From Schoenoplectus triqueter (Eukaryota; Streptophyta; Magnoliopsida; Poales; Cyperaceae), in contig CAXKVV010000062.1 in assembly GCA_964058805.1 (NCBI GenBank), positions 186,001-250,000 on the forward strand: a DNA stretch of 64,000 nt, in the 5' to 3' direction. The notes beneath the pieces are model-generated. The model worked only from the letters and a program-made list of their open reading frames with translations. It did no database searches and was not told where the DNA came from. Shown here one piece after another: positions 1 through 64,000 of the stretch; position 1 is the first letter of the stretch, and each line of letters starts with the position of its first letter. Both the position numbers and the translations under genes were made by a program.

Positions 1-745
1 AGCAAAATAAATTTCCTAGCTAGTCATATACAGATCAGATGACAACAAAATTAAATAACATATTTTTTATTCTCAAAGAACTATGCCAGCGGGGATAACT
101 TAGGAGGGACCGGAGGGGTTGCAGTCTCTCCCAAATTTTAGAAAATTAGTGCATCTAATAGAGGTTTAACAAACTTTATGACAAATTATACTACATATAG
201 TTTTTATCAATCCCCCCTCTCCCCAAAAAAATATTAAGACATGAATTTGTGTAGCATGCTTCCATTTGTATTTTAATCCAAAATATTAACGAGTCAAATT
301 TTTATTTTTCATATTCAAAATTTTAATTTAATTAGCTCGATAAAATATTTATATCATAATCTTATAGAATACTAATATTTATCATGTTTAAAATTATTTT
401 GCTATACTTAATAATTTTTAAAATATAGCTTCAAAATAATAGAAAAATACTAAAATTTGTATGTCAAAAAAATCATAAAGTATAGCAAATTAATTTTAAA
501 TATAATAAAAATTAGTATCTTACAAGATTATGATATAAATATTTTATTGAGGTACTTAAATTGAAATATTGAATATGAAAAATTAAATTAGAACTCATTA
601 ATATTTTGGTGGGTTGAAATGCAAATAGAACCGTACGGGACAAAGTCATGTTTATAGAAAAATATTTTAATCCCTCAAAATTTTAACTCAAACTCAGTCT
701 GCTAGCATCTTAATCAACTCAATTAAATATATATAGAAGGCGAAC
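1..745. other. Intron after exon E4, incomplete
   Basis: Holds the foldback at 259-632. 90-150 (GGGGATAACTTAGGAGGGAC) resembles the GGCCCCTCCTAACTTTAAAT stretch at 3750 in reverse, so may be a hAT-related end. No exon seen. Confidence 0.4.
259..632. mobile_element. AT-rich foldback element (MITE-like)
   Basis: The two halves (about 261-410 and 480-632) are inverted copies of each other, sharing TTATGATATAAATATTTTAT-like runs and an outer AATATT arm. No protein. Intron sequence downstream of the last visible exon. Confidence 0.65.
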
Positions 746-855
746 CTTGACATTGTTTAACTTTCTATCAGCAACATCTTTGAAATCGGTTCCGAACTTC
801 TGACGGATTTTTTGAAGCTCCACTAGACAGTCATAATTAGGATACCATTTTAGAT
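746..855 (-). CDS. RHD3-like: Cassette 4, exon E
   Basis: 110 bases, residues 919-955: (D)[20 protein letters not shown] then [16 protein letters not shown]. The [10 protein letters not shown] stretch is the closest of the four E exons to ordinary RHD3 (KIREKLCRDI), fitting its place next to the unduplicated rest of the stalk. Donor GTTCGCC. The next exon lies below position 1. Confidence 0.9.
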
Positions 856-1262
856 CTGAAAAGAGTAGTGTGAAAGAAAGAAGATATCAAGTAGAGTGTA
901 GAATTGATTTCACCTCTGATTAAGAGAATATTAGTATGTTATATGTATGAAGAACAACTTTTTGTTTACAACCTTGACTTGTAATCGGGATTGATGAAGT
1001 AAACTTTGTATTTTTTTGAGGTAAGTAATTAGTGCTAAATTTAATCTTTTTTGAAATAAAGAAAAGATTCCACGGGGGTCAATCCCCTGCCCTTTTGGAA
1101 ACAAATAACAACAATAAGTTGAAACTTGTAAACAACGTGTGGAATTGTTTGGTTTTAAAGGTTTTTATTCATCATTTAATTAAATCTAATCAAATATATT
1201 TTAGTGTTAACCATTCATCAACCGCAGTTACGAGTTTCAGAACATATGATCATTAATAAATG

Positions 1263-1322
<60 letters not shown>

Positions 1323-2238
1323 TGTTACGATTAGTTGTGAAGTACAAAACGTTTTTGTACTTCGCATCGTATCTCTCATTTTTAAATTCAAAATACACAT
1401 CCGACCGTTAAAAGTGTTCTCTATATTGAAATATGTTTGAAGACTAAATTTTAATATTTTTTAGAATTTTTTTTCTATTTTTTTGGAGGGGATGAAAATG
1501 CATTGAGTTTATGATTTTTAATAAGAACGATTTTCTAATCCTCAAAAAAATAGAATTTTTTTTTTAAAAATTATAAAATTTTGTCCCCAAACATATTTCA
1601 ATATAGAGAACATTTTTAACGGTCGGATCGATATTTTAAATTCAAAAATAAAAAATACGATGCGAAGTACAAAAATATTTTGTACTTCACGACTAACCGT
1701 AGCATAACTCAAATTTTAGACTATTGTGAAAACGTTAGCATTCCGAGCTCAAGTGCATACGGCTCAAATTTTATCGTAACACGTCCAAAATTTAAAATTC
1801 TCATTCTCGTTAAATTCTTCATATCAAAATATTGAGGAATATAAAAATTTAGGGTATTTCGAGTTTTCTAAGTATTTATTTTAGATTTTTAAAAATCAGC
1901 ACTAAAATAATAATAAAATATTAAATTATTATTGCTGATTTTTAAAAATTCAAAATAAATACTTAGAAAACTCCAAATACCCCAAATTTTTGTATCTCTC
2001 AATATTTTGATATGAATAATTTAATGAGAATGATAATTTTCAATTTCAGACGTGTTACGATAAAATTTGAGACTTATGCACTTGAGCTCGAAATGCAAAT
2101 ATTTTCACAATAGTCTAACTCTATATATATTATTATATAGCAACAGTAATTCAATATTTTATTATTATTTCGGACGTGTTACGATAAAATTTAAGCCGTA
2201 TGCACTTAGGCTCGAAATGCAAATGTTTTCACAATAGT

Positions 2239-2291
<53 letters not shown>

Positions 2292-5200
2292 AAATGTAAC
2301 ACAGTATATTGGCTTGAAATGACAAATCTTAACGGTTAAAATCGAATTACACATATTAGAAATATTTTTTTAGTTAAGATGTGAGTTTAAACTAGGGGTG
2401 CAAACGGATCAGATACGGTCGGATAGTGATCAAAATCATATTCATATTCATTTTAATTTTTCGAATGCGAATACGAATATGGATAGTTCCAGATATGAAT
2501 ATGGATCGGATATTAAACGGATACGAATACGAATCGGATAATACATGAATACAAATACGGATATATTTCAGATACTAAATTAAAATATCACCAATTATAA
2601 TTAGATAATATTTTTCATGATAGATCACTAATTATAAAAATTATTTATTGATCATTATTATATTATTAGCTATTTAATCAATAATTATCATTACAAATTA
2701 GTCAACAAAAAACTATAAAAATTAAAATATTAGTTAAAATATATCAAAAAATTATAAAAAATTAAAATATAATGTCCAATTATGTGTAAATTTATTTGGA
2801 TTTGTAATCTATATAAAAAATCTAATTGAAAAAACATATAATGGACCTTTTATCTGGATATCCGAATTTCAAAAATATCCGGATCCGAATAATTATCCGT
2901 ATTCGTATCCATATCTGGTTCCAAATTGAAAACCGTATTCTTATTCGTATTCGATAAAAAAATATCCGTATCTGTATTCATATCCAAAAATATCTATATC
3001 CGAATATTCATATCCGCTAATATTCGAATACGAATCCGGATACAGTCGGATAATATCCGATCCGTTTGCACCCTAGTTTAAACTTTTCAATTTTTTAAAT
3101 ATGTACAAAAAACTTCAATCGACATTTTGAAGCTGTGACCTTTTACAAAGAAAAAAATTATATTCATCACTAGACTAGTATGCTTTTGCCAAAAACGTGT
3201 CAGTCAAATCCAAGTGAAAGCCAGCCTCTCACTCGACGCTGAGGAGACCCGACTAAACCGTCACTCGACTCTTGTTCTCTCGAGGCAACGATACCTCACA
3301 TCCGCTGCCCCGACTCCTCTCTCTCGACAGCGAAAAGGCCATGTAAAACCTCTGTATATATAATGGTTTGATAGATTATTACCATTGTTGATCACTTTTC
3401 CAGTCTCTACTGCAACAGAACGTGCATTTTCAGCTTTGAAGTTGATTAAGACGGGGCTCCGAAATAAAATGGAAGATAATTTTTTTTAGACTATATGGTA
3501 GTATACATTGAGAAGGAAATTACACAAAAATTTATTTCTTATGAAATTATTGATATGTATGATTTATTAGAAAGTCGTAGAGCTAAACTGAAATTAATAG
3601 ATATGTAGATTGAGTTTTTATTTTTGAAAAAAAAATTTTCTACATATAATATATCTCTTTTGCTTATGTTATGTTAGTGATATTATATTTTTGAATCTAT
3701 TTAATATTTAATATTTTTGTTAAAATGGTTATTACTTTTTTTTCAGATCCGGCCCCTCCTAACTTTAAATCCTAGTTCCGCCCTTGCCCCTGACTCTGTC
3801 TCTGGGGGACACAACCTCATATGTCTTGCCCCGCACGCGACGGGACCTCTTATTTTCCACTAGGGTAATGATAAACGTGTAAGTGATAAACGTGTAAGAG
3901 ATGTATACACGTATGTGTAAACACGGACACGAATACGTGTTCATGTCTAAACGTGTCTGCACGTGACGTGTTCAAGTGTCATATGTGCCGTGTTATTAAA
4001 CGTGCGTGATCAATATATAAATAATTTCGACACGGCTAAACACGCACGTCTAACACGAATACACACGTCTAACACGTGAACACACACGTCTAACACGTGT
4101 AGCACGTGCAGTACGTCTGACACATCTATTAACATCCTCAATTTTTATCGATATAACCAAAACTACCACGAGTGGACCCCAGACACATAGATGGTTCAGC
4201 TGACGAGACACCGCACGGCACAATTGAAGAAAAGAAGCAATCTTGAGTGGCAATCATTGTAATATCAAAACGTAGTCAGTCTTAAGCCCGAAAAAAAGGA
4301 GAAAATTGAAAATTTATTCTTTAATTAAACTTTTTTAAAATTTAAATCAAGATTACCAATTTTTTATAAAATTTCATATATATTTATCTTATTTGAATTT
4401 TATTGAAGCTATATATGCTACAAGTATTGACACGTGCCAAACACGTATAAACATTAATACGTCTAACACGACGTGCCAGATGTATCACGTGTCTTAAACA
4501 TGTATGTTCAGGTTTTCAAATTTTTGATACGTTAAAACATGCACGTTTAAACACGTGAACACATATTGACACGACACATTCCGTATCGAACACGTCACGT
4601 ACTCACACGTGACACACAACACACACATTTGTTAATACACTATCTTCCACCCCGTTTCCTGTCTCTCGCTGACGACGAGACTTCGAATCCGCCAGCCATC
4701 TCGTTTCCTTTCTTGAGAAAGCGACGACACCTCATTCTGCCATTCATACTCCTCTCTGTCTCACCGCCAACGGGACTCGTATGCGCCACCAACTCGTCTC
4801 TCCCGAGAAATGTGAATTTCATTTTTCTTTTCTTTCCTGGAACATTTTCTCCCTTTTTAGTTAAGTTATGCATTGGTATTGGACAAATTACTACGAATTT
4901 GGGAAACATCTGGACAATTATTGCTCTGATTCTTGGTTGTTCTCATGGCATTGACAAATTTTTCAGAAGATGCACAATCCGGTTAAATGAGTTTTGGGAA
5001 AAAACTAAAAGAATTAAGAACTTTGAAAAACATTTTATTTTTTATATTATGTATTTTGGGGATCACAGGAGCCCACAACTGGTAGAAATTAGTATCATCC
5101 CACTCAGTTGCATTGGCACTCTCCTTATGAGCATATAATAAATGGTAGTAGGTGAATTGTTGTTTATTATTAGGAATTCTTTAAGACAGTAGCTCTTTTG

Positions 5201-7766
5201 ATTAGTTTGGATATAGTGTCCATGTAATACTAATAGATCTGTTAAAATGATGTTCTAGAGAAGAGGGTATCATAAAGTACTTGCTTCAATCAAACAACTG
5301 AGTAAGAACCCCTCAGTTGTTTAATTAATTCCAACACCTTGATTCGGACCCAATTCTCTCGCTGTCAGTGTACATATTTTCTATAATTTTCGATTTTGAT
5401 ATAAAACAATCAATGTGTTATATCATGTTGCTAACATTTTGATAAATTAGAGTTCATTTTGATTTTTCTCAAGTTAATTTTCTGATAGCTCAGTTTAATT
5501 ATCAGATGTTCCCACTAAATTGAACTTCATTGTCTTATTCTACAATTAGGTTCAATACTTGTACTGCTTGAACTAATGTATCATTTTTATAAGAGCGACT
5601 TTTGGTGAATAAATATAGTTTGTATACTAATATCAATTTATTAATCTATTTTAATCTAAATTCTCTGATTTTTCTGGGACAGAATGTAACACAGTGAATT
5701 CTTGGGTGGTGATGCTGAAAGCAGCCAAGGATGTGTTATACTGTTTGTAATTTGGACATAAAGTTTAATTTTCCATTGCCCACCGAGTTTCAGAGCATAC
5801 TACCATACTACTGTGCTAGATTTAATAAAGTAATCAACTATAGTAAATTTACTATAGTAAATCTCAACACACTGTTTGTAATTTTACATTGTAACACAGT
5901 AGTATGATAATCCATTTTTCTTCAACGCTACCGTAACACAATTTAGCATTGCCTACCATAGCGCGCCGTACTAATATTTTTTCCCCCCTAGTAGTGATCT
6001 CAATTAAAAAGGATGGTAACAGTTCAGAGAAGTCAATGAAAAAAGTGTACGTGTGAAATTTTCTTTAAAAAATTACCTTCAGCTGTCGGTGTTTGATCAT
6101 TGAATGGTTTCAGGTAATTAGAATTAAGCACTTCAGTTACAGAAGATTCATCCAGTTCCTTAAGCTGCCTCAATTGAGATGCGAGATTTGACCTTGCCTT
6201 GAAAAGTATATCATCTGTCATGTAGAGCATCCTCTCGTAAAGTCCTTCTGAAAACCTCTGGGATCATGGACAAATAAAAATTATAATGATGTTAATCTAT
6301 CAATCATCTGGAAATTTTTTCATTATGCTCCGGTCAAGATAAATAAACAAGACGTAACAATAACTTTTCAAAAAGGAGCCCTAAATAAAACTGAGGAATG
6401 CATATGCCTCAAAGGAAACGAACCGAGTAAAACAATTAATTATTTACTTGTCATTTCAATATATTTTAAGCAATTAAATATTAACTAATTTATAGTTATT
6501 CTTAATTAGTATATATAAGCCTTAATTAGTAGTAAATTATGAAATAAATCAAAAAAAAATAACTAAATGAGCCAGGTTGGAAGACGCGTATATTTTTTTA
6601 TAGAATTTAAATGTATGATAGTATAAGACATAAATTAATTATTTTTATTTTTTACTTTTTAAAGAAATTAAAAAAATTTCATTTTTTAAATATGTGTTGT
6701 TTCATAGAAACGATCATGTTATTTAGAAGGGGTGGGATCCCTTGATAACAAATTTTTGTTTACAACCTTGATACCCAACTTGATATAAATACATCGAAAA
6801 TCTTAAAAGTAGAAATTTTGTTTATAAACACATTCTTTAACTTTTTTTCCCTATTAAGTTGATTATCAAGGTTATCAAAAAATAGTTTTCAAGGGATCCC
6901 GCCCTATTTAGTATATGCATTAATTCTTCATGCACTGTTTTTAATTAATTCATTAAATAAATATATTAGTTATTATTTCTTTTCATAATGAAATCATATA
7001 AATTGAAATATCTGTATGCATTAAGTACTGACTTTCAATTATAGAATAACGTTAACATCCCTAATTAAAATGTGAAATTTGAAAAAAAAATATTGAAGCT
7101 TAGCATAAGCCATGAATAATAAAAAAAATTTATCAATCTTTCTTAAAAATTTAATAAACATACATGTTAATATAGGTTTTCATTATATATGTTTGGATAG
7201 AAAAACTAATGGAGCGATCAAATTTGATGAAACACAAAGTTTAATGACTAAAAAAAAGATAAATAAAAGTTCAGTAACAAATATAGATTTGAGACATAGC
7301 TTAGTAACATTTCATGAAATTTATCCCAAAGAAAGTAATTATGTACAAGATACTATAATGGATAGAGTTCCATATATGTATAAATTAAGAACAATCCAAA
7401 ATGTTTCCACACAATTTGGGTTAAGTTTGCATGGTAGATATGATCAGTGCTGTGTTTAGTTTCTTCTCCTCTGATTTTCATGAATTTTAATTTATATCGT
7501 TTGTTGGGAGCTAGGACAGACAGATTTTATTAATAATATGTTTTATTAAATTAATATTATTAAAAATAAGAGTGAGAAACGTAAAATTTCAAATATACGA
7601 ATGGCAGCGCGCCACTGCCAGTGGCGCGCTGTTTGAATTTACGAAACGCGCCACTGTCAGTGGCGCGTTTCATTTTTTTTATGAAACGCGCCACTGCCAG
7701 TGGCGCGTTTCCGGTTTTTTTTTTTTTTTTTTTTTACGAAACGCGCCACTGCCAGTGGCGCGTTTC

Positions 7767-7807
<41 letters not shown>

Positions 7808-8225
7808 GAAACGCGCCACTGGCAGTGGCGCGTTTCCTTCTTATATATACAAAATGCACGCAGGCCACTTGCGTTGCGCGGTGTTTCATTATTTTTTTGA
7901 AACGCGCCACTGGCAGTGGCGCGTTTCGTCCGCGCCACTGCCAGTGGCGCGCTGCCATTCGTATATTTGAAATTTTACGGTTTTCAGTCTTATTTTTAAC
8001 AATATTAATTTAATAATACTTATTAATAATAAAAACTGTAGGACAGACAGAGAACTCACCAATAGGAGCCTCTTCTCTAGCTCGGCCTTCTCTGCATTCC
8101 TCATAGCACTGCTAAATGATGCAGTTTCATCTTCATACCTATATATGTTTTACTACATCATTTGAGACTGAGTAACAAAGGTTTTGAAATGCCGGTGGAC
8201 CAAACATGTGAATCATGCTCGTTTA

Positions 8226-8263
<38 letters not shown>

Positions 8264-8660
8264 TAGGCTATGGTGTTATGCATAGCATGGATCATCCCTG
8301 TGTTATGGCTCGATTATTCGTTATCAAAGTGTAAATGGTCAATCTAACCGTACAAAATAATTTTAATATGAATATCTTGACGTAAATTAAATTTTATATT
8401 TTTAAGATTTTCTCTACTATTTTTTAAAATAGTTAGAAAATTACCTATTTTGAATGGCTCATAATAACTAAATCAAGTGATTTTCTAACTATATTAAAAA
8501 ATAATAAAAAAATTTAAAAAAAAATTAAAATTTAGTTTACATCAAGATATTTATATGAAAATCATTTTGTATGGTTCAGATCAACCATTTAAACTTTGAA
8601 AACGAAGAACAAATCCATAACACGGGGACGATCCGTGCTATGCATAGCACCATAGCCCAA

Positions 8661-8704
<44 letters not shown>

Positions 8705-11700
8705 ATTTCATTATAATAATGAAGATAATATTAAGAATTTGGGTGCACCTATTCTTGCGGATCCCCAGATTACTAAAAACGGCTTACTTGCTATGGAATG
8801 ACAGAACGAGCAGGAGTGCCAATGTGCTCAATGTTTACGCCAAAATATTTTTATACATCTTCGAATACTTAAAATTATCATAATATGTCGTGAAACAAAC
8901 GAAAAATAAATTGTCACAACGAATATTTTATTATGAATATTTAGTAATATGTAATTGTCAAATCTTTTTAATAGAAAGAACTAATTATTTCCCTTTTCTA
9001 TATATCACCAGTCTATACAATTTGTATATAACATTATTCCGAAGGAAGGACTTAGTTGATCGAAGAAATGTACCCTAGTTAATGCAGGTTAATGCATCTT
9101 TTTACCCTATTTACTATAGTTTATACAATTTGTATATAACATTATTCCAAAGGAAGGACTTAGTTAATGCATATTTTCACCCTGTTCATTTACCTGGTAA
9201 GTATATCTTTGCGAAGAATGGAAAATTCTTTGGTGAACTGCTTCGCGGGAATATTAGATAAATCATTCATCCAAAGTGCCTGAAGTTCATAACGATTAGA
9301 AAATTATTCCCTACTTACTATAAGTTCGAAAAGGCTAAGGGAAAGAAGTAGCAGCATCATGAATTGATATTTCTAACATACCTGTTCTTGCTCAAATTTA
9401 TCTAGAATCTCTTTCTTAATCTTTTTACACATCAATACGGAGCGCTCATCCTGCACATATATTATACATATAGATTATGGTGAAATTAGTGATTGTACGT
9501 ACTACTGATAAAAGTGATAAAAAAAGATCAAAACTTTATAAGCTAGATATATAGTAGTTACAAGCACCTCAAAGTACCACCAATTGTTTTACCGTTATTG
9601 ATATCAATTTTATTATTCGGGTTTAAAAAAATTAATATTATTGTGAATGATTGTATTATTCAGCTTAAAACACCACTAATTAGTGCGCAAAATATGTTGT
9701 ATGAAGCGATAACATTATTCAGCGCCATTAATTAACTCATTTATTTTTCTTTTTGGAGAAAAAAATGAGGGCATATATATACTTTTATTATTCAGCGCAT
9801 TTACGTGTGCATTCATTTGACGATCTTCCCAGTTCATTGGAATGTATGGATTTCCATTTTCCAGTACGGTAAAAAAAATACTATTGTTCTATAGAATTGC
9901 AATTTAATTAATTAACTTCAAGCCCTCCGGTCAACAGAATATATTTCCTTGTAGGCTAATAATACTATAAAAAATGTTGAATCTAACATTTCTTTAATTC
10001 GGGTAATTTTTACATTAAAAAATAAAATTGAAATTATAAAAGAAAATATTATTTTAAAAAAATTATAAAAAGAAACGATCGCAGCCAGTCCGTGGCCTAA
10101 GTCTTAGCATTAACTTCCGACGCTCATAACTTTCTCATCGTTTGTTAGAATTTAACATTCTTATACTTTTTGAAAAGCTAATTGAGTGCTCTATAACATA
10201 CTAAAATTCATAAATTTTGGATCATCCAATTAAGAGAAAAGAACCCCGAAACACAAAAAAGGTCTAAAATAGTATACTAAAATTTCAATGATCTTTCTAT
10301 ATTTCGAGACGTTTTTCTCTCAATTGGCTACCTGAATTCATGAAATTTTAGTATGTCATAGATCATTCCATTAGATTTCCAAAAAGTATAAGAACTTTAA
10401 ATTCCAATAAATTATGAATGACGGAAGTTGACGCTGAGAGTTAGACCGCGAACTAAATCTGTGACCCTTTTTTTTTATAATTTTAATTTTTTAATTTTTT
10501 ATATATAAAAAAGACCCATTATCAAAATAATTCTTTGATGCAAACATATATAAATGCGCTAACATTATTAAATATGTTAAGATACATATGAAGTTAACCT
10601 GAATAATCTTTGCCTCCTCTTCCGCATGATTTCTGAGGTCAGTGACAAACTTAGTCCGAATATTTGGAAGTTCAGTGTCCTGGTATGGAACCCATTTAAG
10701 ATCTGAAAAATAATCACGTGGAAATTAATGAGTTCTAAATAGGATTGTACGTAAAATACGGAAACAAATTGATTTTGTTTTCTCTTCTTTTCTATTGAAT
10801 CTTTATCAACTCCTTTAATTTCGATTTAATAAAGTTTACATATAATAGGCTATTCGTCAGCTCTCCACCTCGTGGAAACAACAGTATGTAGGAGAATCGA
10901 GGAAAATAAGTACACATGTACTGAAAATTAGTAGGAAATTTACCAGCTTCTGTAGGTGTATTGTCATCGAACTCTTTCAAGTAGGGCTTTATAACATACT
11001 CTATTGCAGAATTATCCAGCTTAAGCATTTTCTCCACCTCAGGACGCATATTTGACCTTGCCGAGAAAAGTATTGCACTTGCTAAGTGGTGCATTCTATC
11101 ACGAAGTCCCTTCTCGAACCTCTGGGAGCAAGGACAAGAGAAACTGACAAAGTTAATTACATATATATTATAATCCATGATAAATAATCAAGAAAAGTAG
11201 GCTGAACCTAATTATACAGAGGCACAGAAAAGCAGAACCTTATTCATATATACCGTCTGAATTTGTATCTTTAGTTATCTTTTCATTTTCTAGGTTAATT
11301 ATGGATTCTCGACATTTTTGTATAGTGGTCGTGACAAAATGACAAGACAGTCTTTTATAATTTACTAAGTTCATTAAGGATTCCCGACGTGTTTGTAGAG
11401 GTAGTGACATGGTATGTAGCACGTGTATAAACGATCTACAAGTTCATATATACTCTTATTTCAGGCAGATATAGAACCTTTCAGTTTAATTCTGATAGAA
11501 GATAGGTATGTGTGTGTCTTTCTTCTATTAGTTTAACACCCAAATTATTTTGCAATTTGGGTTTTACGTATCTCACTAATGGCTTGTTTCCGCTCTATGG
11601 ATCTCGCAAATGGTCTGACCGCAAAATTTGTATATATAACTACGTACAAGACTTCGATGATCATGGACTGAAGTTGCATTGGACTAAACATATGTAAATT

Positions 11701-14700
11701 GAAGAAGTAATTTTTTTCATCAATCTAATTTATCTATGTTTGAATCAAAATTGTCAGGTAGAATAATGAATTTCCCCTTGCATTATTCTCAGCTGTTCGC
11801 TATTAATTAATCTTCTTTAGCAAATTATGTTGCTCTGTTCATTATTCTCTATTGAATGCAGATTTGTTGACTACTTACTCCATAGAGTTCCATATATGTA
11901 TAAGTAAGAAATAGTAAAATTAACTAAAACATGGTTGATTAATAGTTGATCAGTAACATTAAAGTAATATTGTCTTTTGTCTTCTCCCAACCTTTTCTTA
12001 ATTAATTTTATCTGTGAGAACTTAAACAGACAGAGGACTCACATCTAGGAGTTTCTTTTCCAACGTGGCCTTCTCTTTATTCCTTGCAGCGAATATAAAT
12101 GATGCAGTTTCTTCTTCGTACCTATATTATTAATTACCAATATCACATAGCTTTAGTACCAAGTCAATTTGAATACAGTTTATTACAAAAGATAAGACGG
12201 CTATGGAATGGCAAAGAACGGCAGGAGTGCCAAACGTACTATATATACATGGCTGCAAAATTTACGCAGAAGTACGAAATTTCGTGCATTTCAAATGATA
12301 CGTAAAACATAAAGAATCATGTACGTACTATCCATATATAGTCACATTAGATTTTGACGTCTCTTTTGTTATTGACTATAGCCAACACGTAAGTTATACG
12401 AATCTATAAAAAATTTCTCTTGACAGAGGAAAAAACGGTTCCTCTTTTCATAGGAGAGGTTCCATATTGAAAACCGAATATGAGATATTTTAAGTATATT
12501 TAAAATTATGTGGCTTATATATATTAAAAACATTTGTTTAGTGACATTGATTTAACCAGTGCATGTAAATTAGATTGCATCTTTATCTAATAAAAAAGAG
12601 GGAACTTTTCCATTTCTTCAGTAAAATTTAAGGGCGATAATCACTTTGACGAAATGAAACAAATAATTCACTTCACACTTGTATTCAAAAGGACGGACAA
12701 AGTTGAAGAATTTTAATTAGTTCAACCGTTCAATGTATAAAACCATAAATGCTTCTTGTAGTTACATTCTAATATTTTACCTGGTAAGCATATTTTTGTG
12801 AATCAAGGAAAATTTTGCAGTGAAATCCTTTACATTAATAGATAAATCGGCCATCCAATTTGCCTGCAATGCATATAAAATAACTTGAGTTAATCATTAT
12901 AGATATACAAGAAAAATGATTTTCTAATTATAAAAAATAGTAAGAAGATTGTAAAAAAAGAGAGTTTAAAACTAAATTTACTTGAGCGGTTTAGATTGAT
13001 TATTTTCACTTTGAGAATGAAGATACTGATCCATATCTTTGGGTGATTGGTGAAAAGCATTTTACCATGCATAGTAGCCTCACTATATAAAACTTGGGCT
13101 ATAGCACATTACGGATCACCCAGTGATATGGAACCGTATTTTCATTTCAAAATTCAAAATAATCGATGTGAACCACTAAATATGATCTTTATATGTAAAT
13201 TTAATTGTAAACTAAAATTTTATATATTTAAAAAAATTATTATTTTGTAGATAGTTAGTAAATTGCTCATTTTGATGGTTCATTATATTCAAATTAAGTA
13301 ATTTTTTAATTATATAAAAAAGTAAAACATTAAAAATATAATATTTGGTCTACTTTTAACTAAATTTAAATATAAAAATTATGTTGAGCGGTTGACATTT
13401 ATTATTTAGACTTTCAAACCATAGATATATGGATCCACATCACTGTCTGATCTGTGATATACATATTACTAGCTCAACTCTCTCTATATATATATTTATA
13501 GATTTTGGTTACAGTGTTACTCATAGCACGGATAGTCCGTGTACTATAGATCGTTTATTCATTTTTAAAGTTCAAATGATTGATCTGGTACTCAAAATAA
13601 TTTTCATATTAAAATTTAGTTATAGACCAAATTTTATATATATTTAAAAAAAATACTATTTTTTACATAGTTAGGTATTCACTTGATTTAATTATTTGGA
13701 GACATTCAAAATAATTGATTTTCTAACTGTTTAAAAAAATAATAAAAATATCCTTTAAAATATAAAATTGATCTACAACTAGATTTTCACATATGAAAAT
13801 CATTGTGAATGGTCGGATTGACTATTTAAACTTTAAAATGGAAGAAATGATCCGTAGCACAAAGACCATCTGTACTATATATATAACTTTAAAGACCAAC
13901 TATACCATCTGTACTACGCATTGTATCATAGCTAGGCCTCATATATATATATAAGTTATTGTATATCGCCGAAATACAAATGATGACCACAACATCAGTT
14001 TGCAATATCCGAAATCTAATTCCAAGTTATTCAATAGATCTATATATTAAAAATCTGATAGAATACCAAAATTTATTACTTTTTAAGAACTTTTAACTAT
14101 TTTTTCAGATTTTTTATTTTTTTTGCAAAAATAAAAATAAAATAAATGATTTGTATATATACCAAATTGGTTCTACTTTGAAAAATCTTAAAAATGATAA
14201 ATTTTGTATTCTATAAGATTTTGATATGAAAAATTTATTGAGCAACTTAGATTTAAATGTCGAATATGTTAAACTAAAATTTCATTCATTAGTATATCGG
14301 GCAATATTAAAATGCTTGTACGCCACCGCCAACTATATATATATATATATACTATTGTGAAAACGTTTGCATTTCGAGTCTAAGTGCATATGGCTGAAAT
14401 TTTATCGTAACACGTCCGAAATTCAAAATTATCATTCTCATTAAATTCTTTATATCAAAATATTGAGGGATACAAAAATTTGGGGTATTTTGAGTTTTCT
14501 AAATATTTATTTTTGATTTTTGAAAATTAGCAACAATAATTCAATATTTTATTATTATTTTAGTGCTGATTTTTAAAAATCCAAAATAATTACTTAAAAA
14601 TTTAAAATACCCTAAATTTTTATATCCCCTAATATTTTTATATGAAGAATTTAATGAGAATGATAATTTTAAATTTTGAATGTATTACGATAAAATTTGA

Positions 14701-14748
14701 GCCGTATGCTCTTGGGCTCGAAATGCAAATATTTTCACAATAGTCTAA

Positions 14749-14785
<37 letters not shown>

Positions 14786-15163
14786 GTAAATCTATAGTGA
14801 GCTTAAGCTCACGGAAGACCTCCGTGAGGTTAGCTCAAAAAATATATCAAATAATCTTCAAATTATGATTTTTTAATCTTATTATTTTTCATATTGAAAT
14901 CTTATGGGATACAAAAATTTGGATTGTTTCGAGTTTTTTAAGTCATTCTTTTTAATTTTTGAAAATAATGTACAAACATTAAATATTTTATTATTATTTT
15001 TGGAGCTGATTTTCAAAAATTAAAAAGAGTGACTTAGAAAACTCAAAACATCCCAAATGTTTGTACCTCATAAGATTTCAATATGAAGAATTTAATGAGA
15101 GTGAAAATTCAAAATTTGAAGATCATTTGTTATATTTTTTGAGCTAAGATCACCATAGATTTA

Positions 15164-15198
<35 letters not shown>

Positions 15199-18100
15199 GT
15201 TGTGTTATGGTTCATCACGAATAGGGATGACAATAAAGTCTATGGTTCGTCCGGCCTACCTGAACCTACCCGACCCGATGGCCGACCCACCCAGCCCGGA
15301 GGTCAAACGGGTAGGGTCGGGTGGTTACGGGTTTAGGGTGTGGCCCGCTCGCCCGATCCATAATATCGATAATATGTAATATGTATTTATATGTGTTATG
15401 TATAATTGTATAATTATATATTAGTAACTTATCAAATTGGATAAAATTAATAATTTAACTAATAGAATGTTCATCTAAATTATTTTTTTTAATTAAATAT
15501 CATAATTTATAAATTGAGTACTTGAGTTGGTTCAAATATTTAATAATTTTTAGACTTAAAAAAATAACTTATAATATGATAGTGTAAATATTTAATAATA
15601 TTTTAGTTTAAATACAATAATCATTGTCTAAAAATATAATGTTAAGAAGAGAAAAATCGTGAACCAAAAAAATATTAATTGATTAGGCAATAATTTAATT
15701 AAAAAATCTAGCAAAAAATATCGTTGACAAAGTCGGGTCGAGGCGGGTACGGGCAGGTAGGCTCGTCAAGTATCATGAGCGAGCCGGGTCATCAATTTTA
15801 GGCCCAGAGGTAAGGGCCGGGTAGGCCGGGTCTAGGATTTTGAAAGACGGACCAGGCTCCGGGTTTAACATAAACCCGGTCCGACCCAGACCATTGCCAT
15901 CCCTAATCACACAATGCACGGTGGGGGTGGTGCATTAGATTTAAATCTCTAATTTCAAATATAGATATGTTCGATCCGAACCATTCAATCTACTCTCCAT
16001 CTAAAAATATATTAGCAAACCAAATTTTATATTTTTTTGGAATTGATTTACTATTTTCTTGGATGAGGAGAAAATCATTATTTTTGGACGAATCATAATT
16101 CTCAGATCAAATAATTTTCTCCCCATCTGAAAATACAGCAAATCAATTGCAAAAAAATAAAAATTGATTTACTAATATATTTTCATATGGAGATTAAATT
16201 GAACGATTTAGATCAGTCATATCTAATTTAAAAATTAGAGATCTGGATCTGATGCACCATAACACAACTATATATATGTATTCTTACGAGTGATAGAAGT
16301 AATTAAAGTTTAGTGATACTTTAAACATACCTCGTTATTATCAAACGAGTCTAGCATCATTTTTATGGTCCTTTCAACCTCGGATGTGGAGTACCTATCA
16401 ACCTACACATATATACATATAAATTATGGTGAAATAAGAAACTGTACACTAGTCTACTGATAAACGTGATAAAAGAAGATCAAACTGTAAGAATATCGAT
16501 AATTCCAAAATATTATTAATCTCAATAACGTTATCGATACACCAATTTTATTTATGACAATAACTTTTATTATGTATGCAACTTGTACAATATTAAGCAT
16601 TTTTATTATTCATCTTAGAATAATAATAATCTGAATAATGAATTACTCATTAATTTAAGTTATAGAATAAAAACACTATATAAAATAAATTACATAATAT
16701 AGCCTAATAATTTACAAAAACTTAATTTCATCAAGTTGGTAACGATCGATGATGATATTTATATAATTAGGGGCGGAGACATGCATATGGACCTTCTATT
16801 TGTCTGCTTTTTATTCAAGAAAAAAAATGTAAAAATATGAATAGATTAAAAATATCGTTAAATTATGCTCCATCCTGAAAATTTTGTCCAACCCCGTTTC
16901 ATATCCTGGCTCTGCCCCTCATATTGTGGGAGGGGATCACTTGACACCCTTATTTTGAATACCTTAAGAGTGAATTTCAAATCCTAAAAAAAGAAAAAAA
17001 AATCTACAAACTTATTCATAAACTTAACTTATAGATTGATTATATTTTAAATAATTTGAGTGTTATTTGATGTTCTATCATAGGACATCAAAATTATATG
17101 ACCATTGCAAATTTCATGCAATTTGACGGTCCTTTCATATTCTATATCAAAGGGCATCAAAATTGTTAACTACTGCAACAGTCTAAATTTAGTGAATTTT
17201 GGTGAAATATCAAATGACACTCAAATTACATAAAATTTGAAACATAATCAATTTATAAGTTTAAGAGTACATTTTTTAATTTTTTATTTCTTTGAGATTA
17301 ATTTTTTATAAGACTGTCAAAATATTAAGTGGTTGTCAAGGATTTCTTGGCTATCTGTATTGTTTACTTTCACCATGCATTCAATCCTTCAATTCATGAG
17401 ATAAATTGGAAGGTTGTCTAAACAACAAAAAAATATATTATGAATATAATATTATTGATATAGCCATCGATATGAGCTTTATTATACACATTAAATGTGA
17501 GTTGTCATGCATCTTAATTACTTTATTATGCAACATATTTTGTATAGCATTTTCTTTTATTCAACATAAGTATCGTTATTATGCATAATAACTTATTTAT
17601 GTTGAATAGTAGTAGTATTGTACAAAGTGAGTTTGCATAACAAAGTCAATTAATAACATGCATAACAACTCATTTAAAGCCTGTATCATCGATGATATTC
17701 AAAATTGTATCCCTACATCAACTCCCAAACTAATAAATATTCGTACTTCGACGTATGTATGGATTTCCAACGGTGATTAGGATATGAAAGTTGCAATAAA
17801 ATTAACTTCAAGCCCAATCAACGGAATATATTTATATTTCCAAGAACAATTGGTGATTAGGATATTTTTATGCATCTATATAGAAATGTGCTAACATTTT
17901 CAATCAGCTCATGAATTACATGTAGAAGCAAACCTGGATATTGTGTGCCTCTTCTTCGGCATGTTTTCTGAGATAAGTACTGAGATTATAAGTGAAAGAC
18001 TCCTTCCAAATAGGAAATTCCACTCTATAGTCTTCGAACGGGTACCATTGTAGATCTGGAAAAAAAATCAAGGTAATTAGCGATATTGTAAGAAAGATAA

Positions 18101-21100
18101 AGTACAAATGCAGACCTCCTCTTGATTTTGATTGTATGTTAATAATATATTTTTTTTTAAAATAGGAAATTATTTATCTTATATATAGATTTATGAATAA
18201 AGCTAGCGTGAGCTAGCTTAAGTTCACAAAGTCTTTTTATGAGTTTAATTCAGAAAATATAACAAATGATCATCTCTAAATTTTAATTTATGTTGTTTAA
18301 TGAATTCTTTATACAAAAATATTATGGGACAATTATTTTCTATTTTCTGAACTTTTAAGTATTTATTTTAGATTTTTAAAAATGATTCTAAAATACTAAT
18401 AAAATATTTAATATTTATATATGAAAGTTGGTCACCTTAAAAAATATATATTTAACATATATACTTCAAAATAAAAAAAAATTATCACATAAGATTTTTA
18501 TATATCGAATTTATTGAGCAACACAAATCAAAATTTAAAAATAATTTGACAGATTTTTGAGTTAAGCTCACGAAAAACCATCCGAGCTTAAGCTCATACT
18601 AGCTTTACTCATAGATTTATTATTTTCAGTAATATATGTGTCATTTAATTAGTTGATAATCCACCACCAATGGTCATTGAGTAATTTATACTGTAATTTA
18701 ACTTAACTTTTATTGTCCTAGATGGAATATACATCAAAGAAAACTTTTACGAAATGAAATTTAAAATTGAACGAATCTAAAGGTACAAAAGTACTCTTTA
18801 AACTATTTTTTATTTTGAGTTTAATTAATTTATCTGTCAAATCATTTCAAATACTGTACAAATTTGACCGTCATCAATGAAATATGAAATGATACTCAAA
18901 AGTTTGAAATTGTTTATATATAGTTTATATACATTTTTTTCTACTTTTGAAAACTTACCTGCACCAATAGGTGTATTATCTGTGAAGCGTCTCAGGTAGG
19001 TTTTTATAACTTCTTCTATTGCATTTTTATCCTGCTTAGCATGCTCCTTCAACTCAAGACCGATATTTGATTTTGCCGAGGAAAGTATTATATTTTCCAA
19101 GTCTTTCATCCTATCGTCAAGCCCCTTTTGAAACCACTGAGAGCAAGGATCAGGGAAATTGATAAAAGTTAATTAGTTAATCTACGATAATCATCTGATT
19201 AAAAAAATAGGCTACGCTCAAGATACAGAAACAATTGGGACAATACAGACAACTGAAACCACTGCATGATGTACATACAATTAAGATGACTGAGACAAGG
19301 ATTAGAATAGATTATTAGACACTGCAAATTTTGACATAAACATGCCAGATCCCCAGAAACAGTCCGGTGAATAAGAGAGTGGCGTTTTTACTTTTCAACA
19401 CAAGATAGTGTTGGAACTACAAGTTGACACGTGTAGTTCGTGTCACATTGGTTCCAGAGGACAAAATCAAGAAAGGTATCCAGGATTGATTCTTGATGGA
19501 TTGGAGATCACTCTAATTAATTTGTTGCTTGCTAATATCGGCGGTATTACCATGTTTAATGTATTGAGTGATTTCATACTACAATTGTGTGTTATGTTCT
19601 AAATAGTGGAAAGATGCGCAGATTATAAAAAGAGAACTCTTGCGTAGAGAGCTAAGAAAAAAAAGGGAAAAACAAAGAAAATACAATTCACACAGAAAAA
19701 AGAGGAAAAAAAGAAAATACAATTCTGTGTGTGAGTTGTAATCGAATTCTTATAATGAAATAAAAAGCATGTGTGTATTTATCCGTGGAGTGCACTATAG
19801 GCGATGCCACGTTAAACTCTCTGTGTTTGTTTGATCTATTCTCTGTGTTGCTGTAATTTTGTCATGGTATCAGAGCAGGAATTCTAGACCATTTTATCAC
19901 TTCAATCATGGCCGACAAGTCATCTGAAAAACCTGAAGTTGGGGAGGCGTCGAAAAATGCCGCTCTCCTAGAAAAATTAACTCAACTCCTGCTACAACAC
20001 TCATCTCCTAACATGACTCCAACCGAAGGTTCTGCACCACCCATCTCTGTGAAACTGTATGGTGCCAATTATAGTCTGCGATCTCAAGTGGTAGAGATGC
20101 ACATCAAAGGACGAGATAAATTGAGACACATCACCGGCTTTTCAGACCGACCGTTGCAAATAGATGTCTCATTTCGTAAGTGGAGTATTGATGATTCAGT
20201 TGTGAAAGGTTGACACATTAATTCACTGGAGCCATGACTAATTGGCAATTTCATCAGTTTGCCGACTGCAAAAGAGGTTTGGGATGCAATAGCTACTACA
20301 TGCTTTGACGACAGTGATGCATCTCTTGTGTATTATGTAAATAAGAGAGTTGCAAAACTCAAGCAAGAGGGATGACTAGTTGAAGGATACTACAGCAAAT
20401 TGCAAATCTTGTGATAAGAGAGATTTTCAATGGCCTAATCCGATGGAGTACTCTACTGACATCGAGAAATTCAACTCCTATGTTCAAGAGAGTAGAGTTT
20501 ATATCTTTCTAGACAAACTGGACGACCATCTCGACAATGTGAGAGTGGATGTGCTTTAGATGCAAACTTTTCCCACTGTTGAACAAGCATTTGCCCGAGT
20601 TCGAAGGGAAGAAATGCGCCAGATTGTGATGATGAAAGGAGACGAGGTGGGCAACATTTCAGTGGCATTAGTTTCTCATAGATTCAGATCAACAGAGATA
20701 AATTTTACTCAAACCAAAATTGGACCCCAAAACAAACATAAAATGCACTCACTGTGGGGGTTCAGAACATACCAGAGAAAACTACTATAAGTTAGTAGGA
20801 TATCCCGATTAGTGGAAGAAGCAGGAAAAGAAGAAACAAGATGGTCAAAAGGGATGTACGACTATCATGATGTCTGCACTAGTAGATCCAAACCAGAGTG
20901 ACATAGGCTCGACTGTGCATGGTCAGAACAGCGATACTGGTACTGTTGTTGTCAGTCCTAACAGTATTGCTGCTGATTCACATAGTGGAGCTGCGCACTC
21001 CATGTCATTTGTGCTTCAGAGACCCGAGATCTTGAGCTCTAATCCTGGTATGATAGGTAAATCAGCAGCCCAAGATAAAATTTAATTTTCTGAAGATAGT

Positions 21101-24100
21101 TATGAATTTCAAATTTCAAAAACATGGGTAATAAACTCTGGAGCAATTGACTATATGATATTTTTTGAGAAATACCTTGTACACATTACTGGATCTAGAA
21201 AGAATGAGGTATTAATTGCTAATGGATTTCTTATCCAGTAGAAGGAATTGGAGATGTACACATTTCTTCCAATACATCTCTTAAGAATACCCTACTAGTT
21301 TCATCACTGTCTACAAGACTGATATCGATGAATTAGATCACAAAAGACTTAAATTGTGCCATCTTACTATTTCTTGAATACTGTATCTTCTAGGATGTTA
21401 TGAAGAGAGAGATTATTAGACGTGATACTAAGCAGGGAGGATTGTATTACTTGGATAACTCAAGAGTGGGACATACATGCATTGCAAGAAGTGAGTCTGA
21501 CAACTTGAAAAATAAAATTTGATTGTGGCATAGGCGACTTGGATATCCATCATTTGTGTATATGAGAAAATTATCTCCTATGTTATTTTTGGATTTAAAT
21601 AATGAATAATTTGTCTATGAGACGTGTATTAAGACCAAGAGCCATCGTGCAACCTATCTAGATAGTTTGAATAAAAGTACTGTTCCCTTTCATTTAATTC
21701 ATACTTATGTTTGGGGTCTATGTCCAGTTGTGTCTAAATTCGGCTGTAGGTGATTTATCCTTTTCACTGATGATTGTACTTGTATGACATGACTTTATCT
21801 CCTTAAATCCAAAGATGGAGTACCAAACGTGTTCAAAAGTTTTTACAAAATGGTAAAAACATAATTCGAGAAACAATAATGATGATAAGAAGTGATAATG
21901 GTTGAGAGTATGTTAACAACAATTTATAAGATATCTTTACAGATAAGGGTATAATACACCAAACATCATGTATAGGAATACCCCAACAAAATGGGACTGC
22001 ATAACAAAAAAATAGACATATTTTCGAAGTTGCTAGCTCACTTCTATTTGAAAATGATGTACCTTATTTTTTTTGGGACAATGTTGTTTCCACTACCGTA
22101 TATTTGATCAATCATACTCCTACAAAATCCAATCAATTCAAAACCTCATTACAACAGTTAGCCGATCATGTCAACATCCCGTCGATCCTAGACATGCCCC
22201 CAAAAATATTTGGATGTACAGTGTATGTTTATGTTCAAAAGACCAATCGGTCCAAAGTAGAATCTTGTGATGAAAAGTGTATATTTTTTGGGTTTCGAAA
22301 CATAACAAAAAGGATATAAGTGTTATAATCTTTTCACATGAAACTTTTTATACAACAATGGATGTAACTTTTATTAAAACTAAGCCTTATTTTAATAAAC
22401 ACTAAGTTTCAGTTCAGGGGAAACAACATATGAACCCGAACTACTGTTTAGTGAGTTAGTAGGTCATCAACAGGTGAGCTCAGTTACAAATCAAACCCAG
22501 TTAGAGCGCACCTAGCTGAAATAGAATCAAATCTAGCAGAGAATCAAAACAGAGCCGAACCAGAGAGGATTCATACTGAAACCAAAACAAAAACTAAACT
22601 TCAGAGTTCAGTTCACTCAGAAACATAACTGAAACAGACAAGAGTGTGGAGTCTTCTGGGTCAACATTTGGATTGAAATGGATATGGGTAACACAAAATT
22701 AATATTACCTGAACCGCAACTACATGGCCTAGAATTATCTGAAGGTACTCCTGAAGTAAATCCATAAAATTCAATTTCTAATATTCAATATAGGTTACCA
22801 CCAAGGACCAACAGGGGTAAACCACCAAAACTGTACTTTGATGAAATTAGAACAAATAATGAGAAAAATTATCCCATTGTAAATTATACAACAAATGACC
22901 GACTCTCTGAACCCTTGAAATGTTTTGCTCAAAATAGATAGAAGCAATGGAAGTAGAAGTGGATGCACTAAGAAAAAAATAAACTTGGAAAATAGTGGAT
23001 TTACCCTAGGGAAAGAAAATAGTTGGATGTAAATGGGTATATTCTATAAAGTACAATGTTGGGGAAAAAATTGAAAGATATAAAACACAACTCGTGCCAA
23101 AGGATATATTCAATATGGAATTATTTTTCAAGAAACTTTTTCATCAGTTGCTAAACTAAATACTGTGCGAGTTCTCTTATCTCTTGTAATAAATTTAGAT
23201 TGGCCTTTATAACAATTTGATGTGGAGAATGTATTTTTACATGGTGATCTGAAAGAAGAAATTTACATGGGCCTTCCACATGGATATTAAGGTTCAGACA
23301 CAAACCAAAAAGTGTGAAAATTAGAAAGATCCTTCTATGATTTGAAACAACCCCTCGAGCATGGTTTGGTAGGTTTTGCAATGCAATGAAGGGTAAAAGT
23401 ATGAACAAAGCAATTGTGACCACACTTAATTTTTAGACGAAACCAGGACAAAACAATTGTGCTAATTATATATGTAGATGATATGATTATTGCAGGGAAT
23501 GATCATGAGGAGATAAATTGCTAGAGACCAAGCTATCTAAAGAATTTAAAATGAAAGATTTGGGTGACTAAAAATATTTTTAGGGATTGAAGTAACTCAG
23601 AGTAACAAAGGTATTTTTTGATCTCAAAAGAACTATATCCTAGATAAACTTGCTGAAGTAGGAATGCTAGAGTGCAAACTAGCTGACACACCAATGATCC
23701 AAAATCACAAGTTGGGGATAGATCCCGATCAGAGTCCAACCAACAGAGAAATATACTAAAGATTAGTAGGAAAATTGATTTATTTATCTCATACTAGACC
23801 TGACATTGCTTATGCAATGAGTGTTGTCAGTCAATTCATGCATTCTCCGAGTGAAGAACATATGGATGTTGTAATGGGAATTCTCACGTACCTAAAAGGT
23901 GCCCTCGGAAAAGGGATATTGTTTAAAAAATATGGGCACCTCAAAATAGAAGGATATGCTGATGTAGATTGGGTTGGAAGTGTGAGTGCCCAAAAGTCAA
24001 CTACAGGCTACTTCATGTTTGTGGGTGAAAATCTAGTTACTTGGAGAAGTAAGAAGCAAAATATGGTAACCGTATCCATTGTAAAAGCAAAATTTTGAGG

Positions 24101-27100
24101 AGTTGTCAAAGATATTTGTGAATTATTGTGGTTACAAAGACTCTTGACCGAACTTGATTTTGAACCAACCAATGAAATGAAATTATTTTATGATAACAAG
24201 GCGGTGATAGACATTTTCCATAACCTGGTACAATATAATAGAACAAAACACATTGAAGTAGATAAATACTTCATCAGAGAGAAGATAGACTCAAAGATTA
24301 TTGAAATTTCTTTTATAGGATCAGATGAACAGTTAGCGGACATGTTAACCAAAGTCGTTTCAAGTAAGGTGTTTAATGAGTCTATTATGAAACTGGGTAT
24401 GAATGATATTTACGTGACAACTTGAGGGGGAATGTTAGAACTATAAGTTGACACGTGTAGTTCGTGTCACATTAAATCTAGAGGACACAATCAAGAAAGG
24501 TATCCTAGATTGATTCTTGATGGATTGGAAATCATTCTAATTAATTTGTTGCTAGGTAATATCGATGGTAAGTATCATGTTTAATGTATTGAGTGATTTG
24601 ATACTATAATTGTGTGCTATTTCCTAAATAGTAGAAAGGTGCGCAGATTATAAAAAGAGGACTCTTGTGTAGAGAGCTAAGAAAAAAGAGAGAAAAAAAA
24701 TAAAATATAATTATGTGTGTGAGTTGTAATCGAATTCTTATAATGAAACAAAAAGTGTGTGTATTGATCTCTAGAGTGCGCTATAGGAGATACAACGTTA
24801 AACTCTTTGTGTTAGTTCGATCTATTATCTGTGATGCTTTAATATTTTCAGATATGTTGAAATTTGAACTTAATTTATATAATAAAGTTAAATATATTCA
24901 GAATATACACTATGACAGAAATGACTTTAGATAATGCCCATTTAACAACGATTATATGTTAATTTCATTGTTAAAATGGCTCAATGCATTATTGAAATAT
25001 TAAAAAACTTCTTTAAAAATGATATTTAATAAAAAAAATATTATTAAAATAGAATCCTAGAACATCAAAAAATAACACACTCATTTAGCAACGGTTCATT
25101 AAAGGAACCGTTGTAAAACATACCGTTTAGCAACGGTTTGAAGCCCAAAACTATTGTTAAAGATAATATTTAACAATGGTTTCTTTAACAAACAATTGCT
25201 AAATGGGTGTGCTGCTTTTTGGCTCTGACATATTCATCTCCACCAATAGCATTTACTCATCCGGATTGCTATATTATTTTCTCACTATTTGTTCATCCAA
25301 ATTCAACGATCCAAAAACTAAATTTTAAAAAGTAAAATCTTACGGATATCATCTCCTTTATCATTTGTTTCATATATAAAAGAGAGATGAGAGACGAAAA
25401 AACAGAAGAAATAAAAATAAAAATCTGAACATCTCAATTTCAAACGGTCATAACTTTTGATAAAAAAAATCTAATTGAGGTGTTCTACGCGGCCATAGAA
25501 AGTTTACGATAAGATCTATAGGGTTAATGGCCTACGTCGTTATTGTCTTATGCCCATATGATAATTTTCAGGGAAAAAAACCTCATCTTGATCCTTAAAA
25601 ACGCATTTGAAGATTCAAGATCTGTTTTTTCAGTTTTTTTTGGATTTTTTTGAGAAATTGTATAGATTTTCATATTATTTTATAAATAAGTTGTATTGTT
25701 CAGTAAATATTTTTTTCATTGGATGAATAATTAAATTTCTTTCATATGTTTGTTCTAATAGTTCTTATATATTCATCTATCTTCATTTCATATTGTCATT
25801 AACTATTTGTTCTTAGTTAAAGAAACATAAAATTTGAAAAAAAAATTAAAATGAGCTTTAGCAATGGTTCTGGCAAAGAACCATTATTAAATGAGTTTTT
25901 AACAACAATTATGAGTGCAAAATCGTTATTAAATATCCTTTTAACAATGGTTATTTATCAGAATCATTGCTAAAGTCCATTTTAAAAAATAAATTCAGAA
26001 CACGTATGATTTGACAATAGTTATTTAGAATATTTTCTAACACCTTTTTTAATAACGATTCAATAACCGTTGTTAAACTTAGTCAATAAACAAACTTTTT
26101 TTTGAGAAAAATTAATAAGCAAAATTGAAAGGACGAAAGTGGATTCAAGTGAATAAATTATGATTTTAAAACTCTTGAAATCTAGTTTTTAACGATTTTC
26201 TAGATCACAGATCAGTGGTCGCTTGTACTTCCACGACATAAATTAAATTTGGGACTTTGCATCATATTTTTTGTAGGAAAATAAATAAATAAAAGAAACA
26301 CATGTCCAAAAAAATTCCAATAAAACTAATAAAGGTGGAGGGGAGGAAGAGAACTCAACGTTAATTTTTGAGCAAAGGACGTCAAGCACCGCCCTTAACG
26401 ATGGGAAGCCCACCATCGTGAAGAGGAGAGTGAGGTGAAGACATTGGTGTGCATGATTTTTGGTAAGTCGTGAGCAAAACCCATTTTTCTCTTTTTGTGT
26501 GAATTTCGGCCAAAAATGATGAAACTACTTCCGGCCATCGAAGCTTTGGTTTGTGACCCTCATTACACTCCTTGCACCACTACAAATTTATTGGTACCTT
26601 TGATTTTGAGTTTCGGCATCGAAAATGGTTGTACGGCCAGCACTGATGGCGGTTTTGATTAAACCCGTGAAAACCACGGTTTGCTACCCCAATTGAACAA
26701 ATTGAATCCCTATTATACCTCTCCTGGTCAAGTAGATCCCAATGGCATGGTTAATTTGTGCATGCATGGCTGAAATTGGGGTTGGGAAGGAATTTGGTGC
26801 GGTTTAGGGCTTTTCTCGTGAATTTAAAGTTTTTCAGGGTAATTTTGTAAAGTTTCTACCACCAGAAATATTAGTTAAGGGTTCCTACTTCAAGGGATAA
26901 AATTAGAAAAGTCCAGGGGCTCCCAAGTAATGATACAATTTTAAAACCGGGGCGGGTTCGAACTGGGTTTGGATCTGGTGTAGGGAACCCAACCCAGTTG
27001 GTTTAATTAATTTCAGTTTGCATGGTAGATATAATCAGTGTGTGTTTTCTTCTCCATAGTTTTCATGAATTTTATTTTGTTTTGTGGGGAGTTAGAAAGA

Positions 27101-28788
27101 GAACTCACGGATAGGAGCGTGTTCTCCAGCTGGGCCTTCTCTGCATTCCTTACATCAATATCACATGATGCGGTTTCCTCATCGTACCTTTGTTGTATAT
27201 ATGACAGAATTTTAATAACAATTTTTATAAGTGCCGTTGGAGTAAACATTTGAATCATGGTATATATATGACATATAAGCATATAAATTCCATTTTAATA
27301 ATAAAGAGTTTATGCTAAAATGCAAAAATTCTTATACATGCCCAGATTATTTAAAGGGGATAAATTGCTATGGAATAACAACATAGAACAAGTAGCTACT
27401 GTCAATCCATCGGAAGTATTTTCATACATATATCTTCGAAGTTATTAAAAATTAACTTAATATATCGTGAAACAAGTAACAAATATACAATCACATTTTG
27501 AACGTCTTTTCTGATATTAAATATTTAGTATACTTAATTGTTTAATTATTTTATTAGATATAATTAATTCTTTCTGTTTACTATCAACAGTGTTTGTGCA
27601 TTGTATAAGATTTTCTTTTTTTTTTCGTTGACATTTAGGGGTGCTAATTAACAACTTTGGGGAAATTGAAGTATTAGGTTAGTGCGAAATATTACATTTG
27701 AATTAGTTCAATTAATTTAAGCAAAATATTTGAAAGATACCGCTGTTGATATATCTTTAGTACCGATTTTATTATTCAAGTTAAATGAGTTATTGTTCAT
27801 ATTAATAACTTTATGATATAACCTGTTCATATCTTCAGCCCACATTTCATTAAACTCTGCAGGGAACTTCTTTGCAGGAATGGATAAATCATTCACCCTA
27901 TGCGCCTGCGATATTAATGCATATATATAGCGATTAGAAAATATTCTAACAGTTAGTAATGGTGTTTAGTATTCTATTTTAGAAGAAGAAACATTAAGTC
28001 ATTTTTAATGAAATTTAAAGCATCAAATATTTTTTGAATCAAATAGTAAAATATGTTATATTTATTTTCAATAAAAGGGGTGTCAAAATTTTGACCCGAT
28101 CCAACCGGAACTTGACTCGACTCAAAATGATTTGAAAATAAATGGGTTATATTAATGATAACCTGACTCGATCCATTAATACCTCTAATTAATATTATAT
28201 AATAATAAAACATAATCATATTATAAGATACAATTAAATTTGTGTAATTTTATTATTTTAATATATTATTAATACTACTAAGTGAATAATTTTAAATTTA
28301 ATAAAGTGTTTGAAAATTTTAGAGGCATCTATATATGTTTATACAATTATTATTAGTTGTAACAATACAAGTATCATTAACAATATTATAAAAAAATACA
28401 ATTAGTATAATAATAAAAGTGCCATAATAATTAATATTAATATTTATAATAATATTATATTATTAATGTCATGTCAATTATATTATTATTTAAAATTATT
28501 ATGCTTATTGTAGGAAGAATACAATCATAATGTAAAGTAACTGAATAATGGACAAATTAAGAGAAAATATGAATAAAATACTTGTAAAGTAATAAAATGA
28601 AAGAAACTGAGCTCTCTTGCGGAATATATTTTCTTCCTTAATTCTGCTTCCATTTATTACCAACCATCCCCAAGAAAATAGAATTAACAGCATCATGAAG
28701 TGATAGTTCTGACATACCTTTTCTTGCTCAAATGAATCTAGAATCTCTTTCTTAATCTTTTTGCACTTGAATGTAGACCTCTCAACCT

Positions 28789-28865
<77 letters not shown>

Positions 28866-31800
28866 TGGTGAAATTAGAGATCGCACACTACTGTTAAATG
28901 TGATAAAAGAAGATCAAACTTTTTAAACTAGTTAATATATAGCTAGTTAACCCGCGCCCTCAAAATACGTACCAGTAATTTGGGTACCATTATTGATATC
29001 AATTTTATTAACTAGGGTAATGACTCCGCATCTTCCCAAACTTTTAAATTTTAATAAGTTACTCTCAGAACTTCTAATTGTAACAAACATCCCCTCAAAC
29101 TATTTAGCCAACATTAAGAACTTCCCCCAACATCTAATTAACAATATAATTCTTAATTTTTAGATATTAAATTATCAAAACGCCTTTGTATGCCTATACA
29201 TAATAATTGAAATATTTATGTTTCATGAACTTACAATTTATAATAAAAAAGTAACTATTTAGAAAATTATAAAGAGCTAATTAAATATTCACGATACATA
29301 ATATATTTAATGTTCTGTTAAAAAAAATATGCAGTTGAATAAATAGTTAAGATTGATAATAAAATTTTATTTTTTTTATTTTAATAATATATTTTAATTT
29401 TCAAAATAAATTTTAAAATTAATAAACTACATTATAACCTAATAATATTTCAAATTTTCATATTTACATAAATAAGATTATATTGATTTTAGTTATTTAT
29501 ATAACTATTTTTCATAGTAAGGATAAAAATAAATCATATTAAACCAGACAAAAAATAACACAGAAAATTTATTATATATTATTAGTATTTAATTAGTTCC
29601 TTCTAATTTTCTAAATAGTTACTTTTTATTGTGAATGATTTTATTATTCCGCTTAAAGCACCACTAACCGGAAAAAATAATTAATTTAAGTTGAAGGACA
29701 AAATCAGTGTCGAAAATAAGTTGTATGATAACAGTCATAACGTTAATTGAAAACTCATTTACTTTTCTTTCTCGAGGAAAAAATTAGGGCATATACTTTT
29801 TTCCGAAATTTAATCGATGATAGATTTTGAAATCCAGAAAGGACTCTTTAAATAGAGAGCATCCTTAAAGACTCCTTTAATTGAGAGCGCCCTTAAAGAC
29901 TCTTAATTGGGAGCGTCCACGGCAACTCTCATGGGGTGTCAATGGGTCGCGTCGGGGCCGGGCTTCACGTCGGGTTAGGTTCAGGTCGGGTTATATTATT
30001 TTATTATTTTTTTTATCCGATCCGAACCCGACTCGATTAATTCGGGTTTAAATTTTTGATCCATACCTGATCCGACCTGTGTAAAATAATTAAATATTTA
30101 TTAATTATTTTTATATAATTTTAAGTAATAAAATATTAATTAATTTATAATTAATCTCAATTTGTGTATAATTACTGTATATTTAAGTTTTAATTAGTAC
30201 TAAATCATAAAATTACTTCAAAAAATATAATTAATCGGATTGGGTCAGGTTGACCAGAACCCGACCTAGTTCGGATCAAAAAAATTATATTCATATCCGA
30301 CCCATTTATTTTCGAGTCATATTAGATCAGATCGGATTAACCCGTCAGGTCGGATCAATAATTGACACCCCTACAACCCCTGATCAATGATAGCCTCTTA
30401 CTTCAAAACTCGTCAATCTTTTCCTTCTTATTCTTTTTTTCCAAAATATCATACCTTCAAGGCTTCAACAATAAAATCTGATTTTCTTATGAACGCTGCC
30501 AATTAAGATATTTCCTTAAGGACTCTCCCAATTAACACTGCAACATATCTGAGTTTTACTAACATCAATTTAAGAACGATTTTTAGTGAAAATTATTAGT
30601 AACATTAAGCGGTGACATTTTGGAGAATAAGTTTACTATTCTATAACGGTTTGGAATAAGAAAACGTTACAAAAACAAATCAGAAAGTGTAAATTTTTTC
30701 GGACAACTTTTGCTAACGGTTTCTTCAAAATAACCATTAGCAAAACCCAGCGCCAAACCTTTCCTAACGATTTTTTATTAATGACCGTTAGCAAAACTCA
30801 GCGCAAAATATTTACTAACGAATTTTTATTAAAAACCGTTAGGAAATATTTGACGTAGGGTTTTGCTAACGATTTTTATTAAAAACCGTTAGTAAAGTCT
30901 GCTGCTTTTGAAATGTTTTTCCCGGTTGTATTGCTTTTGAAATGTTTTTCTCTGTGCTACTGCTTTTGAAATGACCTGCCCACGTGACTAGCTAGTAAAT
31001 GGTGCCGGAGTAAATCCGATGCCCATTGGACTAAAAAATGAGTTCGATGGTCATATCTACCATTGAATAGAGTCAAAATATACACTTATATTTTAACCAG
31101 TTGCATTAATAATCGTATCAATCATAAGATGTGAAGATCTAACGGTTAAAACCACTCATCGAACCAAAATCAGTCCGACGGGCTTTAAACCTACTCCCAG
31201 CCACTAGTAAATACCCACATCTATTTCTCATTGCCCTTCAGTTAAGAGAAGCGCCCAAATTTATGAAGAAGATATTGTCTTCTGATGGCACATGCTATAA
31301 AAGCTCAAATTCAAACATCTAAGAAAACAAGAGAAATGACATATGCTACATGTTTTCTGCTATTACCACCATATGCGACTCATGAACAATCTTCTCTGGA
31401 TAGGTAATTGTCAGATAATTTCTTTCAAAATTAGAATTTTTCTTTTCTTTGTCACTGGTCAAAAGAGTAACTCCTCTCTTCTACTTATCGTGCTTTGTAT
31501 CAGTTGATGTGAATCTGCCAGGGCACTCAGGCTACTTCGAGGAGGACTTTTCAAAAACGAAAGGACTATGTTTGGATATGAAGGGAATATGATACATGAT
31601 TTGATAAATATTTTTTTATTTTGAATTATTTTGTATATATCATCATTCGAACAACGTTGTTAATTATATTTTTTCTTCAATTTTTTTCTGAAGCTAATTG
31701 TTTGATTTTCTTTTTGTTGGAAATCAACAGTTTTGGGATGTATCAAATTAACTACCAATTTAAAAATTTGAAAAGGACAATTCTTAGAAGTAAAGGGATA

Positions 31801-34800
31801 TATCAATTTCATAGAACAAGAGAAGTAAAGGGATATGTCTATTTTAAAAAAAATAATCAAAAACCCTTAGCTAACAGTTTTTTAGCAAAAATCATTAGTA
31901 AAATTTTTAAAAAAAATTGCAGCATCCTTTGCTAATGGTTCTTAGCTAAAAATCATTAGTAAATGTCCATCCAGCGCTCCTCATTTCCTAACGGTTGCTT
32001 ATATCTTTTCTAATCCCTCATTACTAACGGATGCAAAACCGTTAATAAATTACTTTAAAAACCGTTAGTGTTACTTGTTTTTTGCATAGTGTAAGCTAGT
32101 CTTTTAGAACTAATGCTCCAAATTTAGAGAGTACATTCTAGATTTTAAAATTTACCATTCATTGACTTAGTATTAAACAAAGTAAATTCAGCGCGTGTAT
32201 TTAAGCATTCATGATTTGACGATCTTCTCAAACTATTAGAATTGTGTGAAAGATAATGCACGTCATTGTCTTTTAAACTACTGTCGTCTCATTTGGATAT
32301 ATATACGGACACAAATATAGTTTAAAATAAATTTTCCTTGCGTAGGTGTTGTACTCACATCAATCACTTTTACATTCACATTAATAACATTTATACGTGC
32401 GTTGATACAACAAATTCTAGAAGTGTCAATCTATACTATTATATAAAACATCTAAGAATTGGAGGGTTCATTTTTTTATCATGATAATTTTTTATTATAT
32501 CAATTTTATCCCTCAATTAGACGGATAATATTTATTTTTGGTTGATCAAACGTATGTGATCGCGTCCATTGATCGCCTTTTTCTCTCCATTTCTTTCCCT
32601 TATATACTATTATTTTCATAATATTATTTTTTTTATTTAGAAACCTTATGCATATTTGGTAAGAATTTAATGGTGATAATATATGTTAGAATAGTTTACT
32701 TTTCTTGCCATAAAAATGATGAATCATTAACTCATATTGTGCAAAAATCTCATCCAAGATTAAATATAGTCTTTAATATAGGTTTTCTCTATAATTTGGT
32801 GAATTTATAATTTAATATTAGATAAATATGAATTTTTTTATCTTATAATATTTTAATGTTTAAATAAAAGAGTCTACTGCAACGCGCGGGTATATAGCTA
32901 GTTAATTGAAATGTATTTGGATGTCCATTTTCCAGTAAGTTAGAAAAAAACACCGTCGTGCCAAGGAATTGCAATTAAATTAATTAACTTCAAGCCCTCC
33001 AATTAACAGAATATATTTCCTTGTAGGCTTAATAATACTATAGAAAAAATAACGAAGCTAACATTTCTTTGTTTGGTGCATATATATATAAAATGAACCT
33101 GAATAATGTTTGCCACTTCTTCCGCATGTTTTGTGAGCTCAGTGAGACACTTAGTCCGAATATTTTGGAGTTCAGTGCAAAACTTAGTCCAAATATTTTG
33201 GAGTTCAGTGAGAAACTTAGTCCGAATATTTTGGTGTTCAGCGTCCTCGTATGCAACCCTTTGTAGACCTGAAAAATAATCAAGCGGAAATTAGTGATAT
33301 AGGGCCATAAAGATTAATTATAATTTATTTCCATCAAATATGATTAAACTTAAAACCCTTGTAGTTTTCATACAATTATCTTTGTGTTCGATAAAATATA
33401 TTCCAAATGACATTAAGTTATATTATATTTGAAACACAATAAATGTACAAGTTCAAATGGCATCTTGCATGTATGAATTTTAAAACACAAAGATTCCGAA
33501 AATTCAAAAATTAACTGTACGTACACCTTTTTTTTCAATTTTTTAGATTCTTTTAGTATTGTTTTTTTTATCAAAAAGATTTTGATCTAGTCTTCAAATT
33601 TTATTAATCTATAAATATTACATAGATCATTAGACATGATCTTTGTATTAAAGATTATAAGAAAATAAAAAATAAAAAAATAAATCTTAATTTACGCTTC
33701 TATACCAAGCTGATATTCTATTTTTATTTCTCTCACAAGGTCAAGAACTGCCTTCTCTTATTCTCTAAAAATTCTATTGCATCGCTCTTTCCAATCGTTA
33801 AAACAAGTGAAAAGTTGTAATCTCCTCCAATGTAATTTTCCAGCATGGTCAAATATAATTTTTAACTCCCCTTTCTTGTATAAGTCGGAATGACTCCAAT
33901 GCATGAATACAACATTATGTATATAGCTTCTGATGTGTCGAACTGTTTCACAGTCTGTAAATAGATATTGAATCGTTTCTTCATCTCTAGCGCACATATA
34001 ACAAAAACTCGATAATTGCCAACCTCTTTTTTTTCAAATTATATGTTGTTAATAAGGAATTCTTCAGCATCAACCATGAAAAAATCTGTATTCTTGGTGA
34101 GGCTTTTAGTTTCCAGATATTAACTAGATTAGAGCTCAGCAGTGGGCCATTAGCCATGAACTAGTACATTGATCTCACAGTAAAGTTATTTTCCAATCTC
34201 AATCAAACACCTCATCTTGTTGTTGATCAGATATGGTAATCAGAGAGATCTTTTGTATCAGAACAGTGAGTTGTTGCTGCTCCTGATGTGCAACTTGGAT
34301 TCTAAGTGTTGTAATCCATTCACCATTGACCAAAATTTTTGCAACTGAATTCATTTTATTCTCCGTCAGTTGATATAAATTAAGGAATGCAGAACATAAA
34401 GGTTCTTCTATCCAGCAATCTTCCCAAAATCTTATCTTTTGCCCATTACCCACTTAGAATTTAGAGTGAGCAATTGATAACATCCTGAACTATTCCTATA
34501 CGCTTTTCTAAAACATTGATGCATATGCATCCTCCCATGGTTTGTACATCAATGTGCAATGTGGAGTTACTTCTTTCCACCACTTATTAGTCGTCAGTCA
34601 AAATCAAATTCATTTGGCCAACAATGATTTGTTCATGATATGAAAATCTTTGACACCAAGTCCACCATACTCCTTACTCATTGTGATTACTCTCCAATTT
34701 ACTAGGCACATGGGGTTTTTTTTTCTTTGATTTTCTTTATGCCCATGTCAAAGAAATCTTCTTCTGATTGCATCAATTCTTTTAACAAACCACTTTGGCA

Positions 34801-37800
34801 GTAAAAAAAATAGACATAAAAAATAATGGCTTTTGTCGTTAAAACTGAATTTAACAGCACTAATCTCCTTGCAATGGACAGTTTTTCAGCTTTCCAACCT
34901 GGCAAACCCTTTTGTATGCTATCAATAAGATCCTGATATTGCTGTTTGGAAAGTGGCCTATCAGATAAAGGTAAACCTAGAAACCGCAATGGGAATGCAG
35001 AGGCTTTGCACTGTAATATTCCTGCTAAGCTCACCACCTGCTCTCTGAAAGAGGATGTAATCAGCATTTCTGATTTTACAAATTTATTTTCAATCCTGAA
35101 ATCTTTCCAAAGATTTTCATTATTGCATCCAGGATTCTAATTTGTTGCTCTTCCTATTTTACAAATAGCAAAGTATCATCGCATATAATAAACAGCTCCT
35201 ACATCCTAGAAATACTGGTTGCAATAGTTGTGACACATTTAATTTGATGATCCAGAGAACTAGAAAATTCATTGCTAATATGAAGATATATGGGGATAGC
35301 GGATCTCCTTGCCTTACTCCTCGTTTTAAAACAATCTTCCTTCCTGAGACTGAATTCAAAATGACCTGAGAGTAGCACTGTCGAACCAAGTATTCAATCC
35401 ATTTTATCCAGTTATCCGAGAAACCTCTTGCTTTGAGACAATTGATAATCAAACTCCAGTTAACTGAATCAAAAGCTTTGAAAATATCAGGTTTGAACAA
35501 AGCAATTTTTTTATTTCGCTTTTTGGCTACTGATATAACTTCTTGAGCATATATAAACCCTTTAAAAATATTTCTTCCTTTCACAAAACTCGTTTGTGTT
35601 GGCTGAATCAATAATGGCAAGTGCAATTGAATCCTTTCCAAATTTTTGAAAAGATCCTTTGAATGCCATGAATTACACTAATTGGCCTGTAATCTGTAGG
35701 TTTAATTGCATTCTTTGATTTGGGAATCATGAAAATATAGGACCCATTTAATGGCTTCAAAGTTAATGTTGGGATTTCTCATAACCAAATTAAGAACCTA
35801 TTTTATATCTGGCATTAACAAGGTTTTAAAAGTCTTGTAAAATTTACCGATAAAACCGTCTGGCCAAGGAGCCTTATTATTTGGCCAAGTGCAGATTGCC
35901 ATTTCAATTTCTTAGGTTGCTATTTCTCCTTCTAACACATGATTTTGTTCTTTTCTTGGTAGCCCCTGATATAACTGCTCAAAGTTTAATGAGAATTCTG
36001 CCTCTCCATCTTTTCCCATTAGATTGCAGAAATAATCAAATAATATTTGTACCTTTTCTTCATGCTTACAGTACTTCTCTTGTCCATTCTGGAGGGTGTG
36101 AATGATATTTTGCCTTTTCTGCACACTTGCCACTAAGTGAAAATATCCTGTATTTTTATCCCCCTCATCAAACCACTTATGTTTAGCTTGTTGCCTCTGG
36201 ATTGTTTCCTTGATCATTGCTATGTTCTTGTACCTTTCTATTAATTCATTCATCAGAACACTTTCCAAGTGTGTTAAGATTATGCTTTTTTTTGCATATC
36301 CAGCTAAGAAAGAGTTATTTTACAAAAAAATTCTTAACTGTTAATGTCCCCAATCTTCTCTTTTATCCATTTAATTATCTCCTTTCTGAGATCTTGCAAT
36401 TTTAAATGCAGATCTCCTGAATTTGCTGCCAAATTCTATGAAGACTAGAATTCTTGCACTAAGTCTTGAAATTCTTGCATTTTCAATCAGTAGTTTTCAA
36501 ATTTAAATATATTTGGTAATGGAAAATTGGTTTGAGCTAAAACCGGGCATTGATCCGAGACTATATTGTTCAGAGTTGTTTGAGTAGTGGCTGGAAATCT
36601 GCAGCTCCACTGAGATGAGATTAGAAATCTATCATGTCTGACAAATGTTGATTGGTCTCTACCATTTGACCATGTGAAATTCTTGCCCTGCATTGGTAGA
36701 TCAATTAATCCCAACTCATCTACTAGATTTCTAGAATCCCGATCTCTGGATTTCAATATGCTTGTAGATCTCTCTTCCGATCTTAAAACCATGTTAAAGT
36801 CTCCACATATGATCCAAGGGACATTTAACTTTTGTTTGGCCTGTTTAATTTGCTACAAGAAATTACCTCGGGGGCCACTTGATGGACCATACACTCCAAT
36901 AATAAATATTATTGAATCATCCAATCGAAATTTAAGTTGTGCTAAAATCAAATTCTATGAGCTGCAAACACACTGGGCTTCTAGATTTCTACTATTCCAT
37001 GCCAGCAATAACCCTCCAGCTGATCCACATGCATAAATGTGAAATCTTTCTTTAAATTTCCCCCCTAATATTTGCTTAATCAAAAAATCATCAATGCCAA
37101 CTAACTTCGTTTCTTGAAGACAAACAATATCTGGCTTCTCAGATAGTATGAAATTCCTCACTATTGCTCTTTTATCTTTATCATTCAATCCCCTTACATT
37201 CCAACTCAAAAGTTTAAATCTTCTATGTTGCAAACGCATTGAACACCAATTTACAAATAACTTGGAGAATTTCACAAGATATTATAATTTTAATCCTTTC
37301 TCCCTCCACTTTATCATAAGATGTCAACACTCCCCTACTAGCATTAAAACTTGCTAAAGTAATCTCCATCCACTTAAAATCAGAAACACAAAAAACTCCT
37401 TCAGCCAACAAACAAAGAAACTACTAACCTACTCCATCCATACCAGAGATAATTCCATCATAAAAAAAACTCGAAACAACAAAACGACAACTATGAAATC
37501 ACAAACCATCAAATATCCATCGTTCACCATCTTCTCATCAGGGACACACTTCAGAGCATTGTCCCGCCAACCTCCAGTAAAGGCACCGTTTGGTGGATCG
37601 GAGTGTTGGGTCGTTCTTCATATACTGAGTCTTCCGGCAACTTTTAGAATTATTTGAAGTTGTTAATTTGCCAATGTTGTCAATAGATCCCTTGCTTATA
37701 TGTTAAAACTTAACAATCTATTGAATTACGGGTGTCAATAGGTCGGGTCGGGTCGGGTTCGGATTGGGTCATATTATTTTATTATTATTTTTAACCCGAC

Positions 37801-38981
37801 CCAATTAAATTCGGGTCAAAAAATCTTGACCCTTACCCGACCCGACGGGTCACGAGTTGACCCGACCCAACCCGTGTAAAATAATTAAATATTTATTAAT
37901 TATTTTTATATAATTTTAAGCAATAAAATATTAATTAATTTATTATTAATCTGAATTAGTGTATATTTAAGCTTTTTATTAGTACTAAATTACAAAAATA
38001 ATTTAAAAAATATAATTAATCGGGTCGGATTGGGTTGACCCGAACCCGACCCGACCCAATTCGGGTCAAAAAATTAAATCCATACCCGACCCATTTATTT
38101 CGAGTCATGTCGGGTCAGGTCAAAATTGACAACCCTAATTGAAATATAAAAAGTTCTGCACATTTTATCTCATAGTTTGATGAATTTCTAAATATATAGT
38201 TACAATACGGTGAGTCGTGAAGTACAAAATATCTTTGTACTTTGCATATCATACCTCTCTTTTCTAAATTCAAAATACTGATAAAAAATTTCAAAGTGTT
38301 CTCCATATTAAAATGTGTTTGGAGACCAAATTTTACATCATTTTGGAAAAAAAAATATATTTTGTTTAGTTATAGAAAATTGCTATTATTGAAAATCATT
38401 AGATCAATGTAAAATTTAAGATTTTGAACGATTCAGATTATTGTTTTTGATTTTAAAAATGAAAAATCGATTCATAGCACAGAGACGATTCGTGCTATGC
38501 ATAATATTGTAATCCAATTATATATATATATATATATAGTGAGACTATAATGTCGTGAAGTATAAAACCTCTTATACTTCACTTTAGTATCTCAATTTTA
38601 AAAGTTTAAATGGCCCATCCAAACCGTGGAACATGATCTTTATATTGAAATATATTTGGAGATCAAATTTTACATTTTTTTGAAAATTTTTACTATTTTT
38701 TCTATTTATGCTTTTATATCTCATTTTTAGCTATTTTTTGAACATGATCTTCATGTTGATCTAACGATTTCTGCACCATTCAATACTAGTGATTTTTCAT
38801 CCATCTAAAAAATAACAAAAAATTAAAATATACATATAATTTCATCTCCAAAGATATTTCAATATGAAAATCATATTCAACGGTTTGGATCAGTTATTTA
38901 GACTTTTAAAATCAAAATATGAATACAAAGTATAAAAGATTTTGTACATCATGAAACACCATAACATCATTATATACATAC

Positions 38982-39055
<74 letters not shown>

Positions 39056-39616
39056 TGATGTTATGGTGCTTCGCGAAGCACAAAAATTTTTGTACTTCGT
39101 GTCCGTATCTCCAATTTAAAAGTTCAAACGGCCGATCCAAACCGTTGAACATCATTTTCATATTGAAATATCATTGGAGATCAAATTTTATATATATATT
39201 TTTAATTTTTGTAATTTTTTAAATGAGTATAAAGTTCGCTGATAAAACGATTTCTCCACTATAACGATTTCCCCCGTATCTTGCAATGACTTTTTTCTTC
39301 GGGCTCGCATACTCCATCATCAGGTAGTAAAATTGCTACACGGCAAAATCTCGGGAGTTGGATAAAAGCGTCCCTAAAATAACCAACGGGTTGGAAGGAG
39401 CTTCTTGCTCCACTCTTCTTTTTTCCCAAGAACGCAGTAAGGGATGGACGGTATCTGAACACCTTGAGTTGCTCCCACGAGTCCCACCAAGGCATTTTTT
39501 GTGAGTCGGATAGCTAGGATCGTCGACCTCCGGAACCCCTTGTACTCTTTGAAAGAAAGACCGTGTTCAGTCGATTAACTCTCTTGGAGTCGGCCCTATC
39601 TCTCTTTGCCAGCTTT

Positions 39617-39665
<49 letters not shown>

Positions 39666-42600
39666 GGACACACACCAATACAACAATACGAGAATCAACG
39701 AAAAGAAGTATACGTGAAAATTAATAGGAAAGTTACCAGCTGCGGTATCTGTATTGTCATCGATGTCTTTCAGGTAGGGCTTTGTAACATGCTCTATTGC
39801 AGAATTATCCAGCTTATCCAATTTCTCCAGCTCATGACGCATATTTGACCTTGCCGAGGAAAGTATTTTACTTGCCAAGTGGCGCATCCTAGCAAGAAAT
39901 CCGTTGTGCAACCTCTGCGAGAAAGGACAAGAGAAACTGAAGTTAATTATTTACTTAATCCATTATATATAATCACCTCATTCTTTTTTCTTTTTGTTAC
40001 GGTCCGCTCAACATAAAAAAAAAAAAGAGCCCAAGACAGCGACCTATCAAAAAAACGGGCCGACAATTAAACTGATGATCTGGAATCCACACGCCCTAGA
40101 GGACTTGAGTTGCATTGGAACTAAGCTTCTAAATTATAATTATCACGTCATTGCGGCGGTCTTTAAAAAATATTATGTTATAGTTTATTATAGCTGAACT
40201 TATTGTACATCATATTTTTTTTATATTCTCTATTAATTTTCATTTAAACTAGACTTTCATAGAGTAACTAGATAACAATAAATTGTTTAAAGAGTTATAA
40301 ACTTATAATTAATCGGCACAAAGTCGAAATTTCTTTTCAAAATATCATTGATACCATAAAACCTAAATAATTTTCTATTCAAAATAATCTTAACAACCTT
40401 AAATTATATAATTTTTTTCATTAAAATGACTATAATATTATAACTATATGGGTCTCTCAAGTTGTACAAAATAAAATTTGAATAAAAATTATATTTTATG
40501 TCGAATAGCGCGCTATGCGCTATTGCAACTGTTATTACCGCTATAATAGTCATAGCTTAATGAGTTATTTTCACAATGAAATTTTAAAAAAATATATATA
40601 AAAAAATTTAAAGGCAAAATAAATTTATAGATATATTTTTCAACTTATATATCGATAGTATTTTAAATTTCATATAATTTAGATATCATTTGATAGTCTA
40701 TCAAAAACATCAATATTTTATATGATTTACATCGATTGTAATTTAACATTCTTTGATGGACCATCACACAATAATTAAATTATATGAAATTTTAAACACT
40801 ATCAATTTATAAGTTAAAGAATATATTAATATATTTTTTTATTTTTAAGATTCATTGAGAATTTTATTATCAAAGGATCGAAGTAATTTTTCATCAATCT
40901 AATTCGACCATGTTTGAATCAAAATGATCTGGTAGAATAATGACAATCCACTGCATTCTTTGTATGTCTATAGCAAATGATTGTGCGCGCCCAGTAAAAC
41001 TCGTCAGCTGTTCGCTATATATTAATTTAATTTCTTTAGCAAATGAAGTTACACTGCACATTATTCTCCAATAAAGAAATGCAGAAGCTTGCATTAATTA
41101 TAGTGAACGATCTTAGACAACACTCATTTAACAACGATTATATATCAAATCCGTTGTTAAAATGGCTCAGTGGTATTATTGTAATATTGAGAACTTTTTC
41201 AACAACGGTTTACAATATAAAAAACGTTGTTAAAATAGACTCTCATAACACCAAAAAACAGCAGAATCACTTAGTAACAGTTCCTTGAAGGAACTACGGT
41301 TAAACACAACCTTTAACAACGGTTCTGTATCTAGAACCATTATTAAATATTGTGTTTAGCAACTGTTCCTTGAAGGAACCGTTGCTAAATGGTCCTGCTA
41401 TTTTTTTAGGTCTGACATTTGCTCTTTTGCGCTCCCACCAATAACATTTGCTCCCACGGATTGTCCATCTCACCGTTCATTAATCCCAATCCAACGTTCC
41501 AAAAATGAAAAATATAAAACTGAAATCCCATGAATTGCCAACCTTTTTCATCTGTTTTCATATATAAAAAGAGATATCAGAGAGAAGAGAGAAAAGAGAT
41601 AGGAGAAATAAAAATTAAAATATGACCATTTTAATTTCAAACGGTCATAATTTTTAATAGGAAACTCCGATTGAGGCGTTTTATGCGGCCATAAAAAGCT
41701 AACAACGAAATTTACAGGGTTAACCGATTATGTTGTTACCATCATTTTCGAGACCAAAAAACCTCATCTTCAAGCTCAAAACCCCATTTGTATTTTTTTT
41801 CTATTTTTTTTATAGAAATTGTATAGGTTTTCATATTAATGTATGAGTAAGTTGTACGTATTTTTTGAGTAAATATTTTTTCATTTGATTAATAATTATA
41901 TTTCTTTTATATTAATTATTGAATGAATAATATATAATAATATTTGTTCTTATCTAATCAATATAACTCCATATTTATTGTTTACTTTTAATCAATACGA
42001 CTCAATATCAATCTTACTCGCACATTTTAAATTTAAAAACAAAAATAAAAAAAAATATTTTTTTTTGTTTTTAAGGTACCTTTAACAACGGTTTTTATTT
42101 AAAAACTATTGTTAAATGTCTTCCTGACATCTCCATTTACAACACATTTTTAACAATGGTTTTTAAATAAAAACCGTTATTAAATGTCTTCCTAACACCC
42201 CTTTACAATGAGTTTTTAACAACGGTTTTCAATACTTTTCCTAACACCCACTTTACTATCGGTTCCATAACTGTTGTTAACCTTGATCAACAACCGTTAT
42301 CAAAGATCGTTTCGCTCGTAGTGGTTGTATCTATAAACTGTAAATAAAACATAATTAAAACGGATCCATTGTACGAATTGCACCTGATATCCCATAATTG
42401 ATTTTTCTTGTGCTAATAATTAATGTTATGTTTTTTTCTTCTCATGGATGCGTATCCTAAATTAAGTTTATAAATGAGCAGTTAAAACTGACAAAGAACT
42501 CACATGAAGGAGCTCCCTCTCCAACTTGAACCTCTTTTTATTCCGTACTGAAGTCATAATTAATGTAGTCTCCTCATGATCATACCTGTGTTAATAACAA

Positions 42601-44581
42601 TATCTTGAAAATTTTAAGCAACAATATGCACACTAGCTTTGCACAATAGTCTGTCTCTCTACACGAAATTGGCTATTATTTCAAAATAATTACTGTTCAA
42701 GTTTCAAAATTTTTGTATCCGAAACATAAACCTACATAGATTGAAAACTTTTTTTTATAATACAAGCTATTATAAATTTTAGAATTTTGTTGATATTTTT
42801 AGTGTTTTTTTAGACTGTCCTAAAAATATTAGAAAGACATCTATATGTATGTATGTGAAAAAGGGTAATTATTTTGGAAATCACTAAAAATACTTATAAA
42901 TTCTAAAAGTAGTAAAAAAAAATATTATCCTAGAAGTTTGTTACACAAAATATTTCTTGAGCTACCGACATTGCGCACGGATATGATTTTGTAATTTAAG
43001 CTAGCTAGCTACATGCATTTCGATCCAAATTCTTGTGAAATCAAGTAATTTAAGCTAGCTAGATACATGCAAGATCTATAGATGATGCTTTTATTTACTT
43101 ATAACCAAACTGAGGATAAATTTGACGAACTTTACTTCAAAGTTCAAATAATTGCTGCCTCTGAACGCATTATATTCATATTCTATTCATTTACCTGGTA
43201 AGAATACTTTTCTGAATTAAGGAAAATTCTTCAGCGAACTTTTTTACAGGAATGGATAAATCGCTCATAAAATTACCCTGCAATGCATAGAAATTGGAAT
43301 ACTGTTTCGTTAATAATTATCTCTTCTTAGTTAGTCAATGAGAAAATAGAAGTGATGGAAACTTAGAGATAGTTTTACACGACCTTCTCTTGATCCAACG
43401 AGCCAAGTATCCGTTTTATAATTTTTCCACACGAGCGTTTGGACTTTGCAACCTACACATAAATGAATCTTAAGGTGATTAAAATAAGATCAAACTGTGA
43501 GGAAGATAAAATGTAGCAATTAATCAAAACTAAATATATAACAACCTTCTGATCCGCTGGCATAATCTTTTCATCGCGACAGATATCATCCCATATCTTT
43601 TCTGAAGAAATGGCAAATCTCGAACTATATTCCGATTGTTCTAGATTTTCTTTCGTGGCAAATTTGTAAAAGTGATCTGACAAACTTTTACACTGAAGAC
43701 AGAGAAAAAATAATTCAGCGAATTAAGTTATAATTTCTCTCATTTAAAACATACGAGGCAATATTTGCGATATTATATATATAGATGGGGAGGGATAGAC
43801 AATCTTTTCATAATGACACTCTAAATAAATTTAAGAAAACTTAAAAATATAAAAAGATTTGTACATATATTCTTCTAACTTATATATGAACTTTTGTGTT
43901 TTAAATTTTATGAAATTTAATTACGACTCAATAGTTTATCAAAGACTATCAAAATTTTATATAATTTAAAATAGTTATAATTTAAGTGTTTGATGGACCA
44001 TTAAAATGATAACTAAATTACATGAAATTTGAAACAGTATCAACATATAAGTTAAAAAATATATCTATAACTATTCTATTTTAAAGATTTTTTAATTTAA
44101 TTATTTAGAGTGTCATTATCTAGATTGTTATCTAAATAACGCATTGTCAAGTCCCAATAAAATATATATATATATATAGAGAGAGAGAAAGAGAGAGAGA
44201 GAGTAAAGATACCGTGAGCTTAAGCTCACGGAGGTCTTCCATGAGCTTAAGTCAAAAAATATCAAATCATCTCTAAATTTTAATTTATCATCTTCATTGA
44301 ATTCTTTATATAAAAATCTTGTTGGATGCAAAAATTTGGAATGTTTTGAGTTTTTTAAATTATTATTTTTAATTTTTTTAAAATGATGTTCAAGTGTTGA
44401 ATATATTATTATTATTTTTAGAGCTAATTATCAAAAAATAAAAATCATAACTTAAAAAACTCAAAACACTCCAAATTTTTGCATCCCATAAGATTTTCAT
44501 ATAAAGAATTTAATGAGGATGATAAATTAAATTTTGGAGATGATTTGATATACTTTTGGAGTTAAGCTCACGGTATATTTA

Positions 44582-44612
<31 letters not shown>

Positions 44613-45596
44613 AAGAGAGAGAGAAAAAAAGTTGGATTGTGGTGTTACGCGTTGTACGGAAAATCATTCAAAATGATTTTCATATGAAAATATAGTTGTA
44701 GACCAACTATTATATTTTTTAGAATATTTACTATGTTTTAGATAGTTAAAAAATCACTTCTTATAAATGACTCATAATAATTAAATTAAGTATTTTTCAA
44801 ACTATCTAAAAAATAGTAAAAAAATTCTAAAAAATATAAAATTTTGTCTACAACTAAATTTTCATATAATAAATCATTTGAGTAGGCGGATGGACCATAT
44901 GAAAATTGAAAATGGAGAAATGATCCGTAATACATGGGTCATTCATGCTATACGTAGCACCGTAACTTAACTATATATATATGCTATGGTTTGTATCAAA
45001 AAACTTATAGCATACCAATTTTTATCAATTTTAGAATTTTATCACTATTTTTAATGATTTGTGAAATACGACCCTACGAACAGTACTTTAAGTGTTACAC
45101 ATAAGACATGGAAGATTTGGGATATTGAACATTTGTTATATGAGCAAGATCAATTGCACGTACGCTAGCATGTACTAGCTAGTTAACTGGTACGTACCTT
45201 CTGCTCGAATTTCTGTTCTTCATATTTAGGTACAGGAAAGTCCCACACGATGAACTGCATGCATATACACATATAGATCATGCTTTTTTTCACAGAATGC
45301 CAAGAGAAAATATAAAAACATTTGTTGAAGAAAAATGTAATTAAAATACTAATTTCCCCTCAATATATAAAAACTGTTTCTTTCCACCGAAATTCCTTCT
45401 TGTGACAAAATTACCATGTCAGGTACATCAGTTAATTATGTTGATATCAACAGGATACTATTTATTGTATACCGTTCTCATCTTATATTATGATGCATGC
45501 ATGGTTTACCTCGAAGTAATCGTCCATGGTCTTCTTTGTAGGTGGATCCACTTTTTCCGATAGCTGTAACACTTTTTCCCATATCTGTAACAGGTA

Positions 45597-45634
<38 letters not shown>

Positions 45635-48600
45635 GCGGCTATTATATACATATTATATGTCTTTATGGGTCAAATTTCAAAATTTTGTATCCGAACTATT
45701 AATACAAGTAATTTGAAACAGTCTTCATATCAATAAATTAAAGATGACCAATTTTTACTATTTTTAATAATTTCTAAAAGATGACACCATTTGACATACA
45801 AAAAAAATGCTTTTAAATTATTTTCATAGACATCTATAAAAATCGTTAGAAATAGAAATAAAATTCTAAAAATGATAAATATTGGTAATCTAAAAGCTAT
45901 CGATATGAAGAATTTTATAAAGCCACTTGAATCAATATTTCGTACATGAAATTTTAAATTTTGATCCGTAAATATTTTGACTTAAAATATTTATGGATGC
46001 ACTGTAGACGTAATCTATATATACATACGTACATACATACATACATATATATACATGTACGAACGTACCTACCCTGTAAATGTCATTTTATTTGGGGAAG
46101 AAATAATTAATGATACTGTCTTGTTTTTTCTTTTACGAACTGAATTATTTTTTTAAACTAATTTAATTCTAATTAAACCTTGCAATATCCAATTTATAGG
46201 AAAACACATAGATGCATCAACCAAAATTTTCATCGAATAAAACAAAAACAATCATTAAATAATATAATTAATTAAACTAGAATTGTCTTTCACGCCTCCT
46301 GCATGCGGAACATGATCATTTTATAAAATAATTGTTAGTTGGTAGCAAATTATGAGTATCAAATTATTTTAGAATTTTTCATTATTATATATTAAATATT
46401 AGAAAAAATAAACATTAATATATAAGTAATAAAAATGTGAGGATTTCAAAATTTTTTATTTTTATGTAGTTATATTCTCTTAATTTTTGTAAAAATAAGC
46501 ATTTCTTGTTTTCTAGAGATATACAATTATTATGGAAAATAGAACATTACGTCCAACTTATCAATGAAAAAACATTTATTATTAAAGAAAATTAAGTAGA
46601 TAAAAGATCTTGACAACGTGGTGGTATGTGCAAGAAATTAATTAGAAGAGAAATATAATTATATGAATGTCTCATATAAAATATCCTTGCCCTAATTTAG
46701 TTTTCATAGAATTATATCAATTCCTTATATATAATAGCCTTCCCCTAATTTAGTATGATGCATTAGAGCATTTTCAATGGAAATTTCTAATGAGTTGTTA
46801 AATTTTATGTGGCAGTTATTATTTTGATTTTTGAATATGAGAAGGATTTTTAATTTAGAAACGGTAGAGGAGAGTTGCTAAATTAGAAACTCATTCTAAA
46901 TGTCACGTCATTTAGAAACTCACTTAATTTAGCGCTGAAAAACAAAAATTTTAATTAATTAATTTATTTTCATTGAGTGGAGCGAATAGTAATATTAATT
47001 AAAATTTCTAAAATGGGTTCAGCCATGAAGTACTTTTTTTTATTAAATATTTCAATTTGACGTGACCTCAATAACAACTCAAAAATTATTGTAGCGTTGG
47101 AGATGCTCTTAGGAACTGCCGAACTGGTATGTTCTGATAGACTGGGGTCAGTTGTTACGACTACGGTATGCTTTGATATCACTTGTTAAGACTTCGAGTG
47201 ATACCTTCATTAATTCTCGTCTCTCTTGATTACCATCTTGCACTCACTCTTCACATATCACGTTTTATGACATTTCCAACATATCAAGTCTCCTTTATGC
47301 CTCCCCATCAACGATGATTTTCCTTTGTTGCCATCGTGTTGACTTGTGCAACCCTTCATGACAGTTAGAGTCGTCTATATTTGTCGTCATGTTCACTGCG
47401 AATCTGACGACATATATAGCATCGTCTTCTCTGATAAATTGGTTGCAAACATTGTCTAGCATCATATTCTCTTGCCCGCTCAACATCTCCACCGCCATGG
47501 ACCAATTATCGGGTAAAGAGATCAACAGAGCTGTGGCGTAAAAATTCTTGCCTAGTTCGAAGTCAACCGAGTTCAATTGATTTATTATACAATACACTCT
47601 TCTATATGTTCAGTTATAGATCATTTTATCCGCCACCTTGAAATTGAACAATAATCGTAAGAGATAAGTTGATTACTTATGGATAGTTTTGATAGTGCTA
47701 ATTAATGAATTACTAGACCAATTATATGATCATTGCATGTATTATTGATTTAGTTCATGAATTGAATAATATGATCATTTGTTCTTTGACTAATTTATTA
47801 TTGTATAGATCTCAACCCTTGAAATTACATAACTCTATTTTTTATATTTAAATAATAAATTAGAATATTGTCCGTGTTTTGCTACGGATAGTTTGTGTAC
47901 TTTAATTTTTCTACACTAAAATCTAGAAATATCAATTTATTTCAATAAAAAATAAGGTAACAAACAAAGTAAAAAATAAATATAATTAGTTAATTATTTT
48001 ATTTAGTAATCATAGTTTTCCTAAAAAAATATATAATTAAATTTCAAATTTGATAAATTCTTCAGCAAAATAATACGTGGCATGGTCAATTCCTTTAGGA
48101 TGGAATACCCAATCGATATCCTTGTTGCACCAATGGCCAAGAATATGTGGCACCTCCTCACAGGGAAGGCGTTAATTCCAGGAATTGCAAAATGGCTATT
48201 GTCAGCAGAGACCATGGCTGCAAAATAACACCACTCCTTTTTGGAGGAACATGGCTTATCTGGAGCCCTTCATCAGTTTCTTAGTAAAATTTATGATTCA
48301 AAATGAAGAGGTGGTTAGACTATGGCAGGATAATTGGAAAGGATCAATTCTTAAGGAATCATGGTCTACATTGTATACCTTTGTATACAATTGTCAAATC
48401 ACGATGAAAGAAGCAAAAATCATTACTAATTTGATCATTTAAGACAACCAGTCACACAATAAGAAATAGTTTTTTATCATTTAAATCATTAACTATTTAT
48501 CTAAATTATTTAGATGAAATTTTTTTCATGTATGAATGATGAATTTGAGAATTTTTGATATAAACTATTGACATAATAATCAATAGAATCTATACTATTG

Positions 48601-51169
48601 GAAAAAAAGGAGGGCTTCCGATGGATTAAAAAATTACAACTTTTTTCTCAGTTTAATACAAGATTAGAGCATATTTATAAATATAAATCTTTATAAAAAA
48701 TGAATTGATTTAAAAAAGACCTACATTTTTTTTATCATTTAAACCTTTAACTATTTATGTAAATTGTTTAGATGAATTTTTTTTCATATGTGCATGATAA
48801 ATTTAAGAAGTTTTGATATGAACTCTTGATATATAAATCAATAGAATCTATATTATATAAGTGATGGATATCGTTAAAAAGTTTTTTATCACACGATTGG
48901 AAATCAACTTTTACATCTTTATCCATAGATGCTTTTTACTTATATTTTATATAGAAATTGGATACATTTAAATCCAATTAAAATTATGTTTCACGACTTT
49001 ATATCCATAATATCTTGAAAATCCAATTAAAATTATGTTTCACGACTTTATATCCATAACTTTTACATCTTTATCCATAGATGCTTTTTACTTATATTTT
49101 ATATAGAAATTGGATACATTTAAATCCAATTAAAATTATGTTTCACGACTTTATATCCATAATATCTTGAAAATCCAATTTCAAGACCAATCTTGCAAAA
49201 CAATTTGCAGCAGCTGCACACAAATGACAGTATCAGAGACAACATCATATGGAAGTGGAAAGAGAATAGCCAGTTCACTGTCAGATTGTGTTACCGGGCA
49301 ATCAAACAAGGACCACGTATTGGAGGCTTATTAGCAAGAATATGGACTTGAAACTACTAACAAGAATCACGATTTTTGTATGGCTCATGCTGCAGAACAA
49401 AATTTCACAATCCAAAATCTGGTCAAGAGAGGCTGGATGCTGCCCAATGTGTCATTTGTGCAGAGAGCAACAAGAAACAACAAGGCACATATTTGGTGAG
49501 TGCCGGTAAACACGCCAAGTCAGAAGCATGATAATCCAGGAATTCTCACAAGAAATCACTATCACACATGATTTTAATCATGGTAAATACGATGAAATCA
49601 TACTCTACCAGCGAGGAAAGAGATCGAGGAGGCTCCAGATTACATTGTGTTTCCAAATATGAAAAGAATTATGTCACAGCATATTCAGAGAGATACAACA
49701 ATCAGAACATCATCTCACCTCACAAATCAGGATGCAATACATGCAGTGGTTCAATGTATGACAAAATAACTGATGGAAAAGAAATTGTATATAATATTGT
49801 ATATCAGTTAGGAATTATTTCACTTTGAGTTTGTACTTTAAGTTCTTTCTTTTTTCTTTTGACTTCCCTTTCTTATTGTACATAGCAACAGTACTTCTGA
49901 TGTCATTTAATATATATAAAAAAATTGATAAACGCTCCTAAATAGAAGCGTTCCACGAGTATTTGTTTCAGTACACGAATGCACAAGGAAACATATATAG
50001 TGTACTCACCTTTTCATATTTTTAAAATAAATTACTGGACAAAGAAAGTTCTTACGACTGCTTTACGAGTGGTGTCAATTACGTGCCACATATCGATTCT
50101 TTATCTTATAAAGTTGTGTAGTTCATATTACGCACATTTTGACTAAAGCTTGCATCAAAACTGAAAACTTCTCTATTAAATAACCGAACAGGTTGGTGGA
50201 CGCTAGAATTTCTGGACGTCTCTTTAAAATTTGAGGACGCTTCAATTAGTCAGCGTCCATGAAAATTTTATGTGCGCTTTTAATCGGTGACATCCGTCTT
50301 AGAAATCAAAATATTATATATTTTTTTATTCAGATTTCGTTCTTTCAGGTTTGCGTAGTTTAGATAAACAAATCTCGGGCAGACGTGACTGGCAAAGTAA
50401 ATAAGATTATATATTACGTACCTTTTCTATTTCCTCCAGTAGCTTCTTCTTGATGTTCTCGACTGGAGTCTACATAATTAAAAAAAGAAATAGAAGTGAA
50501 CATTCCGACGTTATCCGGGAAAGTGTGTATGTTCCATATTTAAAAGTGCCTATCATGTATCTACCTTTTTATTTATTAACTATTATTTTTTAATTATAAG
50601 TAACTGGCGGGGAGCCAGTTATTTTGTATTGATAAGAAGTTTGAAATTTATGTAAAATACTTTAATTTTAATCAGCAATAATTACAATTTTTATTTAATA
50701 ACTGTATTATTATATTTAATAAATAAAGAGGTAGAGAGATGGATGGACAATAGAGAGTGGACTCCTCCGGGGACTTCTGTGTACGTACAAATCCTATTAA
50801 TTGTTCCCTTAATGGATGAACATTGAGATTAATTCTTCAACGTCTACCTCATATCCATAGTCACGCACTAGAATGATAATTGTAGTTTTTGTTGCATCAG
50901 GAACCTTTAACCTTCCCTGCAATTGCAATATGAAGTCAAAAAAAAAAAAGTCAAGGCTTTGTGGATAGTTGATTTTCATTATTTTAAAAAAATTTCTTTT
51001 GAAATATTCCAATATATTAACTATATTTTTTCCTATTTAAACTTATAATTTGATGCACAGAGCTGGTAGAAGTATTTAAAACGGGAATAAAATAAGGATA
51101 ATTTGGATTAAAATTATCACATGTACAATGTGTTGTTAAACAAAAACCTTGCATTGTCACTTGATTTGA

Positions 51170-51204
<35 letters not shown>

Positions 51205-51512
51205 TAGCTATCATTGATAAAATTCCCGGCTCTAAAAGGGAAGAATTGCTATCCCCCTTTTGGATAGACACCGCAGCCTCAGCGATTTGGGAGTGTTGGA
51301 CGTCTGGTCCTACCACCGTGAGCTTTGATCCTACGATTTCTATGCTGCTGAATATTAACTATTATCCAGTGGATGTTTAGATGTACGTCGTCGCTGCTTC
51401 TATTCTTTTTTGTTTTCCTTTGAGATACTCTCTCGATTTCTGCTAGGATCTCCAATCTAGGTCCGTCTCCTCGCTTATCTTTCTCTCCTTTTCTTCGTTA
51501 GACGCAAATTTG

Positions 51513-51582
<70 letters not shown>

Positions 51583-54500
51583 TCTCTCCTTTTGGATCGA
51601 TCTAGATCTAACAATTTCCATTGTTTGAAAAATAAAAAATAGTTTAAGAAGAGAAATGGCGAAGTCGAAGAAGCATAATAGTGACATCAAGAAGCACAAG
51701 CGTTATCTTAACTGTTTACTTACCTTCACAAGGTCATTTCTATACTTATGATTGTTATGAATTTTTTTTTTAGGAAAATTATTAGCTTCCCCACCCCACC
51801 GTCCCCATTCGTTGTCCCCATTCTAATTTTGGGGATAAATATATTTCATCCCACCATTCTGTCACCAAATTTTATCCCCAAATCCTTCTTTCCATTTCAA
51901 GACAACGGTCTCATTTTTTTTTCATTTTTAGAAAAGTCATATTTTCTTGACATGTCGTTTCGTTTGAATTTTATTCCGTCTATTATAAATCTCAAATCGC
52001 TCCCCGTCTGTTCATCATACTCTTTCATAGATTTCTTTCTCATAAGTTTTTGTATTGTTAAATCTTCGATAAGTACAAATGACTAATGACAATTTCGATA
52101 CAAGATCGATGCAAACTGGTCACATATAACTGTCCACCCACCACTTTTCCTTTGTAATTCCACCGATTGCCAAACCAAGATTTACATTAATTTGAGAGGA
52201 TAGATATTGTCAGCCTTGACGATTTGCTTGAATCTACTTTATTTTTTATTATTCGTTCAGACTCTAGAATAATATAAAATTAGGCAAGAAATTTTATTTC
52301 TAGAAACCTTCTTCTGCTTCTGAAATTTTGTGTCTTTCAAATTCTACTTGATTATGTGATTTTCTTTAGTTTTCTTTTATCTTATATGGTTATTGTTTTC
52401 TCAATAGAAGATCATAGGATGCAGGATTTCAAGTAACGTTGATTTTAAAATTTTTTATTGTAATCAGCAATTATCTCCCCTTTCAACTTTTAATTTTCTT
52501 AATAAATAGAAGCACATGACTTCTATTTCATCATTAGAAAAACAATATGAAGTTTGGATCTGATAAGTATCTCTTATCATTTTTCCGTCTTCTATATTTA
52601 CCTGAATTTTCATATTGATTTTTATATCTTCAGTTTACTTGCTCGTTATTAATCTTTTTGTTTAAAAAAATGTATACTTTTTGTTACAATTCAAATTTGA
52701 GAACTTTTTCGAGTTTGTATCAAACTTTCATTATTTTTTATTTTTCATTTGATTTGATTATATACATTTTGGTTGCATGAAGGCAACTGGATTTCTAATC
52801 ATACTTTGAAATATATTCCAACAATATATGGAAAAAAATATTACCACTTTATGGCCAACGAAAATATGCAATTGATCATATCATTATTTTTTTATTGTGT
52901 TGATAGGTATTGATATAGTTTTTATAAATAGTTGTGTCGATGATTATAAATAACCAATGTGATAGCTATAAGTAATTCATAAATATAAATAGTTCTTTAC
53001 TAAAATCATATAAAAAAAATTGCAACAATGAATAATTAATAACTATTTCAATATATATAAATAAGATTATCAATTGCTATAAATAAACATACATATTGAC
53101 TTTGTTGTTCGTGTCCAGCCTGACATTGTATAAAAGAGATGATTATTAGTAATGATCAGTAACTAGTGTAATTGATATAAATAAGACAAGTATAGTTGAT
53201 ATAAATAAGATAATTAATAATTATAACTACTTCAATTTAGATGCTAGAAAAAAATGGCTATCAATGATTTCTTCATTTAGTATTAATAGCACCAATATTT
53301 AGTATAAATAACAGTCAAAGCGTTACTTTGACTCTTGATAGTCAACTCTGTGGGAGATGATTAACACTAATTATCAATAACTATGATAATTGATATAAAT
53401 AAAATTATCAATAATTATAATTAGTTCAATTTAGAAGCTGAAAAAATATTATTAATAACTCTTTCATTTAGTATTAATAATATCAATATTTATTATAAAT
53501 AACAGTCAAAGAGCTACTTTGACTCTTGATAGTTAAATTTTGGGGATAAAATATGGGGACAAATGATTGGGGACTACTATCAGCCTCCTTTTTTTTATTG
53601 AAGAATAAAAAGCGATTTTTTGTCATTATTTGTATAAAACATATGATTGTATTTACAGCGCAACATACATAGAGATTGGCATTGTGTTATTGTCTGAAGA
53701 TTGATAGTGTCGCCAATGCAGACAGAAAATTACTTTTTCTCGCCAACATTACCAGTAAAAAATATGAGGTATTCAAGTACTTGAAACGATACTTCAAATG
53801 GACAAGCAACATAATGACGTATACATGAGTACATGACCTTCCCTTAATGCCACCAGTATGGATTGGAAAGTCAGCCGATTCCGAGTTAAATCGGCTGGGT
53901 TGATTCGGAATCGGCCGGAGACGCCCTGATTTTGACCCGAGTTATTCGGTCAAGATATTTTCACACAGATTCCCGAAGGAGACTACTAATTCGTCCAAAT
54001 TAATTCGTGAGAACTTAACATCGCCACAGTTGATCATTGCCTATTCAATTTTCGTGAAACGAAAGGAAAAAAGTGAGTTCGAACCTTCTAGTTTGATGTA
54101 CTAGGTTAATTTGGGGCGTTTATGTGAGATAGACCTTCGAAGTTTCGAACTCACCTTTTTTGAGTAGAAAGCTAATTTTCTTAATTAATTATTCATATTG
54201 GACGTTATATATACCTTTAAAACTGTAATAATACTGGCTTATATTACTTGTGGATCATTACTAATTATATTTATCATATTTCTATTTTTAAGCACAAAAT
54301 TAGTTATTTTGCGAAAGACAGTTTTCGCTCCAATTAGGCCGATTCCTGTTGAGTCAGCCAATTATGATTACATGGGCAACTTCCTGATTTTGATTCCAAT
54401 TTTCAGTACCATAAGCACCAGTTTTAAAGGAGATACCAACATACTGGTGCCAACTGGTATACCGGCAACAGCTATGCAGCAACTGTTCCAAAAATTTAGA

Positions 54501-55825
54501 TACATACATACTGTTTAATTAACTCGTCAGTCGTACATATTTCATGGCGAAAGTATCAGCGTACATACCTGAAAAATTAATTCAATGAGCTCAAGATTTG
54601 CACCATTCCAGCGACCAACGTCATGAAACCACCTATATATTTGTAATATGTACTGTTGTATCATATATATCTGGACAGATTAAGATCCACTTTTTTGGTT
54701 TTCCTTAATATATCTTTTCTAAATATATAGCTAATTAAATATATACAGAAAAATATTAAATAAACTAACATGTTTAGTAGCAGAACATCCGAAACAACCA
54801 ATGCAAACAGTGCGCTTTTCTTTTCAAATGATGTATCAACCTACAATTAAAAGAAACAAATTTTATCAAAAAATGTATAAGCAGAAATACGATATGCGCG
54901 CGAATGTGTCTACAATAAACGAAACAATATACTTTCATAGTTTCATTAATAAAAGAACAACAAGTTAGACTATCAATTTAATACTGGAATTATTCAATAT
55001 TGATTTTATATGTAAAATATAATTATACATTGCATAACACCAATTATTATGTTCAATAAAAAGTAACTAATGTGATTAAGAGTATTTTAGACATTAACAT
55101 GCAAGCATATAGGATGTGCACTACTAGAATTTGTTGTTAGCGTGTGTATGAATTTAAATAATATGAACATATAGTGATCGACGTGAATACACGAACACAC
55201 AAGCTAGTGAACTTAATTTTGGACTATTTTGCGTGTGTATGCTAAATGACATGATAGTAGTGGAGAAGGCAATAGCGTGTATGCACGTCATTGTTTTTCA
55301 CGTTGTTGTCATATCATATGTGTATATGCATGTAAGTATAATTTAAATATAGTTCACGTCAATCATTATCTATACACACGCTACTAATATTAACACACAC
55401 GCTGATACAATAAATTCTAGGAGTCGTGGACCTTTAATTTGTAGCTTCAACTTTATATGTAGACATCAATATGCAGACATTAATATAGAATGTGGACATT
55501 AATTTGCAGACATTAGTGTGCACGCATATATTCTTATCTAATAAAAAACTATTAAAATAATCAGATTTTCAACTTTATTTAAGATATTTCGAGTTTTCTA
55601 AGTCGCTCTTTTTAATTTTTAAAAATAATGTACAAACATTGAATATTTTATTATTATTTTTAAAGCCGATTTTCAAAAATTAAAAAGAGTGACTTAGAAA
55701 ACTCAAAACATACCAAATTTCTGTATCCCATAAGATTTCAATATGAAGAATTTAATGAGAGTGAAAAATTCAAATTTAGAAATGATTTGATATACTTTTT
55801 GAGTTAAACTCACGGTATATCCACA

Positions 55826-55860
<35 letters not shown>

Positions 55861-56264
55861 GTAAATTTCCGGTGAGTTTAAGCTCACGGAAGACCTTCGT
55901 GAGCTTAGCTCAAAAAATATATCAAATGATTTTTAAATTTTTATTTTTCAATCTCATTAAATTCTTCATATTGAAATCTTATGGAGTATAAAATTTTGGG
56001 ATGTTTCGAATTTTTTATGTCACTCTTTTTAATTTTTGGAAAAAATGTACAAACATTGAATATTTAATTATTATTTTTGGAGCTGATTTTCAAAAATTAA
56101 AAAAATGACTTAGAAAACTCGAAACATCCCAAATTTTTGTACCCCACAAGATTTCAATATGAAAAATTTAATGAGAGTGGAAAATCAAAATTTGGAGATC
56201 ATTTGATATATTTTTTGAGCTAAACTCACGGAGGTCTTCAGTGAGCTTAAGCTCACCGTAGATT

Positions 56265-56346
<82 letters not shown>

Positions 56347-57553
56347 TAATGCAACGGTTAGTCGCGAAGTACAAAACGTTTTTGTATTTCGCGTCGTATC
56401 TTCCATTTCCGATTTCAAAATACCGATCCGACCGTTCAAAGTGTTCTTTATAAGAAAATATATTTGGAGACCAAATTTTACATTCTTTAGAAATTTTTTT
56501 CTATTTTTATTGAGGGGATGAAAATACATTGAGTTTATAATTTTTAATAAGAACGATTTTTTAATCCTCAAAAAAATAAAAAAAATTTTCTAAAAAATAT
56601 AAAATTTGGTATCCAAATATATTTTAGTATGAAGAACACTTTGAACTCGAAAAAATATATTTTAATAAGAACGGTCGGATCGGTATTTTGAACTCGAAAA
56701 TGGGAGATACGACGTGAAGTACAAAAAAAAATTGTACTTCGCGACTATGGTGCTTTGCAAAGTACAGAGACGTTGTGTGTTTTGCGCTCTATTTTAATTT
56801 TATGTCAGAAATAATGGATCCGAACCGTTCAATCTAATCTTCATATCAAAATCTATTAGTAAACCAAAATTTATATTTTTAGAATTTTTTATTATTTTTT
56901 CTGATGAGGAGAAAATGATTTGATATGGAGAATTTTGATTCATCCAAAAATTGTATTTTTTCCCTTATCTAAAAAAATAGCAAATAAATTCTAAAAAATA
57001 TAAAATTTGGTTTACTAATAGATTTCGATATGGAGATTAGATTGAGCGGCTTGGATCGATGATTTCTGACTTAAAATTAAAAATAGAGCGTAAAACACAC
57101 AACACTTTTGTACTTTGTAAAGCACCATAGCTTAATTATATATATATATATATATAGTAAATATACCATGAGCTTAAGCTCATAGAGGCCTTCCATGAAC
57201 TTAACTCAAAAAGTAAATCAAATCATCTCTAAATTTTAATTTATCATGCTCATTAAATTCTTTATATGAAAATATTATGGGATGCAAAAATTTGGAGTGT
57301 TTTGACCTTTTTAACCCACCGTTTTTAGTTTTCTAAAATGATGTTCAAATATTGAATATATTATTATTATTTTTAGAGTAGATTTTCAAAAATTAAAAAC
57401 CACGACTTAAAAAGCTCAAAACGCTCCAAATTTTTGTATCCCATGAGATTTTCATATAAAATTTTTAATGAGAATGATAAATTAAAATTTAAAAATAATT
57501 TGTTATATTTTTTGAGTTAAACTCACGGAATGGCTCCGTGAGCTTAAACTCAC

Positions 57554-57628
<75 letters not shown>

Positions 57629-60600
57629 TCTAAGCTCTTTTATTAATATAGATCAAATTTATTTAAAAAATAAAAGTTTTCTTGTGTACATATGATTAGT
57701 ATAAATATTTAATTGACCCAACGGAAGGAATATTTGATTTTCACATGATTAACTTTATCGGCTTAAAGGAACGTTAATTATTTGTATGTTGCATTATTAC
57801 AACACTTGACTATCGCGTCAGAATATGAAGTCAATATTTTCACCCAGAGCAACTTATTAGTGGAATATATATCTTCTCATGGGGTTTACTTTTATTTGAA
57901 TTTATTGTTCGTTCTGCTCCATTTATTTTTTTCTTTCAACAGAAAGATGCAATATTATTAGTATATTCTCATGTGCATACGATAAGTATAAATATTTGAT
58001 CCGCCTAAATGAAGGAATATTTTTTACCCAACAACAACTTATTAATATTTGATCCGCCTAAACAAAGTCAATATTTTCACCCAACAACAACTTATTAATC
58101 GACTTACTTTTATTTGAATTTATAATTTGATCTGCTCCATTTCCTATTAAAATTTTAGTTAATACTTATTCTTTACACAGAAAGATGCTATATCATGAGA
58201 TTACAAATAAATTGTTAGTAAGAAAAAAGCTACCTCTCCTCTTTCCCTTCCGTCACAACCTTCCACGTCGATAATAATCACGCTAGGCTCGATGCATTTA
58301 GATATCCAGATCCCTTTTGTGGTTTGCTTCCTATATATTGATTCATTCAATAAGAAATATTAATCACCCAGTTACTTCGCTAAAAGTCTAAGAAGGCAGT
58401 TGGAATTATTTAAAAGTTAAGGCAGACACTTTGAGATGGAAGTAAAATACAGGAAGTAAATCAATGGGAAGAAAGAAACACATATCAGTATGCACAAATA
58501 GCAGTATCAAGTGCAAAAATGTAAAGATGAATATAACAGAGTAAGTAATGCTAGTATGAGTTTTAACATCTCCAAATTAATTTGATGAACTTAAAATACA
58601 GCTGTCAAACGGTTTGTTAAACTTTTCTCAAAAAATATATTTTTATATTTTTCAGATTTGAATTGTGCTTCTCAATAAATTCTTTATATCTAAATTTCAT
58701 AGATACGAAAAATATTATTAAAATATTTTAATATTTTGATTGAATTTTTTAAATTACCTATATTCATATGCAAATATTCAGTATTTTATTATTAATTTAG
58801 AGTCTTATTAAAAACTTAAAACAAATAATTAAAATATTAAAATAGCACATTTTTTTATTCGATGAGATTATATGATATTATTTATTGTCTAATAATAAGT
58901 CAAACTCACCAAAGAGCTTAATGAGCTTAAACTCATAGCAGCTTCACCCACTATATTATTTATGTGAGTGAACTTGAAACAGATCAAACCAATTAGGTTC
59001 CTAGAAGTTCTTAGACTGCAAGTATTGTATATTAGTAAACTTATTACCTTCCTTTAGCAGCATCTAGCACTTCGAACTTGGTCTTAAATAGCTTGTTTAG
59101 CAAATAGCTTTTACCTAGAATTGAAGATGTGAAAATTAAAGCTATCAGTATAGTTTAATTTGCTGATAAAAAATAATATAATTTTTCAAAGGAAAAAGCT
59201 TCTTGAGGGGGCAATCTTCCACAATTAGTTCCTATTTATTTTTCAAAATCTTAATAATCTGCAGAAATTAAAGCTTATTTAATCAAATATTTCAAACATG
59301 ATTAGGTGACATGTTTAAAAATCGGAATCGGTATTGGTATCAGAATCGGAATGTTGTCCATGGAATCGTAAACAGGTGGCTCGGTTGGAATGAATCGAAT
59401 CGGACCGGACTGACTTCAAAAAAATATTTGATATTTTTATACAATAAAGAAACTATGATAAGACAATAACTTCCAATCATATAGTAATTGGTCATTTTCA
59501 AAGATGAGACAGCATGAATAATTAATTATAATTTAGAAATAAATATTTAAGAGTTATAAACCCCAAAATTTTGAACTTTGCTCCTGATTGCCCCGTCACG
59601 AATATATTATGATCTGGTAAACAAAATGTAATAGACAAATAATTTTTTCGACATAGTTGCTATCATGGTTTTTGACGAACCACAAGTAATATATTAATGT
59701 TTACAGGTCTACCCGGTCTAGGGCTCTATGCCTCAAGCTTATTAAAAAGGATCTGATAATTGTCCCTCTTGAAAACCTTTTAACGGGACTGAAAACAAGA
59801 TATGAACGAGTATCCCCACTTCGAATCGCGGACAGCACGCGTGCACATCGTTAGATTTAGGGATGATCGCTATGAGATGGGTGAACACGAATCTCCGTGT
59901 GATTGAACGGTCTTCAAGTGATACGAATTCCCCCACCTCACGAATATATCTTCCCGTGTTTATAATTCCACGACTTTCAAGAGTCCAACACTTTGAAGAG
60001 CCGGAGGAGGAATAAAGAAGGATGATGGGAGGGGAGGATGTTGGATAAAGTATAGAGAAGTGGGACGAACAAAGAAAAATAAAAAAATGGGGCTGTAGAT
60101 AAAAGGCGACACCAAGTCACAAATAATTTCTCATTAACATATTAAGAAATCTCAAAAAAAATATTTGAAATCTTTTTATTTTTTATCATAATTTTATATG
60201 AGTATCAATTTTTTTATTGCCTAAAAGGGACTGAATTATTTTTTTCGATCCCTAGCCTTTTTTTAGGAATTGAAATAATATCTGGGCCCTTGAAAAAAAA
60301 TTCACATAAGACCCGAATTAATATCTCGGGTCCTTCAATTTTTTTTGTCCCGGTTATATTTAATCTTTTTCACAAAATCAGTGAAGATGGATTCAGTTAA
60401 AAAAATGACAGTTGATTTGAGAAAATAAATTGTGCAACAGAAGCTTTTGTTGAACAAATTATTAATTAGGCGCAAAACTCAGAGAGGTTGTCTCGGGTCT
60501 GGCCAATTCTGACCCACTCGGCTGAGTCGATTTGGAATAGTCTGATTCTTTAAACAATAGATTTTATGAAATACGCTCTGCCGTATAAATGGACCCATAC

Positions 60601-63600
60601 GAAAACAAAAAATTATGGAGCAAGAAATTTATAGAGACTCAATATATTTTCTAGTTTCAAACGGCCCCTTTCTCTCTAGTCCCGACTCAAATGATTTCCG
60701 ATCCCCTTGTCAATTTCATCGTCTCCAGTCATTTTACTTACTGGTTCTCCTTCTCCCTTGACCTTTGTTGAAAATATAAACTCTGCTACTGATGAAGGAA
60801 ACAAATTAAATACTAGACCTATATTATTATATAAAGCATCTAAAAAAATGAAGGAATCCGATTTTTGTCATGATAAATTTTTTTATAATATATATTTTAT
60901 CCTTTATATAACAGTTATAATCAATTTTTACCCCAATCTTCTTCCTTATTGGATCCTTGATCGTGTCTCTCTTAGTAGGTTCTGCTTATTACTGAATCAT
61001 AGTCTATTCATTTCTCAAACCTGACCTAGGTTTTGTCGGGTGCAGACCCGATAGCGAGGGGTCATGTTCTATTGGGATGTACTTTGGGAAGAGCCATTTA
61101 TCCCTTTCACCAATTGAACTGGTAAAAAGTTTCAAAAGTACAACCGATATTTTTTTAATAATTCAATTAATTTTGATAACTTAGTTTCTAATTTGTCAAG
61201 ACTGCAAGAAAATAAGATTAATGTAAACAATTATGCATGGCCTGTGGCGAATCTCGTGCTGACATGTGCAATCCTTTCCGCGACAGATTACCCCATCAAT
61301 TTTGTGGCTGATTCATTTCTCTATGTTCAGATTGGGTTTATATTCTTCTTTTTTTTTTCTCTATCATGAAAAATGATATTTTTTTTGTGATTAATATTTC
61401 TCTTTCAATTATACATATACTTTTTGTTGTGGATGAAAGGTGGCAGTGACACGGTAGACTAACTGGTCAAATAGGACATATGTAGAGAAAATAAATGTTT
61501 GCCTGTCCTTCAAGTTAAATTAATTTATTGAATTAGTTAGCAAACTGAAAAGGGACATAAAACAAATAGAAGTTTTGTGGAATTATGGCCTATTTACATA
61601 TCCTGAAAACTAAAAAAGAGAAAAGAAAAAAAATTGAGCTTTCATGTATTAAATTAGCAACTGGTATTTGAATTTTTGTTTTTAGGATAACAATGTGTAA
61701 ATGTTCTTTGAAACAAAGAACACAATAACAATGAAAGGAGATATTGGAGTTGCCAAGATTACCGACCGAGGTGCCACCAACAACTTGTTTCAATTATATA
61801 TGCTTAATTGCCAAAATTCAGATTGATTACATTGAACACCGCAACTAAAGGTACTCATTTGCATGTGTAATTTTCATTCTTTCACTATCCTAAAATAAGA
61901 AATATTTATTTTTTATGGTTTAATTTGAATACTGCTACATCAATAAAATTGTTTCTTTCCTTTTGCTTGTAAGCTCTTTTTGGAAACAGAAATATTTAGG
62001 GAAATTGCTATTATTTTTAATTTTCTAAGATTTGACAATTCAAATTTAAAATATATCACTTATTATTGCTTTTCATTAAAAATAATATTTTCCTATTTGT
62101 CTTGGAGGACTGAATAAATGATAGATTAAAAACATTATATAACAATATAATTGGATTTTGAATGGCATATAATTTGAATGGTACATTTAATTTTACCTAG
62201 AACTTCTATTGGTTCTAGCTTCTAGCCCTTTCTTCAATTTCATCCCCTTGAGAATGGAGCTCTGTAATAAGACTGGTTATTTAAATGTATGAAATGTGTG
62301 AGTTGTCCAGTCATTAAAGGTATTCTCTGTTTTTATGTTAATACCATCTTGAGGACAAAAACAATTGCTCTATCTTGAGTTAATCATGCCAATCTTTGAT
62401 TAACTTGCTGCATCATAGGACAATAATATTTTTCTATGCCTTTTGTATCAATGATTGTGTTATAGATAAAGATCTGAAGCTGTTCTCAGCTGGTTATCCT
62501 GATATTATTTGATATTCATCTATGAATCTTGAGCTTTATAATGACTTGGTAACATTGAGTGTAAGTACATTTTGATAATATATATCGATTGAACAACACA
62601 TAATTACATAATCAGAGATTCTTTTTTATTATTGCCCAAATTAAGCTAGGGCATATCAGAAAGAACCAATCAATAATCAGAGATTCTTTTTTTTTCCTTT
62701 TTTTTATAAGCAGAAAATTCCTTATTTTGTTGTTTTTTTTTTAAATGAGGTCGGTACTATTATTAGTATACTCATCAATTTAAAGAATAAGAAAATAATT
62801 TTCTTGTAATACACATTGTATTTCTAATTTTAGGTTGACCTAGGGGGATTGCGCCAAGACCTTTCAAAGTTATATGTGCAAAAAATCTATAACAGAATCC
62901 GTTGCCCGGGAAATAAAGGAATTGATTTGGAAAAATTGGGCATCGCTTAATGGCGAATTCGTCGGCAATTCTGCTTTTGAAAAGTACTTGAAACGAGTTG
63001 CTTTAAATATCCCATGCATCGCATGTCACAATGTATTTATCCACACGAAGATGGATATGCAAACCCAGAAAAAAGATACCAAGGATCAAGTCAAGTCATT
63101 ATTGCTTGATCCAAATATGTTAATTTAAATTGATGTGATGGGCTAATGGCAATAAATATTAATTATAACTAGCTACTTGAATTTAAATGAATTGGTAGTA
63201 TTTTAGTTTATTTTTTTTATCTACATGTACTTGGCTACTTCTAATTGGTACCAGAACTTCCCTCATAGGATAAGAAGTAAGCTGAAAACTGACATAAGGG
63301 TATGACTGTGGCGGATCAAAATGTTTCCATAACTCTTAGCAAATTGGACTTCCTTTGACTTTATATATGCCTTGGCTTGACAAAGTTATATCTATTATGA
63401 TGTTGGATCATTTGAAGATCATATAAAAAAGTTGATTAGTGTCCATATTTATTCTGGATTGTGCAAATGGATAAAATTTTCCATCAATTAATCAATATTT
63501 ATTAATCATTACATTCAATTCACTTTTGAATTTTTTAGTTCAAAGCAAAGTAAATATGGATATCGCTCAAAGCAAAGTAAATATGGGTTCAAAGCAAAGT

Positions 63601-64000
63601 AAATATGAGTTCCCTACTATTACATCGCTTTCAAGTAAATATGAGTTCCCTACTATTACATCGCTTTCGATATCGCTCTATCAATCTATTCTTTTATATA
63701 TTTACATTTTGAAATTATTATATATATAATATATAATTTTGAATTAATAAAGATGGTCGCCACAACGCGCGGGTACCTAACTAGTAGCATATAATTCTTA
63801 CAGTAACTTAATTAATGCCAAGCTAATATTGCACAATTAGGCGCGCAAATTAGCAGGACTCAAAATCTGCATTGATTTTTCAATAGATCTAGCAATTTCA
63901 GCAGACAAGTTAGTACTTTATAAGAAGAACGAATATATGGGGGGTTGTGGAAACCAATACATGGATAGAGATTTAACAACTACCGCTGCTTTGTGGACCA
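746..64000 (-). CDS. RHD3-like: RHD3/Sey1-like dynamin-type GTPase with four tandem stalk cassettes (partial gene, 30 exons)
   Basis: Family role: RHD3/Sey1/atlastin proteins are membrane-anchored GTPases that tether and fuse ER tubules. Seen here: exons 1-10 give the G domain (residues 1-237), with P-loop GPQSSGKS, a QTTKGIW switch-like motif, [12 protein letters not shown] and a G4-like LVRD. Then come four repeats of a helical cassette (238-431, 432-608, 609-780, 781-955). All 29 introns obey GT-AG and every cassette is a whole number of codons. The start lies above 64000. The remaining stalk and the membrane hairpin expected for the family must lie below position 1. Anomalies: introns up to 8 kb filled with transposons, three extra stalk cassettes, and a diverged G domain (GKSY for the usual GKST; the PASGF-like motif before the stalk is not recognisable). 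It looks like a diverged paralog rather than the main RHD3. Intact frames across 30 exons argue against a pseudogene, but expression is unknown. Confidence 0.9.
1265..1317. repeat. (TA)n microsatellite
   Basis: About 26 TA units directly abutting the foldback element at 1318. Similar tracts flank many MITEs in this window. Confidence 0.95.
1318..1709. mobile_element. MITE family X (GAAGTACAAAA foldback)
   Basis: Near-complete inverted repeat: left end AGTTATGTTACGATTAGT, right end the complement of GAGTTATGCTACGGTTAGT, with the inner GAAGTACAAAA/TTTTGTACTTC hairpin near each end. Adjoins (TA)n. Further members at 38.2, 38.5, 39.06, 56.35 and 56.75 kb. Confidence 0.8.
1716..2118. mobile_element. 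MITE family Y (TTAGACTATTGTGAAAACG ends)
   Basis: Inverted repeat with ends TTAGACTATTGTGAAAACG and its complement at 2118, followed by a TA tract. A half copy follows at 2140-2243 and a full copy lies at 14349-14748. Confidence 0.8.
2140..2288. mobile_element. Half copy of MITE Y plus (TA)n tract
   Basis: From 2140 the sequence repeats the loop and right arm of the preceding element, including CGGACGTGTTACGATAAAAT, and ends in TAGTCTAAC before about 22 TA units (2245-2288). The left arm is missing. Confidence 0.75.
2393..3075. mobile_element. Non-autonomous hAT-type element with 8-bp TSD
   Basis: Ends TAGGGGTGCAAACGGATC and GATCCGTTTGCACCCTA are inverted repeats, bounded by identical 8-base copies of GTTTAAAC (2385-2392, 3076-3083). 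Subterminal regions are rich in CGGATA/CGAATA and their complements. An 8-bp duplication with this kind of terminus is typical of hAT. No transposase inside. Confidence 0.88.
3395..3610 (+). pseudogene. hAT transposase C-terminal fragment
   Basis: The plus strand can be read as [20 protein letters not shown], then KMEDNFF, a stop, and [11 protein letters not shown] and ESRRAKLK. This is the hAT dimerisation region found in TTF-type/ZMYM-like plant transposases. Broken by a stop and lacking the catalytic part. Confidence 0.7.
3870..4625. mobile_element. Element with ACACGT-rich subterminal arms
   Basis: Two blocks (3870-4125 and 4420-4625) are dense in ACACGT, ACGTGT and CACGTG, oriented against each other around an AT-rich centre. 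This resembles subterminal transposase-binding repeats of a hAT-type element. Clear 5' and 3' ends were not found. Confidence 0.5.
4626..6030. other. Intron sequence without recognised gene
   Basis: An open frame of 190 codons starts at 4566 on the plus strand but shows no family resemblance, begins inside the ACACGT repeats and has the low-complexity look of intron DNA. 5680-5950 holds several GTAACACAGT-like stretches in both orientations, perhaps an old terminal-repeat element. Confidence 0.4.
6077..6257 (-). CDS. RHD3-like: Cassette 4, exon D
   Basis: 181 bases, one codon longer than the other D exons; residues 859-918. Starts [20 protein letters not shown], contains [20 protein letters not shown] and ends [13 protein letters not shown]. 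Acceptor ATCCCAG, donor GTAATTTT. Confidence 0.92.
6727..6904. mobile_element. Small foldback element with TATTTAG duplication
   Basis: Ends AAGGGGTGGGATCCCTTGA and TCAAGGGATCCCGCCC are inverted repeats, flanked by TATTTAG on both sides (6720-6726, 6905-6911). A diverged relative probably lies at 16925-17345. Confidence 0.7.
7521..8038. mobile_element. Mutator-like foldback with GC-rich palindrome array
   Basis: 518 bp bounded by a perfect 9-base duplication TAGGACAGA (7512-7520 and 8039-8047). Terminal inverted repeats of roughly 95 bp begin CAG(A/T)TTTTATTAATAA. The interior is a series of near-perfect palindromes built on CGCGCCACTGCCAGTGGCGCG-type cores separated by poly-T runs. The 9-bp TSD and long TIRs fit a non-autonomous Mutator-like element. 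Open frames here are repeat artefacts. Confidence 0.85.
8060..8138 (-). CDS. RHD3-like: Cassette 4, exon C
   Basis: 79 bases, residues 832-858: (R)[20 protein letters not shown] then EKRLLL. The Mutator-like foldback (7521-8038) sits 21 bases past the donor, with its 9-bp target duplication in intron sequence. Confidence 0.93.
8260..8664. mobile_element. MITE family Z between (TA)n tracts
   Basis: Inverted ends TTAGGCTATGGTGTTATGCA and the complement of GCATAGCACCATAGCCCAA. Preceded by (TA)n at 8230-8259 and followed by (TA)n at 8665-8700. Relatives at 13.08, 13.5, 44.63 kb and half a copy at 38.4 kb. Confidence 0.8.
9010..9170 (+). repeat. Short local direct duplication
   Basis: TATACAATTTGTATATAACA and the following GGAAGGACTTAGTT occur at about 9013-9055 and again at 9121-9163, just outside cassette 4 exon B. 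Confidence 0.7.
9194..9279 (-). CDS. RHD3-like: Cassette 4, exon B
   Basis: 86 bases, residues 804-831 plus part of Arg832: [20 protein letters not shown] then ILRKDILT(R). One extra codon (Asn) in the DLS-N-IPAK loop relative to cassette 2. Donor GTAAATGA, phase 2. Confidence 0.92.
9382..9450 (-). CDS. RHD3-like: Cassette 4, exon A
   Basis: 69 bases, residues 781-803: [20 protein letters not shown] then QEQ. Close partner of cassette 2 exon A. Acceptor GTGCAG, donor GTATGTTA. Intron to exon B is only 102 bases, like cassette 1 (106). Confidence 0.92.
9451..10079. other. Intron E3-A4 with inter-cassette homology
   Basis: No gene. 9839-10010 (TTAACTTCAAGCCCTCC, then TATATTTCCTTGTAGGCT) matches 32910-33070 and, more loosely, 17795-17850. 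All three lie in the E-to-A introns between cassettes, so they are remnants of the original duplicated unit. Confidence 0.75.
10080..10468. mobile_element. Foldback element in intron E3-A4
   Basis: Left arm (CATTAACTTCCGACGCTCAT...) and right arm (ATGAATGACGGAAGTTGACG) are inverted copies along nearly the whole length. No coding content. Confidence 0.7.
10599..10702 (-). CDS. RHD3-like: Cassette 3, exon E
   Basis: 104 bases, residues 746-780: (D)[18 protein letters not shown], then [16 protein letters not shown]. It holds a single copy of the NIRTKF unit that is triplicated in cassette 1. The segment resembles RHD3 SKIREKLCRDIDAH. Phase 0 exit. Confidence 0.93.
10944..11121 (-). CDS. RHD3-like: Cassette 3, exon D
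   Basis: 178 bases, residues 687-745. Starts [20 protein letters not shown], contains [20 protein letters not shown] and ends [13 protein letters not shown]. Best match is D of cassette 1. Acceptor CTCCCAG, donor GTAAATTT; phase 1 exit. Confidence 0.93.
11122..12042. other. Intron C3-D3
   Basis: No gene or transposon recognised. 11295-11345 and 11368-11418 are a diverged direct duplication (GATTCTCGAC / GATTCCCGAC). 11882-11905 (ATAGAGTTCCATATATGTAT) matches 7362-7385 in the equivalent intron of cassette 4, another trace of the cassette duplication. Confidence 0.6.
12043..12121 (-). CDS. RHD3-like: Cassette 3, exon C
   Basis: 79 bases, residues 660-686: (R)[20 protein letters not shown] then EKKLLD. 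Same length as C of cassettes 2 and 4. Donor GTGAGTCC. Confidence 0.92.
12781..12863 (-). CDS. RHD3-like: Cassette 3, exon B
   Basis: 83 bases, residues 633-659 plus part of Arg660: [20 protein letters not shown] then IHKNMLT(R). FSLI-K-(I/M)LTR is shared with cassette 1. Acceptor TTGCAG, donor GTAAAATA. Confidence 0.9.
13083..13940. mobile_element. Two adjacent MITE Z copies
   Basis: 13083-13484 (GGGCTATAGCACATTACGG ... TACTAGCTCAACT) and 13500-13940 (GGTTACAGTGTTACTCATAG ... TATCATAGCTAGGCC) are diverged foldbacks of the 8260-8664 family, separated and flanked by TA-rich tracts. They lie in intron A3-B3. Confidence 0.65.
14349..14748. mobile_element. MITE family Y, second full copy
   Basis: ACTATTGTGAAAACGTTTGC at the left and TTTTCACAATAGTCTAAG at the right, with the same TTATCGTAACACGTCC subterminal run as 1716-2118. 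(TA)n precedes it and (TG)n/(TA)n follows. Confidence 0.8.
14785..15164. mobile_element. MITE family W (GTGAGCTTAAGCTCAC hairpin end)
   Basis: Ends AGTAAATCTATAGTGAGCTT and the complement at 15164, next to (TA)n on the left and (CT)n/(TA)n on the right. Other members: 18184-18620, 44202-44583, 55545-55825 (truncated), 55860-56268, 57156-57558 and a decayed one near 58550-58950. Confidence 0.8.
15198..16269. mobile_element. MITE interrupted by a hAT-type element
   Basis: Outer ends AGTTGTGTTATGG and CCATAACACAACT are inverted. Removing 15222-15905 rejoins the left arm (AGTTGTGTTATGGTTCATCA) with the right. (TA)n tracts flank the whole. Confidence 0.75.
15222..15905. mobile_element. Nested non-autonomous hAT-type element
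   Basis: Ends TAGGGATGACAAT and ATTGCCATCCCTA, flanked by ATCACGAA and ATCACACA (6 of 8 identical). Subterminal GGTCGGGT/CCCGACCC-like repeats resemble those at 29931-30373 and 37728-38137. Confidence 0.75.
16331..16402 (-). CDS. RHD3-like: Cassette 3, exon A
   Basis: 72 bases, 24 codons, residues 609-632: [20 protein letters not shown] then DNNE. It is the most diverged A exon and lacks the Cys-Lys-Lys-Ile core, but has the same position, phases (0-0) and splice sites (CTACAG-like acceptor, donor GTATGTTT). Confidence 0.85.
16768..17350. mobile_element. Decayed small transposons in intron E2-A3
   Basis: 16770-16918 has inverted ends GGGGCGGAGAC and CTGGCTCTGCCCCT. 16925-17345 has GGGAGGGGATCACTTGACACC against GTGGTTGTCAAGGATTTC and an inner core also found at 40610-40880 and 43790-44135. 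Confidence 0.5.
17934..18055 (-). CDS. RHD3-like: Cassette 2, exon E
   Basis: 122 bases, residues 568-608: (D)[20 protein letters not shown], then [20 protein letters not shown]. The WYP and RKHAEEEA motifs tie it to E of cassettes 3 and 4. It is 40 full codons, between the short (34-36) and the expanded (56) E exons. Donor GTTTGC, phase 0. Confidence 0.92.
18184..18620. mobile_element. MITE family W, diverged copy
   Basis: Inverted ends ATAGATTTATGAATAAAGCT and the complement of AGCTTTACTCATAGATTTAT, inside the short D2-E2 intron. Confidence 0.7.
18959..19136 (-). CDS. RHD3-like: Cassette 2, exon D
   Basis: 178 bases, the same length as D in cassettes 1 and 3; residues 509-567. Begins [20 protein letters not shown], has [20 protein letters not shown] and ends [14 protein letters not shown]. 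It lies 0.3 kb beyond the Copia element, which occupies the intron back to exon C. Confidence 0.92.
19409..19864 (+). repeat. 5' LTR of the Copia element
   Basis: TG...CA bounded. It differs from the 3' LTR chiefly by an extra A-rich stretch of about 38 bases near 19660-19715. Confidence 0.92.
19908..20790 (+). pseudogene. Copia gag remnant
   Basis: Starts with ATG 43 bases after the primer site: [20 protein letters not shown], then [20 protein letters not shown], the start of a Copia gag domain. Frameshifts and stops (from about 20213) break it. Downstream frames still read like gag ([17 protein letters not shown] near 20570). Confidence 0.85.
21500..24425 (+). pseudogene. Copia pol remnant (integrase, RT, RNase H)
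   Basis: Recognisable pieces: [10 protein letters not shown] (about 21520) and RSDNG (about 21890) of integrase; [14 protein letters not shown] (about 23020) and YVDDMIIAG (about 23470) of reverse transcriptase; [20 protein letters not shown] (23778) and YADVDWVGS (23955) of RNase [11 protein letters not shown] (24325) near the end. Many stops and frameshifts; not functional. Confidence 0.9.
24433..24850 (+). repeat. 3' LTR of the Copia element
   Basis: Starts TGTTAGAACTATAAGTTGAC and ends AATATTTTCA; matches 19409-19864 throughout. Confidence 0.92.
24925..26095. mobile_element. CACTA-like element with AACGG repeats (copy 1, ends eroded)
   Basis: Both flanks carry many TTTAACAACGG / TAGCAACGGTTC motifs in opposite orientation, typical subterminal repeats. 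The centre (25430-25640, ACGGTCATAACTTTTGAT...) matches 41630-41800. No transposase. Clear CACTA ends were not found. Confidence 0.65.
26096..27000. other. Unassigned repeat-like DNA in intron C2-D2
   Basis: Between the AACGG element and exon C2 is a stretch of somewhat higher GC (26330-26990) with no recognised open frame. From 27001 to 27108 (GTTTGCATGGTAGATAT...) it matches 7424-7515 beside exon C4, again showing cassette 2/4 kinship. Confidence 0.4.
27109..27187 (-). CDS. RHD3-like: Cassette 2, exon C
   Basis: 79 bases, residues 482-508: (R)[20 protein letters not shown] then ENTLLS. RNAEKA-LE is shared with cassette 4, whereas cassettes 1 and 3 read RNK-K here. Donor GTGAGTTC. Confidence 0.92.
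27823..27905 (-). CDS. RHD3-like: Cassette 2, exon B
   Basis: 83 bases, residues 455-481 plus part of Arg482: [20 protein letters not shown] then MWAEDMN(R). DLS-IPAK-F is shared with cassette 4. Acceptor TCGCAG, donor GTTATATC, phase 2 exit. Confidence 0.9.
28077..28190. mobile_element. Small decayed GGGGTGTCAA element
   Basis: GGGGTGTCAAAATTTTGACC at the left, then Asp-poor AT-rich DNA, and CCATTAATACCTCT at the right. It resembles the ends of the hAT-type elements at 29931 and 37728 but is short and diverged. Confidence 0.4.
28718..28786 (-). CDS. RHD3-like: Cassette 2, exon A
   Basis: 69 bases, 23 codons, residues 432-454: [20 protein letters not shown] then QEK. 17 of 23 residues equal exon A of cassette 4. 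The Cys-Lys-Lys-Ile core aligns with the RCEEI of RHD3. The intron just downstream also matches the corresponding intron of cassette 4 (shared GCATCATGAA near the donor). Confidence 0.92.
28800..28860. repeat. (TA)n microsatellite
   Basis: About 30 TA units, 14 bases beyond the acceptor of exon A2 on the intron side. Confidence 0.95.
29225..29630. mobile_element. AT-rich foldback
   Basis: AAAAAGTAACTATTTAGAAA at the left is the inverse of TTTCTAAATAGTTACTTTTT at the right, with the neighbouring AATTAAATA also mirrored. Extent approximate. Confidence 0.5.
29931..30373. mobile_element. Non-autonomous hAT-type element (GGTCGGGT family)
   Basis: Ends ATGGGGTGTCAATGGG and ATTGACACCCCTA, flanked by CAACTCTC and CAACCCCT (6 of 8). 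Internal GGGTCGCGTCGG / CGACCC repeats. Same family as 37728-38137. Confidence 0.75.
30536..32091. mobile_element. Non-autonomous CACTA element with 3-bp TSD
   Basis: Left end CACTGCAACATATC, right end the complement of CACTATGCAAAAAAC, flanked by TAA on both sides (30533-30535, 32092-32094). Subterminal CTAACGG / CCGTTAG repeats in both arms. 1.56 kb, no transposase; the open frame of 104 codons at 31621 has no known similarity. Confidence 0.8.
32430..32901 (+). mobile_element. Short non-autonomous Helitron
   Basis: Starts TCTATACTATTATATAAAAC after an A and ends with AACGCGCGGGTATATAGCTAG before a T, the A|TC...CTAG|T architecture of plant Helitrons. It interrupts or abuts a CACTA-like end (GATACAACAAATTCTAGAAG) at 32405-32429. 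Confidence 0.8.
33099..33268 (-). CDS. RHD3-like: Cassette 1, exon E with triplicated 11-codon unit
   Basis: 170 bases, residues 375-431. After [10 protein letters not shown] it holds three consecutive 33-base units (33236-33138), each of the form xQNI(R/W)TKxxTE with one variable position, then [14 protein letters not shown] exons of cassettes 3 and 4 have one such unit ([10 protein letters not shown] in cassette 3). The repeat spacing of 11 residues is a hendecad, compatible with continuous coiled-coil or helix. Frame is kept. Acceptor TTTTCAG, donor GTTCATTT. Confidence 0.92.
33758..33997 (-). pseudogene. LINE zf-RVT remnant
   Basis: [20 protein letters not shown] followed by an HW-containing stretch is the C-terminal zinc-binding region (zf-RVT) of plant L1 elements. 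The upstream frame is broken. Confidence 0.85.
34199..36268 (-). pseudogene. LINE reverse transcriptase remnant
   Basis: [17 protein letters not shown] (about 36170), TSFVKGRNI and FKAFDSVNW (35500s), [20 protein letters not shown] (about 35280), a frameshifted DDTLLFVK (35160s), [17 protein letters not shown] and [20 protein letters not shown] (34.85-35.0 kb), and [14 protein letters not shown] (34440). Multiple frame breaks. Confidence 0.92.
36487..37275 (-). pseudogene. LINE endonuclease remnant
   Basis: [20 protein letters not shown] and [10 protein letters not shown] open the domain; [19 protein letters not shown] and SDQCPVL close it, as in plant L1 endonucleases. A frameshift splits it between 36.8 and 36.95 kb. 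Confidence 0.9.
37728..38137. mobile_element. Non-autonomous hAT-type element (GGTCGGGT family)
   Basis: Ends ACGGGTGTCAATAGG and CAAAATTGACAACCCTA, flanked by ATTGAATT and ATTGAAAT (7 of 8). Dense GGGTCGGGT and ACCCGACCC repeats in opposite orientation. Just upstream of the LINE 5' side. Confidence 0.8.
38195..38520. mobile_element. Chimeric MITE: left half X, right half Z
   Basis: 38195-38345 matches the left arm of family X (GTCGTGAAGTACAAAATATC); 38390-38520 matches the right arm of family Z (CGATTCGTGCTATGCATA). Followed by (TA)n. Confidence 0.6.
38538..38972. mobile_element. MITE family X copy
   Basis: GTCGTGAAGTATAAAACC at the left and TTTTGTACATCATGAAACACC at the right in inverse orientation. 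(TA)n before; TACA/TA repeats after (38973-39055). Confidence 0.7.
38973..39227. repeat. (TA)n tract and half MITE X
   Basis: TACATACA plus about 28 TA units (38973-39055), then 39057-39195 repeats a family X left arm (CTTCGCGAAGCACAAAAAT) whose right arm is absent, replaced by the GC-rich insert at 39228. Confidence 0.7.
39228..39608. other. GC-rich insert, possible organelle-derived DNA (NUMT-like)
   Basis: About 380 bp of near-balanced base composition with a frame on the minus strand (39259-39495: [18 protein letters not shown], then [13 protein letters not shown]) in DNA otherwise about 70% AT. It lacks repeats or termini. The style (CCTTGTACTCTTTGAAAG, GTCGGCCCTATCTC) is reminiscent of plant mitochondrial non-coding DNA, but I cannot name a source gene. 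Confidence 0.45.
39737..39914 (-). CDS. RHD3-like: Cassette 1, exon D
   Basis: 178 bases, 59 codons plus one base, residues 316-374. Starts [20 protein letters not shown], contains [20 protein letters not shown] and ends [13 protein letters not shown]. Predicted mostly helical. About 41 of 60 positions match exon D of cassette 3 (10944-11121), much closer than to the neighbouring cassette 2. Acceptor TCGCAG; leaves in phase 1. Confidence 0.92.
40200..41091. other. Intron C1-D1, AT-rich remnants
   Basis: 40610-40880 contains a core (TTGATGGACCATC-like with TATAAGTTAAAGAATATAT) shared with 43790-44135 and 16925-17345. The rest shows nothing recognisable. Confidence 0.4.
41092..42323. mobile_element. 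CACTA-like element with AACGG repeats (copy 2)
   Basis: Right end is the complement of CACTACGAGCGAAACGATC; the left shows AGTGAACGATCTTAGACAAC. Arms are full of TTTAACAACGG / CCGTTGTTAAA motifs. The centre (TTCAAACGGTCATAAT...) is shared with 24925-26095. No transposase. Confidence 0.75.
42504..42585 (-). CDS. RHD3-like: Cassette 1, exon C
   Basis: 82 bases, residues 288-315: completes Arg, then [20 protein letters not shown] and LERELLH. It parallels RHD3 YDAEAIYFDEGVRKEKRLQLK. One codon longer than the other C exons. Ends in phase 0 at donor GTGAGTTC, which is conserved among the C exons. Confidence 0.9.
43195..43277 (-). CDS. RHD3-like: Cassette 1, exon B
   Basis: 83 bases, residues 261-287 plus two bases of Arg288: [20 protein letters not shown] then IQKSILT(R). 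Comparable to RHD3 GFGKKLSSILEKYFSEYD. It leaves in phase 2, the same phase as exon B in the other three cassettes. Intron A-B is 106 bases. Confidence 0.9.
43384..43452 (-). CDS. RHD3-like: Cassette 1, exon A
   Basis: 69 bases, 23 codons, residues 238-260: [20 protein letters not shown] then QEK. It aligns with RHD3 VATVRCEEIANEKL, the first stalk helix. Phase 0 at both ends. Directly follows the G domain, so this is the cassette in the ordinary family position. Confidence 0.9.
43546..43692 (-). CDS. RHD3-like: Exon 10: end of G domain and linker to stalk
   Basis: 147 bases, 49 codons, residues 189-237. It begins [19 protein letters not shown] and ends [20 protein letters not shown] then K. 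It matches RHD3 L-QRFFHSI...SSQQIWKVIKENRDLDLPAHK. The PASGF motif that precedes this helix in ordinary RHD3 is replaced by an unrelated SEYSSRFAI stretch. A 93-base intron separates it from the first stalk cassette. Confidence 0.93.
43790..44135. mobile_element. Foldback element in intron 9-10
   Basis: GACAATCTTTTCATAATGACACTCTAAATAA at the left is inverted at the right as TTATTTAGAGTGTCATTATC. Related cores at 40.6 and 17.0 kb. Confidence 0.6.
44202..44583. mobile_element. MITE family W copy between (GA)n and (CT)n
   Basis: GTAAAGATACCGTGAGCTTA and the complement at 44582, in a (TA)n(GA)n / (CT)n(TA)n frame. Confidence 0.8.
44631..44972. mobile_element. MITE family Z copy
   Basis: GTTGGATTGTGGTGTTACGC and CGTAGCACCGTAACTTAAC form inverted ends next to (GA)n and (TA)n. 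Confidence 0.7.
45198..45254 (-). CDS. RHD3-like: Exon 9: [19 protein letters not shown]
   Basis: 57 bases, 19 codons, residues 170-188. It matches the RHD3 segment where a beta strand (NVMIVALSSYEEKEKQFEEE) leads into the last G-domain helix: here [19 protein letters not shown]. Acceptor CATGCAG, donor GTACGTAC, phase 0 on both sides. Confidence 0.9.
45510..45584 (-). CDS. RHD3-like: Exon 8: IWEKV...DDYFE segment
   Basis: 75 bases, 25 codons, residues 145-169: [19 protein letters not shown] then MDDYFE. It corresponds to RHD3 KIWDSV-KP-----TPLNEFF. Acceptor GTTACAG, donor GTAAACCA, both phase 0. It joins exon 7 (ending EIEK) across a 4.8 kb intron that carries LINE, Copia and Tourist remnants. 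Confidence 0.9.
45600..46765. other. Intron 7-8, first part
   Basis: (TA)n at 45599-45632, an AT-rich weak foldback (45640-46010, TTTCAAAATTTTGTATCCGA against its complement), a TACA repeat at 46018-46055, then nothing recognised up to the Tourist-like MITE. Confidence 0.4.
46766..47108. mobile_element. Tourist-like (PIF/Harbinger) MITE
   Basis: Ends GAGCATTTTCAATGG and CCAACGCTAC-type inverse (CGTTGGAGATGCTC), flanked by TTA on both sides (46763-46765, 47109-47111). 343 bp. The GAGCAT terminus and TTA duplication are typical of Tourist elements. Confidence 0.85.
47285..47650 (-). pseudogene. Copia gag fragment
   Basis: Minus strand reads [20 protein letters not shown], then [17 protein letters not shown], the central gag (UBN2) motif of Copia elements with its SLP-W signature. 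No LTR or pol alongside. Confidence 0.65.
48030..49920 (+). pseudogene. LINE 3'-end fragment, interrupted
   Basis: [18 protein letters not shown] (about 48310) and, after a 0.75 kb interruption, [20 protein letters not shown] (about 49230) and [14 protein letters not shown] with [20 protein letters not shown] (49370-49500) are the end of an L1 reverse transcriptase and its zf-RVT. It ends near TTTAATATATATAAAAAAA at 49920. Confidence 0.8.
48906..49176 (+). repeat. Tandem direct repeat (about 152 bp)
   Basis: AACTTTTACATCTTTATCCA starts one unit at 48906 and the next at 49058; within a unit the AATTAAAATTATGTTTCACG block is itself repeated 48 bases apart. It lies inside the sequence interrupting the LINE fragment. 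Confidence 0.85.
50422..50469 (-). CDS. RHD3-like: Exon 7: [16 protein letters not shown] helix
   Basis: 48 bases, 16 codons, phase 0-0, residues 129-144, encoding [16 protein letters not shown]. It matches the helix after the RD motif in RHD3 (KTPIELLE--L-EDI-KIW). Acceptor TATGTAG, donor GTACGTAA. Confidence 0.9.
50848..50916 (-). CDS. RHD3-like: Exon 6: G4-like strand ([15 protein letters not shown])
   Basis: 69 bases, 23 codons, residues 106-128. [13 protein letters not shown] aligns with RHD3 RKTTLLFVIRDK; the Arg-Asp pair is the guanine-recognition G4 equivalent in atlastin/RHD3 GTPases. The donor is inferred at GAG|GTAGAC because exon 7 continues the family alignment; read-through would instead reach a TAA about 30 bases on. 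Confidence 0.88.
51170..51740 (+). other. Possible captured 5' gene fragment with (CT)n leader
   Basis: After a poly-A run (51173-51202) comes GC-richer DNA, a (CT)n tract of about 33 units (51515-51579) and an ATG at 51656 opening [19 protein letters not shown] before a possible donor at about 51730 or a stop at 51749. Pyrimidine-rich leaders followed by a Lys/His-rich start are common in plant nuclear-protein genes. I cannot name the source. Confidence 0.35.
51775..53590. mobile_element. AT-rich element with GTCCCC/TGGGGA ends
   Basis: Left GTCCCCATTCGTTGTCCCCA and AATTTTGGGGATAAAT are mirrored at the right (AAATTTTGGGGATAAAATAT, TGGGGACAAATGATTGGGG). Interior has two direct units (about 53195-53347 and 53385-53535) sharing AACAGTCAAAG and TACTTTGACTCTTGATAGT. 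Class unknown; no protein recognised. Confidence 0.5.
53591..54568. other. Intron 5-6, remaining part
   Basis: Contains TCGGCTGGGTTGATTCGG / CAGCCGATTCC stretches (53870-53950) and, at 54345, GATTCCTGTTGAGTCAGCC, probably decayed element ends related to those near 59330 and 60500. An open frame at 54198 has no recognisable product. Confidence 0.35.
54569..54632 (-). CDS. RHD3-like: Exon 5: NMWFHDVGR segment
   Basis: 64 bases, residues 84-105: [20 protein letters not shown] then FQ. It corresponds to the RHD3 motif NMWCHDIGR followed by a helix ending in TVFQ. Only 137 bases separate it from exon 4. It ends in phase 0 before donor GTATGTAC. Confidence 0.93.
54770..54840 (-). CDS. RHD3-like: Exon 4: G-domain helix/strand ([20 protein letters not shown])
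   Basis: 71 bases, residues 61-83 plus two bases of Met84. [19 protein letters not shown] and LLLNM match the RHD3 stretch D-T-FEKQSALFA---AD--L-NMW. Acceptor TTGTAG, donor GTTAGT. The Met codon is split AT|G and completed by the next exon. Confidence 0.93.
55119..55428. mobile_element. Small CACTA-like MITE
   Basis: Left CACTACTAGAATTTGTTGTT, right the complement of CACGACTCCTAGAATTTATT, both followed inward by repeated CGTGTGT motifs. The same terminus occurs at 32405-32429. No clear TSD. Confidence 0.7.
55545..55825. mobile_element. Truncated MITE family W copy
   Basis: Inner part and right arm of family W, ending GAGTTAAACTCACGGTATAT; left outer arm missing. Followed by (CT)n(TA)n. Confidence 0.7.
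55860..56268. mobile_element. MITE family W full copy
   Basis: AGTAAATTTCCGGTGAGTTT at the left, GCTCACCGTAGATTTACT at the right, followed by (TA)n and (GA)n (56269-56345). Confidence 0.8.
56346..57133. mobile_element. Two abutting MITEs of the X superfamily
   Basis: 56346-56746 runs from AACGGTTAGTCGCGAAGTAC to GTACTTCGCGACTA. 56746-57133 runs from TATGGTGCTTTGCAAAGTAC to its complement GTACTTTGTAAAGCACCATA. They share the junction TA, as if the second had used the TA at the end of the first. Confidence 0.7.
57156..57558. mobile_element. MITE family W copy followed by a long (TA)n
   Basis: AGTAAATATACCATGAGCTT at the left and GAGCTTAAACTCACGGTATAT at the right, then about 35 TA units to 57628. 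Confidence 0.8.
57630..58233. other. Intron 3-4 near exon 3
   Basis: No gene seen. 57940-58060 contains short local duplications (AATATTTGATCCGCCTAAA and CACCCA(A/G)CAACAACTTATTA twice), otherwise AT-rich intron. Confidence 0.4.
58234..58330 (-). CDS. RHD3-like: Exon 3: switch I and switch II region
   Basis: 97 bases, residues 28-60. It reads [13 protein letters not shown], then [20 protein letters not shown], the family's switch region and G3 motif (normally DLEGTDGRERGE). The Thr pair of QTTKGIW and the DxEG core are present; Thr to Cys is a local change. The exon ends in phase 0 at GAGAG followed by donor GTAGCT. This is the strongest family signature in the window. Confidence 0.95.
58550..58950. 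mobile_element. Decayed MITE family W copy
   Basis: GCTAGTATGAGTTTTAACATC on the left and GAGCTTAAACTCATAGCAGC on the right retain inverted ends; interior heavily changed. Inside the intron between exons 2 and 3. Confidence 0.5.
59048..59114 (-). CDS. RHD3-like: Exon 2: P-loop second half ([10 protein letters not shown])
   Basis: 67 bases, entering in phase 1 and leaving in phase 2, between acceptor TTCTAG and donor GTAATAAG. It encodes [13 protein letters not shown] and EVLDAAKG (residues 7-27). RHD3 proteins have GKSTLLN-LFKT at this place; here Tyr replaces Thr after the catalytic Ser, while the essential Lys and Ser are kept. Confidence 0.9.
59115..60817. other. Intron 1-2, part near exon 2
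   Basis: 59330-59420 and 60480-60560 carry CGGAATCGG-type stretches, perhaps ends of a decayed element. 59720-60080 is richer in GC (CACGCGTGCACATCG, CCGGAGGAGGAAT) without a recognisable frame. The rest shows nothing. Confidence 0.35.
62874..63128 (+). other. Unidentified open frame inside the Helitron
   Basis: 84 codons: begins [20 protein letters not shown], contains [20 protein letters not shown] and ends [10 protein letters not shown]. Less low-complexity than other chance frames here, so it could be a captured exon, but I recognise no family and there is no evidence of expression. Confidence 0.25.
63596..63667 (+). repeat. 36-bp tandem duplication
   Basis: AAGTAAATATGAGTTCCCTA plus CTATTACATCGCTTTC occurs twice in a row; shorter AGCAAAGTAAATATG units precede it from 63543. 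Confidence 0.85.
63984..64000 (-). CDS. RHD3-like: Exon 1 (partial): first half of the P-loop
   Basis: The last 17 bases on the minus strand read GPQSS plus the first base of a glycine codon, then a donor GGTAGTTG. Joined to the exon at 59114 this makes GPQSSGKS, a complete Walker A motif for binding GTP phosphates. The upstream part of the exon and the start codon lie outside the window. Confidence 0.88.

Follow-up and report, generated by a model that had tools for sequence, protein, structure and literature searches.

A sedge RHD3-type GTPase gene with four in-frame copies of a stalk unit

The window analysed here, a stretch of 64,000 nucleotides from the sedge Schoenoplectus triqueter, is occupied by a gene on the minus strand, whose model comprises 31 exons over ∼64.7 kb and predicts a protein of 1041 residues (Table 1). 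Twenty of these exons, running from 43452 down to 746, form four successive sets of five (A–E), hereafter cassettes, which encode 194, 177, 172 and 175 residues, all in frame. A first-pass annotation had proposed these sets, and their coordinates, borders and phases were all confirmed, with an AG acceptor, a GT donor and agreeing phases at 20 of 20 cassette exons. The phases are 0-0 for A, 0-2 for B, 2-0 for C, 0-1 for D and 1-0 for E, each cassette beginning and ending in phase 0. A donor that appeared to be missing from exon C2 was dropped as a concern; the C exons of all four cassettes end five codons earlier, at a gtgagt donor. The gene extends past the cassettes on both sides: ten upstream GTPase exons span 43546–64140, with the start codon 140 bases outside the window, and a terminal exon encoding a hydrophobic tail lies ∼395–514 bases to the left of it. 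The 30 GTPase and cassette exons join in frame (AG at 29 of 29 internal acceptors, GT at 30 of 30 donors). When the genome contigs were searched, the last D exon matched those of the three preceding cassettes (E 2e-9, 4e-7 and 4e-5); together with a pairwise identity between cassettes of 39–57 %, this places their homology well beyond chance. The window was also scanned for RNA families and tRNAs, yielding no family above threshold and no tRNA.

Table 1. Exons of the RHD3-type GTPase gene, in order of transcription (positions are those of the window unless stated)
Feature	Position	Strand	Basis or remark
GTPase exon G1	63984..64000 in window, runs to 64140	-	P-loop GPQSSG; start codon outside window
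GTPase exon G2 (KSYLLNKLF)	59048..59114	-	AG/GT, phase 1-2
GTPase exon G3	58234..58330	-	gene model
GTPase exon G4	54770..54840	-	gene model
GTPase exon G5	54569..54632	-	gene model
GTPase exon G6 (ILVRD)	50848..50916	-	gene model
GTPase exon G7	50422..50469	-	gene model
GTPase exon G8	45510..45584	-	gene model
GTPase exon G9	45198..45254	-	gene model
GTPase exon G10	43546..43692	-	gene model
Cassette 1 exon A	43384..43452	-	gene model
Cassette 1 exon B	43195..43277	-	gene model
Cassette 1 exon C	42504..42585	-	gene model
Cassette 1 exon D	39737..39914	-	D-exon search, gene model
Cassette 1 exon E, extra in-frame repeats	33099..33268	-	gene model
Cassette 2 exon A	28718..28786	-	gene model
Cassette 2 exon B	27823..27905	-	gene model
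Cassette 2 exon C	27109..27187	-	gene model
Cassette 2 exon D	18959..19136	-	D-exon search, gene model
Cassette 2 exon E	17934..18055	-	gene model
Cassette 3 exon A	16331..16402	-	gene model
Cassette 3 exon B	12781..12863	-	gene model
Cassette 3 exon C	12043..12121	-	gene model
Cassette 3 exon D	10944..11121	-	D-exon search, gene model
Cassette 3 exon E	10599..10702	-	gene model
Cassette 4 exon A	9382..9450	-	gene model
Cassette 4 exon B	9194..9279	-	gene model
Cassette 4 exon C	8060..8138	-	gene model
Cassette 4 exon D	6077..6257	-	D-exon search, gene model
Cassette 4 exon E	746..855	-	gene model
Terminal tail exon, outside window	about C60:185605-185486	-	follows cassette 4 exon E

The identification as an RHD3/Sey1-type GTPase was borne out by Pfam, in which the RHD3_GTPase domain (PF05879) was found intact at residues 47–275 (210.3 bits against a cut-off of 42.4, E 4e-62), and the nucleotide-binding motifs of the model fit, on comparison by eye, the columns conserved among 48 relatives. 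The best solved relative of this domain is yeast Sey1p (PDB 5ca8, 5ca9; E 2e-33), also the best fold match of a predicted structure of Carex RHD3 (E 5e-25). Each cassette corresponds to a run of five exons in the ordinary RHD3 of plants, namely the half of the stalk adjoining the GTPase domain. A cassette profile aligned with the canonical exons A–E over almost their whole length (hhalign 96 %, E 4e-9, 157 columns), and the RHD3 gene on contig C889 of the same genome has these five exons in the same order, in keeping with the earlier view that the region is single in ordinary RHD3. In the RHD3-like protein of Carex littledalei (P0021, 837 aa), which shares the GTPase motifs, exons A–E equate to residues 284–461, a stretch that in the structure model begins 2 residues into one helix and ends within the helix at 431–478. 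Against the Pfam Sey1_3HB model the cassettes scored 16.9 bits, below the cut-off of 24, and covered positions 2–182 of 419 only; in a preliminary scan of a single, roughly delimited cassette no Pfam family exceeded its cut-off. A cassette-only protein search, a method that reaches only relatives sharing 5-letter words, scored 7999 candidates and returned none at E 0.001.

Ordinary RHD3 combines a single proximal stalk with a distal stalk and a membrane hairpin, whereas the family of the window gene has one to four proximal stalks and a short tail. In searches of the genome contigs the canonical distal-stalk exon was found only at C889, with no match in C60:1-254000, and the exons of the two-segment hairpin likewise only at C889. 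The original proposal was upheld as to the repeated stalk unit, but not in its picture of ordinary RHD3 whose stalk has been lengthened, the unit being only the proximal part of the RHD3 stalk.

The switch-I exon of this GTPase type was found at nine places in S. triqueter. As the genome searched is partial (82 Mb, 2086 contigs), all family counts are lower bounds. None of 18 D exons had a stop in the matched stretch, and when cassettes were assigned to genes by order along the contigs they numbered 4, 4, 2, 2, 2, 1, 1, 1 and 1. The extra length is thus not a property of all RHD3 paralogs in the lineage, a prospect that had been raised at the outset. Copies other than the window gene and the two-set gene 2a were read in part. 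The four-set gene is present twice; in the 12 of its 20 cassette exons that were compared, the second copy differs at 1 of 1341 coding bases, where the 0.2–0.4 % mismatches in long, mostly non-coding matches around the two copies would predict ∼3 to 5. Two sister copies look broken when read by eye, 1a through a one-base frameshift in exon G1 and 2b through a tail frameshift, and the family therefore includes decay. In a cassette tree the last cassettes of the four-set and 2a genes group with a support of 100, whereas the first cassettes do not; the latter are nevertheless the most alike pair (68 %), and we take them to be counterparts on the basis of identity and collinear DNA matches, against the tree.

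A protein without a membrane part, a view held after the hairpin search had failed, was dropped once the terminal exon turned up. The tail of the window-gene protein contains one hydrophobic stretch with a hydropathy peak of 2.09 (the Carex hairpin reaches 2.25 and 2.14), and the protein is probably tail-anchored; the tails of 2a and 1a are less hydrophobic (1.56 and 1.62). The tail exon is open in seven of nine loci (the window gene, 2a, 1a, L034, L035, L036 and L037) and frameshifted in L033, and it was not found in L038 with the pattern used. The four-set tail is short, fast-diverging and barely alignable to the others. That it descends from the C-terminal half of canonical RHD3 was not supported by a shuffle test against three RHD3s, in which shuffles reached its score in 1329, 959 and 88 of 2000 cases, the last being borderline. 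Among the other six tail comparisons, that of 2a with Rhynchospora P0023 was equalled by 1 of 2000 shuffles, although the matched place lies before the hairpin, and the remaining five by 312 to 1561 of 2000.

Selection was assessed in one gene pair, the four-set gene and 2a, chosen for their collinear exons, with the neutral estimate drawn from 11 of 12 intron pieces (postD1, poorly aligned at an identity of 0.54, was left out). Cassette dN/dS was 1.79 against a neutral expectation of 0.78, a value as high being found in none of 3000 neutral simulations; this ratio is inflated by a cassette dS of 0.10, which lies, unexplained, below the neutral expectation of 0.21. Cassette dN alone (0.184) was reached in 7 % of neutral simulations. 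For the GTPase domain dN/dS was 0.74, no lower than the neutral 0.76, and the other pairs compared gave 0.43–0.96.

A rate of amino-acid change close to neutral in the two domains, old transposons in the introns and the damage seen in 1a and 2b would all suit a duplicate, in a region rich in transposons, that is decaying or unexpressed but has acquired no stop yet. However, the comparison of the four-set gene with 2a revealed 0 stops where 15.2 were expected under neutral drift, not one of 3000 neutral simulations stayed free of stops over all 648 codons, and coding differences preserve the frame whereas the introns have accumulated 18.9 indel events per kb. As the near-identical second copy also has fewer coding differences than expected, decay, an objection anticipated in the first-pass annotation, appears unlikely for the window copy. 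Large near-identical duplications on the contig might suggest that an error of assembly or prediction has merged distinct tandem genes, or collapsed copies, into one gene, but the window has a single switch-I exon, phases fit across all cassettes, the sets differ at 43–61 % of residues, unlike assembly repeats, and the four-set architecture recurs in the second copy; we consider such an artefact extremely improbable.

The cassettes could also be interchangeable, i.e. alternative exon blocks of which splicing includes one, two or all, giving differing stalks. Their phase-0 ends mean that any cassette can be skipped in frame, and they are divergent enough to serve as different versions; that one- and two-cassette paralogs exist as separate genes speaks against this, and we judge it improbable. 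A working ER fusogen simply endowed with a longer stalk would account for the intact GTPase motifs and the repeated stalk, yet the locus has neither a distal stalk nor a two-segment hairpin, and reviews count a pair of membrane segments among the standard components of atlastin-type fusogens (PMC3866526, PMC12312388), making this very unlikely. The reading we favour, with a probability of roughly 60 %, is that the gene belongs to a cluster of fast-evolving GTPases derived from RHD3, whose members carry one, two or four stalk units, and that its protein is probably tail-anchored. As read from the DNA, the locus and its relatives present an architecture, an open frame with consistent splice sites, a size series and a selection pattern; the predicted architecture of an RHD3-type GTPase, four stalk units and a tail is itself very probable.

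According to the favoured reading, a copy of RHD3 would have retained the GTPase domain but not the distal stalk or the two-segment hairpin, and would have acquired a short C-terminal hydrophobic tail, whilst the five proximal-stalk exons, a unit bounded between codons, would have been duplicated in frame to give one-, two- and four-unit genes. The protein may form a GTP-driven dimer in which the units stack end to end, helix continuing into helix, as a longer rod that the tail would fix to a membrane, most likely the ER; for a membrane-anchored rod we put the odds at about even. ER tethering by this protein is something we can only infer, because a short tail stands in place of the distal stalk and hairpin. 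With the hairpin missing it would fall outside the standard ER fusogens, and might rather act as a tether, an RHD3 modulator or a defence-type GTPase, unit number and surface being its evolving traits. A role in defence or conflict, at which the rapid change of the protein hints, is put forward tentatively. Doubtful, though conceivable, is the proposal that a GTPase of ER fusion was remade in sedges as a clustered family of modular conflict genes. Positive selection would then diversify both the number of units (1, 2, 4) and their surfaces, much as in animal antiviral dynamin-like GTPases, and the proteins would intercept viruses, microbes or selfish elements at the membranes of the plant. Ordinary RHD3 matters to virus spread, as tomato spotted wilt virus is reported to spread more slowly in an Arabidopsis rhd3 mutant (PMC4749231). 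If transcribed as predicted, these genes would provide a single GTPase rod in several naturally occurring lengths (1, 2 and 4 units in otherwise similar proteins), allowing a direct test of stalk length in atlastin-type tethering. Hairpin loss and excess amino-acid change in the stalk suggest an essential housekeeping enzyme recruited into something quickly evolving.

Guanylate-binding proteins (animal GBPs and plant GBPLs) are likewise large dynamin-superfamily GTPases, of which the animal members are reported to act in innate immunity (PMC12489281). The window-gene protein is set apart from them by its best domain, RHD3_GTPase, at 210 bits far above the GBP GTPase domain (PF02263; 30.1 bits, cut-off 21.1), and by a Pfam match list containing no GBP helical-domain family. 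The sequence match to Sey1p ends near the start of the cassettes (query residue 310 of 1022, in a 1022-residue version of the model). Yeast Sey1p has a single stalk. The first-pass annotation knew of no described protein of this kind, and a search of literature titles and abstracts gave no description of a multi-cassette RHD3-type protein among the matches listed; database proteins from Prunus, however, have two tandem stalks. In these RHD3-like proteins (P0025, P0030 and P0031), which are annotated predictions only, the stalk is also tandemly repeated after one GTPase domain; P0025 and P0030, when scanned, each contained two Sey1_3HB stretches. A Prunus structure model used as an analogue is weak at the stalk junction. 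A repeat in Quercus P0026 was not counted as precedent because its two copies are 99 % identical and may reflect annotation or assembly doubling. In Prunus the second stalk copy begins with the exon A sequence or close to it, as the sedge units do, but there a whole stalk of about 360–387 residues is repeated at 82–88 % identity, whereas in the sedge it is the five-exon half.

The window covers contig C60 from base 186001 to base 250000. Reading splice sites and frame along the minus strand, we resolved the gene into 30 exons, ten of which encode the GTPase part (284 residues) whilst the other 20 form four successive A-B-C-D-E sets, or cassettes, of 194, 177, 172 and 175 residues. AG is present at 29/29 internal acceptors and GT at 30/30 donors, with all phases consistent; the exon coordinates and set sizes proposed in the first-pass annotation proved exact, and its 20 cassette exons have AG/GT borders in consistent phase. 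Beyond these lies a terminal exon that starts ∼395 bases left of the window, following the acceptor TTCATTGCAG, and codes for KIRNILNGLQFVGNIIISILSLVAPVLNTITSINQMNLN, followed by a stop. Together with the start codon (see table), this gives a full model of 1041 residues and ∼64.7 kb. Exon E of the first cassette (E1) is enlarged by in-frame internal repeats of LQNIRTK/LQNIWTK, which set it apart from the other aligned E exons.

The GTPase part matches Pfam RHD3_GTPase (210 bits), has Candida Sey1p as its best solved relative and, by eye against the conserved columns of relatives, contains the conserved GTPase motifs. A cassette profile aligned with exons A-E of ordinary RHD3 nearly end to end (96 %, E-value 4e-9), at a residue identity of only ∼13-25 %. 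These exons correspond to residues 284-461 of ordinary Carex RHD3, and the canonical RHD3 gene of the same genome, on contig C889, carries them once and in the same order. We class the product as a derivative of RHD3, as opposed to RHD3 proper, since neither of two defining parts looked for was found; across the partial 82 Mb genome, the canonical distal-stalk exon and hairpin exons used as queries were located only at C889. The C889 gene is closest to Carex littledalei (86 %), Carex rostrata (84 %) and two Rhynchospora species (83 %), with Juncus effusus more distant (75 %), which places the organism among the sedges (Cyperaceae). Between its neighbouring exons (C889 19800-20612) there is no switch-I exon (QTTKGIW), reflecting either gene damage or an assembly gap.

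From its sequence, the terminal exon is predicted to supply a tail anchor: its hydropathy peaks at 2.09, compared with 2.25 and 2.14 for the Carex hairpin segments. The tails of a two-cassette and a one-cassette sister gene (2a and 1a) are less hydrophobic (1.56 and 1.62) and clearly akin to each other (score reached by 0/2000 shuffles), whilst the four-cassette tail is hardly related to either (518/2000 and 1620/2000 shuffles). The tail exon is open at 7/9 loci examined (the window gene, 2a, 1a, L034, L035, L036 and L037), frameshifted at L033 and, with the search pattern used, not found at L038.

To gauge selection we compared the window gene with 2a, simulating the coding parts 3000 times under the intron substitution pattern (0.16 substitutions per site; introns also show 18.9 indel events per kb). 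Across 648 codons, 15.2 stops were expected and none was seen, and 0/3000 simulations lacked a stop. Cassette dN/dS (342 codons) was 1.79 against an expected 0.78 ± 0.16, a value reached in 0/3000 simulations, and a simple Fisher test gave P = 0.012. Much of this ratio, however, stems from a low dS (0.10 vs 0.21 expected) whose cause is unexplained, and dN alone barely exceeds neutrality (7 % of simulations equally high), which weighs against a strong selection claim for the cassettes. The GTPase part (0.74 vs 0.76 expected) is neutral-like except for its open frame; tail dN (0.73) exceeds every simulation, on a doubtful alignment. Other compared pairs gave dN/dS of 0.43-0.96. The second four-cassette copy differs at 1 of 1341 bases in the 12/20 cassette exons compared, and at 29/7542 and 39/11803 aligned bases in mostly non-coding matches; two sister copies appear damaged. 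Our reading is that selection has held the frame of the window gene open, with its amino acids changing freely or adaptively.

In the partial 82 Mb genome we located the switch-I exon of this family nine times (on C60, the window's contig, seven times and on C2081 twice) and the D exon 18 times, the matched stretch of every D exon being free of stops. By order along the contigs, the genes carry 4 (window), 4, 2, 2, 2, 1, 1, 1 and 1 cassettes. The first four-set cassette is nearest the first of 2a (68 % identity) and the last nearest its second (66 %), the next-best pair, involving cassette 3, reaching 57 %; DNA around the paired cassettes is collinear. The simplest history is a two-cassette gene that gained two internal cassettes. 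A small cassette tree supports the last-cassette pairing (100; other inner nodes 51-95) and does not group the first cassettes. A repeated segment also lies downstream of three RHD3-like genes on C60 (see table).

The introns also hold repeats and transposon-like sequences. We take the LTR element, by eye, to be Copia-like; its three matched repeat pieces are 83-89 % identical, so the gene seems to have long tolerated it. The reverse transcriptase-like frames are, by eye, presumably LINE-type. The GCGCCACTGnCAGTGGCGC block, which sits between two matches to the second four-cassette copy and is seemingly absent there, looks like an unnamed repeat that inserted here recently.

Features of the window gene and related loci
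Feature	Position	Strand	Location or remark
Start codon	C60:250140		140 bases beyond the window
Exon E1	window 33099-33268	minus	internal repeats
LTR element	window ∼19409-24850		intron between C2 and D2
Reverse transcriptase-like reading frames	window 34702-36852	minus	D1-E1 intron
Repeated inverted units around GCGCCACTGnCAGTGGCGC	window ∼7525-8038		∼20 bases from C4 donor
Piece related to the GCGCCACTGnCAGTGGCGC block	C889, near 30875		
Copies of 10-13.5 kb segment	C60 ∼168-179 kb, 34-48.5 kb, 0-13.5 kb		96-99 % identity

Carex RHD3 was examined in an AlphaFold model with a mean pLDDT of 75 (80-96 for ten-residue means over residues 291-470), and Sey1p is the fold that matches this model best. 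The cassette's first residue lies two positions inside helix 282-303 and its last falls within the long helix 431-478, such that joining cassettes end to start would place helix onto helix. In the model of P0025, a Prunus protein with two stalks, a single helix (648-695) spans the junction, at low confidence. Four stacked units may form an extended rod, and the products would most likely act as GTP-driven dimers of tail-anchored rods of differing length, possibly in ER tethering, modulation of ordinary RHD3 or defence. A conflict role for the family is favoured by the selection pattern and the clustering, though we give it a fairly low probability.

Among the papers listed by our literature searches, judged by titles and the openings of abstracts and with most subscription papers outside coverage, none describes an RHD3 or Sey1 stalk that is repeated. 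All 20 matches listed for the whole model have an RHD3 GTPase domain and a normal length of 684-888 residues, and the best two share 34-35 % identity with it; a cassette-only protein database search gave no match. Within their reach, these searches turned up no earlier description of the five-exon unit, the 1-2-4 cassette series, the hairpin loss or the tail. Stalk repetition as such does have a precedent in annotation, since three Prunus proteins from three species (P0025, P0030 and P0031) carry the entire stalk twice in a row, the two copies being 82-88 % identical; the two proteins scanned with Pfam (P0025 and P0030) each gave two stalk stretches. In these RHD3-like proteins, however, the whole stalk is doubled, whereas in the window gene it is a five-exon unit that is repeated.
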